The notes: generated by a model from the letters alone, not told the origin. A DNA stretch of 64,000 nucleotides from Micromonospora sp. C95 (GCF_018070465.1 NZ_JAGPXT010000003.1:1-64000); one strand, 5' to 3'; positions 1 to 64,000 are shown, numbered from the stretch's first letter. Numbers and translations are program-made.

Positions 1-203
1 CGATCGCCCAGATCGAGCTGTACACCAAGACCGACCAGTACCCCACCGGCGTGCACGTGCTACCCAAACACCTCGACGAGAAAGTCGCCCGACTACACCT
101 CGACGCCCTCGGCGCCAAACTCACCACGCTCTCCAAGGAACAGGCCGCCTACCTCGGCGTCGCCGTCGAAGGCCCCTTCAAACCGGACCACTACCGCTAC
201 TGA
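1..203 (+). CDS. ahcY: S-adenosylhomocysteinase, C-terminal end (partial)
   Basis: Only the last 66 codons are inside the window (frame 3). The visible end carries the family's conserved tail: an [10 protein letters not shown] stretch, then [11 protein letters not shown], and a C-terminus finishing KPDHYRY. The enzyme splits S-adenosylhomocysteine into adenosine and homocysteine and so removes the product that inhibits SAM-dependent methyltransferases. Adenosine kinase follows 11 bases later on the same strand and would consume the adenosine. A methyltransferase lies nearby at 3041-4108. The pair may be a dedicated methyl-cycle copy for the cluster or the housekeeping copy; the upstream sequence needed to decide is missing. 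Confidence 0.93.
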
Positions 204-214
204 GGAGCCGGCCA

Positions 215-1225
215 GTGCCCACTACGCTCGTCACCGGCTCCATCGCCACCGACCATCTCATGCGCTTCCCTGGCCGCTTCGCCGACCAGCTCATCGCGGG
301 AGCTCTGGACCGGATCTCGTTGTCCTTCCTGGTCGACGACCTGATCATCCGTCGCGGCGGGGTCGCCGCCAACGTCGCGTACGGCATGGCGCTCCTCGGT
401 CAGCAGCCGGTGCTCGTCGGCGCGGCCGGCCGGGACTTCACCGACTACCGTTCCTGGTTGCAACGCCACGGCGTCGACTGCGACTCCGTCCTGATCAGCG
501 ACACGGCGCACACAGCCCGCTTCGTCTGCACCACCGACGACGACAACTGCCAGATCGCCACCTTCTACCCCGGTGCCATGACCCAGGCGGCAGCCATCGA
601 TCTGGCGACGGTCATCGGTGCCGGGCCGGTCGACCTGGTTCTGATCAGTCCGGACAATCCCACCGCGATGCTCCGGCATGCGGACACGTGCCGCCGAATG
701 GGCCTTCCCTTCGCTGCCGACCCCTCTCAGCAGTTGGCGCACATGTCGGGATCCGACATAGCGGCCTTCATCACCAAGGCTCGGTACCTCTTCACCAACG
801 AGTACGAGTACACGTTGCTGCTCAGCAAGCTGGCCGTGTCCGAAGCCGTGCTGCTCGACATGGTCGAGACCGTGGTGTGCACGCTGGCGGCCGACGGGGT
901 CCGGCTCCGTACCCGCCAGGGTGTCACGCAGGTGCCGGCCGTACCGGTCGCCTCGGTCGTCGACCCCACCGGCGGCGGCGACGCCTTCCGCGCCGGCTTC
1001 CTCACCGGGGCGATCCGCGGATTACGGCTGGCGGCGGCAGCCGCCCTCGGCTGCCAGCTGGCGGCCTACGCGATCGCCGAGCACGGCACCCAGGAATACC
1101 TGGTCGCACCGGACCGCCTGATCGCCGATCTCACCGCACACTATGGCGCGGTGGCCGCCACCGCGGTGCGCGCAGCACTGGCACCGCAGGCTGATCCGGC
1201 TCGTCCGGCGCCCTCCGACCGGTAG
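215..1225 (+). CDS. Adenosine kinase (PfkB/ribokinase family)
   Basis: 336 residues, the usual PfkB length, starting at a GTG with GAGGAG upstream. It phosphorylates adenosine to AMP. The N-terminal sugar-binding strand (TLVTGSIATDH), a GGVAANVA substrate loop near residue 50, and the C-terminal PfkB signature DPTGGGDAFRAGF near residue 247, with the catalytic Asp of GGGDAFRAGF, are all present. It follows ahcY closely, so the two probably form one transcript that clears homocysteine and adenosine from methylation. A strong hairpin follows the stop codon. Ribokinase-like specificity for another nucleoside cannot be excluded, but the ahcY linkage favours adenosine. Confidence 0.9.
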   Translation: MPTTLVTGSIATDHLMRFPGRFADQLIAGALDRISLSFLVDDLIIRRGGVAANVAYGMALLGQQPVLVGAAGRDFTDYRSWLQRHGVDCDSVLISDTAHTARFVCTTDDDNCQIATFYPGAMTQAAAIDLATVIGAGPVDLVLISPDNPTAMLRHADTCRRMGLPFAADPSQQLAHMSGSDIAAFITKARYLFTNEYEYTLLLSKLAVSEAVLLDMVETVVCTLAADGVRLRTRQGVTQVPAVPVASVVDPTGGGDAFRAGFLTGAIRGLRLAAAAALGCQLAAYAIAEHGTQEYLVAPDRLIADLTAHYGAVAATAVRAALAPQADPARPAPSDR

Positions 1226-1237
1226 CGTCGCGGCACA

Positions 1238-1274
1238 GGACCGGTTCCGCCGCCCCACCCGGCGGAACCGGTCC
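1238..1274 (+). terminator. Intrinsic hairpin after the adenosine kinase gene
   Basis: Perfect 14-bp stem (1238-1251 with 1261-1274) and a 9-base loop, 12 bases after the stop codon. There is no clear T tract, as is common in high-GC actinomycetes. Confidence 0.7.
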
Positions 1275-1402
1275 ACCGGCGTTTCCGGGCTCCACGGCCA
1301 CCGTCACGACGCCACCTGCACGAACTCCGGCCTCCGCACTCGCCCCGGAGGCATCGCCGCGCGTCTCTACGCGCCGACGACACGTCGCATCGGTTACCAC
1401 GA

Positions 1403-1445
1403 CAGCCGTCGGCGGCACCCATCAACCGGGCGCCGCCGACGGCTG
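1403..1445. terminator. Hairpin between convergent genes
   Basis: Perfect 14-bp stem (1403-1416 with 1432-1445), 13 bases beyond the stop of the minus-strand haloperoxidase-like gene. It would terminate that gene and back up the 1238-1274 hairpin for readthrough from the left. Confidence 0.7.
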
Positions 1446-1458
1446 GGTAAATGGTGGA

Positions 1459-2946
1459 TCAGCCCCCGTTGATCTTTCGCTGGACGAACTCGTAGACCGA
1501 ATCGCCCACCTTCGGAGCGTACTGCTCTGCGTTCTCGGTCGAGGCGCGGAAGTGAACTCCGCCCCACAACCTGCTCTGGCTGCAGTCCTGAGCCATGTCC
1601 GTCAGATTCTCCCACCGAAGGGTCATGTCGCTCGCCGGGGTGACCCCCGGCTCGATCGTCGACGACCCCTTGGCGCGGGGCACGTTCATGACCAGATTGT
1701 CGGTGCCGAGGAACCGCCGCGCCGCCTGAGCGTAGGCAAGGCAGAACGAGGACGAGCCGGACGGGTACTCGGTATGGTCCGCGGTCTTCAGATAGCTGCG
1801 CCACTCGTTTCCGGTGATGTCATCGACGGTGCCTTTACCGGGGCCACCCCAGGCCGTCAGCTTCTTGTTCCCGTACAGGTAACGGATCGCGCTGACCGGC
1901 CGGACCGCATCGAACTTCCGCTTGAAGTACCAGGTCGCGACGGAGACGTCGAAGATGGCGAGGTCGACGGTGGTGACGTAGTGAACCGCCTGCTCGATGT
2001 CGAAGTTGCCCTGCTGGAAGGCGGCGCTGCCGGCGATGAAGCCAAGGGAGAAGATCTTGTCGTTGAAGAACTCGGCCGTCATCTTCTGGTGATCGGTCAG
2101 GTTCGCCGACACCCGGAGAACCTCGTCGGCCTGGCGCTTGTACGCGCGTCGGTTCCGGTGGTTGCTCTCGACCGGCGGAACGACGCGGAACTGGGCCGGG
2201 CTGCGGTACGAGACCGGCTTCACCCGACCCCAGTAGGGGGTGACGAACTCCTGCGCTCGCCGGAGCCCGTTCGAGTTGAGGATCAGCGGCTGCCAGCGGG
2301 AGGGGTTGCGCAGCTCGGTCGACGTGTTCACCGGCTCGTATCCGGTGTAGTCGGCGTAGGGTTGCAGGTTGTACCGGCGCCCGCCGGCGTCGCCGTCCCG
2401 GTTCGAGCCGTCGTTCTCACGCGCTTCCAGCACACCCTTGCTGGCCCGGATGCCGATGTCGGCCGGGCGGCTGACGTCCTCAGCCGGCTCGTCCGGATCG
2501 AGGCCGACCGACTCCAGCATCGCTCGGAACTCCGACTCGAACTCGGGGAAGAGGGCGTTCAGCGAGGTGTAGGCAGCGTAGATCACGGCGATGTTCCGAT
2601 TGCGCGTCGTGGCCTCGCTGCGCGGCTGCCGCCCGAGGTTGGAGTAGATGCCGACCGCGGTCGAGTGGTAGGGCGCGATGGCGTCGAACCAGGCCACCTC
2701 CACCATCAGGATGTGGTCGGCCACCAGGGTGGCGTCGTCGCCGCCCGGGGTAACCGAGCGGACCGCCTTCTGGAACCGAGGGTAGATCACCTCGGTCAGG
2801 GCGTTGCCATTGTCGAAGTCGAAACCTGCCGCCTTCTGCTGAGACACGGCCGTCGTGGGGGCGAGCGTCACCGCCAACACCACAGCGGCGACGGCAGCCA
2901 TCCACGAGCGCAGGTGCCAGCGCCGGAGGCGCTTCTGACTACTCAA
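1459..2946 (-). CDS. Secreted vanadium haloperoxidase/PAP2-superfamily protein
   Basis: 495 residues from a TTG preceded by GGGAGGAG at good spacing. A longer reading frame exists upstream but has no such site and overlaps the methyltransferase gene. Residues 1-40 look like an export signal (basic stretch, then a hydrophobic alanine/valine core). The rest resembles bacterial vanadium-dependent haloperoxidases of the PAP2 fold: a K-x6-R block (KRKFDAVRPVSA), an EYPSGSSSF block, and an R-x5-H block (RLWGGVHFR). Known vanadium enzymes have Ser-Gly-His in the middle block; here the His position is Ser (codon 1753-1755). It may be a halogenation-deficient oxidase, a phosphatase relative, or a protein that has lost catalysis. 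It is last in a minus-strand run with the methyltransferase and flavin hydroxylase. Confidence 0.75.
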   Translation of the reverse strand: MSSQKRLRRWHLRSWMAAVAAVVLAVTLAPTTAVSQQKAAGFDFDNGNALTEVIYPRFQKAVRSVTPGGDDATLVADHILMVEVAWFDAIAPYHSTAVGIYSNLGRQPRSEATTRNRNIAVIYAAYTSLNALFPEFESEFRAMLESVGLDPDEPAEDVSRPADIGIRASKGVLEARENDGSNRDGDAGGRRYNLQPYADYTGYEPVNTSTELRNPSRWQPLILNSNGLRRAQEFVTPYWGRVKPVSYRSPAQFRVVPPVESNHRNRRAYKRQADEVLRVSANLTDHQKMTAEFFNDKIFSLGFIAGSAAFQQGNFDIEQAVHYVTTVDLAIFDVSVATWYFKRKFDAVRPVSAIRYLYGNKKLTAWGGPGKGTVDDITGNEWRSYLKTADHTEYPSGSSSFCLAYAQAARRFLGTDNLVMNVPRAKGSSTIEPGVTPASDMTLRWENLTDMAQDCSQSRLWGGVHFRASTENAEQYAPKVGDSVYEFVQRKINGG

Positions 2947-3040
2947 CCTTTTCTCCTCCCGTATCGTCCATCCCGTCCTTACCGCGGAAGGACGAACCTT
3001 GCGGACAGTCGATGTTCTGCGTGGTCGGGTCCTCGGGTGG

Positions 3041-4108
3041 CTACCGGTCGTTCTTCGTCGCGCACAGGATGCCGTGCGCGACAAGGGCGTCCGCCGGCAT
3101 CTCGGCCGGGTCCTGGGCGACGGCCTTCGTGACCGTGAATCCGGCCTCTTCGAGCCAACGGGCGTAGGTGGACAGCTTCTGGGGTCCGCCCTGGCCCATC
3201 GAGCAACCGAGGAAGTAGGTGGGGAAGAAGTCCACCGCAGAGGAGCTCTTGATGTCCTCGGAGTAGACCGGTCCCAGGATGTTCACCTGCCCGCCCACGT
3301 TCAGTGCCTGGTGGGTGTTGCGAAGGATCTGCATGACCTGCGGTTTGTCGAACATGTCGAGGAAGTGCTTGATCAGTACGACGTCGAAGCCCTGCGGCAC
3401 CTCTCGAAAGACGTCACCGCCGATGAACGTGCAGTGTTCTTCGACATCGTGTGCCTTGAAGTTGCGCAGGCACTCCGCCTCCTTCTCAGGCAGGTCGAAC
3501 GTCGCCACCCGTAGCCCGCGGGACTCCTTCGCGCGGTAAGCCAGGATCGCCCCCAGGCCGGTGTTCCCGGCGAGATCGAGCACCCGGGCGCCCGTCGCTA
3601 CGTCGATGTTGTCGAAGAACCAGGGATCGATGTGCGCGGTGACGGCGTCCATCATCGTGCTCCACGAGCGGCGCAGGTCGTCGTGCTCCGCCAGGGCGCC
3701 GTAGAGGTTGCCCTGGTACCCGTAGATTGTCTCCAGGCCGACGGGCCTTCTCCGGCGGACACTCTCGGTCAGGTGGAAGGACTGCCGGAGCATGACCGTC
3801 TTGACCATCTTCATGATGGCCAGCACCCGATGCAGGTCGTCATCGGCGAGTGCGCCGAGCCCGGCGAGCGCGTAGCGGCCCGACTCCTCGTCGTACGTGA
3901 CGAGGTCATCCTTCACCAGCAGCTGCATCAGTTGCTCGATCGCCTCTGGAGCGGCATCCACCTGATTGCCGAGTTCGTCGGCGGTCCTCCCGCCGCTGCC
4001 GCGCAGCGCATCGACGATCCCCAGCTCGAAACAGGACATGACATTCATGAATCTCGCGGGGCCTACCAGGTAGTCGCGGAATCGCTCCAGTGTTCGTTCT
4101 CCAGTCAT
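3041..4108 (-). CDS. SAM-dependent O-methyltransferase
   Basis: 355 residues, ATG start with AGGAAGG upstream. The N-terminal third is a winged-helix dimerisation domain; the C-terminal half is the catalytic Rossmann domain. SAM motif I is VLDLAGNTGLGAI (near residue 185), followed by an acidic strand ending (ATFDLPE) and GGDVF. This is the architecture of plant- and actinomycete-type small-molecule O-methyltransferases. It sits between the haloperoxidase-like gene and an aromatic flavin hydroxylase, so a phenol made by that hydroxylase is the most likely acceptor. The first motif is LDLAGNTG rather than the usual VDVGGGxG, a mild deviation. C-methylation cannot be excluded. Confidence 0.82.
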   Translation of the reverse strand: MTGERTLERFRDYLVGPARFMNVMSCFELGIVDALRGSGGRTADELGNQVDAAPEAIEQLMQLLVKDDLVTYDEESGRYALAGLGALADDDLHRVLAIMKMVKTVMLRQSFHLTESVRRRRPVGLETIYGYQGNLYGALAEHDDLRRSWSTMMDAVTAHIDPWFFDNIDVATGARVLDLAGNTGLGAILAYRAKESRGLRVATFDLPEKEAECLRNFKAHDVEEHCTFIGGDVFREVPQGFDVVLIKHFLDMFDKPQVMQILRNTHQALNVGGQVNILGPVYSEDIKSSSAVDFFPTYFLGCSMGQGGPQKLSTYARWLEEAGFTVTKAVAQDPAEMPADALVAHGILCATKNDR

Positions 4109-4175
4109 GTCGCACCCTTCCTGTCGAACTCGGGCAGTAGGCGAACCCGGCCGGGCCGGCCGCCGAGCGGCTTCC

Positions 4176-5783
4176 TCACCGGGCAGCCGCGAAGCCGCGA
4201 ACCCGCCGCACCACGCCCGCCGCGTCCGCTGGAGACCTGTTTCCGCGCCAGGCGACGTGCTGGTCGGGCCGGACCAGGACCAGATCCCGCTCCCAGAGCT
4301 GCCGCGCCCCGTCGTCGGTCACCACCGTGTGGTTCACCGGTAGACCCTGAGCGGTCGCCGCGTCGAGCAACGCGTCGGCCCGGCCGTCGCCAGCGAAGTC
4401 GACGAGCGTGAAGCTCGGGCCGAGCCGGTCGAAGATGAACTCGCCGGTTTTCAGCCGGAGGCTGGGTGGGCGGCCGCCCGGCCAGGTCGTCGGCGTGTAG
4501 TGCCAGGGGCTCCACTCGGGCTCGGTGCTGTTGTCCGAGCAGACGACGGGGGAACCGGTGTACCGGTATCCGAGCTCGATCCCCCGATACTCGTTCTCAC
4601 CCCGTTCGGCCTCCAGGACGGACGCCACGGACTCCAGCGGGGCACCCTCGCGCAGGAGCGTACCGGCCTTGAGGTGCACACCAAGGTGGCGATGCGAGGT
4701 GTGCATGTTACGCAGTCCAACCGGGCGACGCTCGACCTCGTAGCTGTCCAGCAGGCCCGGACCACCGTAGCCCTGCAGGACGGCGGCCAGTTTCCAGGCG
4801 ACGTCGACCGCGTCGCCGACGCCGCTGTTCATCCCGTATCCACCGGTGGGGAACATCTGGTGTACGGAGTCACCGGCGAGCAGCACCCGGGCCGCCCGGT
4901 ACTGATCCGCGAGCAGGAAGTTGGGCCGCCATCGGGAGGTCAACAGGACCTTGTCGATCGCCAGGTTCGTCTGCGTCGTCTCGCGAAGGAACGCCGCCGG
5001 GTCGGCTGGCGGCGGGTCGAACTCGGTGGGGTCCGTGCCGTTGACGTGCACGGTCCAGGTGTCCACCTCGTCCTGGGAGATGATGACGTACCTGAAGGCG
5101 AAGTAGTGCCAGAAGGATCCGTGCCGGTGCAGGGTGGACAGGTCCTTGCTCTTGAAGTGGACCATGAGAGCGTTGGGAAGTTGCGGCACATCGAAGCCGG
5201 TGAGACCAACTCCCACCGCCTTGCGGACCTGACTCGACGCGCCGTCACAGCCGAGCACGTACTGCGACCGGACGGTGATGCGGCTGCCCGTCAACACGTT
5301 CACCAGATCGCTGCTCACCCCGTCGTCGTCCTGCACGAGCGAGTCGAAGTACCACCCGGGGCGCAGGTCGATCAGGGGCTGGCTCAGACAGCGGGCGCGC
5401 AGAACCGGTTCGAGGTTGATCTGGGAGATCCGCTGGCCCGGCTCAGCCGGCTGCGTCCCGTCGTTTTGCTCCGTGATCTGTCGCCGCTCCGCGGCGACGG
5501 ATGGAATCGCCCACGTGGAGATGGGCTGCCCGGCGAGGCCGGTCGACCACACCACGTCGGCCGGATGCTCGGCGCCCACCCCTGCCGATCGGACGTCGTT
5601 GACAAGATCCAACTGCCGGAACAGCTCCATGCTGCGGGGATTGACGAAGTCAAGTTTCGGGTGGTTGCTGGTTTCGAAGCCGGCGTCGACGAGGACGCAC
5701 GGTACGCCGTGGCGGGCGAGGGTGAGGGCCGCGACCATGCCCACAGGGCCTGCGCCCACCACGAGAACCGGTGCCGGATCCAC
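4176..5783 (-). CDS. FAD-dependent aromatic hydroxylase (phenol/MhpA type)
   Basis: 535 residues from GTG 5783, chosen because AGGAGG lies just upstream and the FAD-binding strand (VLVVGAGPVGMVAALTLARHG) begins right after. Class A flavoprotein monooxygenase: GxGxxG at the N-terminus, a DG-type motif (LGCDGASSQVRK) near residue 180, and the GD motif (LLAGDSVHQMFPTGGYGMNSG) near residue 300. Together with the C-terminal thioredoxin-like extension this places it with PheA/MhpA-type phenol hydroxylases and polyketide tailoring hydroxylases. It uses NAD(P)H and O2 to hydroxylate an electron-rich ring. In this cluster the likely substrate is a hydroxylated aminobenzoate or the coupled product. The O-methyltransferase gene starts 67 bases downstream. 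Confidence 0.87.
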   Translation of the reverse strand: MDPAPVLVVGAGPVGMVAALTLARHGVPCVLVDAGFETSNHPKLDFVNPRSMELFRQLDLVNDVRSAGVGAEHPADVVWSTGLAGQPISTWAIPSVAAERRQITEQNDGTQPAEPGQRISQINLEPVLRARCLSQPLIDLRPGWYFDSLVQDDDGVSSDLVNVLTGSRITVRSQYVLGCDGASSQVRKAVGVGLTGFDVPQLPNALMVHFKSKDLSTLHRHGSFWHYFAFRYVIISQDEVDTWTVHVNGTDPTEFDPPPADPAAFLRETTQTNLAIDKVLLTSRWRPNFLLADQYRAARVLLAGDSVHQMFPTGGYGMNSGVGDAVDVAWKLAAVLQGYGGPGLLDSYEVERRPVGLRNMHTSHRHLGVHLKAGTLLREGAPLESVASVLEAERGENEYRGIELGYRYTGSPVVCSDNSTEPEWSPWHYTPTTWPGGRPPSLRLKTGEFIFDRLGPSFTLVDFAGDGRADALLDAATAQGLPVNHTVVTDDGARQLWERDLVLVRPDQHVAWRGNRSPADAAGVVRRVRGFAAAR

Positions 5784-5839
5784 AGTTGCCTCCTGGGGTG
5801 TGGGGGCGGACGTGCCGCCCCGCACGCCGTTCGGACCGT

Positions 5840-7480
5840 TCACGTACTGAGCTGGATCTCTGGTTTGACCGAGCCGGGCTCGTGAGCGCCTTCGGTGGAG
5901 GCCGATCTGGGCTCGCCGGCGCCGGAGTCAGCGCCGGTCAGGGCACGGACCTGCAGCTCGGCGAAGCCGGCGTCGTTGTGCTCGCGACTACCGATCGTGC
6001 CCAGGAACCCCAGCAGGAATGCCGCCGGAACTCCCAGCAGCGCCGGGTCGATGTTGACCAGGTGGAAGTCCACTCCGGAGAGAATTGCGACGGGGCTGCC
6101 CGACATGAGCGGCGAGAACAGGAACACCAGCGCGGTCGCCCCGATCCCGCCGAAGACCGACCAGCGCAGCCCTGCGGTGTTGAACCGCTTCCAGAACAGC
6201 GAGTAGACCATCGCCGGCAGGACGGCGGCACCGGCGAAGCTGATCGTCACGGGAAGCAGTGCATGGATGTTGACCTGTAGCAACAAGGTCCCGACGACAG
6301 TGGCGGCGAGTCCGACGATCAGGGTGTTGCGCCGCGCCGCGCGCAGTTCGCCGGCTGGGTCGGACGGACGCATCGCGTGCACGTCCCGGGTCAGCGAGGT
6401 GACCGCGCTGATCAGCAGCGCCGCGAGCATCCCCACCACGATGAGCAGGGCGGTCGCCGCGAGCAGACCGACCAACCACGAGCCGCCGATGAAGTCGGCC
6501 AGGATGGGCAGTGTGGTGTCCCGGGTGGGCGGAATGAAGCCGATGTTCTGCCCACCGATCAGGCCGACAGCGCCGAAGGCGAGCACGGCGACGCAGAGGT
6601 AGAAGCCACCCACCAGCAGGCCTGCCCAGCCGGCGGACCGCCGTGCCTCCCGCCCGGAGGTCGCCGTGAAGTGGCGCATGAACATGTACGGCAGTGCCGC
6701 ATGCCCGACGAACGCGACGAACAGCTTCGACAGGTGCCCGAGGGGCGAGCCGCCAAGGCTGAACTCACGGCCAGGGCCCAGCAGGTCGAAGCCGGCGGGA
6801 TGGGGGGCCGCCTTGGCCTGCGCGTCGTCGAGCAACTGCATCAGGTTGAACCGGTACTTCGCCAGCACGCCGACGGTCAGCACCGCCACCACCGCGATGA
6901 CCAGCAGGGCTTTCGCCACCATCACGCGCGTCGTGCCGAGCATGCCGCCCACGAGCACGACCACGGTGGCGACCACACCCATGCCGGCCACCATCACGGC
7001 GCGCCCGGTGCTCGAGTCGACCCCGAACATCAGTCGAGCCACGATGCCGCCAGCCTCCATCATCACCATCGTGTACGTGACGAACAGCAGCAGCGTCACC
7101 GTGATCGACGCCGCCCGGGCCGTCCGTTCGTTCGCGCGTATCGCGAACACGTCACCGATCGTCTGCCCGCCGATGTTGCGGAGCGGGGCGGCGAAGATCA
7201 ACAGGGCGATCAGCCAGGACATCGCGAACGCCGCCGAGAAGAGGAAGGCGTCGAACCCACTGAGCGCGATGTGCCCCGTCATCGTGAACAGGGTGGTGAA
7301 CAGGATGAAGCCGGCGAACAGCGCAAGGGCGTTCTGCCCGGCGCCGATCCGACGACCGGCCAGGTAGAAGTCGGTCGGAGTGGTCTGGGTGCGGCGTGCG
7401 GCAACCACCATCGCCAGTAGCGCCACCGCGAGAACGGCGGAGATGACGACGCCGACTCCGACGGCAGTTCCATTTGTCAT
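5840..7480 (-). CDS. Sodium:solute symporter family permease
   Basis: 546 residues from ATG 7480, with about 13 hydrophobic segments. An N-terminal helix is followed by an FYLAGRRIGAGQNALALFAGFI stretch typical of the acetate/monocarboxylate branch of the SSF family (ActP-like). The start codon overlaps the stop of the upstream DUF485 gene (ATGA), and such DUF485-symporter pairs usually encode one transport system. Substrate cannot be read from sequence; acetate, pyruvate or another small acid are candidates. It lies upstream of the flavin hydroxylase in the same direction with a 56-base gap, so it may be co-transcribed with the tailoring genes. Confidence 0.86.
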   Translation of the reverse strand: MTNGTAVGVGVVISAVLAVALLAMVVAARRTQTTPTDFYLAGRRIGAGQNALALFAGFILFTTLFTMTGHIALSGFDAFLFSAAFAMSWLIALLIFAAPLRNIGGQTIGDVFAIRANERTARAASITVTLLLFVTYTMVMMEAGGIVARLMFGVDSSTGRAVMVAGMGVVATVVVLVGGMLGTTRVMVAKALLVIAVVAVLTVGVLAKYRFNLMQLLDDAQAKAAPHPAGFDLLGPGREFSLGGSPLGHLSKLFVAFVGHAALPYMFMRHFTATSGREARRSAGWAGLLVGGFYLCVAVLAFGAVGLIGGQNIGFIPPTRDTTLPILADFIGGSWLVGLLAATALLIVVGMLAALLISAVTSLTRDVHAMRPSDPAGELRAARRNTLIVGLAATVVGTLLLQVNIHALLPVTISFAGAAVLPAMVYSLFWKRFNTAGLRWSVFGGIGATALVFLFSPLMSGSPVAILSGVDFHLVNIDPALLGVPAAFLLGFLGTIGSREHNDAGFAELQVRALTGADSGAGEPRSASTEGAHEPGSVKPEIQLST

Positions 7481-7812
7481 CGAAGGTCCCCTTCGAATTC
7501 CGCCCGGATCTGGTCGGCGAGCGGGTCCAACGTTGTCCGTGCGTACTTCAGGTGTGCCACCGTGATCGCCAGTACGAGGGCGAAGGTGACGAGGACGAAC
7601 AGCAGCCCGACGTTGAAGGATCCGACGATCGTCTGCCGGTAGAAGCTCGGCGCGTAGGCACCGAGCAGGATGGCGAGGAACCACCAACCGACGAAGGCCA
7701 CGCACGCCCCCAGAGTGAATGTCTGTGCTTTGCGACGCAGGACCGTGAACTGAGCGCTGTCATGTACCGCGGAATAGCGATCGCTGTTCGACGGGGTGTT
7801 CCTTATGGCCAT
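7477..7812 (-). CDS. DUF485 small membrane protein
   Basis: 111 residues from ATG 7812 with GAGGAGGAGG just upstream; an in-frame extension to 7884 lacks a ribosome site. It has two hydrophobic helices (near residues 33-55 and 65-88) joined by a short loop, matching the DUF485/YjcH group. In many bacteria this protein is encoded directly before an ActP-like symporter, exactly as here with a 4-base overlap. It is probably an accessory or regulatory subunit of that transporter. First gene of the minus-strand run ending at 1459; its promoter should lie in 7813-8053. Confidence 0.82.
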   Translation of the reverse strand: MAIRNTPSNSDRYSAVHDSAQFTVLRRKAQTFTLGACVAFVGWWFLAILLGAYAPSFYRQTIVGSFNVGLLFVLVTFALVLAITVAHLKYARTTLDPLADQIRAEFEGDLR

Positions 7813-8053
7813 GACACCTCCTCCTCGTGACGTGACGGCAGATAGGCAGCATCTGTCATCCCGCCCCGCATGGGCATGCCCCATCCACGGGATTCCACTT
7901 AGGGGCCGAAGATGGCGTGGACCGCTGGGCCTTATTCACGCGAAGGTGCGATGTACGGCGACCGCCACCCGGCGTCAAGGTGGTGCACGTCCGGTGTGGT
8001 GATCTCCGGACCGGCGGCGATGCCGCCGGGACACCGCCATTCGAGGAGGTTGG

Positions 8054-8803
8054 GTGAGCGCGACCCCATCACCGACAGCTTGGACGTACGACGACTTCAC
8101 GACGCCGGCGCTCGATCCCGACCGTTGGGAGATCCTGCGGGTGTCCGGGAACGATGGGGTACGGCATGCGTACCAGGACCGTAATGCCCGCCTGCACTGC
8201 GGCGACGGGGCCTTCGAGATGAGCATCGTGCCGTTCAGCCGTTTCCATGACACCAGCCCGATACAGAACAACGCCAAGCAGATGTACCGCTCCACTCAAC
8301 GATTTTTGGCGCCGGCGGAGGGTGAGCTGCGGTTCGAGGTGAACATGGCGGTGCGGACGTACGGGCAGGTGCCGTACGACCTCCTCGATGCATTCGGCAC
8401 GGTAAATGTGTTCGACCTCGAGACCGGAGTCGTGTTCAACGTCGCGGCCACCAACGACTCCGTCTACGCGGTCGTCGAGCGCCTGGCCCTGCCCGGAATC
8501 GATGAGCCGGGCGAGCCCTATGTCCATCGCGTCGTGCTGGACGTACCCACGGAACCCGGGCGCGAGCACCACTACGCCATCGCCTATCGTGCCGAGACTT
8601 CCGAGGCGGCTTGGTACGTCGACGGCAAGCGTGCCTACTGGGCTCGGATCCCGGTGCCGGTGAGCGGCTTCCACGCGGGAATGGCACTTTTCTCGGCCCG
8701 GGATCTCACCCGCTACACCCGAGCGGAGCGCGAGCACGGACAGGGTGCTACCGCGCGTTGGAGCGGGTGGACCATCGACGGTTGCGTTTCGACAGTTCGC
8801 TGA
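8054..8803 (+). CDS. Uncharacterised protein with a lectin/glucanase-like N-terminus (DUF6081-like)
   Basis: 249 residues from GTG 8054 with GAGGAGG upstream. No signal peptide or membrane segment. The start (WTYDDFTTPALDPDRWEIL) resembles the opening strands of concanavalin A-like jelly-roll proteins, and later aromatic-rich beta segments (EAAWYVDGKRAYWARIPVP, then FHAGMALFS) fit the same fold. I associate it with actinomycete proteins annotated DUF6081, often found in biosynthetic clusters, but no reaction is known to me. It is divergent from the DUF485 gene and convergent with the SDR at 8857. A ligand-binding or cyclase-like role would be speculation. Confidence 0.6.
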   Translation: MSATPSPTAWTYDDFTTPALDPDRWEILRVSGNDGVRHAYQDRNARLHCGDGAFEMSIVPFSRFHDTSPIQNNAKQMYRSTQRFLAPAEGELRFEVNMAVRTYGQVPYDLLDAFGTVNVFDLETGVVFNVAATNDSVYAVVERLALPGIDEPGEPYVHRVVLDVPTEPGREHHYAIAYRAETSEAAWYVDGKRAYWARIPVPVSGFHAGMALFSARDLTRYTRAEREHGQGATARWSGWTIDGCVSTVR

Positions 8804-8856
8804 GCCGGATCGAACGGTGGACCGGGCGACGTCCGGCACGCCACCGGCCGGGGACG

Positions 8857-9558
8857 TCACACGAGCAGCTCTCCCCCGTCGATGCTGAGATTGACGCCGT
8901 TGATGGCGGGATTCTCCAACAGGAACATGACGGCGTCGGTGCAGTCCTGCATGGTCACGAGCCGCTTGGTCGGCGTCCGGGCCTTGGTGGCCGCGCAGAT
9001 GTCGACCTTCGTACGCCAGTGCGGGGTATCGACGACCAGACTGGGATGCAGGGCGTTGAACCGGATGGGTGCCAGCTCCGTCACCAGTGTCCGCACCAAC
9101 GCACTTATGCCACCGTTGGCGGTCGTCACGGTCGTGGACCCGGGATAGGGCCGATGCATGGCCAGGCCACCCAGCAGCACGGCTGCGGCGTCGGCCGACA
9201 TCCGGGACGAGAGGGCGTGCACGACGGTGGTGTAGCCGATCAGCTTCATCGTCAACGTGCGGGTCGCAGCCTCGGGCCGATAGTCACGCACGGTGTTGTG
9301 ATCCCGCTCGAGCGCCGCGATCACCAGCCGGTCGACCTGCTGCACGTCGGCCAGCGCGGCCGGGATCTGCTCCGGCTCGCCCAGGTCCACCGCCAGCCCG
9401 CGGGTGCGGCCGCCGATCTCACCGGCAACGCTCTTGGCGCGGTCGTCTGTTCGGCCGGTGATGACCACGTCACAGCCACGCCCGGCGAACGACTCGGCGA
9501 CGTGCCGCCCGATCCCGGAAGTTCCTCCGACGACGACGACGTGGACAGGCTTGGACAC
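8857..9558 (-). CDS. Atypical short-chain dehydrogenase/reductase-like protein
   Basis: 233 residues, GTG start preceded by GGGGGAGG. The Rossmann cofactor motif is intact (VVVVGGTSGIGRHVAESF), an acidic VDLGEPEQ follows, and the C-terminus ends in the SDR-like NGVNLSIDGGELLV. The catalytic region is abnormal: where Y-x3-K is expected there is a TVTTANGGISAL segment with neither Tyr nor Lys, and the NNAG motif is replaced by an IAALERDHN stretch. So it is an SDR fold that probably binds NAD(P) but may not reduce by the usual mechanism. It stands alone on the minus strand, tail to tail with the DUF6081-like gene. Confidence 0.75.
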   Translation of the reverse strand: MSKPVHVVVVGGTSGIGRHVAESFAGRGCDVVITGRTDDRAKSVAGEIGGRTRGLAVDLGEPEQIPAALADVQQVDRLVIAALERDHNTVRDYRPEAATRTLTMKLIGYTTVVHALSSRMSADAAAVLLGGLAMHRPYPGSTTVTTANGGISALVRTLVTELAPIRFNALHPSLVVDTPHWRTKVDICAATKARTPTKRLVTMQDCTDAVMFLLENPAINGVNLSIDGGELLV

Positions 9559-9809
9559 TGTTCCTCCCCCATGGGATTGCGCTTCGTGGGCCGGTTCGGC
9601 CGACCGTACCCAACCCCCTCGCCCCGATTCGTCACGTGTTCACGGTGTCACTGACCGCCGGGCTGCCGGAGCGTGCCACCACGGGCGGCGAATACGACAG
9701 CAACGAACCACGTGAATGGGCGATGCCCTGATCGGCCGTCAACAGTGAGGCTCAGCGATGCCAGTACCCGCACCGTGGCGGCCGTATCCCCGCGGCGATT
9801 CGAGGCGCG

Positions 9810-11273
9810 ATGTTCTCCGCACAGGATGTCAGGACCGGCCGACGCTCCCCGGTCAACCGTTGGTGGGTCGTCGGCGGGATGGGCCTGGCCGTCTTCCTCG
9901 CCTCGCTCGACATGAGCATCGTCAACGTGGCGCTTCCGGCCATCCGCGACTCGCTCTCCGCGCCGACCGCCGTCACGCAGTGGGTGGTACTCGGATATCT
10001 GCTCCCACTTGTCGCCCTGGCGCTGCCGACCGGCCGCTGGCTGGACGACGGCGACCACCGAAGCGTGTTCACCTGGTCGAGCACGGGGTTCGCCGTGGCC
10101 AGCCTCGCGGCGGGTCTCGCCCCGACGATCGGCTGGCTCATCGCGGCCCGGGTGGTCCAGGGCCTGTTCGGCGCCGCGCTGATGGCGTTGATTCCCGTCC
10201 TGATAACCACCTCCGTCGAGCCGGGCTTACGCGGCCGGGCGATGGGCGTCGTCGACACCCTCGGCATGCTCGGATTGATCAGCGGACCGGCGATCGGTGG
10301 GGTGATCGTGGCTTCGGCGGGGTGGCCCTGGATCTTCTACCTGAACGTGCCGGTGTGTATCGGCCTGGTGCTGCTCGCCCTCGCCCACATCCCGCGTGCC
10401 GGACGACTTCGTCCTCCCGGTCGCGCCGCGGTGGTGGAGGCGGGGTTCCTGGCCGGTTCCACCACCGCGATCATGCTCGCCCTGACCCTGGCCACCGGCG
10501 GCCAGCCGCAGTGGTTGTTCCTGGCACTGGTGGCGGTGCCGCTGCTGCTGATCTGGCCGCGGCTGCCGGCGAGCGTCCCGGTGCGGACCCTCCTCACGTC
10601 GGCTGACATGCGCGCACCGCTGGCGGCCCTGGCCGCCACCTCGGTCGCCAGTGGACTGATCTTCTACATCGTGCCGTTCCTCCTCGTCACGATCATGGCG
10701 ACCTCGGCCCCGCTCACCGGCATCACGATGCTGGCCTTCCCCCTGGGCGCCGCGGCACTGGGTCCCTTCGCCGGACTGATGGCCGACCGGTACGGTCCCC
10801 GGCGCACGACCCTGTTCGGTCTGGTCGTGTTGACCGGTGGGCTGCTGTTGCTCCTGCCTGCCGATCCCGTCTGGAGTGCCCGAGACGTCGCATGGCGGCT
10901 GGCCGTCGCCGGGGCCGGTATCGGTCTGTTCAACGCTCCGAACATGAGTGCGGCCATGTCGGCCGCCCCGCATTCGCTCCTGGGGACAGCGGGCGCCGCG
11001 ACGAGCGTCGCCCGGCAGGGCGGTTTCGCTTTCGGCCCGGCCGTCGCGACTCTGGTGTGGGGTCTGTCCGGGTACGGAGCCGGCGGGATCCGCTACGCCT
11101 TCCTGGTGGCATCGGTCGTCGTGGTACTCGGCGCACTCCCGGTCGCCCGCCGGTCCTGGCAGAACCGACGGCCGCCGGTACGGCGTACGGCCGCCGACCG
11201 CATCGGCGCCTCGATCCGGCGACGGAACCGGCCCAGCGAAGGCGACGTCCCCGCCGGATCGGAGCATCAATGA
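9810..11273 (+). CDS. MFS drug-exporter-type permease (DHA2/EmrB family)
   Basis: 487 residues with about 14 transmembrane segments. The N-terminal motif (FLASLDMSIVNVALPAI), the motif A region (GRWLDDGDHRS) and motif C (GLISGPAIGGVI) are those of 14-TMS proton-antiport drug exporters. It probably exports the cluster product or gives self-resistance. Its stop overlaps the start of the LuxR-type regulator (ATGA), so the two are co-transcribed. It is clearly related to the second exporter at 27489-28910, sharing blocks such as MSIVNVALPAI, RGRAMGV and GWPWIF. The start could also be a little downstream, since the site before ATG 9810 (GAGG) is close. Confidence 0.88.
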   Translation: MFSAQDVRTGRRSPVNRWWVVGGMGLAVFLASLDMSIVNVALPAIRDSLSAPTAVTQWVVLGYLLPLVALALPTGRWLDDGDHRSVFTWSSTGFAVASLAAGLAPTIGWLIAARVVQGLFGAALMALIPVLITTSVEPGLRGRAMGVVDTLGMLGLISGPAIGGVIVASAGWPWIFYLNVPVCIGLVLLALAHIPRAGRLRPPGRAAVVEAGFLAGSTTAIMLALTLATGGQPQWLFLALVAVPLLLIWPRLPASVPVRTLLTSADMRAPLAALAATSVASGLIFYIVPFLLVTIMATSAPLTGITMLAFPLGAAALGPFAGLMADRYGPRRTTLFGLVVLTGGLLLLLPADPVWSARDVAWRLAVAGAGIGLFNAPNMSAAMSAAPHSLLGTAGAATSVARQGGFAFGPAVATLVWGLSGYGAGGIRYAFLVASVVVVLGALPVARRSWQNRRPPVRRTAADRIGASIRRRNRPSEGDVPAGSEHQ

Positions 11274-12514
11274 CGTGGCAACTTCGCGGCCGGGACGCGC
11301 AACTGCGGCAGGTCCACCGGTTCCTGCGGACCACGGAAGCGGGCACCGCGGCCGTGCTGCACGTCGAGGGTGGGTGGGGCAGCGGCCGTACCCGCCTGCT
11401 GCGTGAGGTGGTGGACGCGGCTGCCGCCGCCGGGTTCCACATCGTCGAGGACTGGTCCGCGGTCGCGGAGCCGGGCGCTCTCCAGGCCGCATCGGCGTCG
11501 CCCGGGCCGGTTCTGGTGGCCCTGGACGATCTGCACCAGGCGGATCCGACGACCGTCCGCGACCTTCGCACCTCGCTGTGGCGGCTGCGGGACCGACCGA
11601 TCGCCTGGGCGCTCAGCCGGCGTCGCCAGGCGGGTGGGCCCGCGGTGGATCAGCTCTTCGGCGAGGCCGGTCTGACGGCCGACCTGGTCGATCTCCAGCC
11701 GCTGTCCACCCAGGCCGTCGCGCTGTTGCTTGCCGATTGCACGAGCAGCCCCCTGGCCGGCCTACCCGGTCTGCTACCGGCGATCGGCGGAAACCCGCTG
11801 ATCGCCGTCGAACTGGCCCTCGGCACGCCCGGCACGGCACTGGACGGGAACATCGGCGAGCCACCGGCCCGGGTCCAGGCCTGCGTCCGCAGGTGCCTGA
11901 CGGACCTCGGCGACCACTGCCGACAGCTTGTCCAGGTGGGTGCGGTACTCGGTCCTCGCTTTCTACCGGGCGACGTGGCAAAGCTGCTCGGGCGGTCGGT
12001 GGCGGAGCTGCTCACGCCGGTCGAGGAGGCGATCGCCGCGGACCTCCTGTTCGGCGACGGTGACTGGCTGGCCTTCCGGCAGCCGTTGTTCCGGCGGTGC
12101 GTACGCGCCTCGCTCCCCGGTGCCGCGCGGATCGCCCTGGAGAATCAGGCCGCCGTCGAGCATCTCGACCTGGCCGTCGCGGCCGTCGACGAGGTCGCGG
12201 AGTTGCCGGAGACGCCCCAGATCGACGCCCCTTCCCTACCACTGCGCATCGGACCCGCCAAGCCCGTAGCCGCCCGGTCCGGCTGGGACGATCTGAGTGA
12301 CATCGAGCGAATGGTCGCAAGTCTGGTCAGCCAGGGGCTGACCAACCAGCAGATCGCCAGCCTCGTGTTCCGCTCACCGCATACGGTGAACTACCACCTT
12401 CGCCGCATCTTTCGGAAACTGGATATCCGCTCGCGGGTCGAACTGGCCCGGCTGACCCTGCTGCACTATTCGGCCTCGGAGGCGGACGAAGGCGCACTCG
12501 ACGTGGCTGGTTGA
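11270..12514 (+). CDS. Small LAL-type (LuxR C-terminal) transcriptional regulator
   Basis: 414 residues from the ATG overlapping the exporter stop. An N-terminal P-loop region (GGWGSGRTRLL, near residue 33, Arg where Lys is usual) and a Walker B-like LVALDDLHQAD mark an AAA/STAND module, shorter than in standard LAL proteins of about 900 residues. The C-terminal 65 residues are a LuxR helix-turn-helix: LSDIERMVASLVSQGLTNQQIA, then SPHTVNYHLRRIFRKL. Probably the pathway-specific activator of region 1. The last 49 bases overlap the 3' end of the phzD-like gene on the other strand, so the two coding regions end inside each other. Confidence 0.84.
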   Translation: MTWQLRGRDAQLRQVHRFLRTTEAGTAAVLHVEGGWGSGRTRLLREVVDAAAAAGFHIVEDWSAVAEPGALQAASASPGPVLVALDDLHQADPTTVRDLRTSLWRLRDRPIAWALSRRRQAGGPAVDQLFGEAGLTADLVDLQPLSTQAVALLLADCTSSPLAGLPGLLPAIGGNPLIAVELALGTPGTALDGNIGEPPARVQACVRRCLTDLGDHCRQLVQVGAVLGPRFLPGDVAKLLGRSVAELLTPVEEAIAADLLFGDGDWLAFRQPLFRRCVRASLPGAARIALENQAAVEHLDLAVAAVDEVAELPETPQIDAPSLPLRIGPAKPVAARSGWDDLSDIERMVASLVSQGLTNQQIASLVFRSPHTVNYHLRRIFRKLDIRSRVELARLTLLHYSASEADEGALDVAG

Positions 12515-13149
12515 GTGCTTAGCCGCGTGACCGCTTCGGAGGTGGACAGCGGCACCGCGCACCGACGCGCGGCGTAGCGCAGCGCCATGAGGTGATCCTC
12601 GATGGTGAAGTCGGCCAGCGCGTCGGCCACCAGGAACGGCTGGATGTCGCGGGTGAACGCCTCGCAGACCGTCATCAGGCACCCCACGTGGGCGTAGACG
12701 CCGCAGATGATGAGCTGGTCGCGCTGGGATCGTCGCAGCCGCTCCTCCAGATCACTGCGGTAGAACGCGCTGTAGCGCCACTTGGTCAGCACCGTCTCGC
12801 CCGGCTCCGGAGCGATCTCCTCGGCGATGCCGCGATCGGTCTCCGCCACGCTCATCCCCGGGCCCCACAGGTCGTACAGCAGCCCCCGCTCCTCGCGGGT
12901 CATGCCGCCGGGCTGCGCCGTGTACATCACCGGCACGCCCGCCCGGCGGGCCGCCGTGAGCAGCTTCGCGGTGTTGGCCATCAGCTCCGGGAACGGGGAC
13001 CGCCCTCGAGCGAAGGGCCGCAGGAAGTAGCGCTGCATGTCGTGTACCAGCACCACCGCCCGATCCGGACGAGGACGCCAGGGCAAGGCGGCCGGTGGCA
13101 CGTCGGCAACGTTCGGCATCCGGTACGGCGGGATCATCTTCATGGCCAT
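12466..13149 (-). CDS. phzD: Isochorismatase family, PhzD-like (2-amino-2-deoxyisochorismate hydrolase)
   Basis: 227 residues from ATG 13149 (AGGAG upstream; a GTG one codon earlier is also possible). The catalytic triad regions of the isochorismatase fold are visible: Asp in VLVHDMQRYFL, Lys in LTKWRYSAF and Cys in GVYAHVGCL. There is no aryl-carrier domain, unlike siderophore EntB. The RYFL and KWRYSAF context fits PhzD, which removes pyruvate from 2-amino-2-deoxyisochorismate to give 2,3-dihydro-3-hydroxyanthranilate. The PhzE homologue is at 24276-26234 and the presumed next enzyme is immediately upstream. No other phenazine genes (phzA/B, F, G) are present, so the product should be 3-hydroxyanthranilate. 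Last gene of the eight-gene operon. Confidence 0.88.
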   Translation of the reverse strand: MAMKMIPPYRMPNVADVPPAALPWRPRPDRAVVLVHDMQRYFLRPFARGRSPFPELMANTAKLLTAARRAGVPVMYTAQPGGMTREERGLLYDLWGPGMSVAETDRGIAEEIAPEPGETVLTKWRYSAFYRSDLEERLRRSQRDQLIICGVYAHVGCLMTVCEAFTRDIQPFLVADALADFTIEDHLMALRYAARRCAVPLSTSEAVTRLSTQPATSSAPSSASEAE

Positions 13150-13198
13150 CACAGGGCTCCTGTTCGGCAGGGATACTTCTTACAGACCGGTGCCCTCG

Positions 13199-13984
13199 TC
13201 AGCTGCGCAGCGCGGCACCGCCGTCGACGTACAGGTCCTGCATCGTGATGTGGCCGGCCTGGTCGGAGACGAGAAACGCGACCGCCTCGGCCACGTCCTC
13301 GGGCTGGGCCAGTTTCCCCAGGGGAATGCCGACGCGGTACGCGGCCAACGAGCCCGCCACGGCGAACTCCGGATCGACTCGTCCGCCGAGCATCGCGCGC
13401 AGCATCGGGGTGTCGGTGGAGCCCGGCGAGACGATGTTGCAGCGGATGCCGTAGCCGGCCAGCTCCAGCCCCAGACATCGAGTGAACTGTGCGGACGCCG
13501 CCTTGGACGCGGCATAGGCAGCCATCTCCACCCGGGGCACCCCGGCCGCGTTGGACGCCACCGTGACGATGGCACCGTGGCGACGAAGGATCATGCGACG
13601 GGCGACCGCGCGACAGACGTTGAAGACACCGCCGACGTTGACGGCCAACACCTCACTCCAGTATCGGTCCGACAGGTCGACCACCCTGCCGGTACGCAGG
13701 ACACCTGCCGCATTGACGACGATGCCGATCGGGCCCTGCTCATCCTCGACCCGCTGGACCAGCGCCTCCACCGCCACGCTGTCCTGAACGTCGACCGGGC
13801 GGCCGCGCACCGACAGGTTCTCGGCCTCGATCTTGGTCACCGTGTCGCCGAGCTGGTCGGCGTTACGGTCGACCGCGCAGACGTGTGCCCCGGCACGCGC
13901 CAGCGTCATCGCCACCGCCGCACCGATGCCCTGAGCCGCGCCCGTGACCAGCGCGACCTTCGACTCGATTCCGGAGAGTTCCAT
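13199..13984 (-). CDS. EntA-like SDR: dihydro-hydroxyanthranilate dehydrogenase
   Basis: 261 residues from ATG 13984 (GGGAG 6 bases upstream), overlapping the stop of the preceding monooxygenase. Classical SDR with all key residues: VTGAAQGIGAAVA cofactor loop, NAAG, Ser in VASNAAG, and Y-x3-K in YAASKAA. It closely resembles 2,3-dihydro-2,3-dihydroxybenzoate dehydrogenases. Next to phzD, and with phzE in the cluster, the expected reaction is NAD-dependent oxidation of 2,3-dihydro-3-hydroxyanthranilate to 3-hydroxyanthranilate, the route used in several benzodiazepine and benzoxazole pathways. No kynurenine-route genes are present, which supports the chorismate route. Confidence 0.85.
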   Translation of the reverse strand: MELSGIESKVALVTGAAQGIGAAVAMTLARAGAHVCAVDRNADQLGDTVTKIEAENLSVRGRPVDVQDSVAVEALVQRVEDEQGPIGIVVNAAGVLRTGRVVDLSDRYWSEVLAVNVGGVFNVCRAVARRMILRRHGAIVTVASNAAGVPRVEMAAYAASKAASAQFTRCLGLELAGYGIRCNIVSPGSTDTPMLRAMLGGRVDPEFAVAGSLAAYRVGIPLGKLAQPEDVAEAVAFLVSDQAGHITMQDLYVDGGAALRS

Positions 13985-15201
13985 CATGATCTCCCACTCG
14001 TACGGTCTTCCACGGCGACGGCCGGTGCGGTGACAGCGCCCTCGGCGTCGTATTCGAAGAGCCACTGATGCCGGTCCAGCCCCGAGGAGGTGCCGGCGGC
14101 GACATCCCGCAGCCGCTGCGCGGTGCCGTCGGCCAGATGCAAGGTGCCGGCACCGGCGCGCGACTCCGCTTGGATCCGGCTGGTCCGGGGAAGTCGGATC
14201 TGCTCGTACCGCCGTAGCGCCGCCGGCAGCCCGTCCCGACTCGCCGCCTCGAGACAGCGGGCGAGCACGGCGGCGTCCTCGATCGCCTGGTTCGCGCCCT
14301 GAGCCTGGAACGGCAGCATCGGATGGGCGGCATCGCCGATCAGGACGACCCTTCCGTGGGACAGCCGGTCGAGGCTTTCCCGATCATGGAGGGCCCACCT
14401 GCTCACCACGTCCACGGCGCCGATCAGCCGGGTGACGTCCGGATGCCAGCCCTGATACCGGGACGCCAGATCCCCTACGGTGCCCCGCGCCGTCCACGAT
14501 TCCTCCCGCCAGTCGACCGCCGGGACGGTCGCGCCGAAACTCACCTGCTGGCCCGAGGACACCGGATAGCAGACGCAGTGCTGGTCCGGTCCCAACCACA
14601 GGCGTACCGCCGGCTCGGCGACCAGGTGCGGTACCCGGTCGGCCGGCACCAGGCCGCGGTAGATGGTCTGCCCGGAGTACCGCGGCGTGTCGACGGCCAG
14701 GTGCTTCCGCACCACCGAACGGATGCCGTCGGCACCCACCACGAGGTCCGCCTTGACGCTCGCCGCATCGGCGAAGCGCAGTTGCGCGCTGTCTGCGGTC
14801 TGCGTCACGCCGATGCAGCGAGCGTTCAGGCGGATCTGTTCGGGTGGTGACAGCCCGAGCAGACAGGCGTGCAGATCGGCCCGGTGCAGTGTGTAGTACG
14901 GCGCACCGAACCGGTCCCGACAGGACTCGCCCAGCGGCGTGCGTCGCAGCAGTTCGCCATCGTTCCACCGGCGCATCTCGATGGTCTGCGGCAGCACCGC
15001 GACGGTCCTCAGCTGCTCCGCCAACCCCAGCCTGTGCAACAGCCGGGTGGCGTTGGGCGCGAGCTGCACTCCGGCCCCGACCTCGAACAGCCGCGGTGCC
15101 TGCTCGTAGACCACGACGTCGACGCCGGAGCGGCGGAGGGCGGCGGCGAGCGCGAGGCCGGCGATGCCGGCGCCCACGATGACCACGTTCATCTGTGGCA
15201 T
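13984..15201 (-). CDS. FAD-dependent monooxygenase, salicylate-hydroxylase-like
   Basis: 405 residues, ATG start; a second ATG three codons on is possible. Class A flavin monooxygenase: VVIVGAGIAGLALAAALRRSG at the N-terminus, the DG motif VGADGIRSVVRKHL near residue 155, and the GD motif LIGDAAHPMLPFQAQGANQAIEDA near residue 280, whose QGANQAIEDA ending is typical of the salicylate 1-hydroxylase and 3-hydroxybenzoate 6-hydroxylase group. Such enzymes hydroxylate, sometimes with loss of the carboxylate. A substrate here may be 3-amino-4-hydroxybenzoate, 3-hydroxyanthranilate or the coupled amide. Translationally coupled to the EntA-like gene and 19 bases after the ligase gene in the same operon. 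Confidence 0.86.
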   Translation of the reverse strand: MPQMNVVIVGAGIAGLALAAALRRSGVDVVVYEQAPRLFEVGAGVQLAPNATRLLHRLGLAEQLRTVAVLPQTIEMRRWNDGELLRRTPLGESCRDRFGAPYYTLHRADLHACLLGLSPPEQIRLNARCIGVTQTADSAQLRFADAASVKADLVVGADGIRSVVRKHLAVDTPRYSGQTIYRGLVPADRVPHLVAEPAVRLWLGPDQHCVCYPVSSGQQVSFGATVPAVDWREESWTARGTVGDLASRYQGWHPDVTRLIGAVDVVSRWALHDRESLDRLSHGRVVLIGDAAHPMLPFQAQGANQAIEDAAVLARCLEAASRDGLPAALRRYEQIRLPRTSRIQAESRAGAGTLHLADGTAQRLRDVAAGTSSGLDRHQWLFEYDAEGAVTAPAVAVEDRTSGRS

Positions 15202-15220
15202 ATCGGCCCCATCCCGACAG

Positions 15221-16534
15221 TCAGTAGTAGAGAAGCGCCTTGTCCCAGTCTTCGTCGGGGCCGAAAAGGCTGCGCGGCTTGACCACGTCGGGCATCGACG
15301 TCAGCACGGCGGCCGGCACCAGACTGCCCGGCGGTAGTCCGACGACCTCGGCGTCGACACCGATCACGGACCGGACCGATGCCGCCAGCTCCGCGCGGGC
15401 GGCCTCCCGGTGCTCCTGCGACACCTCGATCTCGACACGCAGGCGATCCGGTTCCACCCGTGCCCGCCAGAACAGCACGCCGTACGAGTCGGGCAGGGCG
15501 AAGACCAGTTCCTCGAGTTGATGCTGGGCGACCGTCGTCGACCCGACCCGGTACCCGAAGGCCGCCCGCCCGAACACCCTGACGGTGGGCAGATTCCAGC
15601 CGCACGCGCAGTCGCGGTAGGACACCGAGACGTCGTCTTCCAGGTTGTACCGCAGCAGCGGCATGGCCTCGCGGAACAGCGGCGTGACGACGAGTTGTCC
15701 CTCGCCCTCGCTCCGCACGGTGCCGGTCTTCGGGTCGTACACCTCGAACAGCGCTCGGTCGGCCCACAGGTGCAGTCGGCCGTCCGGGCACTCGCCGGCG
15801 AGGCTGCCGGTCTCGGTGGAGCCGTACTCCTCGATCACCGGCACGCCCCAGATCCTGCTGATGCGTTGCCGACGGACGTCGGTGAGGGGCTCGCCGCCCG
15901 TGAAGAGCGCCCGCAGCGCGGGAAAATCGGACCCCGGCCGGTGCCCAGCAGCGGCAGCTGCGGCGGCCCACAGCAGGTACTCCGTGGCCACCGCCCACGT
16001 CAACGTCACGCCCAGGTCGTGCAGGACCCGGACCACACGGGCGTACGGCATCGCCAGCGAGCGGTTGTCGCCCGGCACCACCGTGGCGCCGCGCAACCGC
16101 CCCGCGGCGTGCGCGAGATGACCCGTCAGCATGAGGGCATAGGGCGTACGGACCAGGAAGATGTCGCTCTCGGAGAAGCCGATCCACTTGCGGGCGAACC
16201 GTTCTGCCAGGTCGACCCAGTCCTCCGAGGTGTAGTAGGACGGCGTCGGCTGGCCGGCGGTGCCGCTGGATTCGTGGTAGGTCGCCAACCGCTCCTTGGG
16301 TACCGCCAACATCCCCCACGGGTAGTTGTCCCGTAGGTCCTGCTTGGTGGTCAACGGCAGCGAGGCGAGATCCGAGATGCTGGTGGGCAGGTTGGCCGGG
16401 TTCAGCCGCGACCGGTAGAACGGCGAGTTGGCGGCCCAGGACACGGTCTGCGGCAGTTGCTTCTCCTGCAGGCGCTGCACGTCCTCGAAGCCCTGCCACT
16501 GGCCCAGCTGAGGCAGGCTGGAATCAGGATTCAC
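15221..16534 (-). CDS. PaaK-like adenylate-forming ligase
   Basis: 437 residues from GTG 16534 (GGAGAGG upstream), overlapping the amidohydrolase stop by 4 bases (GTGA); length equals phenylacetate-CoA ligase. Adenylation motifs: the P-loop-like SSGTAGQPTPSYYT near residue 92, EEYGSTETGSLAGECPDG near residue 222, and a C-terminal domain ending KPRSLFG. The Lys-rich form of the P-loop is weak, as in several aryl-AMP ligases. The enzyme should activate an aminohydroxybenzoate and pass it to a partner amine or hydroxyl. In nataxazole, caboxamycin and A33853 biosynthesis a ligase of this kind works with an amidohydrolase to build benzoxazoles; the same pair is adjacent here. Confidence 0.87.
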   Translation of the reverse strand: MNPDSSLPQLGQWQGFEDVQRLQEKQLPQTVSWAANSPFYRSRLNPANLPTSISDLASLPLTTKQDLRDNYPWGMLAVPKERLATYHESSGTAGQPTPSYYTSEDWVDLAERFARKWIGFSESDIFLVRTPYALMLTGHLAHAAGRLRGATVVPGDNRSLAMPYARVVRVLHDLGVTLTWAVATEYLLWAAAAAAAGHRPGSDFPALRALFTGGEPLTDVRRQRISRIWGVPVIEEYGSTETGSLAGECPDGRLHLWADRALFEVYDPKTGTVRSEGEGQLVVTPLFREAMPLLRYNLEDDVSVSYRDCACGWNLPTVRVFGRAAFGYRVGSTTVAQHQLEELVFALPDSYGVLFWRARVEPDRLRVEIEVSQEHREAARAELAASVRSVIGVDAEVVGLPPGSLVPAAVLTSMPDVVKPRSLFGPDEDWDKALLYY

Positions 16535-17292
16535 GACGTTTCCTCTCCTAGCAGTCGATGGGCGTTGTCCCAGGCGACACGTCGCCACTGCTCGGCCGGC
16601 AGCCCCAGCACCTCGAACTTGACCAGTTCCACGGCGGGATGCTGGAGCGGATACTCGGAGCCGAAGACGACCCGCTCCGCGCCCAACCGGTGCAGCGCCG
16701 CCTCGGCCACGCTCGTGTAGCCGCCGGATGTCTCGAGGAAGATGTTGGGCACGTCCGCGACCAGGGTGAGCGCGTAGAGATCAATGTTGCCGATGCCGCT
16801 GTGGCCGAGGACGAAACGCACCTCGGGGAAGCGCTGTGCGAGCGCGACAAGGTCCGCCACGCCCGCGCCCGGCCGGGCGAGGCACACCACGTACACGGGG
16901 TGGTTGACCGAGGCCGCCACGTCGATCAGGGCCACGACTCGTGGATCAAGCAGTCCGATGCCGTGCACCGCGGGCGATATCTCCAGGCCACGGAAGTCCG
17001 CGGCCACCGCACGATACGGGTCCGGCGTTCGATGCGGGTTCGCGAAGAAGAACGGTACGAGGCGCCCGCCGGTGCCCGCACAGGCACCCAGTACCGCGTC
17101 GTTGTCGGCATCCGTCTCCACATGTCCGGCGAGAATGAGCTGGCGCGACAACCTGTCGAGATCGATGACGCCGCCGGCGCACACCACCGCTCGATCGAGC
17201 CCACACCCGTCCAGCGTCTTAAGCATCCGCTCCCGAGCACCGGGGCGGGGAGCCAGGCGTACGTGGAAATCCAGGATGCGTTGCCTGGTCAT
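16531..17292 (-). CDS. Amidohydrolase-superfamily protein (putative benzoxazole-forming cyclase)
   Basis: 253 residues, ATG start. TIM-barrel amidohydrolase_2 type: N-terminal LDFHVRL, central VLGHSGIGN, and C-terminal FGSEYPLQHP followed by DNAHRLLG. The metal-binding positions deviate: the first-strand HxH reads H-V-R and the late Asp is Glu (GSEYP). Family members beside an AMP ligase (NatAM in nataxazole, BomN in A33853) form the oxazole ring from two aminophenol acids, and a clostridial benzoxazole pathway from 3-amino-4-hydroxybenzoate uses a related protein. That is the favoured role here. Alternatives are a decarboxylase or an ordinary hydrolase. Fourth gene of the operon, 10 bases after the GriH-like gene. 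Confidence 0.82.
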   Translation of the reverse strand: MTRQRILDFHVRLAPRPGARERMLKTLDGCGLDRAVVCAGGVIDLDRLSRQLILAGHVETDADNDAVLGACAGTGGRLVPFFFANPHRTPDPYRAVAADFRGLEISPAVHGIGLLDPRVVALIDVAASVNHPVYVVCLARPGAGVADLVALAQRFPEVRFVLGHSGIGNIDLYALTLVADVPNIFLETSGGYTSVAEAALHRLGAERVVFGSEYPLQHPAVELVKFEVLGLPAEQWRRVAWDNAHRLLGEETS

Positions 17293-17302
17293 CGCGCACT
17301 GC

Positions 17303-18406
17303 TCACTTCTCGATGCAGAACTCGTCGATCGGGTAACCGACGTGTCGCTGCTCCACCGGCAGGTAGCCGAGCAGCTTCGTGCCCGCCGTCAGCTCCGTGA
17401 CGTTGAGCACGACACCGCCCGGGCCGAGCACCCGCACGTGCCAGTCGTCCTGAACGATCAGGTTGACCTGAACACCCGAGGCGGAAACCGCGTCGATCGC
17501 CAGCATCGGTCGTCTCTCGATCTTTACGCGGCCGACCGTGATGGCTCGTACTCGCCCCGCCGAATCCACCGCCATCACCTTGCCGCCGGCTTCCAGCTCA
17601 CTGAGATACCTGGTGCGCCCCTGCTCGGAGAGGGTGTACGAGTGCAGCGCTCCGGCGTTGACCCGGAACGGGCGGGTGGGCATGTAGGGCAGCGGGTGGG
17701 TCTCACTGCAACACAGGATCATGCCGTGCGAGTACGAGCCGACGACGATGCCTTCGTCGGGACGGAACTGGGAGCAGGTGTCCACGCAGACCCGGTCGCC
17801 GAGGCCGGCACGTCGAAGTCCGACGACCTCCAACTCGGACAGCGTGAGGTCTGCGGCACCGCCCGCTGCCGCAGCGCTCAGGTTGGTGGCCTCACCGACC
17901 CGGGTGGGCGCGAGCATCACCCCGTCGGAGCCGTGCTCGAGCACCCCGAAGACGATCTGCGCCTCCTCGACGTCGGCAACCTGGGTGATGATCGAGCCCG
18001 GCGCACCGGCGGCAGCGGCGAGCACGATCTCCAGCGGGATCTTGGTGGGATCCCGGAACGACAGGACGCTCCAGTGATCGAAGCGGGCCGCCCGGCACGC
18101 GTCGTCGAGGCTGGCTGCGTCGACGATCTCCACGAACCGGCCGAACTCCAGCTCGGGGTGGCGCTGAGCCAGATCGGCGGGATCGCCGTGCCGGGCCGGG
18201 TCCACGACGACGAGGTCGACGTCGTCGAGCTTCTCCGGCAGTGCGTCGGCGTTCGGGAACAGCACCCGCTTGACGGTCGGGGGAATCGCCGCCAGGTCGG
18301 CCGGATCCGCCGCCACGATGGCGTCCACCCGCTGGTGGATGCCCTCCTCGATGATTGCGTTCTTGGCTCCGTCCGCGTTACGGATGTCTAGCCAACACAG
18401 CTTCAC
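17303..18406 (-). CDS. griH: GriH-like 3-amino-4-hydroxybenzoate synthase (3-dehydroquinate synthase II family)
   Basis: 367 residues, ATG start 18 bases after the GriI-like stop. It carries the long conserved block of archaeal-type 3-dehydroquinate synthase and GriH: CVDTCSQFRPDEGIVVGS (near residue 212), SHGMILCCSETHPLPYMPTR, then PFRVNAGALHSY. In grixazone biosynthesis GriH converts the GriI product, a C7 amino-keto sugar phosphate, to 3-amino-4-hydroxybenzoate without the shikimate pathway. Adjacent GriI-like and aspartokinase genes make that role much more likely than a quinate function, since bacteria with the standard shikimate route have no need for this family. Confidence 0.92.
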   Translation of the reverse strand: MKLCWLDIRNADGAKNAIIEEGIHQRVDAIVAADPADLAAIPPTVKRVLFPNADALPEKLDDVDLVVVDPARHGDPADLAQRHPELEFGRFVEIVDAASLDDACRAARFDHWSVLSFRDPTKIPLEIVLAAAAGAPGSIITQVADVEEAQIVFGVLEHGSDGVMLAPTRVGEATNLSAAAAGGAADLTLSELEVVGLRRAGLGDRVCVDTCSQFRPDEGIVVGSYSHGMILCCSETHPLPYMPTRPFRVNAGALHSYTLSEQGRTRYLSELEAGGKVMAVDSAGRVRAITVGRVKIERRPMLAIDAVSASGVQVNLIVQDDWHVRVLGPGGVVLNVTELTAGTKLLGYLPVEQRHVGYPIDEFCIEK

Positions 18407-18424
18407 TGATCGTCTCCCTAGCAG

Positions 18425-19246
18425 TCAGTTGGTCAGGGAAAGCCGCTCGTCGAGCGCCTTGGGGCCCGGCGGATACCACGCACCGTGGACGAGCCGGGCG
18501 ATCGCGGCCGCCAGCTGCCGGGGTTGACCGGCCTGGAACACGTTGCGACCGATGGCCACACCGGCGGCTCCACCGCGAAGCGCGTCGGAGACATAGGCCA
18601 ACAGGCCGCTCTCCTGCTGCGGTGGGCCACCGGCCACGATCACCGGCACCGGACAGGTGGCCACCACCTCTGCCATCTGCTCGGGCGAGCCGGCGTAGTC
18701 CGTCTTGACGACGTCCGCGCCAAGGTCGGCAGCCAGCGAGGCGGCGTGCGCCACCAGCTCCGGCGCCCGTGCGTCGCTGATCTCCGGGCCTCGGGCGTAC
18801 ACCATGGCGAGCAATGGGAGGTTCCATCGATCACACGCATCCGAGACCGTCGCCAGGTCCGCGATCTGACGTGCCTCCTGTTCGGATCCGAGATTGACGT
18901 GGACGCTCACCGCGTCGGCTCCGATCCGCAAGGCCTCGTCGACGCCGGCGACGAGATACTTCGCGTTCGGATCGGTGGCGTGTCGTGTGCTCGCGCTCAG
19001 GTGCACGATCAGCGACATGTCGGTGAAATGGGCGTGGTTGACGTGACGGAGCGCGCCCTTGTGCAGAACCACGGCGTCGACGCCGGTGTCGGCCAGTTCG
19101 CCCACGAGGGAATTCAGATCGCCACGGCGGATGGGTCCGTCGGTGATGGAGTGGTCGAGTGGGACGACGAACAGACGCCAGTCGCCCTGCCGGAAAAGGC
19201 GCCGCACGCGGAGGCTGCGGGCAAACGAGACGTGAGGTGGGGCCAT
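18425..19246 (-). CDS. griI: GriI-like C7-sugar aldolase (3,4-AHBA pathway)
   Basis: 273 residues from ATG 19246 with AGGAAA upstream; an in-frame start at 19300 would overlap the aspartokinase. It is a DhnA/class I fructose-bisphosphate aldolase-like TIM barrel: VPLDHSITDGPI near residue 29, VSVHVNLGSEQE near residue 117, the Schiff-base-type Lys in ADVVKTDYAGSPEQ near residue 177, and the phosphate-binding GGAAGVAIGRNVFQ near the C-terminus. GriI joins aspartate-4-semialdehyde and dihydroxyacetone phosphate to form the C7 precursor of 3-amino-4-hydroxybenzoate. The aspartokinase just upstream would raise semialdehyde supply. Confidence 0.92.
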   Translation of the reverse strand: MAPPHVSFARSLRVRRLFRQGDWRLFVVPLDHSITDGPIRRGDLNSLVGELADTGVDAVVLHKGALRHVNHAHFTDMSLIVHLSASTRHATDPNAKYLVAGVDEALRIGADAVSVHVNLGSEQEARQIADLATVSDACDRWNLPLLAMVYARGPEISDARAPELVAHAASLAADLGADVVKTDYAGSPEQMAEVVATCPVPVIVAGGPPQQESGLLAYVSDALRGGAAGVAIGRNVFQAGQPRQLAAAIARLVHGAWYPPGPKALDERLSLTN

Positions 19247-19259
19247 GATTTCCTGCCTC

Positions 19260-20546
19260 TCAGGCCGGGGTGGGGTGGCCGGCGGTCGACAAGGCGCCAT
19301 TGGCGCTGGGCGCGTCCCCCTCGGGTCGGTCGAGGCGGAACTCGCGGTGCAGCACGTCCACGGTGTCGACGGTGCGTTCCTGAGGCACGATGACGGACAG
19401 CCGGGACTGGGAGGTGGAGATCCAACTGGTCGGAATCTCGGCGGCGGCCAGGGCGGCTATGAGCCGCGCGGAATACTCGGGACGGCTGAGCAACCCCACG
19501 CCGATGACCGACACCTTGCCGACGTTCTCGTCGAAATGCACGCCGCCGTTGTGCATGACCGCGATCTCGTGCAGAAGGCCGCGAACCCGGTCCGCTTCAC
19601 TACGACGAATGGTGAACCCCATTCGGAACTCTTTCTCGTACGGCCCGGATCTGGCCACCAGGTCGGCCACCGTCCCCTGACCCGCCAGTGCGGCGAACAC
19701 GTCGGGGGCGAGGTCACCACGACCGTCCCGGCAGTGCACGAGCACCCGCGCGACGTCATCGTCGTGTGTCACCGCCATGACAGCCTGCCGGGTCTCCAGC
19801 GGCTGCCCCTCCTCGATCTCGGAGATAATTGTTCCGGGCCGGTCCGACAGTGCGTTTCGGATGCACACCTCAACTCCCTCCATAGCCGCCAACTCGACAC
19901 AGCGGGTGTGCAGAATCCGTGCGCCCGCGAACGCCATTTCCGCCATGACGGTGGGATGGATCCAGGGCAGCCGCCGGGCAGCGGGAATGACACGAGGATC
20001 GGCGGTGAACACGCCGTCGACATCCGTGTATATCTCACAGGCGGCCCGCAGGCGCGCGGCCATGGCCACCGCGGTCGTGTCGGATCCACCACGTCCGAGC
20101 GTGGTTACGTCTCCGTACGGGCTGACCCCTTGGAACCCGGTGACTACCGCGATCTTGCCCGCGTTCAGCACCGACCGCACGGATGCCGTCGCGATCCTGG
20201 CGATGAGCGCGTCGCCATGCCGGTCCGTCGTCCGCAGACCAGCCTGGTGCGCCGTCAGCGACGTCGCCGGCGCGCCCAGCCCGTTCAGCACGAGCGCCAT
20301 CAGCGCGGCCGACTCGCATTCCCCGACCGCCAGCAACTGGTCGAGTTCCCGCGACGGACCAGCCGAGCCGACGTCCGACGCGAGTCGCAGCAGATCATCT
20401 GTACGGCCGCCACGGGCCGAGACGACCACGACCACCGATCTCCCTCGCCGCCACTCCCGGGATATCCGCAAAGCGGCGCGATGAACGCGGTCGAGCGTCT
20501 CCAGAGAGGTACCACCGTATTTTTGGACCAGCACGTCCACGCTCAT
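19260..20546 (-). CDS. ask: Aspartate kinase, cluster-dedicated
   Basis: 428 residues from ATG 20546 with GAGG upstream; longer in-frame starts have no such site. The catalytic domain opens VLVQKYGGTSLETLDRV and includes GRGGSDTTAVAMAARL and the DVDGVFTADPRVIP loop. The C-terminal 160 residues form tandem ACT domains (SVIGVGLLSRPEYSARL, then WISTSQSRLSVIVP), the usual site of lysine/threonine feedback. It phosphorylates aspartate on the way to aspartate-4-semialdehyde, the amino donor skeleton used by GriI. First gene of the eight-gene operon. Whether feedback control has been lost cannot be judged by eye. Confidence 0.92.
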   Translation of the reverse strand: MSVDVLVQKYGGTSLETLDRVHRAALRISREWRRGRSVVVVVSARGGRTDDLLRLASDVGSAGPSRELDQLLAVGECESAALMALVLNGLGAPATSLTAHQAGLRTTDRHGDALIARIATASVRSVLNAGKIAVVTGFQGVSPYGDVTTLGRGGSDTTAVAMAARLRAACEIYTDVDGVFTADPRVIPAARRLPWIHPTVMAEMAFAGARILHTRCVELAAMEGVEVCIRNALSDRPGTIISEIEEGQPLETRQAVMAVTHDDDVARVLVHCRDGRGDLAPDVFAALAGQGTVADLVARSGPYEKEFRMGFTIRRSEADRVRGLLHEIAVMHNGGVHFDENVGKVSVIGVGLLSRPEYSARLIAALAAAEIPTSWISTSQSRLSVIVPQERTVDTVDVLHREFRLDRPEGDAPSANGALSTAGHPTPA

Positions 20547-21027
20547 CACCGCCTCGAAATTGTGAGCGATCGGACCCAACATTAAACGGCGGAACCGACT
20601 TGCCGCACTACCCACCCAAGTGGTGCCGAACCATGCAGGTGTTCGCGCCACGTCGGCTCGCATCACACACCCCGCATGACGTGACCACCGCACATCGGGT
20701 CGTATAGGCGAGCACCGGAACTTCCGATTAATTGAGAACAGGCCATGGCGTGTTCACGCCATGTTGCGGCCCGCCAGGCCGGAACAGCGTTGCTTGGTCA
20801 GGTAGTTGTTTCTGGTGACCGGTCGCCGCAGAATCTAAAGGTCCACCGGGTTCGCCCGCTCGCCTGACAGCTCGAAGATCCGGCAACAGAAGGTGCTGTT
20901 CGACTGTGCGTTCGATGGCCGGAGCCGGCCATTCAGCAAGATTCGCGTGGAGCATGCGATACCCATTCTAGGAATGAACAGGGATGCGGGTCATTAAAGC
21001 GACCCGCTGTCGCCTGGGAGGCATGCA
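20547..21027. promoter_or_regulatory. Divergent intergenic region, aspartokinase operon / fusion gene
   Basis: 481 bases without a credible gene, less GC-rich than its surroundings in places (for example 20725-20740). It must hold the promoter of the minus-strand precursor operon and that of the fusion gene at 21028. A perfect inverted repeat at 20744-20763 is a candidate regulator site. I could not place -35 and -10 boxes with confidence. Confidence 0.5.
20744..20763. promoter_or_regulatory. Perfect palindrome, possible operator
   Basis: CATGGCGTG, a 2-base spacer (TT), then CACGCCATG: perfect 9-bp arms. It lies 198 bases upstream of the aspartokinase start and 264 bases upstream of the fusion gene start. 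Symmetry fits a dimeric regulator site, though a transcript hairpin is possible. Confidence 0.4.
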
Positions 21028-23349
21028 ATGTCCAGCAGACAACTATCGGTCATAGGACGGTCTCGAACGGCCGTCGCCCTCGCGGCGCGGGCGCCGTCGC
21101 GATGGCTGAGTGAGCTCCTGCCGGGTGAACCGGACCCTGGACGGCTGCTGAGGTTCGCTCTGGTCAACACGTGTACCGTGACGGCCCTGCTGCTCGGCGC
21201 CAGCGCCATCCTGTTGGCCACGAACGGCGAGTTGCGCTGGGCCAGCCTCTGCCTTCTCGGCTGCTTCACCCTCGACGGCATCGACGGGGCGCTCGCCCGA
21301 AGGTTCGCGGTGACGAGTCCGTTCGGAGCCCAGATGGACTCGCTTGCGGATCTGTGCGGGTTCGGGCTGGCGACACCCCTGCTGGCCTATCACTGGCTCA
21401 GCGGCGCCGCTCCGCTCTACGTGGTGGCGGTCGCGTGCGCAGGCCTGGCCGTCTGCGCGATGATCCGGCTCGCCCGATTCAACGTGCTGCCGAAGGACGG
21501 CCGCTACTTCACCGGGCTTCCAGCGGCGATGCCCGCGGTGATCCTCGCCGTCACCATCCAGTTGGGCATCGCGCCGACCGCTGGCCACGTCGGGCTGACC
21601 GGGGCGCTGGCTGTCCTGATGGTCACCACGCTGCCGTACTCCAAGTTCGGACCGCTCGTCGCGCTACCCCGATGGATCTGGCCGCTTCCGCTGGCCGCGC
21701 TCGTGGCCGGGCCAAGGGTCGTCTTCGGGCTCGCAGCCGCCACCTACCTGTCGTCGGGACCGGCTCTGGGTCTCCTGCGGCGCGTCCGCCGGCCCGCTCC
21801 GGACGTGGTCACCGAGCTCCTGCCAGGCCCGCGCAACAACGCAGCCGAGACGCCACCGACCGAGTTGGCCGGGCCCACCTCGACGCGGCACGTTCGGATC
21901 GCGATCATCGGAGCCGGCTTCGCGGGACTCGGCATGGCGATGCGGCTCAAGCAGCTGGGCATCGACGATTTCCTCGTGCTCGAGCGCGCCGACGACGTCG
22001 GTGGAACCTGGCGCGACAACGTCTACCCCGGTGCCGCCAGCGACGTGCCGTCCAACCTGTACTCCTACTCGTTCGCGCCCGACCCCGACTGGACCCGCAC
22101 TTTCCCGTCCCAGCCCGAGATCCAGCGGTACCTCCGCCGGTGCACGGAACAGTTCGACCTGAGTGCCAAGATCCGATTCCGCCACGAACTCATCTCCGCC
22201 GAGTGGCAGGAGGAGGCCAACCGGTGGCGGATCGACACCTCACAGGGGGATATGACCGCCGACGTCCTCGTCGTAGCCACCGGCCCGCTCAGCAGGCCCG
22301 CCACGCCGCGCATCCCCGGCCTGGACCGATTCACCGGCCCGACCTTCCACACGGCGACCTGGGATCCCACGTTCGACCTGAGTGGGAAACGCGTGGCGGT
22401 GATCGGCACCGGCGCCTCCGCCGTACAGTTCATCCCGCAGATCCAACCAGCGGTATCCCAACTGTATGTCTTCCAACGTACGCCTCCGTGGGTGATCCCC
22501 CGCTGGGATCGAAGGAAGACGGGCCTGGAGAAGAAGCTCTACCGGCGGTTCCCGCAGACGCAGCGAATGGCTCGGACGGCTGTCTATCTGTGGCGCGAGT
22601 CCTTCATCCTCGGCCTCCGGTTCGATCAACACATGCTCGGACCGGCGGAGTGGTGGGGGCGGCGTCACCTGCGCCGGCAGGTGAGTGACCCAGAGCTGCG
22701 CGCGGCGCTCACTCCCGATCATCGGTTCGGCTGCAAGCGGGTCGTGCTCTCCAGCACGTTCTATCCCGCTGTCACCCGGGACAACACCGAGCTTGTGCGA
22801 AGCGCGATCCAGGAGCTGCGCCGGAACTCCATCGTCACGGTGGACGGCACCGAACGGGTGGTCGACACGATCGTCTTCGGCACCGGCTTCGAGCCCGCCA
22901 ACATGCCCATAGCCCGCCGGCTGCGCGGCAGGGGCGGCCGCCTGCTCGCCGATGCGTGGCGCGAGGGTGCCCAGGCATACCTGGGCACGGCCATCGCCGG
23001 GTACCCGAACCTCTTCATGCTCCTTGGGCCCAACACCGTCTCCGGGCAGAACTCCTCGCTGCTGACGATGGAGGCCCAGGTCGACTACGCGATAAACGCC
23101 GTGCGCTTCATGGAGCAGGTCGACGTCGCGGTGGTGGAGGTACGACCAGAAGCCCAGGCGTCATTCGTCTCGGAGGTCCAGAGCAAGATGACCGGGACGG
23201 TCTGGGCCTCCGGATGCCGGAGCTGGTATCTCGATGAGCACGGCCGCAACACGACACTCTGGCCCAGCATGACCCGTTCCTTTCGCCAACGGACACGTCG
23301 GTTCGACCACGAGAACTACGTCCTGCGGTCCTACGCGCTACCCGAATGA
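21028..23349 (+). CDS. Fusion: CDP-alcohol phosphatidyltransferase + Baeyer-Villiger-type flavin monooxygenase
   Basis: 773 residues in one uninterrupted frame; ATG with GGGAGG 6 bases upstream. Residues about 40-250 form a hydrophobic PssA-like domain with the full CDP-alcohol phosphatidyltransferase signature: D86-G87, A90-R91, G100, D104 and D108, plus the FTGLPAAMPA loop of phosphatidylserine synthases near residue 161. After a 35-residue linker, residues 288-773 are a class B flavin monooxygenase: GAGFAG at 295-300, FTGPTFHTATW at 435-445 (the Baeyer-Villiger fingerprint) and a second Rossmann site GTGASA at 460-465. Each half looks intact. The pairing is unusual: a membrane lipid or other alcohol may be joined and oxidised. 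The next gene is a phospholipid-methyltransferase-like protein. Confidence 0.85.
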   Translation: MSSRQLSVIGRSRTAVALAARAPSRWLSELLPGEPDPGRLLRFALVNTCTVTALLLGASAILLATNGELRWASLCLLGCFTLDGIDGALARRFAVTSPFGAQMDSLADLCGFGLATPLLAYHWLSGAAPLYVVAVACAGLAVCAMIRLARFNVLPKDGRYFTGLPAAMPAVILAVTIQLGIAPTAGHVGLTGALAVLMVTTLPYSKFGPLVALPRWIWPLPLAALVAGPRVVFGLAAATYLSSGPALGLLRRVRRPAPDVVTELLPGPRNNAAETPPTELAGPTSTRHVRIAIIGAGFAGLGMAMRLKQLGIDDFLVLERADDVGGTWRDNVYPGAASDVPSNLYSYSFAPDPDWTRTFPSQPEIQRYLRRCTEQFDLSAKIRFRHELISAEWQEEANRWRIDTSQGDMTADVLVVATGPLSRPATPRIPGLDRFTGPTFHTATWDPTFDLSGKRVAVIGTGASAVQFIPQIQPAVSQLYVFQRTPPWVIPRWDRRKTGLEKKLYRRFPQTQRMARTAVYLWRESFILGLRFDQHMLGPAEWWGRRHLRRQVSDPELRAALTPDHRFGCKRVVLSSTFYPAVTRDNTELVRSAIQELRRNSIVTVDGTERVVDTIVFGTGFEPANMPIARRLRGRGGRLLADAWREGAQAYLGTAIAGYPNLFMLLGPNTVSGQNSSLLTMEAQVDYAINAVRFMEQVDVAVVEVRPEAQASFVSEVQSKMTGTVWASGCRSWYLDEHGRNTTLWPSMTRSFRQRTRRFDHENYVLRSYALPE

Positions 23350-23366
23350 GTAGGCGGGAGGGCAGC

Positions 23367-23404
23367 CTGCGGCGCCGAGCCCGTGGCGATCGGCGGCGCC
23401 GCAG
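23367..23404 (+). terminator. Hairpin after the fusion gene
   Basis: Perfect 11-bp GC-rich stem (23367-23377 with 23394-23404), 18 bases after the stop codon, without a T tract. It may separate the fusion gene from the methyltransferase gene. Confidence 0.45.
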
Positions 23405-23538
23405 GGCTCACCGTCCACCACAGGTCCGCCTCGATCCCTCGGCGTGATGCACCCGGTCGTCAGGAGCCCGCCCCCGACCGAGCCAGGGTGCTGTCCGGAC
23501 CACTCGAGTTCCGGCCATCTGGCGAGCGGAATCGAACC

Positions 23539-24252
23539 ATGTCGGCACGCGACCACCACTTGATCAGCCCTACCCGAACAGGACGGCTCCACGTGGCTAC
23601 TGACTACGGTTTTTTCGTTCGCGAGTTCCTGCGGAATCCGGCCCGAACCGCATCGGTCATCCCCAGTGTGGCGGCCGTCGGCAGGCGCATGGCCGCCGCC
23701 GTACCCGAGCTGGACGACCCGGTCGTCGTCGAACTGGGGCCGGGAACTGGCTCTTTCACCGCCGAGATCCAGCGTCGGCTCGGAGCGCGCGGCCGACATC
23801 TGGCCGTGGAACTCAACGACCGGTTCGCCACCCAGTTACGAGGTCGGTTCCCCGCGGTCGACGTGGCCGTCGGTGACGCGGCTCAGCTCCGTCGTCTCCT
23901 CGACGAACGCCAGGTGCGCTTCGCCGACGCCGTCATCAGCGGCCTTCCGTACGCACTGTTCTCCGCGAGTGAGCTGCACCGGATGATGAGTGCCGTCCGG
24001 GACAGCCTGACCCCGGACGGGACGTTCGCGGCATTCGCCTATGTCCATGCGGCCTGGACGCCGCCCGCTCGTCGCTTCTACCGCCTGCTACGCGGCAGCT
24101 TCCGGGAGGTGGCCGTCAGCAGAGCCGTCTGGCACAACTTGCCGCCTGCGTTCGTCTACACCGCCCGTCACGCCCTCGCTCACGTACCGCAGCAGCGAGG
24201 CGACGACCGGCGGGATCGGGCGATGGAGACGGTGACTCCCCCTTGGCGGTAG
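23539..24252 (+). CDS. Phospholipid N-methyltransferase/rRNA-dimethylase-like methyltransferase
   Basis: 237 residues from ATG 23539, whose ribosome site is weak; a GTG at 23593 is an alternative. SAM motif I is VVELGPGTGSFTAEI near residue 68, followed by LAVELNDRFA and an ISGLPYALFS motif IV. The N-terminal FFVREFLRNPARTASVIPS matches PmtA-type phosphatidylethanolamine N-methyltransferases, which belong to the same superfamily as rRNA adenine dimethylases. Next to a phosphatidylserine-synthase-like fusion, a lipid headgroup acceptor is plausible. It is convergent with phzE; the stops are 24 bases apart. Confidence 0.72.
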   Translation: MSARDHHLISPTRTGRLHVATDYGFFVREFLRNPARTASVIPSVAAVGRRMAAAVPELDDPVVVELGPGTGSFTAEIQRRLGARGRHLAVELNDRFATQLRGRFPAVDVAVGDAAQLRRLLDERQVRFADAVISGLPYALFSASELHRMMSAVRDSLTPDGTFAAFAYVHAAWTPPARRFYRLLRGSFREVAVSRAVWHNLPPAFVYTARHALAHVPQQRGDDRRDRAMETVTPPWR

Positions 24253-24275
24253 CCCGGTGCCGCGCTGGCTGCGCG

Positions 24276-26234
24276 TCATCTGGCCAACGAGACCGGCACC
24301 AGCGCACCGAGAAGCTCGTTGAGGATCTGCGGTCCGTGCTGGGTGAGCACCGATTCCGGATGGAACTGCACGGACCGAAAGTGCGGGCCGCGCAGGGCGT
24401 GCACCTGCCCGGACCAGCGGTCCCGACTGACCTGGAGAGGCTGACTCAGGCCCGGGTGAACGATCTGGTCCTGGTCGCAGCGGGCGCTGTAGGTGTTGTA
24501 GAACGCCACCCGCTCAGGCTGGCCGAACATGTCGATCACGCGCTGGACGCCCTGGTTCGGCACCGCCAGCCGGACGATCTCCAGGCCGAGTTCCACGGCG
24601 AGTATCTGGTGTCCCAGACAGATGGAGAGGAAGGGCGTGGTGCCGGAGAGCAGTTCCTCGGTGAGGGCGCGTAGGGCGCTGATCCGAGGATCGTCGGCGT
24701 CACGCGGATCCCCAGGACCGGGACCGACCACGATGATCTCGAAGTCTTCCTTGTTCAGCGGCTCGTCGTACCGGGCGATCCTGGTGTGCAGGCCCAGGGC
24801 CCGAAGTTGGTGGCCAAGCATGGCGGTGAACGTGTCCTCGCCATCCACGACCAGCACGCGCCGGCCGTGCAGGGCCGGCTCCGGTGCGACCCGGTGTGCA
24901 CCCTCGAGCCAGAAGTTGGAGAGCGTGCTGTTTCGCCCCTGCAGCGCCTGTCGAACGCGCGGATCGGCGGACAACGGCGGCTGGGAACGCGAGACGGACC
25001 GGACAACGGATTCAACTGACTCATCCGTCAGGCCGAGCGCCCCGAGCATGCCCGCCACCTTGGTTCGAGTCTCGGCAACCTCGGAGTCGGGATCCGAATC
25101 CCGGACCAAGGTGGCACCGACGCCCAACCGAAGCTGACCACCCGCGTCGATCTCTGCCGTCCGAATCATGATCGCCGAGTCGAGGGTCCGCCGACCCAGG
25201 CCATCCTGGCCGATCAGCGCGAGGAATCCGCCGTAGTAACCGCGACCAGTCGTCTCATGGCGGCTGATCACCCGGAAAGCGTTCTCTAGTGGGCTACCCG
25301 TGACGGTGGGAGCCAGCAACGTAGATCGCAGCACCTCCCGCACATCGAGGTCGCTGGGGCCATGCAGGAGGTATTCGGTATGGGTCAGGCTCGCCATCTC
25401 CTTCAGAAACGGACCCCGGACCCGCCCGCCCGCCGGGCAGATGTGCGCCATCATCTTCAGCTCTTCGTCGACCACCATGTAGAGCTCGTTCGACTCCTTG
25501 GGGTCTGCGAGGAACTCCAGAAGCCCTCGAAGGTCCGGGCCCTCGGGCGGATGGCGGTACGTGCCACTGATCGGGTTCATCGTCACCGCGCCCTCGCTCA
25601 GGCTCACGTGCAGTTCCGGCGACGCCCCGATGAAGGTTCCGAAACCAGTGTGGACAAGAAAGGTCCAGTACGCCCCGGACTCGCTGGTAACCAGCCTTCG
25701 GAAGATGCTCAGCTCCTTGCGAACCGAGTAGTCACGGACCTGCGCGACGAACGAGCGCCTGATGACGAAGTTCGACCCGGCCCCGTTGCCGATCTCGTCG
25801 CGCAGAATCCGGCGTACGGTATCCGCATACGTCTGGTCGTCGATGTCGAATCCGGCCCCGCGCACGGACACGTCCTCCGCGGGTAGCAGCGCGGTAGCTC
25901 GGGCCAGGTCGATTTCGGCGCGGTCCCGGATCCGCATGGCCAGCAGCGGCGCCTTGTCTTCGCGGCAGGCGAACCCGCGCTCGGTGATCTGCCGGTAGGG
26001 GACCACCGCGAGGAGGTCGTGGCGACCTTCGGCCGCTCCGTCTGCGTTGCCTGTCGGTGCCGGCAGCGGAAGATCTGCCAGACGTTCCACAATTGAAATG
26101 TCGCCGACGAGCACCTCGACCGATGCGTCCGAGAACGAGTGCGGCCGGTGCAGCAGGGCGAACCCAGATCCGTCCTGGCCCAGACCGGCCAGGACGTCGG
26201 CGGGATCTGCCATACCCAATTTCATCCCGAGCAC
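24276..26234 (-). CDS. phzE: PhzE-like 2-amino-2-deoxyisochorismate synthase (fused TrpE-TrpG type)
   Basis: 652 residues, GTG start with AAAGGGG upstream. Residues 1-430 are a chorismate-binding domain (NPISGTYRHP near residue 217, TVTGSPLENAFRVISRHE near residue 313, then GRGYYGG). Residues 450-650 are a class I glutamine amidotransferase: Cys in SICLGHQILAVELG and the His-Glu pair in VQFHPESVLT. Fused enzymes of this shape are anthranilate synthases or PhzE. With a PhzD homologue and an EntA-like dehydrogenase in the cluster, ADIC synthase is favoured: chorismate plus glutamine gives 2-amino-2-deoxyisochorismate. It is separated by 4 kb from the rest of the 3-hydroxyanthranilate genes. Confidence 0.88.
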   Translation of the reverse strand: MLGMKLGMADPADVLAGLGQDGSGFALLHRPHSFSDASVEVLVGDISIVERLADLPLPAPTGNADGAAEGRHDLLAVVPYRQITERGFACREDKAPLLAMRIRDRAEIDLARATALLPAEDVSVRGAGFDIDDQTYADTVRRILRDEIGNGAGSNFVIRRSFVAQVRDYSVRKELSIFRRLVTSESGAYWTFLVHTGFGTFIGASPELHVSLSEGAVTMNPISGTYRHPPEGPDLRGLLEFLADPKESNELYMVVDEELKMMAHICPAGGRVRGPFLKEMASLTHTEYLLHGPSDLDVREVLRSTLLAPTVTGSPLENAFRVISRHETTGRGYYGGFLALIGQDGLGRRTLDSAIMIRTAEIDAGGQLRLGVGATLVRDSDPDSEVAETRTKVAGMLGALGLTDESVESVVRSVSRSQPPLSADPRVRQALQGRNSTLSNFWLEGAHRVAPEPALHGRRVLVVDGEDTFTAMLGHQLRALGLHTRIARYDEPLNKEDFEIIVVGPGPGDPRDADDPRISALRALTEELLSGTTPFLSICLGHQILAVELGLEIVRLAVPNQGVQRVIDMFGQPERVAFYNTYSARCDQDQIVHPGLSQPLQVSRDRWSGQVHALRGPHFRSVQFHPESVLTQHGPQILNELLGALVPVSLAR

Positions 26235-26615
26235 ATCCGACCCCTTTCACACGCATGGATTCGGGGAATACCCAATTGATCCTGCGGTGACGGCTAAGGC
26301 TGGACAACTACCTATGCAAGCAACACCATCGAGGCCGGCGCAGGTCAGTGTTGGCGCGAACCAGCTATTGTGCGGCCACAACCGTAGGCGCCGCCGCCCG
26401 TACGGCGCTCCGGCAATAGCGCGAATCGGCGGGGATACGGCTGCCCGCACTGGCGCGATTACCTGCACGCGGGGGCACCACTCGTCCGGGTAGTGCCAGG
26501 AACGGTCAGCCCGGCTTAGGGTCGTGCTGAACCGGCTTCAGAATCGGCGGTGATGGAACATGAATGTGCTGGTACGGGATTTCGGTGCTACTCGTCCGGA
26601 AAGGAGGTGGACAGC
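26235..26615. promoter_or_regulatory. Divergent intergenic region, phzE / DoxX gene
   Basis: 381 bases between the divergent starts of phzE (minus) and the DoxX-like gene (plus). It should contain both promoters. No conserved coding frame, repeat or riboswitch-like structure was seen. Confidence 0.4.
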
Positions 26616-27026
26616 GTGAGCGACGACGTTGCCGTCAACAAGGCCACCTCCCAGGGGCGCGTGGCGAACCGCGTGCTGTGGGTCGTGCAGGCGATTGTCG
26701 GCGTCGACTTCATCATCGGCGGCCTGGTGAAGCTCTTCGGCCTGCCCGCGATGGTGGACCTGTTCGACCGTATTGGTGGTGGCCAGGAGCTGCGGTACTT
26801 CATCGGCGTGGTGGAACTGGTGGGCGGGATCGGTGTGCTGATCCCCGCGCTTGTCAGCCTCGCCGCCTCCGGACTGGCGGCGTTGTTGGTGGGGGCTGTC
26901 TACACCAATCTCTTCATCGTCAACGACCCGCCCTGGGTGCCGCTGGCCTGGTTGATTGTGGTCTCCATCCTGGCCTGGCGACGCTGGCCACAGACGAAAG
27001 AACACCTCACCGCGCTGAGACGGTGA
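26616..27026 (+). CDS. DoxX-like integral membrane protein
   Basis: 136 residues from GTG 26616, which follows AAGGAGGTG at ideal spacing; upstream in-frame ATGs lack such a site. Four hydrophobic segments: WVVQAIVGVDFIIGGLVKLFG, YFIGVVELVGGIGVLIPAL, an AASGLAALLVGAVYTN helix, and WVPLAWLIVVSILAW. The first helix with G-x-x-K-L-F-G and the second with VELVGGIGVLIP match the DoxX/DUF4870-type family. Members are often tied to quinone or thiol redox balance, but no specific role can be read here. A hairpin follows at 27053-27094. Confidence 0.75.
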   Translation: MSDDVAVNKATSQGRVANRVLWVVQAIVGVDFIIGGLVKLFGLPAMVDLFDRIGGGQELRYFIGVVELVGGIGVLIPALVSLAASGLAALLVGAVYTNLFIVNDPPWVPLAWLIVVSILAWRRWPQTKEHLTALRR

Positions 27027-27052
27027 GATGGCACTTCACCTTGCCGCAACCA

Positions 27053-27094
27053 GGCAGCCGTGGCTGAGCTTCTGAGAAGCCAGCCACGGCTGCC
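27053..27094. terminator. Hairpin between convergent DoxX and ferredoxin genes
   Basis: Perfect 14-bp stem (27053-27066 with 27081-27094) with a 14-base loop that can itself pair (AGCTTCTGAGAAGC). It lies 26 bases after the DoxX stop and can serve both strands. Confidence 0.75.
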
Positions 27095-27181
27095 ACGGCA
27101 TGGGTGGTGCTCGTGCGGTGGCCAGCAGCGTTCATCGGGCCACGCCAGCCGCGACACCGCCAACGTTCCTGGGACAGCGCA

Positions 27182-27391
27182 CTAGCCGGAGACGGGAACG
27201 TCCTCCAGCAGGGTTATCGCGGACATCGGGCAGGCCTCAGCCGCGTCACGCACCGGATCGTGCAGCGACTCGTCAGGCACCGGAACCAGCAACACGACGA
27301 TGCGATCGTCACGCTGGGCGAACACCTCCGGTGCGATCAAGGCGCACTGACCGGCGCCGCAGCACTTCTCCTGGTCGACCTCGATCTTCAT
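27182..27391 (-). CDS. [3Fe-4S] ferredoxin of the P450-partner type
   Basis: 69 residues from ATG 27391 with GAGAGG upstream. Cluster ligands: Cys in EKCCGAGQCALIAPEVF and the C-terminal Cys-Pro in EACPMSAITL. The position of the fourth [4Fe-4S] cysteine is non-Cys (Gly-Ala-Gly), which marks the 3Fe-4S type. These proteins usually feed electrons to cytochrome P450 and are encoded beside one, yet no P450 gene occurs anywhere in this window. The gene lies directly downstream of the second MFS exporter in the same direction. Confidence 0.88.
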   Translation of the reverse strand: MKIEVDQEKCCGAGQCALIAPEVFAQRDDRIVVLLVPVPDESLHDPVRDAAEACPMSAITLLEDVPVSG

Positions 27392-27488
27392 GGCGGTTCC
27401 TCTCTGGGTCGAAACTGACGATGCATTTCGTGGCGACGATGGCTCGGCCGTCAAGTGCCACCGAGGCGACGACGAGGGAGCCTGCGCC

Positions 27489-28910
27489 CTACGGCACCGC
27501 GTCGCGCACACCGGGCTGCTCCTGCACCACGGCCGTCGGCTGTTTCGGTATCCGGGTCCGCGCGAGAGCGACGACGGAGAGCGCGCTGAGCAGCGCAGCC
27601 AGGATCATGGCGCTCCGCATCCCGGCGATCTCGTAGGAGGACAGAGACCACATCAGGGTCGCCAGCGCCGGCCCCAACGCGAAACCCATGGTGCGGGAGA
27701 GGTTCGTCGACGAGCCGGTGGTCGCCAGTAGACGCTGGGGAGCGTGGCTCATCGCCATGGCCATGTTGGGGGCGTTGAACAGACCGTTGCCGCAGCCCGC
27801 CAGGAACAGCCGCCACGCCAGGTCACCCAGGCCCCACGACGTGTCCAACGGCAGCAGAAGAACCAGACCGACGGTGAACAACGAGGTTCCCACGAGGGCC
27901 GTCCGCCGAGAGCCCCACCAGTCGCCCAGGAAGCCTCCGATCGGTCCCATCAACGCCATCCCCGCCGGGAAGGCCAGCACGGTGAGGCCGATCGCCGCCG
28001 GAGATGCACCGAGTTCCTGTTGGAGGAAGAACGGGGAGATGAAGAAGACGGTGCCGATGGCCGTGGCGGCCAGTAGGAGCGCAAGGTGGGGGCCGACCTC
28101 ACCCGGCGTACGGAACAGACCCTTCAGGGCTTCACTGGTGGGCAGCCGCAGCCAGAGCAGGAGCAGGGGTACCGCGAGAAGCGCGAGGAGCATCCACGGC
28201 ACACCGTCGCTCGCGGTGAAGGACAGGGCGAGCAGTACCGACGCGACCGCTCCACTGAGCAGCAGGGCCTCGGTGAACCACCGACGATCCGGCGCACGCA
28301 GGGGCGCGCCCGGCGACAGCAGGCGCAGGCCGACCGCCATGACGAGAACGCTCACCGGCAGGTTGACGAAGAAGATCCAGGGCCATCCCATGGCATCGAC
28401 GAGCAGGCCGCCGAGTCCGGGCCCGCTGATGAGCCCCACCGGACCGAGCGTGGTGATCACACCCATCGCACGACCGCGTGCCTGCGGCCGAACAGCCGTC
28501 GTCACCAGCGCCGGCACCAGAGAGAAGAGAAGCGCACCGAACGTACCCTGAACCAGTCGCGCGCCGATCAGGAAGGCCAGGTTGGGTGCCAGCCCGGCCG
28601 CGAGACTGGCCAGGGCGAATCCGGCCAACGAGAACGCCAGCGCCGGGCGCCGCCCGACGTTGTCCAGCCACCGGCCGCTGGGCAGTGCCAGTCCGGCGAG
28701 CGGCAGCAGGTAGGCGAGCACCACCCACTCGGTCATGCTCGTTGCGATCCCGAAGTCCTGCTCGATGGCGGGCAGCGCCACGTTGACGATGCTCATGTCA
28801 ACGGACGCCATGAAGACTGCCAGTCCCGCAGCGATCACCAGCCACCACTGATCTCGCTGGATTGCCCCCTGGCTACCGGGGCTACCTCGCTGAGCTGCCT
28901 GGTCACCCAT
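27489..28910 (-). CDS. MFS drug-exporter-type permease (second DHA2 copy)
   Basis: 473 residues from ATG 28910 (GGGAG 6 bases upstream; an ATG at 28925 is the alternative). About 14 transmembrane segments with FMASVDMSIVNVALPAI at the start, GRWLDNVGRRPALAF as motif A and GPVGLISGPGLGGLL as motif C. It shares long stretches of similarity with the exporter at 9810-11273, so the two probably arose by duplication and bracket region 1. Likely role: efflux of the product or of a toxic aminophenol intermediate. The ferredoxin gene follows by about 100 bases. Confidence 0.87.
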   Translation of the reverse strand: MGDQAAQRGSPGSQGAIQRDQWWLVIAAGLAVFMASVDMSIVNVALPAIEQDFGIATSMTEWVVLAYLLPLAGLALPSGRWLDNVGRRPALAFSLAGFALASLAAGLAPNLAFLIGARLVQGTFGALLFSLVPALVTTAVRPQARGRAMGVITTLGPVGLISGPGLGGLLVDAMGWPWIFFVNLPVSVLVMAVGLRLLSPGAPLRAPDRRWFTEALLLSGAVASVLLALSFTASDGVPWMLLALLAVPLLLLWLRLPTSEALKGLFRTPGEVGPHLALLLAATAIGTVFFISPFFLQQELGASPAAIGLTVLAFPAGMALMGPIGGFLGDWWGSRRTALVGTSLFTVGLVLLLPLDTSWGLGDLAWRLFLAGCGNGLFNAPNMAMAMSHAPQRLLATTGSSTNLSRTMGFALGPALATLMWSLSSYEIAGMRSAMILAALLSALSVVALARTRIPKQPTAVVQEQPGVRDAVP

Positions 28911-29241
28911 ATCGCTCTCCCTCATCTCTCTCGGCCGTCTGACGCCTGTCCGCCACCGACGCGACCTCCCACGCTGGCTTCACTCACGGCTCGTCCGGCA
29001 GCGGGACTCGGCAGCCGGCCGTTCGGCCCCAGCGGCCCGGACGCACGGATTTCGCTTCGATCGGGCCGGCACGTCGAATCGTTGGCGCGCCCCGTCGCTG
29101 GACGCAGCTTCAGCACATGGAGTAGCTCCGACGGTGCAGCACGTCACATGCCGAGATTACATCAAGCTGGTTCGTTAGAACAATCAGCTTTGGTTCATTA
29201 GATTCGGTCTGCGGTCGTCAGGCAGGACGGAACGCCTCGCC
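28911..29241. promoter_or_regulatory. Intergenic region upstream of the second exporter
   Basis: 331 bases between the exporter start and the end of the permease gene, both on the minus strand. No credible gene. The AT-richer part (29140-29210) carries the direct repeats listed at 29169-29202 and is the likely promoter/operator of the exporter. Confidence 0.45.
29169..29202. promoter_or_regulatory. Direct repeat GGTTC(G/A)TTAGA, operator-like
   Basis: Two 11-base copies (29169-29179 and 29192-29202) differing at one base, with a 23-base period. The first also forms a short inverted repeat, GTTC-GTTA-GAAC. This resembles binding sites of TetR/MarR-type repressors of efflux genes, but no such regulator gene is adjacent. 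Confidence 0.35.
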
Positions 29242-30537
29242 TCAGGCCACTCGCGACGAACGGACAGCCAAGACGATCGCGCGGCCGGCCAATCCCAGGC
29301 CGAACATGACCAGACCGGCGATCACCGACTGCCACGGCAGAGTCGCCACCAGAACCAGACAGCCGGCGACACCCAGCACGTTGAGCCAGCGAGGCCACCG
29401 CCGCTCGCGCCGGGGCTGCCGGAAGGCGGCGACGTTCGCGATGGCGTAGTAGACCAACACGCCGAAGGAGGAGAAACCGATAACCCCGCGCAGGTCAACG
29501 GAGGCGACCACCGCGCCGACCACGGCCGCGAGCGCGATCTCGGCATGGTGCGGGACGCGGTATCGAGGATGGACGGCACCCAGCCAGCGGGGAAGGTCAC
29601 CGTGCCGAGCCATGGCGAGGCTGGTGCGGCCGATGCCGGCGATCAGGGCCAGCAGCGCACCCAGCGAGGCGAGCGCGGCACCGACGCGGACCACGGGGGC
29701 CGCGATGGGCACCCCTGCGGCCTGCACGGCGGTGACCAGTGGCGCTGCGGCGTCGGCCAGCCGATGGGGGCCAGCCGCCAGCAGGGCCGTGATCGCCACC
29801 ACCAGGTAGACGGCGACGGTGATGAACAGGGCGATCGGGATGGCACGAGGAATCGCACGTGCCGGCTCTCGGACCTCCTCGGCCATCGTGGCGATCCGGG
29901 CGTAGCCGGCGAAGGCGAAGAACAGCAGCCCGGCGGCCTGCAATATGCCGTATATCCCGCCGCCGTCAAGCGTCGGCCAACCGCCCAGGTTCGCCGGGCC
30001 GGCGTCGCCGCCGACTGCGACCGCCACCACGACGACAGCCAGGGCGGTCGTGCTCGCGGCGACCAGCAGCCGGGTCAGGAAAACCGTCCTGGTCACGCCC
30101 CGGTAGTTGAGCGCGGCCAGCGCCACGACGGACACCACCGCCAGCGCGCGTTGGCCCCACCATGGCCCCGGTACGGCGTACGAGGCGAAGGTGAGCGCCA
30201 TGGCGGCGCAGGAGGCGGTCTTGCCGACGACGAAACCCCAGCCGGCGGTGAAGCCGGCCCACTGTCCAATGCGTTCCCGCCCGTAGATGTACGTGCCACC
30301 AGAGGTCGGCGAGGCCGCGGCCAGCTGCGCCGAGGCCACTGCGTTGCAGTACGCGATCATCGCCGCGATCAGCAGGCCGACCAGCAGGCCGGCGCCCGCT
30401 GCGCGAGCCGCGGGACCGAAGGCGGCGAAGACTCCCGCGCCGATCATCGAGCCGAGCCCGATCACTACCGCGTCCCCGGTGCCCAACCGCCGGGACAGGG
30501 TGTTCGGTGAGGTCGTCGGACGGTGACCGGGCGGCAA
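29242..30537 (-). CDS. APC-superfamily amino acid permease
   Basis: 431 residues from TTG 30537, chosen because AAGGAGGTG lies 6 bases upstream; an in-frame start at 30690 has no site. About 12 transmembrane helices. The first helix has the APC signature GDAVVIGLGSMIGAGVFAAFGPA, and the IYGRERIGQWAGFTAGW block follows. Similar to basic or neutral amino acid/polyamine transporters. It is divergent from the VOC protein gene. It has no obvious tie to either biosynthetic region and may be a boundary gene. Confidence 0.85.
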   Translation of the reverse strand: MPPGHRPTTSPNTLSRRLGTGDAVVIGLGSMIGAGVFAAFGPAARAAGAGLLVGLLIAAMIAYCNAVASAQLAAASPTSGGTYIYGRERIGQWAGFTAGWGFVVGKTASCAAMALTFASYAVPGPWWGQRALAVVSVVALAALNYRGVTRTVFLTRLLVAASTTALAVVVVAVAVGGDAGPANLGGWPTLDGGGIYGILQAAGLLFFAFAGYARIATMAEEVREPARAIPRAIPIALFITVAVYLVVAITALLAAGPHRLADAAAPLVTAVQAAGVPIAAPVVRVGAALASLGALLALIAGIGRTSLAMARHGDLPRWLGAVHPRYRVPHHAEIALAAVVGAVVASVDLRGVIGFSSFGVLVYYAIANVAAFRQPRRERRWPRWLNVLGVAGCLVLVATLPWQSVIAGLVMFGLGLAGRAIVLAVRSSRVA

Positions 30538-30714
30538 TCCGTCACCTCCTTGAGCAATCTCATCAAATACGCTTGATGCACTCTTCCTACTTGGCGTATC
30601 TTCGTGTCGTGGCCCCGCCGAGTCAAGCGCCTCCGTCGCCCCGGCGGCGCAGGATGACCGCACCTCCAGCGCCTGCCGCGGCTTCGTCAACGAATGTGAA
30701 GGAGCAACTCACCC

Positions 30715-31095
30715 ATGACCGGAGACGACAAGTACGCCAGCGTCCGGTACATCGTCGATGACGTTCAGGCCGCCATCGACTTCTACACCACTCACCTCGG
30801 CTTCACGCTGAACATGAGCGCCGCGCCCGCCTTCGCCGACGTGATCCGCGGTCGGCTGCGGCTGCTGCTCTCCGGTGCCCCCAGCTCCGGCGCCCGCGCC
30901 ACCCCGGCTGACGCCAGCGAGCCCGGGCGTAATCGGATCCACCTGCCCGTCGAGGATCTCGACGCCGAGATCAGCAGGTTGCGTGACGCCGGGCTGAAGT
31001 TCCGCAGCGACACCGTCAGCGGTCCTGGTGGTCGCCAGATTCTGCTCTCCGACCCGGCGGGAAACCTCATCGAGCTGTTCCAGCCCGCCCAGTGA
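30715..31095 (+). CDS. VOC (glyoxalase/bleomycin-resistance fold) protein
   Basis: 126 residues, ATG start after AAGGAG. Two beta-alpha-beta-beta-beta modules: the first has VRYIVDDVQAAIDFYTTHLGF, the second has the NRIHLPVEDLDAEISRLRDAG block and ends LLSDPAGNLIELFQP, where the terminal Glu is a usual metal ligand and the His of IHLPV another. The first module lacks an obvious metal His. It could be a lyase, a dioxygenase-like enzyme or a drug-binding protein; single-domain VOC genes of this kind are common and promiscuous in function. Confidence 0.8.
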   Translation: MTGDDKYASVRYIVDDVQAAIDFYTTHLGFTLNMSAAPAFADVIRGRLRLLLSGAPSSGARATPADASEPGRNRIHLPVEDLDAEISRLRDAGLKFRSDTVSGPGGRQILLSDPAGNLIELFQPAQ

Positions 31096-31160
31096 GCGAA
31101 CCAGACCGGTCGCGGCCCGCCGGACGGGCTGTCCGCACAGTGCGCGCTCGGCGACGATGA

Positions 31161-33821
31161 TCACTTCCCGTAGTACGCGGCTCGCATGAGGTCCTGCATG
31201 TCGTCGAGCATCGGCATCCGGGGGTTTGCCGGGGCGCACTGGTCCTCGTAGGCGTTGAGCGCCTGCTGCGGCAGGGCCGCGAGGAACGCCTCCTCGTCCA
31301 CACCGACGGCCTGGAAGGACGGCTCGATGCCGACGGCGTCGCGCAGCCGCTCCACCGCGGCGGCGTACGACTCGACGCCCTGCTGCGCGGTGGCGGCCGG
31401 CAGGCCCAGCATCCGGGCGATGTCCTGGAACCGCTCCGGCGCCCGGTAGTGCTCGTACTTGGGCCACCCGGTCAGCTTCGCCGGGGTGGCGCCGTTGTAG
31501 CGGATGACGTGCGGCAGCAGGATCGCGTTCGTGCGTCCGTGCGCCACGTGGAAGGTGGCTCCCAGCGTGTGCGACATGGCATGCACGATGCCCAGGAAGG
31601 CACTGCCGAAGGCCATGCCGGCGATGGTTCCCGCGTTGTGCATCTTCTCCCGGGCCTCGGCGTCGGCCGCGCCGTCGCGTACCGCCCGCTCCAGGTAATT
31701 GAAGATCAGCTTGATGGCCTGCAACGCGAGGCCGTCGGTGAAGTCGTTGGCGTAGACGGAAACGTACGACTCGGTGGCGTGGGTCAGCGCGTCGAAGCCG
31801 CTGTCCGCCGTGATTCTGGGCGGCAGGTCGGCGGCGAGCACCGGGTCGACGATGGCCACGCTCGGCGTCAGCGCGTAGTCGGCGAGGGGGAACTTCTTGC
31901 CGGTGGCGGTGTCGGTGATGACCGCGAACGGAGTCACCTCGGCGCCGGTACCGGAGGTGGTGGGGATGCAGACCAGTCGGGCCCGCTCCCCCAGCGTCGG
32001 GAACTTGAACGCCCGCTTGCGGATGTCGAAGAACTTCTCCCGCATGTCGGCGAAGACCACCTCCGGGTGCTCGTAGCGCAGCCACATCACCTTGGCGGCG
32101 TCCATCGCCGACCCGCCGCCCAACGCGATGATCGTGTCGGGTTGGAAGGACCGCATCAGCTCCGCGCCCCGGTCCACGGTGGCGACGCTCGGCTCCGGTT
32201 CGACGTCGTCGATGATCTGCAACGCCACCCGCCCGGGTCGCTGCTGCAGCACGGTGATCAGCCGGTCGACGTACCCCAGCCGGGTCATCGTGTGGTCGGT
32301 GACCACGGTGACCCGGTGCACGTCGGGCAGGTCGGCCAGGTAACGGATCGCGTTCGGCTCGAAGTAGATCTTCGGCGGAACCTTGAACCACTGCAGGTTG
32401 TTGGTCCGGCGGCCGATCCGCTTGATGTTGAGCAGGTCGACCGCGGTGACGTTGTTCGACACCGAGTTGCGTCCGTAGCTGCCGCAGCCCAGCGTCAACG
32501 ACGGCAGGAACGCGTTGTACATGTCGCCGATGCCGCCCTGCGACGCGGGAGCGTTCCAGATGATGCGCACCGCCTTGACCCGCCGTCCGTACTCCTCGAC
32601 GAGCCGCGCGTCCTCGGTATGGATGACCGCGCTGTGGCCGAGGCCGTTCAGCTCCACCATCTGCTCGGCGTACCGGATGCCCTCCTCGGTCGACTCGGCG
32701 CGCAGCACCGCCAGCACGGGGCAGAGCTTCTCCCGGGTGAGCGGTTCGGCCGGGCCGACCTGGTCCACCTCGACCAGGAGCACCGACGTGTCGGCCGGCA
32801 CGGTCAGGCCGGCGCGCTCGGCGATCCACGCCGCGCTCTGGCCGACGACCTGCGGGTTGAGCCGCGCACCCGCACAGTCGGTGCCACCGGCGGCCGCGCC
32901 GAAGACCAATTCCTCGATCCGGCGCTTCTCGTCGGCGGTGGCCACGTGGGCGTGCAGCCGCTGGAACTCGACCAGCGCCGCCGGATACACCTCGCGATCG
33001 ATGATCGCCGCCTGCTCGGAGGCACAGACCATGCCGTTGTCGAACGACTTCGACAGCACGATGTCGTGCACCGCCCGGCGCAGCCTCGCGCCGCGATGGA
33101 CGTACGCCGGCACGTTGCCGGCACCGACACCGAGCGCCGGCTTGCCCGACGAGTAGGCCGCGCGCACCATGCCGTTGCCGCCGGTGGCCAGGATCGTGGA
33201 CACGCCCGGGTGTTTCATGAGTGCGCCGGTGGCCTCGACGGAGGGTTGCTCGATCCACTGGATGCAGTGCTCGGGCGCGCCCGCGGCTACGGCGGCGTCC
33301 CGGACCACCCGGGCCGCCTCGGCACTGCACCGTTGGGCGGCCGGATGGAAGGCGAAGATCATCGGGTTGCGGGTCTTCAGGCCGAGCAGCGCCTTGAAGA
33401 TGGTCGTCGACGTCGGGTTGGTGACCGGGGTGACGGCGCAGACCACGCCGACCGGCTCAGCGATCTCGACGATGCCGTTGATCTCGTCCCGGGCGATGAC
33501 CCCGACCGTCTTCAGACTCGCCATGTGATTGGTCACGTGCTCACAGGCGAAGATGTTCTTGACGGCCTTGTCCTCGAAGACGCCGCGACCGGTCTCGGTC
33601 ACCGCCATCCGGGCCAGGTCCGCGTGCCGGCTCAGCGCCGCCACCGAGGCCTTCGCCACGATCCGGTCGACGTGCTCCTGGTCCAAGGCGGCGTAGTCGT
33701 CGAGCGCCTGGAGTCCATTGCCGACCAGGACGTCGATGGCCGTCGCGGGCGTGCTGGCCGGCCCGGGCTGCGGCGGCGGGACCGAGGTCGGCGAAAGGCT
33801 CGTCGCGGTCGCGGCGGTCAT
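31161..33821 (-). CDS. adhE: Bifunctional aldehyde/alcohol dehydrogenase AdhE
   Basis: 886 residues, full AdhE length; ATG with GGAG upstream. The N-terminal half is a CoA-acylating aldehyde dehydrogenase ([20 protein letters not shown] near residue 110 and the catalytic Cys in [13 protein letters not shown] near residue 275). The C-terminal half is an iron-type alcohol dehydrogenase ([19 protein letters not shown], then the metal-binding [11 protein letters not shown] and [19 protein letters not shown]). It reduces acetyl-CoA to ethanol with two NADH in fermentation. Divergent from the pyruvate formate-lyase genes, so the 169-base gap should carry a shared, probably oxygen- or redox-controlled promoter region. 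Confidence 0.95.
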
Positions 33822-33990
33822 GGATCACTCCGATCGTCGATGCCGGGTCACGTCGTCCGGTCACCTCCCGATCGTCGCCGCCGCACCGGCGTCCGCGCCG
33901 GTGTCCAGCGGCCCGGACCGCCCGGGTCTTTCGCCCCTGACCGCCCGGCTGTCCCCGGGAGAGGCTCGAAGAGAGCTTCCAGGAGGAGAC

Positions 33991-36270
33991 ATGGTCCAGC
34001 AGCACAGCACGGCAGTCCGACCCGAGCAGCACGCGGCGGTGGGGTCCGACCCGTGGCGCGGCTTCCACGGCGACGCCTGGCGCGACCGGGTCGACGTGGC
34101 CGCGTTCGTCCGCGACAACGTCACCCCGTACCGCGGCGACGCCCAGTTCCTCGCCGGGCCCACCCCGCGGACCATTCAGTTGTGGAACCGGCTACGCGAC
34201 ATGTTCGTCGCCGAACGCGAACGCGGCATCTACGACGTCGACCCGCACACCCCCGCCACTATCACCTCCCACGCGCCCGGGTGGATCGACCGGGACCGCG
34301 AGCTGATCGTCGGGTTGCAGACCGACGCGCCGCTGCGCCGGGCGATCATGCCCAACGGTGGGCTGCGCATGGTGGAGAACGGGCTCACCGCGTACGGCTT
34401 CGCCATGGACCCGCAGGTGCGCCGCATCTTCACCACGTACCGCAAGACCCACAACGCCGGGGTCTTCGACGCCTATCCCGCGGACGTGCTGGCGGCGCGG
34501 CGCTCGCACATCGTCACCGGGCTTCCCGACGCGTACGGCCGTGGCCGGATCATCGGCGACTACCGGCGGGTCGCGCTCTACGGCGTCGACCGCCTCGTCG
34601 CCGAACGTGCGGCGATCAAGGCGTCCCTGGACGACCGCCCCGGCACCGAGGAGGTCATCCGGGACCGGGAGGAGTTGGCCGAGCAGATCCGCGCCCTCGG
34701 CGAACTCAAGGAGATGGCCGCCGGCTACGGCCACGACATCAGCGCGCCCGCCACCACCGGCCGCGAGGCGATCCAGTGGCTCTACTTCGCCTACCTGGCC
34801 GCCACCAAGGAACAGAACGGCGCCGCCATGTCGCTGGGCCGCACGTCGACGTTCGTCGACGTGTACCTGGACCGGGACATCGCCGAGGGCCGGCTCACCG
34901 AGTCCGCCGCCCAGGAACTGATCGACGACTTCGTGATCAAGCTACGGATCATCAGGTTCCTGCGTACCCCAGAGTACGACGAGTTGTTCTCCGGCGACCC
35001 CACCTGGGTGACCGAGGCGATCGGCGGCGTCGACGCGGGCGGTCGGCCGCTGGTTACCCGCACCAGCTTCCGGTACCTGCAGACGCTGTACAACCTCGGT
35101 CCGGCGCCGGAGCCGAACCTGACCGTGCTCTGGTCGGCCGACCTGCCCGCCGGTTTCAAACGCTTCTGTGCGCAGGTGTCGCTGGACACCAGCGCCATCC
35201 AGTACGAGAACGACGACCTGATCCGGCCGGCGTACTCCGACGACACGGCGATCGCCTGCTGCGTGTCGGCGATGCGCGTCGGCAAGGACATGCAGTACTT
35301 CGGCGCCCGCGCCAACCTCGCCAAGGCCCTGCTCTACGCGATCAACGGTGGCCGGGACGAGATCAGCGGCGAGCAGGTCGCGCCCGCGACGCCGCCGGTC
35401 AGCGACGACGTGCTGGACTACGACACCGTGCTGGCCGCCTTCGACCGGACCCTCGACTGGCTCGCCCGCACCTACGTCCGCGCACTGAACGTCATCCACT
35501 ACATGCACGACAAGTACGCCTACGAGCGGCTGGAGATGGCGTTGCACGACCACCCGGTGCACCGCTTCCTCGCCACCGGGATCGCCGGGCTCTCCGTCGC
35601 CGTCGACAGCCTCTCGGCGATCAAGCACGCCCAGGTCAAGGTGCTGCGCGACAGCACCGGCCTGGTCACCGACTACGCCGTCGACGGCGACTATCCCGCC
35701 TTCGGCAACAACGACGACCGGGCCGACGCCATCGCCGTGGACCTGGTGCGGCGCTTCATGGACAAGGTACGGGAGCAACCGACGTACCGGGGCGCCGAGC
35801 CGAGCCTGTCGGTGCTCACCATCACCTCCAACGTGGTCTACGGCAAGCACACCGGCAACACCCCGGACGGTCGGCGGCTCGGTGAGCCGTTCGCGCCGGG
35901 CGCGAACCCGATGAACGGCCGGGACACCCACGGCCTGGTCGCGGCGGCGCTGTCGGTGGCGAAGCTGCCGTACGCCAGCGCCCGCGACGGCATCTCGCTC
36001 ACCGCCACGGTCACTCCGGACGGGCTCGGTCGGACCCGCGACGAGCAGATCGACAATCTCGTGGGGGTGCTCGACGGTTACACGGATTCGGGCGGTTTCC
36101 ACCTCAACGTCAACGTCCTCGACCGGGCCACCCTCGAAGACGCCATGGCACACCCCGAGCGGTACCCGCAGCTGACCATCCGGGTGTCCGGGTACGCGGT
36201 GAACTTCGTCCGGCTGACCCGCGAGCAGCAGCGCGACGTCATCTCCCGCACCGTCCACGGCCGGCTGTGA
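33991..36270 (+). CDS. pflB: Pyruvate formate-lyase (formate C-acetyltransferase)
   Basis: 759 residues from ATG 33991 with AGGAGGAG upstream. The glycyl-radical enzyme has its two adjacent active-site cysteines in [12 protein letters not shown] (near residue 424) and the C-terminal radical loop [12 protein letters not shown], whose Gly would carry the radical. It cleaves pyruvate with CoA to acetyl-CoA and formate and is irreversibly broken by oxygen. The activase gene overlaps its stop codon. Its N-terminus ([22 protein letters not shown]) matches true PflB rather than glycerol dehydratase or choline lyase homologues. Confidence 0.95.
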
Positions 36271-37049
36271 TGACGCGGATGGTCTGGCTGTCCCGCCCGC
36301 ACCTCGTCCCCGCCGGTGCGGTGGTCGGGTCCGTCCACTCCTTCGACACCTCCACCGGAGTGGACGGACCCGGCACCCGCTTCGTCGCGTTCCTCGCCGG
36401 CTGCCCGTTGCGCTGCCGCTTCTGCCACAGCCCCGACACCTGGTACCAGCGCAGCGGACGGGCCATGACGGTGGACGACCTGGTCACCGAGATCCGGCGG
36501 TACGAGCGCTTCATCAAGGTGGCCGGCGGTGGCGTCACACTCAGCGGCGGCGAGCCGCTGCAACAGGCCCGGTTCACCACGGCCGTGCTGCGCCGCTGTG
36601 CGGAACTGGGGCTGCACACCGCGCTGGACACCAGCGGCTTCCTCGGCGATCGCGCCACCCCGGAGCTGCTCGACGCGACCGATCTGGTGCTGCTGGACAT
36701 CAAGAGCTGGGATCCGGCGACCTACCGCCGGGTCACCCGCACCGGCGAGATCGCGCCGACGCTGCGCTTCGCCCGCCGTCTCGCCGAGCGGGGCACCCCG
36801 ATCTGGATCCGCTTCGTCCTCGTGCCCGGTCTCACCGACGACCCGGCCAACGTGGCTGGCGTCGCCGACTTCGTCGCCACCCTGCCCACGGTGCAGCGCG
36901 TCGAGGTGCTGCCGTTCCACCGGCTCGGGGCGCACAAGTACCGCGAGTTGGGGCTGCCGTTTCCGTGCGCCGACACCGAACCGCCCACGCCCGAGCTGCT
37001 CGACCGGGTCCGGGCCCAGTTCACCGATCGGGGCCTGGTGGCCCGGTGA
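36270..37049 (+). CDS. pflA: Pyruvate formate-lyase activating enzyme (radical SAM)
   Basis: 259 residues from ATG 36270, whose first base is the last base of the pflB stop; a GTG one codon earlier is possible. The radical SAM cluster motif C-x3-C-x2-C is CPLRCRFCHSPDTWY near residue 46, and GGVTLSGGEPLQQ is the SAM-binding GGE motif near residue 90. It uses a 4Fe-4S cluster and SAM to place the glycyl radical on PflB. Translational coupling with pflB supports a dedicated pair. Confidence 0.95.
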   Translation: MTRMVWLSRPHLVPAGAVVGSVHSFDTSTGVDGPGTRFVAFLAGCPLRCRFCHSPDTWYQRSGRAMTVDDLVTEIRRYERFIKVAGGGVTLSGGEPLQQARFTTAVLRRCAELGLHTALDTSGFLGDRATPELLDATDLVLLDIKSWDPATYRRVTRTGEIAPTLRFARRLAERGTPIWIRFVLVPGLTDDPANVAGVADFVATLPTVQRVEVLPFHRLGAHKYRELGLPFPCADTEPPTPELLDRVRAQFTDRGLVAR

Positions 37050-37253
37050 CCACCCGTCGGGCACTGCCCGGCACCTCCCCTACTCGCCCCGGCGCTCCCG
37101 TAACCGTGCCGGCTCAAGCCCGAGAGACCGCCGCCGTGCATTCCGGTACGCGGTGCCGGTCTTTAGCATTCGATACATGCCCACTGTCGACAAGAGCGCC
37201 CCGCCGCCATCGACGGCGGGAACGGAGAAACAGTCACCGGTTCGGAGCGTGCC

Positions 37254-37928
37254 ATGATCGAGGCCATTCTCCCGGCCGGCACCGTCGCCGTGGACACCTT
37301 CACCGAGGCACCCGACCCGTTTCTCTTCCCGGACGAGGAGAGGGTGGTCCGTCGCGCGGTCGACAAACGGCGGCGCGAGTTCACCACCGGCCGCTGGTGC
37401 GCCCGGCAGGCGATGGCCCGCCTCGGACGCGCACCGGCGTCGGTTCCGCCGGGGCCGCGCGGCGAGCCGCGCTGGCCGGCCGGCCTGATCGGCAGCATCA
37501 CGCACTGCGACGGCTACCGGGCGGCGGTGCTCGCCGAATCCGAGGTCGTCACCACCATCGGCATCGACGCCGAGCCGAACGCGCCGCTGCTCGACGACGT
37601 CCTGCCGGCCGTGTCGCTGCCCCAGGAACGGGACCGGATCGGCCTGCTACGGCGCGAACACCCGGACGTGTGCTGGGACCGGTTGCTGTTCAGCGCCAAG
37701 GAATCCGTCTACAAGGCCTGGTTCCCGCTCACCGCGCGCTGGCTGGACTTCGAGGACGCCGACATCACCTTCGACCCGCTGGCCGGCACCTTCGAGGCTC
37801 GGATACTGGCGACGGAGGGGCAGCTGCACGGACGCCGGCTCACCGGCTTCAACGGCCGCTGGCTGGCCCGGCACGGGCTGGTCGTGACCGCCATCGCGGT
37901 GGTGGCCCCCGCGTTCGCCGTCGTCTGA
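37254..37928 (+). CDS. 4'-phosphopantetheinyl transferase, EntD/Sfp type
   Basis: 224 residues, ATG with GGAG upstream. Signature motifs: RRREFTTGRWCARQAM near residue 42, GSITHCDGY near residue 83, the Mg-binding GIDAEP near residue 104, and LLFSAKESVYKAWFP near residue 147. It transfers the phosphopantetheine arm of CoA to the serine of carrier proteins, turning the PKS ACPs and the NRPS PCP of region 3 into active forms. It may serve the whole cell, since such genes are few per genome. It ends at a strong bidirectional hairpin. Confidence 0.92.
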   Translation: MIEAILPAGTVAVDTFTEAPDPFLFPDEERVVRRAVDKRRREFTTGRWCARQAMARLGRAPASVPPGPRGEPRWPAGLIGSITHCDGYRAAVLAESEVVTTIGIDAEPNAPLLDDVLPAVSLPQERDRIGLLRREHPDVCWDRLLFSAKESVYKAWFPLTARWLDFEDADITFDPLAGTFEARILATEGQLHGRRLTGFNGRWLARHGLVVTAIAVVAPAFAVV

Positions 37929-37963
37929 ACCGGTGGTCGATCCGCACCACTGGCGAAGCCACG

Positions 37964-37992
37964 GCAGGCCGCACCCGACGGGTGCGGCCTGC
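37964..37992. terminator. Bidirectional hairpin, PPTase / LAL regulator
   Basis: Perfect 13-bp stem (37964-37976 with 37980-37992) and a 3-base loop between convergent genes, 36 bases after the PPTase stop and 11 bases beyond the LAL stop. Confidence 0.8.
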
Positions 37993-38002
37993 TGCCTGTC
38001 GC

Positions 38003-40765
38003 TCAGACGCTGGCGGAGTAGTCCGGGCTCAGACTCGCCGGCAGGTCGCCACGGCGGGCGACGTTCAACTTGCGGTACGTACGGGTCAGATGCTGCTCCA
38101 CCGTGCTGATCGTGATGAACAGCTTCTCGGAGATCTCCCGGTTGCTGTAACCGGCCGCCGCCAGGGCGGCGACCCGATGCTCGGCCTCGCTCAGCACCGC
38201 CACCGCCACGACCGGGTTGATCGCTTCCGCGGAGTCCCCTTCGTCCCAGCCGGTCTCCAGGGTCAGCGCCTTGAGCAGCGATAGCGCCCCTGCCTTCTCG
38301 GCGGTGGCATGCGCCCGCCGGGCGATGAGGCGGACCCGCCGCGACTCGCCAAGCGTCTGGAACGCCTCGGTCAGGTCGACGAGGGTCCGGGCCAGCTCGT
38401 AGTCGTCACCGCCGTTGTGCAGATCGGCGGCCTGCCGCAGGAACATCGGCCGATGCCGGAGCTCACCGCAGGCCGCATACAGGCGCAGGGCCATGGCGCG
38501 CACCCGCGGCTGGCCGTCACCGCAGCGGTTCAGCTGGTCCTCGACCAGACGCTGAGCCTGCTCCGGCGAGTTCATCCGCAGTAGCGTCTCGGCCGCGTCC
38601 ACCCGCCACGGCACCAGGCCGGGGGTGTCCATCCCCCACTGGGCGGCCAACTGGCCGCAGAGCTTGAAGTCGCGCAGCGCCAACGCCAGCTCACCGACGG
38701 CGAGGCTGTACCGGCCCCGGGCGTACAGGTAGTGCAAACCGAAGCGGGTCTGGAACATCTCCTCCGGTACCGGCTGGTCCAGGTGGTCGCGGACCGCACC
38801 GAAGTCGCCGATCGCGGTGGTCGCCATGATCAGAACCGCGAGCGGACCGCCCACCGCTACGCCCCAACTGCTCGACGGCATCACCGTCAGCGCGTCGGTG
38901 GCGTACTGCCGTGCCCCGGTCAGGTCGCCCAGGCGCATCGAGATCTCCGCGCGGATGGCCGCCAGCCGCGCCTGCCGGCTCGGCGAACGCCGCATCCGCG
39001 CCTCGTCGACGAACGCGTCGCACCACACCGCGGCGCTGGCCGGGCAGCCACCGTAGGTGAGCGCCAGCAACGCACTCTCCACGGTGTCCAGGCTCATCTC
39101 GTCCAGCCGCGAGTTGCGCAGGACCCGTTCGGCGACTGCGATCGCCCGCTCCGACGGGCCGTCGCTGAGCACTCCGGCCAGCGCGGTGGCCGCCGACAGC
39201 CGATGACTGGCCGAGACCGTCGGCATCGCCACCGGCGGCTGGATGCCCGGGTGGAGCAGCGGCCGGAACGACGGGTACGTCGCCAGCATCAGTGGCCGGG
39301 TGATGACCAACTCGGCCAGCGTCTCCGCGTCGGCCTTGCTGCTGTGGGCGCTGATCAGCTCGAACGCCTCCCGAGCTTCGGCGAACTGGCCGTGCCAGAG
39401 CAGCGCCTTGGTCAGCACCAACGCGTCCACCCCGCGCAGGTGCCCGCCGCGCAGGGCGGCGGCCAGCTCGGGAAGGTATCCGGTCGGCGCGCTCGGGTTG
39501 ATCCGCCATTCGGCGCGGACCAGGACGGCGGTGATCCGGGCGCGACGCTGGCTGTCGGTGCAGGCGCCCAGCGCGAGTTGCAGGTAGCGTACCGCCGCCA
39601 CCACCTGGCCCTCGCGCAGCGACTGCCGGGCAGCATCCTCCAGCACCGGCACGGCCCACGCCTCGCTGACGTCGCCGGCGCCGACCAGATGCTCGGCGAC
39701 CACCGCACTGGACGCGCCACCGCGATGCGCGAGCACCGCGGCCCGGCCGAACAGGTCCACGCGGTCCAGCTCGTCGATGTCGGCCAGCACCGCCGCACGA
39801 GCGGCCGGATGCCGGAAGTCCGCACCGGACAGCAGGCCCATCGTGGTCAGCGTGCGTACCGCCTGGCTGATCTGCGCGGCATCGTCCGGGACCAACTGCT
39901 CGAGCAGCGCGAGATCGGCGCAGACCGCCAGCCCCCGGGCCACCCGCAGCACCCGGGCGCTGGTGCGGTGCAGGCAGGACACCACCGCCCGGGCGAAGTT
40001 CTCCCCGGTCACTGGTTCGCTGCCGGCCGCGACGCCGGCTGCCGACGCCTCGCGGTGATCGTCGAGCAGGCCACGCAGCAGCAGCGGGTTGCCACCGCTG
40101 ACGTGCTGCCAGGCCGGTACCAGCCGCTCGGCGTCGGTGTCGCCGACGTAGCTGGTCGCCAGCTCGCGCACCGCGTCGGCGGACAGGGCCGACAGGACGA
40201 TCCGCGAGCCGTGCGGCGGCCGCCAGAGCGCCTCCGTGTCGAGTCCGACCTCGTTCCGGCGGCCCTGCTCGGTCTGGGTGAACAGCAACAGCATCGGCGC
40301 GAAGCGCGCCCGCCGGGCCAGGTAGGACAGGCAGACGATCGACAGCCGGTCGGCCCGGTCGATGTCGTCGACCGCGATGATCAGCGGATAGCGGTGGGAC
40401 AGCTCCAGCAGGATCGTGCAGAGGGCGTGCACGATCTGCGGGTCGATCTGGTTGTCGCAGTCGTCGGCGCGGACCCCTTCGTAGAGCAGGTTCATCGCGC
40501 GCCGCTGCTCCTCGGGCACCAGTGGCGCGTCGAGCAGCAACTGGGTGAGCACACCGAGCGGCAGGTCACGCTCGGCGTCCGCACCGATCGCGGTGATCGC
40601 CAGCGCATCGCGGTCCACCGCCCGGTCGGCGTACGTGTTCAACAACTCGGTTTTGCCGGACGCCACCGCGCCCGCTATGACGGCGATCCGTCCCTTGCCG
40701 GCGACGGCTGAGGCAAGGAGGCCGTCCAGCGTGGCGATCGCGTCCGCGCGCTCGACCAACTTCAT
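38003..40765 (-). CDS. LAL-family (large LuxR) transcriptional regulator
   Basis: 920 residues from ATG 40765, 6 bases after GAGAGG; an ATG two codons earlier is possible. Layout is that of LAL activators: N-terminal AAA/STAND ATPase with Walker A IAGAVASGKTELLN (near residue 34) and Walker B LIIAVDDIDRAD (near residue 131), a long TPR-like helical middle, and a C-terminal LuxR helix-turn-helix (AALAAAGYSNREISEKLFI, then STVEQHLTRTYRKLNV). Such proteins are pathway-specific activators of macrolide and other PKS clusters. It is downstream of leuA with a gap of about 117 bases in the same direction. Confidence 0.9.
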   Translation of the reverse strand: MKLVERADAIATLDGLLASAVAGKGRIAVIAGAVASGKTELLNTYADRAVDRDALAITAIGADAERDLPLGVLTQLLLDAPLVPEEQRRAMNLLYEGVRADDCDNQIDPQIVHALCTILLELSHRYPLIIAVDDIDRADRLSIVCLSYLARRARFAPMLLLFTQTEQGRRNEVGLDTEALWRPPHGSRIVLSALSADAVRELATSYVGDTDAERLVPAWQHVSGGNPLLLRGLLDDHREASAAGVAAGSEPVTGENFARAVVSCLHRTSARVLRVARGLAVCADLALLEQLVPDDAAQISQAVRTLTTMGLLSGADFRHPAARAAVLADIDELDRVDLFGRAAVLAHRGGASSAVVAEHLVGAGDVSEAWAVPVLEDAARQSLREGQVVAAVRYLQLALGACTDSQRRARITAVLVRAEWRINPSAPTGYLPELAAALRGGHLRGVDALVLTKALLWHGQFAEAREAFELISAHSSKADAETLAELVITRPLMLATYPSFRPLLHPGIQPPVAMPTVSASHRLSAATALAGVLSDGPSERAIAVAERVLRNSRLDEMSLDTVESALLALTYGGCPASAAVWCDAFVDEARMRRSPSRQARLAAIRAEISMRLGDLTGARQYATDALTVMPSSSWGVAVGGPLAVLIMATTAIGDFGAVRDHLDQPVPEEMFQTRFGLHYLYARGRYSLAVGELALALRDFKLCGQLAAQWGMDTPGLVPWRVDAAETLLRMNSPEQAQRLVEDQLNRCGDGQPRVRAMALRLYAACGELRHRPMFLRQAADLHNGGDDYELARTLVDLTEAFQTLGESRRVRLIARRAHATAEKAGALSLLKALTLETGWDEGDSAEAINPVVAVAVLSEAEHRVAALAAAGYSNREISEKLFITISTVEQHLTRTYRKLNVARRGDLPASLSPDYSASV

Positions 40766-40882
40766 GATCATCCTCTCGATACGATCGCAGCTCCGGCTCG
40801 CTCACCTGGGATCGGCCGGTACTCCAGACGCTACGGACGGCCGCTGTCGTACCCCTATCGCCGCGCCATCCGTCGATTGTGC

Positions 40883-42613
40883 TCACCCGGCCCGGGCGTA
40901 GCGCGGCGCGACAGCAGGTGCCTGGTCCCGCTCCGAAGCCGGTGCCAGCGGGGTCCGACCGACCCGGGCCACCGCCGAACGCACCGCGGCCGACACCGCC
41001 GCCGGCAGGTCGGCCTCGATGCCGGCGCCCCACAACGTCTCGTCGCCCACCCGCAGCTCCGCGTAGACGACCAGGCCGGTCGAGTCGGCCAGGCCGGTGC
41101 CGGTACGGTGCACCGCGCGCACCTCGACGCCCCAGCGGGCCAGCGCCCGCCCGATCCGTTCCAGTTCATCGGTGCGCTGCCCGCCGACGGTGAACGCGGC
41201 GCCGTCGATGTGCAGGTACGCGGCGACCGGACGGGCCGTCGCCAGCGGCACCACCATCAACGACCCGGACACGTATTCGTCGCGGAACAGGGCACACACC
41301 CGCTCGGGGTCGATCTCGCCGCCCTCGGCGTCGGCGTAGGACTGCACCAGGCCGGCGAACTCCAGCTGCAGATCCCGCGGTGGATGCAGCCCGAGCCGGG
41401 AACTCAGCACGTACGCCACCCCACCCTTGCCGGACTGGCTGTTGATCCGCACCACGCTCTCGTAGGCGCGGCCCACGTCCTGCGGGTCGATCGGCAGATA
41501 GGGAATCTCCCAGACGACCTCGTCGACCGGAATGCCCTGCTCGGCCGCGACCCGGCTCTGCTCGGCGAAGCCCTTGTTGATGGCGTCCTGGTGGGAGCCG
41601 GAGAAGGCGGTGTAGGCCAGGTCACCGGCGTACGGGTGCCGGGGGTGCACCGGCAGCTCGGTGCACCGCTCGACGGTGCGCCGGATCCGGTCCAGGCCGG
41701 AGAAGTCGATGCCCGGGTCGACACCCTGGCTGAACAGGTTCAGCCCGAGCGTCACCAGGTCGACGTTGCCGGCCCGCTCGCCGTTGCCGAACAGACAGCC
41801 CTCGATGCGCTCGGCACCGGCGAGCACAGCCAGCTCGGCGGTGGCCACCCCGGTACCCCGGTCGTTGTGCGGATGCACCGACAGACACAGGTGCTCGCGC
41901 CGGCTCAGATGCCGGTCCATCCACTCGATCCGGTCCGCGAACACGTTGGGCATGGTGCGTTCGACGGTGGTCGGGAAGTTCAGGATGATCGGCCGGCCGG
42001 GCTCCGGCTGCCACACGTCCATCACCGCCTCGCAGACCTCCAGGGAGAAGTCCGCCTCGGTGTCGTTGAACAGCTCGGGCGAGTACTGGTAGCCCAGGTC
42101 GCAGTCGGCGAGGCTCTCCTCGGCGTACTTCATCATCAGCTGGGTGCCGTGCACGGCGAGTTGCCGGCACCCGTCCCGGTCGACGCCGAGCACCAGCCGG
42201 CGAAACAGCGGCGAGGTCGCGTTGTAGAGGTGCACAGTGGCGCGGGGCGCGCCGACCAGGCTCTGCACGGTGCGCCGGATCAGGTCGTCGCGCGCCTGGA
42301 CCAACACCGTGATCCGTACGTCGTCGGGGATCAGGTCCTTCTCGATGAGCAGCCGCAGGAAGTCGTGGTCATCCCTGCTCGCCGACGGGAAGCCGACCTC
42401 GATCTCCCGGTAGCCCATCGTCACCAACAGCCGGAACATGCTCAGCTTCCGGACCGGGTCCATCGGGTTGACCAGCGACTGGTTGCCGTCGCGAAGGTCG
42501 GTCGAGAGCCAGCGGGGGGCCGCGGACATGACGCGATCCGGCCAGGTGCGGTCCGGCAGCGGTTCATGGACGGCCGGCCGGTAGCGCTTCACCGCGTTGG
42601 GAAAGGAATGCAT
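40883..42613 (-). CDS. leuA: 2-isopropylmalate synthase (alpha-isopropylmalate synthase family)
   Basis: 576 residues from ATG 42613, with AAGGAGG just upstream. Active-site motifs: STDLRDGNQSL near residue 37 with the metal-binding Asp, LSVHPHNDRGTGVA near residue 240 and FGNGERAGNVDL near residue 271. The C-terminal regulatory (LeuA dimer) domain is present. The enzyme condenses acetyl-CoA with 2-ketoisovalerate, or in cluster-dedicated copies with other 2-keto acids to lengthen them. Its position between a LAL gene and cluster genes suggests a dedicated precursor role, for example a branched or homologated acid, but a displaced housekeeping copy is possible. Confidence 0.9.
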   Translation of the reverse strand: MHSFPNAVKRYRPAVHEPLPDRTWPDRVMSAAPRWLSTDLRDGNQSLVNPMDPVRKLSMFRLLVTMGYREIEVGFPSASRDDHDFLRLLIEKDLIPDDVRITVLVQARDDLIRRTVQSLVGAPRATVHLYNATSPLFRRLVLGVDRDGCRQLAVHGTQLMMKYAEESLADCDLGYQYSPELFNDTEADFSLEVCEAVMDVWQPEPGRPIILNFPTTVERTMPNVFADRIEWMDRHLSRREHLCLSVHPHNDRGTGVATAELAVLAGAERIEGCLFGNGERAGNVDLVTLGLNLFSQGVDPGIDFSGLDRIRRTVERCTELPVHPRHPYAGDLAYTAFSGSHQDAINKGFAEQSRVAAEQGIPVDEVVWEIPYLPIDPQDVGRAYESVVRINSQSGKGGVAYVLSSRLGLHPPRDLQLEFAGLVQSYADAEGGEIDPERVCALFRDEYVSGSLMVVPLATARPVAAYLHIDGAAFTVGGQRTDELERIGRALARWGVEVRAVHRTGTGLADSTGLVVYAELRVGDETLWGAGIEADLPAAVSAAVRSAVARVGRTPLAPASERDQAPAVAPRYARAG

Positions 42614-42696
42614 GCTGTCCTCCTTGATCATCGCCGCGGCGTGGTGGTCGTCGCGGCGCGTTCATCACGACGGCGCGCGAGGCGCGCCCTTCGACG

Positions 42697-42906
42697 TCAG
42701 CTGCGGGCACCGAGGAACATCGAGCACGAGTACGGCGCCAGCAGTACCTGGATCTGGCAGGCGTCCGTGTCGGCGAGGAGACCGACGACAACCGCGATCT
42801 CGGCCACCGGCTCCCAGCCCTTCGGCGTACGTCGTTCCAGCCGGGTCGGAACTCCGGCTGCGGGTTGGCCATATACCACATCAAGGGCCTGTGCAGTGAC
42901 CTTCAT
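42697..42906 (-). CDS. Miniature transthyretin/5-hydroxyisourate-hydrolase-like protein
   Basis: 69 residues from ATG 42906 with AGGAG 8 bases upstream. The first 37 residues (AQALDVVYGQPAAGVPTRLE, then TPKGWEPVAEI) follow the N-terminus of 5-hydroxyisourate hydrolase, and the last 18 (QVLLAPYSCSMFLGARS) follow its C-terminal HVPLLLSPYGYSTYRGS. The middle half of the usual 110-130-residue fold is missing. Catalytic positions are changed: the THVLD His is Gln, the late His is Gln and YRGS is replaced. It is unlikely to hydrolyse hydroxyisourate; a small binding or structural protein is possible. It precedes leuA in the same direction by 83 bases. Confidence 0.6.
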   Translation of the reverse strand: MKVTAQALDVVYGQPAAGVPTRLERRTPKGWEPVAEIAVVVGLLADTDACQIQVLLAPYSCSMFLGARS

Positions 42907-43140
42907 CGACTTTTGCTCCTGTTCGGCCCGCGACTGCGCGGGCGCCTGGTTTCCGCGATCATCGAATGGGCTGCTATCGCCATGCATTCGAATATCTATC
43001 GTCGCGGCCGTCGCCGACCATTGGAGGCAGGAAGAACTTCAATAGTGTGTCAATGGGCCAGGGCCATAACTTCGTTTCCAGAACCGCTGCCGCAACACAG
43101 TCAAGGCAGCCGGTAATCCGCTATGAAACGAGGATTCACC

Positions 43141-43302
43141 ATGCGTTCGACTGCTGCACACATCGCCAAGGCCATCGTCGCCGGCTTGTTCGGTATCGGA
43201 CTCACCCTGGTCGGTGTCACCGCCGCGCACGCCGACGTCGCTCCTTCCGCCGGCGAGACGACCGTGAACTCCACCACGATGGACAACTGGCCCTGGACCT
43301 GA
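43141..43302 (+). CDS. Short secreted peptide (53 residues)
   Basis: Short frame from ATG 43141 with GAGG 8 bases upstream; an in-frame ATG at 43123 lacks a site. Residues 1-31 form a convincing signal peptide: charged start (MRSTAAHIAK), hydrophobic core (AIVAGLFGIGLTLVGV) and an Ala-His-Ala cleavage site. The mature part would be about 22 residues, DVAPSAGETTVNSTTMDNW plus PWT, with no cysteines. A T-tailed terminator lies 72 bases downstream, which supports a real, separately transcribed gene. Possible roles are a signalling peptide or leftover leader; none is known to me. It lies between the mini-transthyretin gene and the SARP gene. Confidence 0.65.
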   Translation: MRSTAAHIAKAIVAGLFGIGLTLVGVTAAHADVAPSAGETTVNSTTMDNWPWT

Positions 43303-43373
43303 TCGACGCCGCACCGGACAGGGTGCCCAACGACTGCGGATTCGTGCTGCCGAACGACCCGCGACAGCAAGAG

Positions 43374-43409
43374 ACGGTGTGTAGGCCAATCGCCCGCACA
43401 CCGTTTTTT
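43374..43409 (+). terminator. Rho-independent terminator with T tract
   Basis: ACGGTGTG (43374-43381) pairs with CACACCGT (43397-43404) and is followed by a run of six T (43404-43409); an inner GGC/GCC pair extends it. It is the only classical T-tailed terminator I noticed in the window and follows the 53-residue peptide gene. Confidence 0.8.
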
Positions 43410-43468
43410 CATGCAACTCGTTGCCGCAACCCGCACGGTCACAGCGGCGACCAGACAGACCGCCGCAG

Positions 43469-46400
43469 CTACTTCGCGGTCACCTCGCGGTGGGCCGGCG
43501 TGGCTGCCGCCGCAGCGTCCGCCGGCTCGGCGTACGGCTGGTCGCCGCCACCTGCGACCGCGTACGGCTTGTCGCCGCCACCTGCGACCGCGTACGCCTC
43601 GCCGAGCATCACCAGCACCCGCGCCTCGAACATCGGTGCCTGGATGCTGCGGAACAGGCTCAGGGCCCGGTGCAGGTGCACCACCGCCTGCGGTGCCTTG
43701 CCGACCGCCAGGTTCAACTCGCCCAGGCTGCGTTCGACCCGCGCCTCGATCATCCGCTCGCCGGTGCTGGACGCCAGCCCTCGCGCTTCGTTGAGCGCGC
43801 GCTCCGCCTGCTCGTGATCGCCGGAGCAGAGGTGGCCCAGGCCCAGCCCGTGCAGCGCGTACGCCTGGCCGATCGGATCACCCAGGTCGCGTACCACGGC
43901 CAGGGTCTCGTCGAACGCTGTCACGGCCGCCGCATGGTCCCCGGCGCTCAGGTGCGCGTCGGCCAGCCGGTGCAGCACCTGCGCCTCGATGCGCCGGCTG
44001 CCGGCCTGTCGGCTCAGCTCCAGCGCGCGGGGCAACATCCGCTTGGCTTCCGCCGGGTTACCGCGTTCCAACGCGGTCTGCGCCATGCTGTTCAGCACGT
44101 AGGCCGCCGCCGTCAGGTCACCCGCGGCGAGCAGCACGCCCAACGCATTCTCGTAGCGACGCGTCGCATTGTCGAAGTCGCTGGCGATCCGGTCCAGATA
44201 GGCCAGTTGGCGGCTGACCAGGGCGACACCGTGCTCGGCACCGAGCTGTTTGAACAGCGCCTCGGAATGCTCCAGGTTCTCCCGCGCGTCGGTGAAGCGC
44301 TTCTCGACGATGCCCAGCGAACCGGTCGAGTACAGCATCACCGCCTCGCCGCGCTGGTCGCCGACGGATCGGCACGCGGCCAGGGCCACCCGGTGGGTCT
44401 CGCGCCAGTCGTCGAGATAGATCCGTGACTCGAACAGGGTCACCGAGGTGAACGCGAGGTCCCAGCACAACTCGATCAGGCCGACCTTGACAGTCTGGCG
44501 CACGGCGGCGACCAGGTTCAGGCGCTCGCGCTCCAGCCAGCCCAGCGGATCACGGATGACCCGTGCCACCACCTCCGGGGCGAACGTCCACCGCTCGGCC
44601 CGGCTGTGCACCTGCCGAGTGTCGCAGCCGTGCAACCGCCCGTGCGCCTGCTCGGCGAGGAAGAGGAGCGCGCCGAGCACCCGCGACAGCGCCGCGCTTC
44701 GGTCGGTGGCGCTGTCCTCCACGGCCAGCCGTTCCCGGGCGAAAACCCGGATGAGATCGTGGAGCCGGTACTGGGCGCGCAGACCTCCCTCGGTGCCGGT
44801 GATCTCCACCAGTTGCGCGTCGACCAGTTCGTCGAGCAGATCCTGGGCGTCGGCCAACGGCTGGTCGAGCAGCGCGGCGCTGACCCAGCCACCGAAGGCC
44901 GGGAAGTCGAGCAGGGCCAGCCGGCGGAACAGCCGGCGGGCCTCGTCGGCCAGGTTGTCGTAGGTGAGCGAGATGCTCACCCGGATCCCCAGGGCACCGT
45001 GCTTGAGTTCGTCGAGTCGGCGGGATTCGTTCTCCAGCCGGCTGGCGAGCTGCTCCACCGTCCAGTGCGGGCGCGCCGACAGCCGCGCACCGGCGATCCG
45101 CAATGCCAACGGCAACTGCCCGCACAGCTCGGCCAACTCGGCCGCCGCGTCGGCCTCGGCCTGCACCCGGTCGCCGCCGGCTATCCGGGACAACAGCGCG
45201 ATCGACTGGACCGAGTCGAAGACATCGACCTCGACGTGCACCGCGCCCGGCAGCCCGGCCAGGCGCCGCCGGCTGGTGACCAGCACCGCGGAGCTGGGGT
45301 TGCCGGGCAGCAGCGGCAGCAGCTGCGTCTCGCTGCCGGCGTTGTCCAGCACGACCAGGATGCGCCGGTCGGCCAGCAGATCGCGGTACATCTCCGCGCG
45401 CTCCTCCAGGTCGTCCGGGATCCCGTTCCCGGGCACGCCGAGGCCGCGCAGGAAGCGTTCCAGCACCTGGGTCGGACTGGCCTGTCGGGACGCACCGCCG
45501 TGCAGGTCGGCGAAGAGCTGGCCGTCCGGATAGCGCCAGGCGAGCCGGTGCGCGACGTGTACGCACAACGAGGTCTTGCCGATGCCGGGCTTGCCGGCGA
45601 CCACGACGATCGGCACCGCCAACTGAGCGGGATTCTCTGCGGCCTCGGCGAGTCGCTCCTGGATCTCCTGGACCTGTTCGGTGCGACCGGTGAAGTCCGC
45701 GATGTCGGTGGGCAGCAGGCTCGGGCCGCCACCGGCGACCGGCAGGATCGAGCCGTCGCCGGTGGCCGGCAGGACCGGACCGACGTTGGCGACCGGCAGG
45801 ACCGGACCGACGCTGGTGGGCACCGCCTGCTCGGCGGGGGCCACCGGCGGCGGGATCGCCAGCGGCTCGGCCGCGACGGGCAGCCCGACCTCGGCCCTCG
45901 CCGGGGGCAACGGCGCGCTGAGCCCGATGTCGGAGCCGAGGATCGAGCGCTCCAGCCGCTGCAACCGCTCGCTGGGCTCCAGGCCGAGATCCTCGATCAG
46001 GATCCGCCGGGCCGAGCGATAGCACTCCAGCGCCTCGGCCTGCCGGCCGGACCGGTAGAGCGCGAGCATCAACTGCCCGCGCAGCCGCTCGCGCAGCGGG
46101 TGGGCGGCGACCAGCCCGGTCAGCTCGGCGATCACGTCAACGTGTCGGCCCAGGGCGAGCTCGAAATCGATGCACTCCTCGGCGGCGGCCAGCCGGCGCT
46201 CGACGAGTCGGTCGGCGGCCGCGCGCAGTGGCTCGCTGTCCAGGCCCTCCAGCGGCGCGCCGCGCCACATGCGCAGCGCCTCGCGGTAGAGCCGCACGGC
46301 CTCGTCCTTGTCGGCGGTCGCGGCCGCCCGGGTGAGCAACGACTCGTAGCGTTGCAGATCGACATCGTCGTCGGGCACCTCCAGGGCGTACCCCTGGTGC

Positions 46401-46657
46401 CGGGTGGTGATCGCCTCCGGGCGCCCGTTGGCCGCCAGCAGCCGCCGGAGCGCGGAGACGCAGATCTGCACCTGGGCACGGGCGCTGTTGGGCAGCCGCT
46501 CGCCGTAGACCGCGGTCACCAGTCGCCCGACCGAGATCACCCGGCGCGGTTCCAGGGCGAGGCTGGCGAGGACGATCTGCTGGCGATGACCCCCCAGGTC
46601 GAGGCGGCTCCCGTCGTCGTCGACCGCTTCCAGCGGACCGAGTACCCGGAACTCCAT
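43469..46657 (-). CDS. SARP/AfsR-type transcriptional activator with NB-ARC and TPR domains
   Basis: 1062 residues from ATG 46657. The N-terminus is an OmpR-like winged helix plus bacterial transcriptional activation domain (MEFRVLGPLEAVDDDGSRLD, then the long helical BTAD ending near residue 250). A proline/glycine/valine-rich linker follows, then an NB-ARC ATPase (Walker A VVAGKPGIGKTSLCVHVAH near residue 345, Walker B RRILVVLDNAGSE near residue 430), and TPR repeats to the C-terminus. AfsR-like SARPs activate antibiotic gene clusters. The last 30 residues contain a short internal duplication (see 43531-43590). Faces the dehydrogenase-CCR operon across 395 bases, a likely target promoter. 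Confidence 0.92.
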   Translation of the reverse strand: MEFRVLGPLEAVDDDGSRLDLGGHRQQIVLASLALEPRRVISVGRLVTAVYGERLPNSARAQVQICVSALRRLLAANGRPEAITTRHQGYALEVPDDDVDLQRYESLLTRAAATADKDEAVRLYREALRMWRGAPLEGLDSEPLRAAADRLVERRLAAAEECIDFELALGRHVDVIAELTGLVAAHPLRERLRGQLMLALYRSGRQAEALECYRSARRILIEDLGLEPSERLQRLERSILGSDIGLSAPLPPARAEVGLPVAAEPLAIPPPVAPAEQAVPTSVGPVLPVANVGPVLPATGDGSILPVAGGGPSLLPTDIADFTGRTEQVQEIQERLAEAAENPAQLAVPIVVVAGKPGIGKTSLCVHVAHRLAWRYPDGQLFADLHGGASRQASPTQVLERFLRGLGVPGNGIPDDLEERAEMYRDLLADRRILVVLDNAGSETQLLPLLPGNPSSAVLVTSRRRLAGLPGAVHVEVDVFDSVQSIALLSRIAGGDRVQAEADAAAELAELCGQLPLALRIAGARLSARPHWTVEQLASRLENESRRLDELKHGALGIRVSISLTYDNLADEARRLFRRLALLDFPAFGGWVSAALLDQPLADAQDLLDELVDAQLVEITGTEGGLRAQYRLHDLIRVFARERLAVEDSATDRSAALSRVLGALLFLAEQAHGRLHGCDTRQVHSRAERWTFAPEVVARVIRDPLGWLERERLNLVAAVRQTVKVGLIELCWDLAFTSVTLFESRIYLDDWRETHRVALAACRSVGDQRGEAVMLYSTGSLGIVEKRFTDARENLEHSEALFKQLGAEHGVALVSRQLAYLDRIASDFDNATRRYENALGVLLAAGDLTAAAYVLNSMAQTALERGNPAEAKRMLPRALELSRQAGSRRIEAQVLHRLADAHLSAGDHAAAVTAFDETLAVVRDLGDPIGQAYALHGLGLGHLCSGDHEQAERALNEARGLASSTGERMIEARVERSLGELNLAVGKAPQAVVHLHRALSLFRSIQAPMFEARVLVMLGEAYAVAGGGDKPYAVAGGGDQPYAEPADAAAAATPAHREVTAK
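43531..43590. repeat. 30-base tandem duplication inside the SARP gene
   Basis: Two adjacent 30-base units (43531-43560 and 43561-43590) differ at one base and are followed by a partial third. In the protein they give AVAGGGDKPY then AVAGGGDQPY near the C-terminus. It keeps the frame and is probably a recent slippage event. Confidence 0.85.
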
Positions 46658-47052
46658 CAACCCGCCTACCCTGCGCCACCGTGACGTATTCGTCCCGATG
46701 GGGTAGCCATACTCACGACTTGTCGACGCCTGCCCTGCGAATCAGCATATTTGCCCCAGTTTCGGTGACCAAACCACAATGCACTCCCCGACCGTCTGTC
46801 ACATTGAGGTTACGAACGCATCCACAGTCGCCGCTACCCAATAAGCGGGGCGCTTCGTCCAATCAGGACTGTCCGTTCAATCGATTGTGCAACGACACGC
46901 GGTGTGGGCCCGGCGACGGACCGCAGCACTGCTCGGTGATTCGCGGCAGTCGACCCGAATGGGCACGGCCGAAACCCTTAGCAGCCCCGGATTTTCCGTC
47001 AGGCGGAGAAAGGGGTGCCGCCGGCATCAGACCCGCTCTTAGCGTAGCGGGC
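46658..47052. promoter_or_regulatory. Divergent intergenic region, SARP / dehydrogenase-CCR operon
   Basis: 395 bases with lower GC than the flanking genes. It holds the promoters of the SARP gene and of the plus-strand precursor operon. TAGCGT at 47040-47045 lies 7 bases before the ATG at 47053, fitting a -10 box for a leaderless transcript. SARP heptamer direct repeats were looked for but none was clear. Confidence 0.45.
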
Positions 47053-48303
47053 ATGCAGGATCAAACGGCGACAGCTCTCGTGGTGGAGTATCTCAATCGC
47101 GCCGCCGCGCACTACGGCGAAGGCCACGTGACCCGCGACGACGTCGACACCGCCATGCGCCTCGGCTGCGGCCTGCCGCAGGGTCCACTCGCTCACCTCG
47201 ACGACCTCGGCATCGACGTCGCCCTCGCCATGCTCGACGACGCCGGAGTTCGACCCGCGGCGATCCTCATCCGGATGGCGTGCGATGGCCGGCTCGGCCG
47301 CCGCGTCGGCCGCGGCTTCTACGACTACGACCGACCGGACGCCGACGAACCCGTTGCCATGCAGGAATCCCGGCTGCCGGGCACCCCGCGTCCACTGCGT
47401 CGCCTCGGCGTCGTCGGGTCGGGCACCATGGCACGCGGCATCGCGCAGGTCGGCGCCGTCGCCGGCCTGCACACCACGGTGGTGGCCCGGACCGACGAGC
47501 GGGCCGCCCTGGCCCACGCGCAGATCGGTCGCTCGCTCGCCGCCGCGGTGTCGCGCGGCCGCCTGGACGAACCGACCCGGATGACCGCCGAGGAGCGCCT
47601 GACCACCTCGGCCGACCACGCCGCACTCACCGGCTGCGACGTCGTCGTCGAAGCGGTGGCCGAGGACGCTGACATCAAGCGGCAGGTCTTCGCCGCGCTG
47701 GCGGCCGTCTGCCCGGCCGGAACGGTGCTCGCCACCACCACCTCGAGCCTGTCCGTCGCCGCGTGCGCGGCGGCTGCCGACCGGCCCGCCGACGTGCTCG
47801 GTCTGCACTTCTTCAACCCGGCACCGGCGATGCGACTGGTCGAGATCGCCGCCACCGCGACCACCTCGGCGCAGACGATGGCGACGGCGCACACCCTGGT
47901 GCGGCGCCTGGGCAAGATCTCCGTACACAGTGCCGACCGGTGTGGATTCATCGTCAACTACCTGCTGTTCGGCTACCTCAACGGCGCCATCACCGCACTG
48001 GAACGCGGCCAGGTGCAGGCCGAGGAGCTCGATGCCACGATCCGAGCCGAGTTCGGCTACCCGATGGGACCGTTCGCGCTGCTCGACACCATCGGGCTCG
48101 ACGTGTCGCTGGCCATCCTGCGCCGGCTCCACGACGAATTCGGCGAGCCCTGCTTCGCCCCCGCGCCGGCCCTCTCCGCGCTGGTCGCCGCCGGGCGACT
48201 CGGTCGTAAGACCGGCACCGGCTTCCTGAGCGAGATCCCCCGAGCCCGGCAACGGCAGACGGCGATGGCCGGCAACGCTGCCGCCCCAGGAGGTGTCCGA
48301 TGA
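47053..48303 (+). CDS. 3-hydroxyacyl-CoA dehydrogenase (3-hydroxybutyryl-CoA type)
   Basis: 416 residues from ATG 47053, which has no ribosome site but a possible -10 box 7 bases upstream. Domain order is unusual: a 3HCDH C-terminal-type domain first (residues 10-95, GLPQGPLAHLDDLGIDVAL), then the NAD-binding domain (GVVGSGTMARGIAQVGAVAG near 119, catalytic His in LGLHFFNPAPAMRLVEI near 250), then a second 3HCDH domain ending GRKTGTGFLS. It interconverts acetoacyl- and 3-hydroxyacyl-CoA. Coupled to crotonyl-CoA carboxylase/reductase, so it probably supplies the enoyl-CoA route to ethyl- or alkylmalonyl-CoA; no dehydratase gene is seen in the window. Confidence 0.86.
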   Translation: MQDQTATALVVEYLNRAAAHYGEGHVTRDDVDTAMRLGCGLPQGPLAHLDDLGIDVALAMLDDAGVRPAAILIRMACDGRLGRRVGRGFYDYDRPDADEPVAMQESRLPGTPRPLRRLGVVGSGTMARGIAQVGAVAGLHTTVVARTDERAALAHAQIGRSLAAAVSRGRLDEPTRMTAEERLTTSADHAALTGCDVVVEAVAEDADIKRQVFAALAAVCPAGTVLATTTSSLSVAACAAAADRPADVLGLHFFNPAPAMRLVEIAATATTSAQTMATAHTLVRRLGKISVHSADRCGFIVNYLLFGYLNGAITALERGQVQAEELDATIRAEFGYPMGPFALLDTIGLDVSLAILRRLHDEFGEPCFAPAPALSALVAAGRLGRKTGTGFLSEIPRARQRQTAMAGNAAAPGGVR

Positions 48304-49652
48304 ACCCGAACTTCGCCGCGGCGGTCGTGGCCGCGCCTGACGCCGCGGCGGTGGCCGCCATCCCGGTACCGGAGTACTACCGAGGGGCCGTGCTGCTCGA
48401 AGAGGACCAGCACATGTTCGACGACATCCCGATCGCCGAGCGTGAACCGGCCAAGGCGTTGCACCTGCGCGACGTACCGACCCCGGAGCCGGGGCCAGGT
48501 GAGGCGCTGATCGCCGTGATGGCGAGTGCGGTCAACTACAACACCGTGTGGAGCGCGCTGTTCGCACCGGTGCCCACCTTCAGTTTCCTGCGCCGGTACG
48601 CCCGTACCGATGATCTCGCCGCCCGGCACGCCCGGCCGTACCACGTGATCGGCTCGGACCTCGCCGGCATCGTGCTGCGCACCGGGCCCGGGGTGCAGCG
48701 GTGGCGCCCGGGCGATCGCGTGGTCGCGCACTGCCTGTCGGTACAGCTGCAGCACCCGGACGGCCACGACGACAGCATGCTCGACCCGGAACAGCGCATC
48801 TGGGGGTACGAGACGAACTTCGGCGGGCTCGCCGACCTGGCGCTGGTCAAGGCCAACCAACTGATGCCGAAGGCGACCCACCTGACCTGGGAAGAGGCCG
48901 CCTCGCCGGGGCTGGTCAACTCGACCGTCTACCGGCAGTTGGTGTCGCCGCACGGCGCGGGCATGCGCCTCGGCGACAACGTGCTGATCTGGGGTGCGGC
49001 CGGCGGGCTGGGCTCATTCGCCGTGCAGTACGCGCTGTGCGGCGGCGCCACGCCGATCTGCGTGGTCTCCAGCCCCGAGAAGGCTGAGGTGTGCCGGCGC
49101 ATGGGTGCCGAGGCGGTAATCGACCGGGAGGCCGAGGCCTACCGTTTCTGGCGCGACGAGACCACCCAGGATCCGCGCGAGTGGCGCCGGTTCGGCCAGC
49201 GCATCCGCGAGCTGACCGGCGGAGAGGACGCCGACATCGTCTTCGAGCACCCCGGGCGCGACACGTTCGGCGCGTCGGTCTACGTCGCCCGCCGGGGCGG
49301 CACGGTGGTGACCTGTGCCTCCACCAGTGGATACGAGCACCAGTTCGACAACCGTCACCTGTGGATGAGCCTCAAGCGGATCGTCGGCACGCACTTCGCC
49401 AACTACCGCGAGGCCTGGCAGGCCAACCGGCTCGTCGTGCGGGGCCGCATCCACCCGACGTTGTCCGTCACCTATCCGCTCGACGACGTCGGTCAGGCCG
49501 TGGACGACCTGCACCGCAACCGGCACCAGGGCAAGATCGGTGTGCGCTGCCTGGCAGCGGCCGAGGGCGGCGGCGTCGAGGATCCTGAGCTGCGGGAGCG
49601 GCATCTGACGGCGATCAACCGGTTCCGCCCGCCGGCCGGGGGTGCGGCATGA
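48300..49652 (+). CDS. ccr: Crotonyl-CoA carboxylase/reductase
   Basis: 450 residues; ATG overlaps the previous stop (ATGA) with GGAGG upstream. It belongs to the medium-chain dehydrogenase family. Features of carboxylating members: ALHLRDVPTPEPGPGEALIAVMASAVNYNTVW at the start, the IWGYETNFGGLADLALV block near residue 165, the NADPH-binding IWGAAGGLGSFAVQYAL near residue 230, and the late RIVGTHFANYREAW with a His at the CO2 site. It reduces and carboxylates crotonyl-CoA or longer enoyl-CoA to ethylmalonyl- or alkylmalonyl-CoA. The only AT domain visible has a methylmalonyl motif, so an AT using this unit should lie beyond the right edge. Confidence 0.93.
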   Translation: MNPNFAAAVVAAPDAAAVAAIPVPEYYRGAVLLEEDQHMFDDIPIAEREPAKALHLRDVPTPEPGPGEALIAVMASAVNYNTVWSALFAPVPTFSFLRRYARTDDLAARHARPYHVIGSDLAGIVLRTGPGVQRWRPGDRVVAHCLSVQLQHPDGHDDSMLDPEQRIWGYETNFGGLADLALVKANQLMPKATHLTWEEAASPGLVNSTVYRQLVSPHGAGMRLGDNVLIWGAAGGLGSFAVQYALCGGATPICVVSSPEKAEVCRRMGAEAVIDREAEAYRFWRDETTQDPREWRRFGQRIRELTGGEDADIVFEHPGRDTFGASVYVARRGGTVVTCASTSGYEHQFDNRHLWMSLKRIVGTHFANYREAWQANRLVVRGRIHPTLSVTYPLDDVGQAVDDLHRNRHQGKIGVRCLAAAEGGGVEDPELRERHLTAINRFRPPAGGAA

Positions 49653-50413
49653 ACGGTCCTGATCCACGCTGGATCCGGCGGTACCACCGTGGGCCGGAAG
49701 CCGCCGTCACCCTCGTCTGTCTGGCTCACGCCGGTGGCTCGGCCAGCTTCTTCTATCCGTTCTCGGCGGCCCTGTCCCGCTCGGTCGACGTGGTGGCCGT
49801 GCAGTACCCGGGCCGCCAGGACCGCCACGACGAACCGCAGGTCGACAGCGTGGCGGCGCTCGCCGCGGCGGTGGCCGAGCAGGTGGCCGCCCTCGGCCCG
49901 CGACCGGTCGCGTTGTTCGGGCACAGCATGGGCGCGCTCGTGGGTTACGAGACCGCCCTGCTGCTGGAACAGGCCGGTCACCAGCCGACACACCTGTTCG
50001 CCTCCGGCCGGCGGGCCCCGTCGACGAGCCGGCCGGAAGCGGTCCATCGGCTCAGCGACAACCGGCTGGTCGCCCACGTGCAGGAACTCGACGGCGACGC
50101 CGGCGTCGCCGAGGCGCTCAACGATCCCGACGTGCGCACCATGGCGCTGCCCGCGCTGCGCACCGACTACCGCGCCGTGGAGACCTACCCGGTCACGGCC
50201 GGCCCGCCGCTGCACTGCCCGATCACGGTGCTCACCGGCCGCGACGACCCGGTGGTCAGCGCCGCCGAAGCGGCCGCGTGGCAGGGGCACACCCTCGGCA
50301 GCTTCGAGTGCCTGACCTTCCCGGGCCGCCACTTCTTCGTGGCCACCCATCGGGACGCGGTCGTGTCCGAGATCGAGCGCCGGCTCGTTGCGGTGCCGAG
50401 CGCACCCCGCTGA
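49649..50413 (+). CDS. Type II thioesterase
   Basis: 254 residues, ATG overlapping the CCR stop. Alpha/beta hydrolase of the editing type: VCLAHAGGSASFFYPF near residue 26, nucleophile Ser in [13 protein letters not shown] near residue 92, Asp in TGRDDPVVS near residue 197 and His in FPGRHFFVATH near residue 228. Such enzymes free carrier proteins from wrong or stalled acyl groups. A second one is at 53527-54294. Three-gene operon with dehydrogenase and CCR. Confidence 0.9.
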   Translation: MNGPDPRWIRRYHRGPEAAVTLVCLAHAGGSASFFYPFSAALSRSVDVVAVQYPGRQDRHDEPQVDSVAALAAAVAEQVAALGPRPVALFGHSMGALVGYETALLLEQAGHQPTHLFASGRRAPSTSRPEAVHRLSDNRLVAHVQELDGDAGVAEALNDPDVRTMALPALRTDYRAVETYPVTAGPPLHCPITVLTGRDDPVVSAAEAAAWQGHTLGSFECLTFPGRHFFVATHRDAVVSEIERRLVAVPSAPR

Positions 50414-50480
50414 AGCGGCGATGCGCCGGGCGAGTTGGGCACTGGCCACCCCACGCCGGGCCGGCCGGCAACCGCGAGAC

Positions 50481-51215
50481 TCAGGAAACGTCGCCCCGGG
50501 TCGTCTCGACTTTCGTGTGCAGGATCTCGCGGGCCTGGCCTGCGGCTCGGGCGATGCTCTCCGAGACGAAGTCGACGAAGCGGGCGATGTTCTCCAGCCG
50601 GGTGGCGGCCGGTGTGCCGCGGCCGAGGACACCAACGCCCTGCCGGGCAATCTCGCCGAGGTGGGCGGTGGCTCGGGCGCTGGCCATCACCGACTCGTAC
50701 AGCACGTCGTCGTCGACGACGTAGCGTTCGCGACGCCGTTCGTCGCGTTCCCGGCGGACCAGGCCCTGACTGTCGAGAAAGGCCACCGCCTTGGAGACCG
50801 AAGCCGGACTGACCCGCAGGCGCCCGACGAGTTCCGAGGCGCTGAGGCTGCCGGTGTCGGTCGTGTAGAGGCAGGCCAACGTCCGGGCCGTCATCCGGGG
50901 CAGTCCCGACTGCATGAAGACCGTGGCGAAGGTCTCCTCGTACTCCTGCACGGCCTCGGCGTCCCGACCGTGCGGCTGCGGCGGTGTGTCGGCGCGCCCG
51001 GGGGTGGCCTTTCTGCGGCGCCGGACGCGCCGCTCGGTGGCGTGGTGGGCGAGGTCGGCGCGGTAGGCGGTGGGGCCGCCGTTGCGCATCACCTCGCGGG
51101 TGATCGTCGAAGTCGGCCGGTCCAGACGCCGGGCGATCGCCGCGTAGGCGAGGCCATCGGCCAGCCCGAGGGCGATCTGCTGGCGCTCGGATTGAGTGAG
51201 CCTGCCTCCCGGCAC
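50481..51215 (-). CDS. Two-HTH regulator (resolvase/IS30-type HTH plus MarR/GbsR-like domain)
   Basis: 244 residues from GTG 51215, which follows AAGGAGG; longer in-frame starts lack a site. Residues 1-55 form a helix-turn-helix of the kind seen in IS30-type transposases (LTQSERQQIALGLADGLAYAAIARRLDRPTSTI is the region, positions 6-38). Residues 90-190 form a MarR/GbsR-like winged helix (ASELVGRLRVSPASVSKAVAFLDSQGLVRRE). There is no transposase catalytic domain, so it is a regulator. It is divergent from the DUF4097 gene and probably binds the 7-4-7 palindromes between them. Confidence 0.83.
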   Translation of the reverse strand: MPGGRLTQSERQQIALGLADGLAYAAIARRLDRPTSTITREVMRNGGPTAYRADLAHHATERRVRRRRKATPGRADTPPQPHGRDAEAVQEYEETFATVFMQSGLPRMTARTLACLYTTDTGSLSASELVGRLRVSPASVSKAVAFLDSQGLVRRERDERRRERYVVDDDVLYESVMASARATAHLGEIARQGVGVLGRGTPAATRLENIARFVDFVSESIARAAGQAREILHTKVETTRGDVS

Positions 51216-51272
51216 CGTGGCCTCCTTCCATGATCCGTTCGGGGCCCTGAGCATAGCGTTCACTCCGCCTCT

Positions 51273-51280
51273 GTTGCAAC
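51273..51280. promoter_or_regulatory. Palindromic half-site GTTGCAAC
   Basis: Self-complementary 8-mer sharing the GTTGCA core with the full operator at 51306-51323 and single half-sites at 51294-51300 and 51371-51376. The grouping in a 220-base gap suggests regulator binding. Confidence 0.4.
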
Positions 51281-51305
51281 GGAATCCCTCCGACGTTGCA
51301 TTGAA

Positions 51306-51323
51306 CGTTGCACCATTGCAACG
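51306..51323. promoter_or_regulatory. Operator-like inverted repeat, 7-4-7
   Basis: CGTTGCA, 4-base spacer CCAT, TGCAACG: perfect arms. It lies 91 bases upstream of the regulator start (51215) and 114 bases upstream of the DUF4097 start. Candidate autoregulatory site. Confidence 0.55.
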
Positions 51324-51399
51324 ATATAACCCTACTGACCTGCGCATTATTGAGTACGATGCAACACCGACGTTGCCGTCCGGTTGAAAGCAACGTAGT

Positions 51400-51417
51400 G
51401 TTTCCTGCATAGGAAAC
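51400..51417. promoter_or_regulatory. Operator-like inverted repeat, 7-4-7, next to the DUF4097 start
   Basis: GTTTCCT, 4-base spacer GCAT, AGGAAAC: perfect arms with the same geometry as 51306-51323 but a different sequence. It ends 20 bases before the ATG at 51438, so binding would block transcription or initiation of the DUF4097 gene. Confidence 0.6.
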
Positions 51418-51437
51418 ATCCCGAAGTTAGAGGAGTC

Positions 51438-52112
51438 ATGATGCAGAGCTTCGACACCCCCGCCCCGATCTCGGCCGTGCTCGACATCCCCGCGGGACGT
51501 ATCCAGATCATCGCCGCCGACCGCACCGACACGACCGTCGAGATCCTGCCCACCGACGCCGGCAAGTCCCGCGACGTGACGGCGGCCGAGCGCATCGAGG
51601 TCACCTACGACGACGGCGTCCTGCGCGTGCAGGCGGCGGAGCCGGCGAGGCGGGTCCTCGGCTCGTCCGGATCCGTCGAGGTGACCGTGCAACTGCCCGC
51701 CGGCTCACGGGTCGAGGCGGAGGCCGCCAGCGTCGAGTTCCGCGGCGTCGGCCGCCTCGGCGACGTCACCTTCGACGGCGCGGACGGCGCGGTCAAGCTC
51801 GACGAGACCGCGCAGGCCCGCCTGACCCTGCAGTCGGGTGACATCACCGTCGGCCGTCTCGGCGGCCCCGCGCAGATCAGCACCCAGCGCGGCAACCTGA
51901 CCGTCGCCGAGGCCGTCGCCGGCACCGTCACTCTGCGCACCGAGCAGGGCAACATCACGATCGGCGCCGCCCGCGACAGCTCGGCAAGCCTGGACGCCGG
52001 CACCACGTACGGCCGCGTCCGCAACGAGCTCCGCAACACCGACGGTGCCGCCGCCGGTCTGACCATCCACGCGACCACCGCCTACGGTGACATCGCCGCC
52101 CGCAGCCTGTAG
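51438..52112 (+). CDS. DUF4097-family beta-helix protein
   Basis: 224 residues from ATG 51438 (AGAGGAG upstream; a second ATG follows at once). No signal peptide. Rich in short beta strands with repeating polar/aliphatic pattern (for example ITVGRLGGPAQISTQRGNLTVAEAV), as in DUF4097 proteins that form a right-handed beta-solenoid. In actinomycetes such genes are often divergent from a GbsR/MarR-like regulator, as here. Function is unknown; a link to envelope stress has been proposed for the family but cannot be tested from sequence. Confidence 0.85.
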   Translation: MMQSFDTPAPISAVLDIPAGRIQIIAADRTDTTVEILPTDAGKSRDVTAAERIEVTYDDGVLRVQAAEPARRVLGSSGSVEVTVQLPAGSRVEAEAASVEFRGVGRLGDVTFDGADGAVKLDETAQARLTLQSGDITVGRLGGPAQISTQRGNLTVAEAVAGTVTLRTEQGNITIGAARDSSASLDAGTTYGRVRNELRNTDGAAAGLTIHATTAYGDIAARSL

Positions 52113-52220
52113 GGATCACCGCCCGCAGCCGGCAGGCAGCGCCGGTCACGGCCGGCCCGGTGGGGACGGGCCGACCCGGTGGGGCCGGCACCACCGGCTT
52201 CCGCTTTCCTCTCCCCCACC

Positions 52221-52262
52221 CGGGCGGCGTACACCGACACCACCGTCGGCGTACGCCGCCCG
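52221..52262. terminator. Long hairpin between convergent DUF4097 and aminotransferase-like genes
   Basis: 18-bp arms (52221-52238 with 52245-52262) with one mismatch and a 6-base loop, about 110 bases after the DUF4097 stop and 49 bases beyond the aminotransferase-like stop. Confidence 0.7.
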
Positions 52263-52310
52263 TGGCGTAACGCCGCCCGGTCGGTGTGCCCAGCCAGGGC
52301 GGGGTGCCGC

Positions 52311-53543
52311 TCAGGCCGCCCCGGGCACCAGCAACCGTGCGGGTGGTCTCGGCCCCGGGTCGGCGACAAGTGCCCGCGCGAGCGCGTCGACGAAGGCGTC
52401 GGCCTGAGCCGCGGTGAGCACCAGCGGCGGCGCGAGCCGGATCACGGCGGGCTGGACCGCGTCGACCAGGAAGCCGGCCGTCCGCAGCCAATCGGTCACC
52501 GGCACGGCGACCGGTTCGGTGAGCGCGATGCCGAGCAGCAACCCGGCGCCGCGTACCCCGGCGATCAGCGGGTGCGCCACTGCCTCGATGCCGGCCCGCA
52601 GCCGGTCGCCGACCCGCTTGACGTGGTCCAGCAGGCCCATGCCGGCAATGGTGCGGATCACCGCCAGCCCAGCTGCGCAACTGAGCGGGCTGCCACCGAC
52701 CGTGGTCCCGTGGGCACCGGTGGCCAGCAGGTCCGCCGCCGTCCCGAACGCCAGGCAGGCTCCGAGCGGCAGGCCGCCGCCAAGGCCCTGGGCAAGGGTG
52801 ACGAAGTCCGGCGCGATGCCCTCGCTCTGGTGGTGGAACCAGTACCCGGTACGCCCGAGGGCGGTGTGTACCTCGTCGAGCACCAGCAACGCCCCGGTCG
52901 CCGTACAGATCGTACGGGCCGCCGCGAGGTAGCCGGGCGGCGGCACCAGCACACCGTTCTCGCCCTGAATCGCCTCCAGGATCACCATCGCCGTGGTGTC
53001 ACTGACCGCGCCGCGCAGTGCTTCGACATCACCGAACGGGACATGGGTGACGGCGTCCGGCAGCGTCCGGAACGGATGCGCCCTGCCCGGCTGACCGGCA
53101 AACGCGAGCGTCCCCATGGTCCGGCCGTGGAAGGCCCCGGTCGTCGCGACCACCTCGGACCGCCCAGTGAGGCGCGCGACCTGGAACGCCGTCTCGTTCG
53201 CCTCGGCGCCCGAGTCGGTGAACAGGACCCGCCCCGGCCCGGTCAGGGCCAGCAGCAGCTCGCCGAGCAGCACGGTCGGCTCGGCCACGTCCCGGCTGGA
53301 TACGTGGCCGAGCGTCGCGGCCTGCCTGGACACCGCGTTCACCACGGCCGGGTGGGCATGCCCCAGCACGTTCGACGCGGCGCCGCCCATCAGGTCGAGG
53401 TACTCCCGGCCCGCGTCGTCGGTCACCACCGCGCCAGTGCCCTTGACCAGGGCCAGACCCGGCGTGCCGTAGCTGCTCACCGTCGTGCGCGACCAGCGTT
53501 CGGTGAGTGCTCTGCGGCCACCGCCGTCATCGCGGATCGCCAT
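52311..53543 (-). CDS. Class III aminotransferase homologue lacking the PLP lysine
   Basis: 410 residues from ATG 53543 (GGGAGG upstream), inside the last bases of the thioesterase gene. It is like acetylornithine/GABA aminotransferases: [15 protein letters not shown] near residue 109, [15 protein letters not shown] near 137, the cofactor Asp in [16 protein letters not shown] near 220. The lysine that holds PLP (normally in AKGLGGGxPIGA) is Gln: [14 protein letters not shown], codon CAG at 52788-52790. Standard transamination should be impossible. It may be a structural or binding partner, use PLP non-covalently, or be decaying; yet the frame and the rest of the fold are intact. Co-directional with a thioesterase and an N-hydroxylase. 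Confidence 0.85.
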
Positions 53544-54294
53544 CACGGCCTCCCGGCGACCAGATCCGCGCCATGTCGGTCAGCAGCCGGCTCTCATCGT
53601 CCCTGAGATAGAAGTGCCCACCGGGAAACAGCCGGAGCCGGAAGGGACCGCGCGTGACGTCCGCCCACCCCCGCATCTGCCCCGGGCTGATCGCGGTGTC
53701 CTGCTCACCCAGGTAGCCGAACACCGGGCAGTCGAGCAGCGGCCGACGCCCGCCGCGGTAGTCGTTCACCAGTTCCAGGTCCGCGCGAATGGCGGGCAAC
53801 GCGAACTCCCGTAATTCCAGGTCGGCGAAGACCTCGGTACGGCTCGCGTCGTGCCGGACGATCTCGGCGATGATCTCGTCATCGGTGTATCTGAGCCGTG
53901 GCTGGTCCACCAGCGCCGCAGGAGGAAGCCGGGCCGACACACACAGCGCGGCCGGGGGACGACCCCGCCGCTGCAGGCGCACGGCCACCTCGTGCGCAAC
54001 CGACGCGCCCATGCTGTGCCCGAACAGCACCATCCGCTGCCCGGCCAGCCCGTCGAGCACGTCGGTCACGTCGTCCGCCAGGTCCTCGATACTGGACGGG
54101 AGCGGCTCGGTGAGACGGTCCTCCCGGCCCGGGTACCGGATGCCGAGCACGCCGACGTCCGTCGGCAGGCTCGCCGGCCAGGTGCGGTACGCGCTCGCCC
54201 AGCCGCCGGCATGGGGAAAACAGACGAGCTTCGTCGTACACCCCTCACCGTCGCGGAAGCGGCGTATCCACCGGTCCTTCGTCAGGGTTCTCAT
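53527..54294 (-). CDS. Type II thioesterase (second copy)
   Basis: 255 residues from ATG 54294 with GGAG 8 bases upstream. Alpha/beta hydrolase: [16 protein letters not shown] near residue 24, nucleophile Ser in [13 protein letters not shown] near residue 93, Asp in [10 protein letters not shown] near residue 194, and His in [11 protein letters not shown] near residue 226. Editing-type thioesterase, or, because no integrated release domain is visible, a candidate for chain release in trans. It overlaps the following aminotransferase-like gene by 17 bases and lies 42 bases after the N-hydroxylase gene. Confidence 0.9.
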
Positions 54295-54336
54295 CACACC
54301 GTCTCCTCTCCAGGTCGCGGAGGCCGCACGCCACGG

Positions 54337-55683
54337 TCAACGGAGCCCGCCCGCTGCCCTGGCGTACATGGAGCGCTTGTCGTTTCGTCCGGTACTCCGG
54401 GCGAGGATCGAGTCGACGATTTCGCCGCTGCGTACGGCGATGTTCGACAGCAGCGAGGAACTGAGGCCGTGGGTGTGCTCGGTGCCGCCCTGCAGGTAGA
54501 TGCCGCAGGGCACGTCCGGGGTGGTGGCGATGCGGTAGTCACGCTCCATCCGGAGCCGGCCAGCCTCGTCACGCAGACAGTGCTCGTCGAGCGCGCAGAG
54601 CAGCCCCGTGGGCTCCATCGAGTCGTAGCCGGTCGCGCAGACGAGGGCGTCCACCTCGAGCTCGTCCTTATCGCCTCCGGGGCCGCCCCGAAGAAGGACG
54701 CGGGTCTCGGCGCCGGAGCGCTTCACCGCGTCCACCCTGGTCAGATTGAGGAAGTGGAGCCGGTCGACGCCGCGTACCTCGTCGTCGTACGCCCTGCGGT
54801 AGAGATCCCGGATCACCTCGTCGTCGACCACCGCGTAGTTCGTGTTGCGGTGGTACCGCCAGAACGCCTCGCGCGTCTGGTCGGAGCCGAAGTAGTAGTG
54901 GTCGACGGCCCGGGGGTCGAAGATCTGGTTGGCGAACGGCGTGGCGTCGGCGATGGAGTAGCCGTAGGACGGGATGATCGCCGAAACCTGGGCGTGCGGA
55001 AGTTCGTCGTACAGAAATCTGGTGATCTCGGCGGCGCTCTGGCCGGCCCCGACCACCGCCACCCGGCGCAGCTCGCGCGGGTCCATGCGGCGGAACTTCT
55101 GCAGGAACTCCGAGCTGTGCCAGACCCGCTCGTCACTTGTGACCCCGTCGAGCATCTTCGGCACCAGACCCGTCGAGATCACCACGTTGCGGGCCTCGAC
55201 CACGCGGCTGACCTGACCGGTGACGTCCGCGACGGTCAGCCGCAGCCGGTCCGGTTGCGCGGTGGGCGCGACCGGTGCCAGGCGGAGCGAGGTCACCGCG
55301 GAGCCGTACGAGACGCGGCCGGCCACCCGGGACTGCGCCCACTCGAGGTACTGGTGAAACTCCTGGCGGGTCGGGAAGAAGTCCTGGTTGTTGACGAACT
55401 GCGGGAGCCGTCCCGCCGCGTGCAGGAAGGAGATGAAGCTGAAGCTCGACGTCGGATTGCGGAAGGTCACCAGGTCCTTGAGGAAGGAGATCTGCATGGT
55501 CGCCGAGGGCAGCAACATGTCGCGGTGCCAGCCGAAGCGCGGCTGCCGCTCGAAGAAGTGATTGCTGAGCGCACGTTGCGGCTCGTCCAGGGCGCGCTCC
55601 TGCAGAGCGATGGAAAGCGACAGGTTGGACGGTCCGAACCCGATGCCGACCACGTCGTAGATCTCATGTTCACGATTCGTCAT
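54337..55683 (-). CDS. Ornithine/lysine N-hydroxylase (flavin N-monooxygenase)
   Basis: 448 residues, ATG with GGGAG 7 bases upstream. Motifs of the SidA/IucD/PvdA family: FAD-binding VVGIGFGPSNLSLSIALQE, NADPH-binding VAVVGAGQSAAEITRFLYDE near residue 210, CATGYD near residue 360, and the C-terminal HTHGLSSSLLSNIAVRSGEI. The HTHGLS ending is closer to ornithine than to lysine hydroxylases. It hydroxylates the side-chain amine, as for hydroxamates or as the first step to piperazate or other N-N bonds. No partner acyltransferase or KtzT-like gene is in the window, so the next step is unknown. Confidence 0.9.
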   Translation of the reverse strand: MTNREHEIYDVVGIGFGPSNLSLSIALQERALDEPQRALSNHFFERQPRFGWHRDMLLPSATMQISFLKDLVTFRNPTSSFSFISFLHAAGRLPQFVNNQDFFPTRQEFHQYLEWAQSRVAGRVSYGSAVTSLRLAPVAPTAQPDRLRLTVADVTGQVSRVVEARNVVISTGLVPKMLDGVTSDERVWHSSEFLQKFRRMDPRELRRVAVVGAGQSAAEITRFLYDELPHAQVSAIIPSYGYSIADATPFANQIFDPRAVDHYYFGSDQTREAFWRYHRNTNYAVVDDEVIRDLYRRAYDDEVRGVDRLHFLNLTRVDAVKRSGAETRVLLRGGPGGDKDELEVDALVCATGYDSMEPTGLLCALDEHCLRDEAGRLRMERDYRIATTPDVPCGIYLQGGTEHTHGLSSSLLSNIAVRSGEIVDSILARSTGRNDKRSMYARAAGGLR

Positions 55684-55751
55684 GAATACTCTCCCGCTGG
55701 CATGGCCGCACGACGCGCTGTTCGTATGTCGGCCGGCAATAGTGGCTCTGC

Positions 55752-55787
55752 GGGATCCCCGGCGAGCGATCGCCCGCCGGGGATCCC
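55752..55787 (-). terminator. Hairpin between the secreted protein and N-hydroxylase genes
   Basis: Perfect 13-bp stem (55752-55764 with 55775-55787) with a 10-base loop, 61 bases downstream of the minus-strand stop at 55848 and 69 bases upstream of the N-hydroxylase start. It separates the two genes into different transcripts. Confidence 0.65.
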
Positions 55788-55847
55788 CGGTTCAGTGCGC
55801 GAAACCCGGTACCTGGTTGCAACCGTCGAGTGGTGACGACACGCTCG

Positions 55848-56432
55848 TCACCGGACGCAGGACGACTCGGACAGCACGCTGGCTGCGCCCGGCTCCGCCC
55901 CCAGGGTGATCGTCGCCTGCACCGTGAAGGCGTCCCTGGCGGTCTTGGTGATCGTGGTGGTCAGTGGCAGCGAGGTGCCGTCCGGCTGGATCAGCACGCC
56001 GGTCGAGGTGAGCGTGTTGTCGACCCATCCAGGGGTCGTCTGCGCGCCGCGTTGACCGGAGTTGTCGAAGCGGTCCGCCGTGAAGAGGCCCTGCTGGGCG
56101 TCCCAGCCCCAGATGTACTCGGCCGAGGCGATCGGCGTGCCGTCGATGGTGTTCGTCTCCTGCCAACGCATGAAGTTCCCGTCGAGGATGAACTTGGCGG
56201 TGGACTGGGTGTCGAACGCCAACTGGCTGCCGTCCGGCAGGGTCGTCGTCCCGGTGCAGGTCCACTTACCCCTCAGCTTCTTCAGCGGCTGGAGCGCGGG
56301 GGTCGGCGCCACCCGCTCAGCTGACGAGCCGAACGACCCGGTGGCCTGGGCGACGGCCGGGCTCAGCACCGCCGTGGCCACCAGCGCCAGGCCGGTGAGG
56401 GCGGCTGTTGTCGAAGAAATCCTCATTGGCAT
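55848..56432 (-). CDS. Secreted protein of unknown function (DUF1579-like)
   Basis: 194 residues from ATG 56432 with AGGAGG upstream. A signal peptide is clear: short basic start (MPMRISSTTAA), hydrophobic core (LTGLALVATAVLSPAVA) and an Ala-x-Ala type site near residue 30. The mature part resembles DUF1579-type beta-barrel proteins: LKKLRGKWTCTGTTTLPDG near residue 50, MRWQETNTIDGTPI and YIWGWDAQQGLFTADRFDN. Two cysteines (one in the first strand, one near the C-terminus) could form a disulphide. No reaction is known. It lies directly downstream of the NRPS gene. Confidence 0.6.
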   Translation of the reverse strand: MPMRISSTTAALTGLALVATAVLSPAVAQATGSFGSSAERVAPTPALQPLKKLRGKWTCTGTTTLPDGSQLAFDTQSTAKFILDGNFMRWQETNTIDGTPIASAEYIWGWDAQQGLFTADRFDNSGQRGAQTTPGWVDNTLTSTGVLIQPDGTSLPLTTTITKTARDAFTVQATITLGAEPGAASVLSESSCVR

Positions 56433-56511
56433 CCACGTCCTCCTATACTTTCGCGCCATCGCCATGTCGATGTCGCTGTGATGTGATCCGGCCGAGCGAG
56501 CGGCTGCCCAC

Positions 56512-59500
56512 TCAGACGATTGCTCCGCCGTTCGTCCGCCGACGCAGCGCGGGCCTGCTCGACTTGTTGAGGTTCGCCCAACGCTGAGACAGGCCGGCGA
56601 CGGTGCGCGCGGCGAACAACGTGCGGATGGAAACTTCCAGGTGCAGCTCCGCGCGGATCAGTCCGACGAGTCTGATCGCCCGCAGTGAGTTGCCACCGAG
56701 GTCGAAGAAGTCCTCGTCGATCCCGATCCGGTTCAGTTCGAGCACATCGGCGAAGAGCTTCGCCAGGACCTGCTCGGTGTGGTTGCGCGGTGCCCGGTAC
56801 GACCCGTCGCGGAACTCGGGAACCGGTAGCCGGGCTCGGTCCACCCGACCGGCGGTCGTGACCGGCAGCCGGTCCAGCACCACGAAGGCGGAGGGCACCA
56901 GGGACTCGGGCACCCGCCCGGCCACGAAGCGGCTCAGCTCCTCGTGGAAGGCTTCGGCGCCCGCGCCCGTCGCGTCGCGGGCGGGCACCGGAACCACGTA
57001 CGCCACCAGGCGCTGCTGGCCGGCGGGGTCGGCACCGACGTCCACGAACGACTGCGCGAGCCGAGGATGCTCGGCGAGCACCTCCGCGATGTGGCCGGTG
57101 TCGACCTGGGCACCGCCGAGGCGCGCCTGAGCGCCGGCCCGGCCCGCGTACTCCAACCGGCCGTCGGCCCCCCACCGGGCCCGGTCCCCGGTGCGGTACA
57201 TGCGGGCGCCCGGCGGCCCGAACGGGCAGGCCACGAACCGTTGTGCGGTCTGCCCTGGGCGCCGGGCGTACCCGCGTGCGACGGCCGGCCCGGCCAGGTA
57301 CAGCTCACCGACCACGCCGTCCGGGACCGGCGTCAGCCCGGGGCCCAGCACGTAGCGGGCGACGCCGTCGGTCAGGCCGCCGGCAGCGGCCGCGGGCCGC
57401 CGCTCGTCGGTCGCCTCGCCGCGCGCCCGGACCAGCGCGGTGGCGCCGACCGGACCATGGCCGTTGACGATCGACAGCCCGGGACAGGCCACGCGGACCC
57501 GCTGCATCGCGGTCGCGGTCACCTGGTCGGCCGCGATCCACACCTGGTTCAGTCCCGCCAGGGCGTCGGGGCGTTCGGCGGCGACGGCGGAGAACAGCTG
57601 CGCGCTCAGCCAGACGACGGAGATCTGGTGTGCCGACCGGATCGCGGTGAGCCCGTCGCCGTCCATCTCGGTCTGCTCGACCACGACGACCCGGCCGCCG
57701 GTGAGCAGGGGCATCCACAGTTCGAGCGCGAGCGCGTCGGAGGCGGGCGACGTGTGCCACAGGACGGTGTCACGGCCGTCGCGTGGCCAGCGTCGGTCCA
57801 GGACGAAGCGGGCCAGGTTCCGCTGGGTGACCACGACGCCCGTGTCCGGGTCGGCCGAGGCGGAGCCGTACAGCACGGCGACCGCGCCGTCGGGATGGGC
57901 CCGGGCCGGCGCGGCGCCATCGCTGGCGGATGCCGCAAGGTCGTGGCACATCACCACCGGCACCGTCAGGTCGGCCCGGAGCCGGTGGGCCGGCGCGGCG
58001 TCGACGAGCAGCATGCTGGCGGCGGACGTGTCGAGCTGCGCGCGGAGCTGGTCGACCGGCAGGCCCGGGTCGACCGGCAGGTAGGCGGCGCCCGCCCGGA
58101 CCACGCCCAGGAGCGCGACGACCAGGTCCACCGATCGGGCCATCGCCACCGCCACCACGGTCTCGGGTCCGATGCCGCGGCCGCGCAGCGCCGCGGCCAG
58201 CCGGCCGGATCGCTCGTCCAGTTCCCGGTAGGAGACCGACGAGTCGCCGGCCACCAGGGCGACCGCGTCGGGGTCCCGCGCCACCCGCCGCGCGAACAGC
58301 TCCGGAACCGTCGGAACCGAGGCCGACGTCTGCTCCGGCACCGTCAGCATCCGGTCCCGCTCGGTGTCGCCGGCCACGTCCAAGGCGCCGATCGGCTGCG
58401 CGGCGCCGGCGACGACAGCCCGGATGAACGCGATCAGATCCTCGCCGATCAGGCGCAGCTCCGCCCGCGAGTACAGGCTCGCGGCCGCGTCCAGCCGGAT
58501 GAACAGGTCGCTGTCGGGGGTTCCGTCGCGGTACACGCCGATCGACAGCTCGTTGAAGCTTCCGGTCGTCGCCCCGGAGTAGCGCGCCGGGTGGTCGGCG
58601 AAGTGGATCTGGTCGACGAACTCGATGACGTTCATGACGACGCCGAAGCTTCCGCGTTCGCTGGGAGTCACCGCGATCGCGCGCTGGATGTCGGAGTAGT
58701 GGCGCAGCGTGTGCCCGGAGATCTCGTAGGTCTCCTCGACGATCGCGTCGGCCAGCTCGGCGACGGTCGCGCTCAACGGCACGCGGATCCGCACCGGCAC
58801 CACGTTGACGGCCAGCCCGGGAGTCGTGCCCGCCGGTCCGCTCCGGTTGCCGGCGGCCAGGGAGAGCAGGAACTCGGGAAGGTCACAGCGGTGCCGCAGG
58901 AACGCCGCCGCGGCCGTGGTCAGCACGGACGACATCCACACGCCCATCGACTCCGCGGCAGCGGCCCACGCGTCGGCCTCGGCTCGTGCGACGGTAAGCG
59001 TCCGGCTGGCCATGCCGATCGCGCCGGCCACCTCGGCCCAGCTGTCCGCGCTGCTCATCGGGGCTTCCAGCTCGGGTCGCCGCGCATCGGGGACGACGAT
59101 CCGGGGGACCTGCGCCGGCGGGGGTGCTTCCTTCAGGTAGTCCTGCCAGAACTCCGCGTCCGCGGTGGACTGATCCGAGGCGAGGTAGTCGGTGGCGAGC
59201 GCCGCGAACGACTCGACGTCCCAGCGGTGCGGCAGCGCCGGGATGTCCTGTCCCCGTACCAGCGCCGTGTACACCTCGGCCAGGCGCCGCGACAGCAGGC
59301 CGCCGGCACCGTAGCCGTCGGCGATGAGGTGGTGGTAGGCGATCACCAGCAGCGACCGGTTCGCGGCGAGCCTGACCACGCCCAGCCGGAACAGCAGGTC
59401 GCGCGTCACGTCGAACGGCTTGCTGATCATTTCGGCCAGCGCGTCCCGGGCGGCCTGCTCGGGATCGCCCGCGTCCGCGAAATCCAGGAAGAACGGCCGC

Positions 59501-59730
59501 CAGTCGGTCAGTTCCCGGGGCACCAGCTTCAGTCCGTCGCCGTCGTCGGCGAAGGTGACCCGAAGGATCTCCGCCTCGTCGAGGACGTGCCGGAACGCCG
59601 ACGCGATGGCTGTCTCGTCCAGCTCACCCGCCACGTCCCACATCGTCAGCGCGTGGTTGAGCGTGGCGGACGCCATGCCGTCCGCCAGCCACAGTCCCTT
59701 GTGTGCGGGCGACGCATCGAACGAGCGCAC
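56512..59730 (-). CDS. NRPS module: condensation - degenerate adenylation - carrier protein
   Basis: 1072 residues from GTG 59730, 6 bases after GAGGGG; a GTG at 59739 is also open. Residues 1-430 are a condensation domain with the HHxxxDG motif intact (YHHLIADGYGAGG near 133). Residues 460-960 look like an adenylation domain that has lost its ATP machinery: the TSGTTGxPKG loop reads YGSASADPDTG, NxYGPTE reads NGHGPVGAT, the GRxDxQVK hinge reads GRAGAQARLGG and the NGK lysine motif reads TAGRVDR (Arg for Lys); only YRTGDRARW is near normal. The carrier protein (DDFFDLGGNSLRAIRL) near 1005 is intact. It should accept the chain from the KS-AT-ACP protein. No thioesterase or reductase domain follows. 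Confidence 0.9.
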   Translation of the reverse strand: MRSFDASPAHKGLWLADGMASATLNHALTMWDVAGELDETAIASAFRHVLDEAEILRVTFADDGDGLKLVPRELTDWRPFFLDFADAGDPEQAARDALAEMISKPFDVTRDLLFRLGVVRLAANRSLLVIAYHHLIADGYGAGGLLSRRLAEVYTALVRGQDIPALPHRWDVESFAALATDYLASDQSTADAEFWQDYLKEAPPPAQVPRIVVPDARRPELEAPMSSADSWAEVAGAIGMASRTLTVARAEADAWAAAAESMGVWMSSVLTTAAAAFLRHRCDLPEFLLSLAAGNRSGPAGTTPGLAVNVVPVRIRVPLSATVAELADAIVEETYEISGHTLRHYSDIQRAIAVTPSERGSFGVVMNVIEFVDQIHFADHPARYSGATTGSFNELSIGVYRDGTPDSDLFIRLDAAASLYSRAELRLIGEDLIAFIRAVVAGAAQPIGALDVAGDTERDRMLTVPEQTSASVPTVPELFARRVARDPDAVALVAGDSSVSYRELDERSGRLAAALRGRGIGPETVVAVAMARSVDLVVALLGVVRAGAAYLPVDPGLPVDQLRAQLDTSAASMLLVDAAPAHRLRADLTVPVVMCHDLAASASDGAAPARAHPDGAVAVLYGSASADPDTGVVVTQRNLARFVLDRRWPRDGRDTVLWHTSPASDALALELWMPLLTGGRVVVVEQTEMDGDGLTAIRSAHQISVVWLSAQLFSAVAAERPDALAGLNQVWIAADQVTATAMQRVRVACPGLSIVNGHGPVGATALVRARGEATDERRPAAAAGGLTDGVARYVLGPGLTPVPDGVVGELYLAGPAVARGYARRPGQTAQRFVACPFGPPGARMYRTGDRARWGADGRLEYAGRAGAQARLGGAQVDTGHIAEVLAEHPRLAQSFVDVGADPAGQQRLVAYVVPVPARDATGAGAEAFHEELSRFVAGRVPESLVPSAFVVLDRLPVTTAGRVDRARLPVPEFRDGSYRAPRNHTEQVLAKLFADVLELNRIGIDEDFFDLGGNSLRAIRLVGLIRAELHLEVSIRTLFAARTVAGLSQRWANLNKSSRPALRRRTNGGAIV

Positions 59731-59917
59731 ACGAATCACCCCTCAGCAATAGCGCGGGAATCGAATAAGTTCGCCAACCACCTCCCACATTCCGCGAGGT
59801 GATCCAGCTTTACAAGCCATCTGGAAAGCGGGGGCGGCCTGCTCGCCGCCAATACCCGCCGCGTCCCGCTGGCGGGACAATGCATCGGCGGCAGAGCCCG
59901 GAAGGCCCCTTTTTACG

Positions 59918-62900
59918 CTATTGCGGCTCGCCGGCCGCAAGAGTGGACACGATATGCCCGGCGACCATTCGTGGTGACGGATGGCGCAACACCAGGTTCG
60001 CCCGGAGTTTGACCCCGGTCGAGGTGGTGAGACGCTTACTCAGCTCCATGGAGAGCAGCGAGTCGAATCCGATCTCCTTGAACTGCTGGTCCGGATTGAT
60101 GGTGGTGCCGCAGCTGCGCCCCAGCACGACGGCGACCTTGTCGAGGACGTGCGCGAGGACGAGTGCCGTCGCGTCCTCCGCGGGCAGGGCGGAGATCTGG
60201 TCGGACAGCGGCGCCTGGGGCTCGTCGGCCGTCGGTGGCACCGTCGACGGCAGGTCCGACACGGCCTCGCGGCGTACGGAGTCCACCCAGTAGCGTTGCC
60301 GCTGGAAGGCGTAGGTCGGCAGATCCACCCGGCGGCTCGACCCGACCAGGGCGGTCCAGTCCACCGCACCGCCACGCACGTGAAGTTGCCCGAGCGAGCC
60401 GAGCAGGGTAGCCACCTCGTCACGATCGCGGCGGGTCGACGACAGGACCAGCGCGTCGTCGAGATCCTCGACGATCTCCTGCACCGGAACGGTCAGCACC
60501 GGATGCGGACTCATCTCGATGAAAAGGCGGAATCCGTCCTCGGTCGAGCGTCGCACTGCGGATTCGAACAGCACCCTTTCACGCAGATTGTCGTACCAGT
60601 ACTCCCGGTCGAGTTCGGCGGTGTCCAGGCGCCTGCCGTGCAGCGTCGAATAGAGCGGCACCGGGGCGGTGACCGGCGCCACGCCGTCCAGCGCATCGAT
60701 CACCTTGTCGCGGACCCGGGTCACCTGGTGCGAATGCGACGCGTAGTCGACGGAAATCCTGCGCGCCTGGATGTCGTCGGCCTGCATCGCCGCGATGAAC
60801 TCGTCGAGCGCCTCCGGCTCGCCGGACACCACCACCGAGCGAGGGCCGTTGACGACAGCGATGCTCACCCGCCCCTGCCACGGGGCCAGGCGCTGCGCCA
60901 CGACGTCGGCACCGGCCACGACCGAACCCATGCCGCCGTGCCCGATCAGGTCCACGAGTGCCTGGCTACGCAGGGCCACGATCCGGGTGGCGTCCCGCAG
61001 GGACAGGGCACCGCAGACATGGGCCGCGGCGATCTCGCCCTGGCTGTGCCCGATCACCGCAGCCGGTACCACCCCCCATGATCGCCAGAGGGCGGCCATG
61101 GACACCATCACGGAGAACAGCACCGGCTGCACCACGTCGACCCGGTCCAGCGTCGGCGCCCCGGCCACGCCGCGCATGACATCCAGCAGGGACCAGTCGA
61201 CCCACTCGGCCAGCGCCGCGGCGCACCCGTCGAACGTGGTGGCGAAGGCCGGGAAGGAGTCGTACAACTGCCGGCCCATGCCGACCCACTGCGAGCCCTG
61301 CCCGGGGAACAGGAAGACGGCCCCGCCCGGGTTGCCGGCGACACCGCGCACCACCGAGGGAGAGTCCGCACCGTCGCGTACCGCCGTCAGGCCCTGGAGC
61401 AGCTCGTCCCGATCGCGGCCCAGTACGACCGCCCGATGCGGGAACCGCGTACGGTGCGAGATCAACGACCAGGCGACATCGGCGACGTCGGCGGCGGCAT
61501 CGCCGGCGACGAAGTCGTGCAGCCTGGCGGCCTGCTGCGTCACAGCGGCGGCGCTCTTGCCCGACACCACCCACGGCACCAGCCCGCCGGGCACCGCCGC
61601 ACGCGGACCGTGCTCGTCCGCCTCGGCGGCCGCCGGCTCCTCCAGGATGACGTGGGCGTTGGTGCCGCTGACCCCGAACGACGACACGGCGGCCCGCCGT
61701 GGCCCGTCCGCCCGGTCCCACTCGCGCCCCTCGACCAGTAGCTGGACGGCACCGGAGGACCAGTCCACGTGCGCGGAGGGCGTGCCCACGTGCAGCGTCT
61801 TCGGCAGGTACCGGTGTCGCATCGCCAACACCGCCTTGATGACACCGGCGACGCCGGCCGCGGCCTGGGCGTGACCGATGTTGGACTTCAGGGAGCCCAG
61901 CCAGACCGGGCGGCCCGCCGCCCGGTCCCGGCCGTAGGTCGCGAGCAGAGCCCCGGCCTCGATCGGGTCACCCAGCACCGTTCCGGTTCCGTGCGCCTCG
62001 ACCAGGTCCACCTCGGACGGCGACACTCCGGCGTTGACCAGCGCCCGCCGGATGACCTCCTGCTGGGCCCGGCCGTTGGGGGCGGTCAACCCGTTGCTGG
62101 CCCCGTCCTGGTTAACCGCGGATCCGCGCAGCACGGCCAGCACCGGATGGCCGTTGCGGCGCGCGTCCGACAGTCGCTCCAGGAGCAGCACGCCCACCCC
62201 CTCGGCCCAGCCCGTGCCGTCGGCGCCGTCCGCGAAGGACTTGCACCTGCCGTCGGGCGCCAGCCCGCGCTGTCGGGAGAACTCCACGAAGATGGACGGC
62301 GTCGACATCACCAACGCCCCGCCGGCCAGCGCGAGCGAGCACTCCCCCGCGCGCAGCGACTGCGCGGCCAGGTGCAGGGCCACCAGCGACGAGGAACACG
62401 CCGTGTCGATCGACACCGCCGGCCCGGTCAGCCCCAGCTCGTACGCCACCCGGCCGGAGGCGACGCTCAGGGTGCTGCCCTGCAGCAGGTAGCCCTCCAA
62501 CGCGCTGGGCCCGTCGAGCAGTCGCGTCCCGTACTCCGACGAGCTCACCCCGGTGAACACGCCGACCTCGGCACCCCGTACCTCGGCGGGCACGATGCCC
62601 GCCCGCTCGAACGCCTCCCACGAGGTCTCCAGCAGCAGCCGTTGCTGCGGATCGACGGCCAGCGCCTCGCGCGGCGAGATGCCGAAGAAGTCGGCGTCGA
62701 ACCCGGCCATGTCGGTGAGGAACCCGCCCTGCCGCACGTACGAGCTGCCGGTGGTGTCGGGGTCGGGGTGGTAGATGTCGCGCCAGCCACGATCGGTGGG
62801 AAAGTCCGACACGACGTCCCGGCCGGCGCGGATCACCTCCCACAGTTCCTCAGGTGACGAGACACCGCCCGGGTAGCGGCAGGCCATCGCCACCACCGCG

Positions 62901-63037
62901 ATCGGCTCGCCTCGGCCGGCCTTCAGGGCGTCGTTCTCCTGGCGGAGCCGGTCGCGTTCGGCCAGCAGGGCGCGCAGGGCCTGTTGCACCCGGTCCCCGC
63001 CCGCGCCCACGGTCGGACCGTCATTGGTCTCGCTCAT
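59918..63037 (-). CDS. Type I modular PKS: KS-AT-ACP
   Basis: 1039 residues from ATG 63037 (GGAGG upstream), one base after the preceding PKS stop. Residues 12-42 form a coiled-coil docking helix ([20 protein letters not shown]). KS: Cys214 in DTACSSS, His349 in HGTGT, His389 in NIGH. AT: Ser665 in GHSQGE and the YASH motif at 765-768, which predicts methylmalonyl-CoA. ACP near residue 990 ([11 protein letters not shown]). No KR, DH or ER lies between AT and ACP, so a beta-keto group and a methyl branch are expected. The chain should pass to the NRPS condensation domain downstream. Confidence 0.95.
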
Positions 63038-63038
63038 G

Positions 63039-64000
63039 TCAGTTGTTCCTCCCGTCGAGAGCCAGGTCCAGCAGCGCCTCCAGGTCCAGCTCCGCCAGTT
63101 CGTCCGGCTCGGCACCGGCCCCCGCAACCGGACCGTCCGGTCGTACCGGTTCGGCGCAGGCCAGAATCTGCTCGAGAATGCCCAGGCCACGCAGCCGGTC
63201 GATGGAGACCGTGCGCAGCACTTCGCGGATCGCCTCGTCCCCGACCTCGACCTCGTCATCGGCGGCCGGGCCGGGCTGCGGCTCCGGACGCAGCAGGTCG
63301 TTGAGGTGCCGCGCCAACTCGTCCGGGGTGGGATAGCTGAAGACGAGCGTGGAGGGCAGGCGCAGCCCGGTCGCCGACGCCAGCCGGTTGCACAGCTCCA
63401 CCGAGGTCAGCGAGTCGAACCCGAGAACGGTGAACGGCTGCTCGGCGTCGACCACCGCACCGGCCGGATAGCCGAGCACGACGGCGACCTGTTCGCAGAC
63501 CCACTCCCGTACGGCCGCCTGCGCTTCGTCGCCGGGCAGCGTCGCCAGCCGGTCGCGCAGCCCGCGGGAGCCGCCGTCGGACGCCCGGCGGGAGCCGGAG
63601 CGTACCGGTCGACCGCTGTCGGCGAGTTCACGCAGCACCGGGGGCAATTCCTCGGCGGGCCTGCCGCGCAGCGCCGCGGTGTCCAGTCGCGCCGGAATCA
63701 GCACCGACGTGTCGAGCGCGCAGGCCGCGTCGAAGAGGGCCAGCGCCTGCGACGTCGGCAACGGCGCGACACCCATCCGCCGCAGCCGGGACAGGTCGGC
63801 CTGGTCCAGGTTTCCGGTCATGCCGCTGCTCTGCTCCCACCACCCCCAGCACAGCGAGGTGGCGACGCGGCCACCGGCTCGACGCCACGACGCCAGCCCG
63901 TCGAGGAAGGCGTTCGCGGCGGCGTAGTTGGCCTGACCCGCGGTGCCCAGCGTGCCGGCGAGCGCGGAGAACTGGACGAACGCCGACAGGGGGCGATCCC
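63039..64000 (-). CDS. Type I modular PKS, C-terminal part: KR-ACP-docking (partial)
   Basis: The frame is open through the right edge. The edge-proximal residues are the end of a ketoreductase: a [20 protein letters not shown] block with the catalytic-type Tyr, then [10 protein letters not shown]. An ACP follows ([17 protein letters not shown]), then about 75 residues of C-terminal docking domain with acidic helices ([12 protein letters not shown] and [14 protein letters not shown]). The Tyr in the NYAAAN segment suggests a working KR. The matching N-terminal docking helix is on the next protein at 63037, so the two act in sequence. KS, AT and any DH/ER of this module lie outside the window. 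Confidence 0.93.

Follow-up and report, generated by a model that had tools for sequence, protein, structure and literature searches.

Background

Diazepinomicin is an antitumour compound with a three-ring core and a farnesyl tail. Also described as ECO-4601, TLN-4601 and BU-4664L, it is assigned to a cluster of Micromonospora 046Eco-11 / RV115 that combines PhzE-, PhzD- and MxcC-like genes for 3-hydroxyanthranilate (3-HAA) with a proposed second aminohydroxybenzoate (PMC3871700). The same source cites feeding work that derives ring A from 3-HAA; it also proposes 3-amino-5-hydroxybenzoate as the ring-B precursor and places HMG-CoA synthase, a prenyltransferase and a sensor protein, in this order, at orf10-12 of the 046Eco-11 cluster (PMC3871700). 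Here we compare with such systems a window of 64,000 nucleotides from Micromonospora sp. C95 (GCF_018070465.1 NZ_JAGPXT010000003.1:1-64000), whose first base is also that of its contig; further genes on the left could therefore be out of view.

Results and discussion

Eight genes on the minus strand (12466-20693), encoding AspK, GriI, GriH, an amidohydrolase, a PaaK-like ligase, a flavin hydroxylase, an EntA-like enzyme and PhzD, are tightly packed, with -82 to +46 bases between neighbours when the longest ORFs are taken (Table 1). The genes that the sequence-only reading had named are thus all in place in a single run, and the phzE that it had put nearby is there as well. Together, the run and PhzE likely encode routes to both 3-HAA and 3-amino-4-hydroxybenzoate (3,4-AHBA), as judged from homology. 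The best solved chains for the PhzD-like protein are of the PhzD kind (3r77, 242 bits; 1nf9, 232 bits), followed by one named a putative hydrolase (222 bits) and then by isochorismatases or isochorismate lyases (at most 202 bits); the chain matched by the PhzE-like protein, 3r74, is titled anthranilate/para-aminobenzoate synthase component I, and we take it to be PhzE. As a likeness to bagremycin/ferroverdin, the GriI-, GriH- and ligase-like proteins score best, among NCBIfam models, with BagB, BagC and BagE, although all three scores fall under the curated cut-offs. To our knowledge, no 3-HAA route is known in those pathways.

Table 1. Features of the window, with positions, strands and their basis or predicted role
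Feature	Position	Strand	Basis or predicted role
VCPO-like (vanadium haloperoxidase fold) protein	1459-3084	-	PF22778, PF21167; A. xinjiangensis 66%, S. toyocaensis 55%, P. suffuscus 54%, M. chalcea 53%
O-methyltransferase (OMT)	3041-4108	-	PF00891
Aromatic-ring flavin hydroxylase (RebC / 2,4-dichlorophenol 6-monooxygenase-like; RngHyd)	4176-5843	-	predicted ortho-hydroxylation, 3,4-AHBA ring
Sodium:solute symporter-family protein (SSF)	5840-7705	-	PF00474
DUF6081 protein, predicted jelly-roll (GH16-like) fold	8054-8803	+	PF19559
SDR oxidoreductase	8857-9558	-	relatives in 16/36 loci
MFS exporter	9810-11273	+	homology
LuxR-family regulator	10892-12514	+	PF00196; A. xinjiangensis 48%
PhzD-like isochorismatase	12466-13152	-	predicted 3-HAA route
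EntA/DhbA-like SDR dehydrogenase	13199-14065	-	TIGR04316, 338 bits (cut-off 300); predicted 3-HAA route
Flavin hydroxylase (FMO), decarboxylating para-hydroxylase relative	13984-15201	-	predicted C1 hydroxylation, 3,4-AHBA ring
NatL2-type adenylating ligase (PaaK-like)	15221-16588	-	predicted 3-HAA donor, 3,4-AHBA acceptor
PF04909 amidohydrolase-fold protein	16531-17292	-	predicted ester-to-amide or ring-closure step
GriH/BagC-like DHQ synthase II	17303-18406	-	homology; predicted 3,4-AHBA route
GriI/BagB-like aldolase	18425-19300	-	homology; predicted 3,4-AHBA route
Aspartate kinase (AspK)	19260-20693	-	homology; predicted aspartate semialdehyde supply
Fusion of CDP-alcohol phosphatidyltransferase (phosphatidylserine-synthase-like) and type I Baeyer-Villiger monooxygenase (BVMO)	21028-23349	+	PF01066, PF13738/PF00743
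Methyltransferase (lipid-MT-like)	23383-24252	+	nearest NCBIfam models (scores far under cut-off): ornithine-lipid and phospholipid N-methyltransferases; A. xinjiangensis 57%, L096 56%
PhzE-like 2-amino-2-deoxyisochorismate synthase	24276-26234	-	3r74, 636 bits; predicted 3-HAA route
DoxX-family membrane protein	26550-27026	+	A. xinjiangensis 55%
Ferredoxin	27182-27511	-	A. xinjiangensis 51%
MFS exporter (DHA2 type)	27489-28925	-	A. xinjiangensis 74%
Glyoxalase/bleomycin-resistance-fold protein	30715-31095	+	predicted self-protection; S. toyocaensis 71%, M. chalcea 67%, A. xinjiangensis 66%, L096 55%

The run was compared with 36 loci from other genomes, each reaching 10 kb from the amidohydrolase gene and scored with per-gene identity limits that were chosen after a first inspection of the data. 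In 19 of the 36 loci, both acid gene sets, read earlier as neighbours in the window, again lie no more than 10 kb from the amidohydrolase, and the GriI-GriH-amidohydrolase-ligase-flavin hydroxylase core is present in 33. The co-occurrence of the two sets is not due to chance, and the run is conserved in actinomycetes. Nine loci have GriI and GriH with no EntA, PhzD or PhzE nearby, so the core is not always accompanied by 3-HAA genes, a pattern that would suit two separate products, each acid going to its own metabolite from one gene run; we hold this to be very improbable in view of the single match to the ligase in the window's own genome, the placement of all these genes in one run, the gene order co-conserved across genera and the precedent of diazepinomicin.

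The gene order of the run is the same in Micromonospora chalcea, where genes for FPP synthase, diphosphomevalonate decarboxylase, an FMN-dependent dehydrogenase-family protein, HMG-CoA synthase, an ABBA prenyltransferase and a sensor kinase lie to its left. In P. suffuscus, a region with the tag Psuf_091470 had earlier been called diazepinomicin-like; the amidohydrolase of our locus L013 (Psuf_091130) is in the same genome at a distance of 34 tag steps, so that the two regions probably, though not with certainty, coincide. M. chalcea, P. suffuscus and S. toyocaensis share with the window, at 45-81% identity, the whole run from AspK to PhzD as well as the SDR, DUF6081, RngHyd, SSF and VCPO-like proteins and, except in P. 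suffuscus, the glyoxalase-fold protein. Since the comparison with diazepinomicin was made via these look-alikes, what ties the window to it is the content and order of the genes together with a single annotation made earlier; by homology, the shared features are the PhzE, PhzD and EntA/MxcC-like 3-HAA route and a second aminohydroxybenzoate route. A two-acid cluster, from whose mixed product the sequence-only reading expected a new combination, is not in itself new, because the diazepinomicin cluster already has 3-HAA genes and a proposed second aminohydroxybenzoate, and its look-alikes carry the same run. The gene content further suggests that the ring-B precursor of diazepinomicin is 3,4-AHBA, instead of the published 3-amino-5-hydroxybenzoate.

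In a tree of ligase, amidohydrolase, GriH and GriI with 39 tips, the window pairs with A. xinjiangensis (0.999), and the pair is sister to 16 loci (all together 0.994); of their genomes, 13 have an HMG-CoA synthase and the remaining 3 a DzmP-like gene. The window differs from the diazepinomicin cluster in this respect: a search for the DzmP-like ABBA prenyltransferase, positive in 7 of 9 genomes, gave no match in its own genome and none in A. xinjiangensis, and one for the mevalonate gene HMG-CoA synthase, positive in 17 of 34 genomes, gave none in its own genome. A further prenyltransferase search also gave none there, but no positive control responded either. The window thus belongs to a sister lineage of the prenyltransferase-bearing diazepinomicin-like clusters, with which it has the core run and tailoring genes in common. 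It also differs from the look-alikes in having the OMT, the lipid-MT-like gene and the phosphatidyltransferase-BVMO fusion; the compared stretches of M. chalcea, P. suffuscus and S. toyocaensis contain no match to any of the three. On this basis, the product is probably a non-farnesylated dibenzodiazepinone, in which 3-HAA and 3,4-AHBA would be joined and folded by a core run shared with diazepinomicin-like clusters.

The relationship of the PaaK-like ligase to the nataxazole ligase, surmised earlier, is borne out: it belongs to the NatL2 type, with 61% identity to AjiA1 and likewise to NatL2, in the latter case over 432 positions, and it has the C-terminal extension typical of such ligases together with E235, R156, the zinc site and K418. 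It scores 596 bits against NatL2 versus 189 bits against 9s3l, a chain whose Y218, T222 and N226 agree with those published for ClxA and which we therefore take to be that enzyme. Among 37 ligases (the window and the 36 loci), the NatL2 3-HAA-donor residue E235 is kept in 36 and is D in the remaining one, at a position that is Tyr in the 3,4-AHBA-activating ClxA; the residues of a ClxA-type ligase with a 3,4-AHBA donor (Y218/N226) are replaced in the window by E235 and Ser, and Ser occupies the N226 position in 35 of the 37. On the acceptor side, A211 is Gly in 36 and A212 in all 37, which may be an ancestral state rather than the sign of a new acceptor. Judging by these residues, the ligase most likely couples 3-HAA to 3,4-AHBA.

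Of the earlier suggestion of a mixed benzoxazole or amide, the part that stands is a single product with both acids, which is likely; the benzoxazole is probably wrong. For a benzoxazole, the ligase would esterify the two acids and the PF04909 amidohydrolase would dehydrate the ester, like NatAM and PfxB. The 61% identity to NatL2 and the ligase-amidohydrolase pairing fit this scheme, and the closoxazole amidohydrolase ClxD is only 18.4% similar to NatAM, so an enzyme unlike NatAM is able to close a benzoxazole. The window amidohydrolase, however, is a PF04909 protein of 253 aa and lies outside the nataxazole ring-closing family: residues are traced up to 494 in the NatAM structure, no chain named NatAM is among the 15 solved ones that were listed with E values up to 10, and locus L097, a benzoxazole-type cluster whose ligase is of the same type, encodes a 493-aa PF01979 protein, twice as long, along with KASIII and ACP, families that are not found among the 25 genes called in 1-31 kb. 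Its counterparts in diazepinomicin-like clusters are 78-79% identical, and a relative of the flavin hydroxylase (FMO) is found in 34 of the 36 loci. The conserved neighbours (this decarboxylating-hydroxylase relative, the phenol hydroxylase, SDR and DUF6081) are those of the diazepinomicin-like set, making a dibenzodiazepinone likelier; we therefore regard the mixed benzoxazole as unlikely. Nataxazole/AJI9561-type clusters (PMC7204872) share the NatL2/AjiA1-type ligase and the 3-HAA genes with the window, which differs in the family and half length of its amidohydrolase, in the lack of KASIII and ACP among those 25 genes and in its added 3,4-AHBA genes. The closoxazole clusters clx/pfx (PMC12118335, PMC12519233) likewise combine 3,4-AHBA genes, an AMP ligase and an amidohydrolase, but the window ligase is distant from ClxA and has the 3-HAA-type donor residue.

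A pathway to the dibenzodiazepinone can be proposed in five steps; homology and residues underlie the first three, and the last two are the least certain. PhzE, PhzD and the EntA-like enzyme would supply 3-HAA, and AspK, GriI and GriH 3,4-AHBA (step 1). The ligase would adenylate 3-HAA and use it to acylate 3,4-AHBA at the 4-hydroxyl, and the resulting ester would move to the adjacent amine, a shift that the PF04909 protein may guide (step 2). The FMO would replace the 3,4-AHBA carboxyl, para to the hydroxyl, with OH, and RngHyd would add a hydroxyl ortho to the phenol (step 3). Solved relatives of the FMO include decarboxylative vanillate 1-hydroxylase, 6-hydroxynicotinate 3-monooxygenase and a 4-hydroxybenzoate enzyme, although tropone 2-monooxygenase (323 bits) outscores the decarboxylating enzymes (247 bits); RngHyd is 69-73% identical in four related clusters. 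Oxidation to a 2-amido-6-hydroxybenzoquinone and condensation of the free amine of 3-HAA with a quinone carbonyl would then close the seven-membered ring (step 4). The mycemycin dibenzoxazepinones also have a tricyclic seven-membered ring made from two aromatic acids, but these are salicylate and anthranilate, and the genes are those for a KAS-type condensing enzyme, tryptophan dioxygenase and kynureninase (PMC5867642).

The M. chalcea stretch has a multicopper oxidase and a class-II DAHP synthase, but neither is among the 30 genes called and scanned in the window's first 40.8 kb, a difference from diazepinomicin-type clusters that leaves no obvious enzyme for quinone formation there. Two predicted o-aminophenol acids and several oxidases might also yield a phenoxazinone or another simple oxidative dimer, as in grixazone and the ahbamycins; this is hardly credible, as tyrosinase too is missing from those 30 genes and the NatL2 donor pocket of the ligase indicates acyl coupling.

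In the last step of the dibenzodiazepinone pathway, the OMT, the fusion protein and the second methyltransferase would decorate the core in place of a farnesyl tail (step 5). The fusion, which the sequence-only reading had not mentioned, is the most unusual part of the window. Its N-terminal domain matches PF01066 (53 bits, cut-off 22) and NCBIfam pssA (90 bits, under the cut-off of 107), has phosphatidylserine synthases as solved relatives (44 bits) and keeps the CDP-alcohol motif D-x2-D-G-x2-A-R-x8-G-x3-D-x3-D at residues 83-108, as do A. xinjiangensis and L096. The BVMO part has GxGxxG from residue 295 and the fingerprint F-x-G-x3-H-x3-W-[P/D] from residue 435, with steroid and phenylacetone monooxygenases as solved relatives. 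At least 15 relatives of the fusion were found in a protein database search, six of them on contigs equal in length to ones in the lists of relatives of the amidohydrolase or the ligase. The boldest reading would be a phospholipid-conjugated dibenzodiazepinone. It is possible, if doubtful, that the synthase-like domain and the methyltransferase instead remodel membrane lipids for self-protection and leave the product untouched: the phosphatidylserine synthase relatives, the intact motif and the lipid N-methyltransferase models nearest to the methyltransferase would agree with such a role; against it, the fusion to a monooxygenase would be odd, and the three look-alike stretches compared hold no match to these proteins. 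Membrane remodelling is compatible with the same dibenzodiazepinone core.

Among the flanking genes, the sole match to the OMT was in A. xinjiangensis (69%), in a comparison with longer stretches and the 36 loci, which may end short of the gene. The N-terminus of the LuxR regulator is uncertain owing to its overlap with the MFS gene. Relatives at 45% identity or more were found in 9 of the 36 loci for SSF and in 13 for the DUF6081 protein, whose model (pLDDT 77) has fold matches.

Gene content and conservation of the two-acid cluster

Genes in the window were called from codon-position GC and assigned to families with Pfam and NCBIfam scans, and every gene named by the sequence-only reading is confirmed. 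The core run is tightly spaced, with -82 to +46 bases separating the longest ORFs; PhzE is encoded on the same strand outside the run. The top matches of PhzD are PhzD-type chains. The bagremycin/ferroverdin NCBIfam models give GriI 364 bits and GriH 584, short of their strict thresholds (500 and 750, respectively); the cut-offs of more general models are exceeded by both proteins.

Features of the window discussed in the text
Feature	Position	Strand	Basis
DUF6081	8054-8803		
AspK, GriI, GriH, AMH, LIG, FMO, EntA-like SDR, PhzD (transcription order)	12466-20693	-	Pfam/NCBIfam
Phosphatidylserine-synthase-like domain fused to type I Baeyer-Villiger monooxygenase	21028-23349	+	domain scans; intact motif
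PhzE	24276-26234	-	636 bits to 3r74 (presumably PhzE)
Fermentation-type genes	31161-37049		
Separate cluster-like region	38003-59739		

A profile of 15 aligned sequences of the PF04909 amidohydrolase (AMH), scanned over genome contigs, yielded 36 loci. With per-gene identity and coverage limits chosen after a first look at the data, GriI, GriH, AMH, the PaaK-like ligase (LIG) and the flavin hydroxylase (FMO) occur together at 33 of the 36 (exceptions L002, L025 and L031); 19 have GriI, GriH, EntA and PhzD no more than 10 kb from AMH, and nine have GriI and GriH without EntA, PhzD or PhzE. The loci free of 3-hydroxyanthranilate (3-HAA) genes within 10 kb (L020, L021, L022, L024, L025, L028, L029, L033, L035) all carry GriI, GriH, AMH and LIG, with no FMO match at L025; there, 3-HAA may come from tryptophan breakdown, or a different acyl donor may take its place. 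Relatives of LIG (E <= 1e-70) occur in nine of 394 genomes of the class, the strain's own included, and the neighbourhoods of the remaining eight were retrieved. One (L095) has both acid sets; another (L096) has AspK, GriI, AMH, LIG, EntA and PhzD, with no match to GriH, FMO or PhzE in the 20 kb; in five, the ligase is 48–51% identical and no further cluster gene was matched. The cluster is real, conserved and of a two-acid kind.

Two further observations concern the survey. L097 (G527, C180:42500-62499), the last of the eight LIG neighbourhoods, is a benzoxazole-type cluster with KASIII, AMP ligase, ACP, EntA, PhzD, PhzE, a NatL2-like ligase (64%) and a 493-residue amidohydrolase of family PF01979. 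DUF6081 is encoded at 13 of the 36 loci and is predicted to adopt a jelly-roll like that of GH16 glucanases, from a model of moderate confidence (pLDDT 77) whose jelly-roll matches reach a query TM of at most about 0.6.

Relation to diazepinomicin

Diazepinomicin reached a phase II cancer trial. Its biosynthesis already works by the logic of two aminophenol acids, so the combination that the sequence-only reading had put forward as new is not new in principle; what is new here is a variant that would lack the farnesyl group and has an unusual fusion enzyme, together with a revised assignment, open to test, of the ring-B precursor. In the accessible text of PMC3871700, 3-HAA is assigned to PhzE/PhzD/MxcC-like genes, feeding evidence for ring A from 3-HAA is reported, and orf10-12 of the cluster are an HMG-CoA synthase, a prenyltransferase and a sensor protein. 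In M. chalcea, the same core run is preceded on its left by genes for FPP synthase, diphosphomevalonate decarboxylase, an FMN-dependent dehydrogenase-family protein (perhaps a type II IPP isomerase), HMG-CoA synthase, an ABBA prenyltransferase and a sensor kinase. The search for HMG-CoA synthase was positive in 17 of 34 genomes and negative in the strain's own; that for a prenyltransferase like that of diazepinomicin (DzmP) was positive in seven of nine, and negative in the own genome and in A. xinjiangensis. The own genome has five PF00348 synthases, none on the window's contig, and its PF00494 gene is likewise on another contig (C20). For two M. chalcea enzymes, the multicopper oxidase and the DAHP synthase, no counterpart is found among the genes called in the first 40.8 kb of the window, and they were set aside.

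A 39-tip tree built from a concatenation of four core proteins groups the window with A. xinjiangensis (0.999) and makes the pair sister to 16 loci (together 0.994), in whose genomes HMG-CoA synthase is present in 13 and a DzmP-like gene in three (L006, L011, L017). The comparison also brings to light a sister lineage with a phosphatidyltransferase-oxygenase fusion, where the search for the farnesyl machinery found none. Phytohabitans suffuscus has two distinct loci of the family, L013 and L027, the latter in the tree's second main branch. Its region near Psuf_091470 was earlier called diazepinomicin-like in the part of PMC7692728 available to us; the AMH relative is Psuf_091130, and the two probably belong to one region.

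The hydroxylases, the ligase and the ring-B precursor

Among solved structures, FMO is related to tropone 2-monooxygenase (323 bits), decarboxylative vanillate 1-hydroxylase (247), 6-hydroxynicotinate 3-monooxygenase (244), an unnamed FAD protein (242), a 4-hydroxybenzoate enzyme (237) and salicylate hydroxylases (163–182). Decarboxylating hydroxylases of this kind act on acids whose carboxyl has a hydroxyl in the ortho or para position, a feature that 3-amino-4-hydroxybenzoate (3,4-AHBA) has and 3-amino-5-hydroxybenzoate lacks. Together with the presence of GriI and GriH, this argues for 3,4-AHBA as the source of ring B of diazepinomicin, in place of 3-amino-5-hydroxybenzoate, which PMC3871700 names as speculation. 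In our own atom mapping, the C3 amine of 3,4-AHBA would become the amide nitrogen, the C4 hydroxyl the quinone carbonyl that receives the 3-HAA amine, the C1 carboxyl the C8 hydroxyl, and a hydroxyl added at C5 the C6 hydroxyl, which would give a 4,6,8-trihydroxy core such as PMC3871700 names for diazepinomicin in its accessible text. The open-access literature, as far as its text could be searched, yielded no link of diazepinomicin to 3-amino-4-hydroxybenzo(ate), though one may still be published. The second hydroxylase resembles 4eip, presumably a RebC variant (250 bits), RebC (243) and 2,4-dichlorophenol 6-monooxygenase (186).

LIG is 61% identical to both NatL2 and AjiA1 over 432 aligned positions. 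According to the portions consulted of PMC7204872, E235 of NatL2 contacts the hydroxyl of adenylated 3-HAA, and Thr128, Thr135, Arg156, Trp178, Ala211 and Ala212 form the pocket for the second acid; ClxA, which activates 3,4-AHBA, has Tyr in place of E235 and N226 for the para-hydroxyl (PMC12519233, likewise in part). Among 37 rows (the window and the 36 loci, L005 being partly unreadable at these positions), the E235 position is Glu in 36 and Asp in one, the N226 position is Ser in 35, R156 is conserved wherever it can be read (36 rows), as are the zinc ligands and K418 in all 37, and Gly replaces A211 in 36 and A212 in 37. The Glu, Ser and Gly pattern suggests a donor pocket of the 3-HAA kind and a different acceptor pocket, and this fits 3-HAA as the acyl part, as in the amide of diazepinomicin.

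Closure of a benzoxazole by AMH in the manner of NatAM, as initially proposed, was rejected as unlikely, since both family and length differ; the metal site of AMH can be read as H-x-R, which would make the protein metal-dead, or as D8-x-H10. A mycemycin-type dibenzoxazepinone was rejected on its different acids and condensing enzyme (PMC5867642, in the text available), and an ahbamycin-type product likewise, the accessible main text of PMC10179220 containing neither 'amidohydrolase' nor '3-hydroxyanthran'. Candidate ring-joining enzymes can now be named, namely the NatL2-type ligase, the relative of decarboxylating hydroxylases and the PF04909 protein, and both the acid, 3,4-AHBA, and these enzymes are open to simple assay. 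As far as the accessible text of PMC3871700 (2013) states, individual diazepinomicin gene functions had not been studied experimentally before the prenyltransferase assay there, and we found no later test in the open-access literature.

The phosphatidyltransferase-oxygenase fusion

The phosphatidylserine-synthase likeness of the fusion is modest, with 44 bits to solved enzymes and 90 bits to NCBIfam pssA (cut-off 107). A survey of 354 genomes of the family, which scored two candidates in each, gave near-full-length matches in the own genome and one other; L096, from a different family, encodes the two parts in separate genes that overlap. A database search that scored the first domain only, in the best 7996 candidates of 0.55–1.75 times the size of the fusion, returned at least 15 proteins (E <= 1e-10), every one with both domain types, from Verrucosispora, Actinoplanes, Nonomuraea, Dactylosporangium and Kibdelosporangium among others. 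Six of the 15 lie on contigs whose length (6282985, 48787, 80827, 122553, 180665 and 59055 bases) matches the contig of an AMH or LIG relative among those listed, and six are on contigs under 10 kb. The A. xinjiangensis fusion is contiguous with its cluster (L015), the Kibdelosporangium one shares the organism alone with AMH/LIG relatives, and one on a 119773-base contig has no such partner among the matches listed.

The methyltransferase adjoining the fusion is common to the window, A. xinjiangensis and L096, and is nearest to models of ornithine-lipid (92 bits, cut-off 350) and phospholipid (64, cut-off 250) N-methyltransferases. Because they are present both in A. xinjiangensis and the window and in L096, the phosphatidyltransferase/Baeyer-Villiger and methyltransferase genes occupy two branches of the core tree. 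They may serve either lipidation of the product or membrane remodelling. It is conceivable, if rather unlikely, that a phospholipid tail has taken the place of the farnesyl one, the fusion oxidising the dibenzodiazepinone and moving phosphatidyl, or another CDP-activated phospho-alcohol, from a CDP-lipid to a hydroxyl of the core, with the relative of lipid N-methyltransferases trimming the conjugate. The cluster would then encode an enzyme dedicated to incorporating its product, a bacterial natural product, covalently into membrane phospholipid. We know of no phosphatidyltransferase-oxygenase fusion in natural-product pathways.

A calcineurin-like metallophosphoesterase is encoded beside the clusters with a phosphatidyltransferase in A. 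xinjiangensis (L078:6264-7682) and L096 (17620-18894), the two being 56% identical. It was not counted as a cluster part because its nearest relative in the own genome (C64:262150-263460, 67% identity) is on another contig.

Neighbouring regions

Family scanning of the window's ORFs extended to 59739. The fermentation-type stretch between the two clusters encodes an AdhE-like aldehyde-alcohol dehydrogenase and proteins like pyruvate formate-lyase and its radical-SAM activase. The separate cluster-like region encodes LuxR and SARP-type regulators, an isopropylmalate-synthase-like enzyme, a 3-hydroxyacyl-CoA dehydrogenase, thioesterases, a class-III aminotransferase, a lysine/ornithine monooxygenase and an NRPS module (condensation, AMP-binding, carrier), a gene content suggesting a hydroxamate-type peptide.
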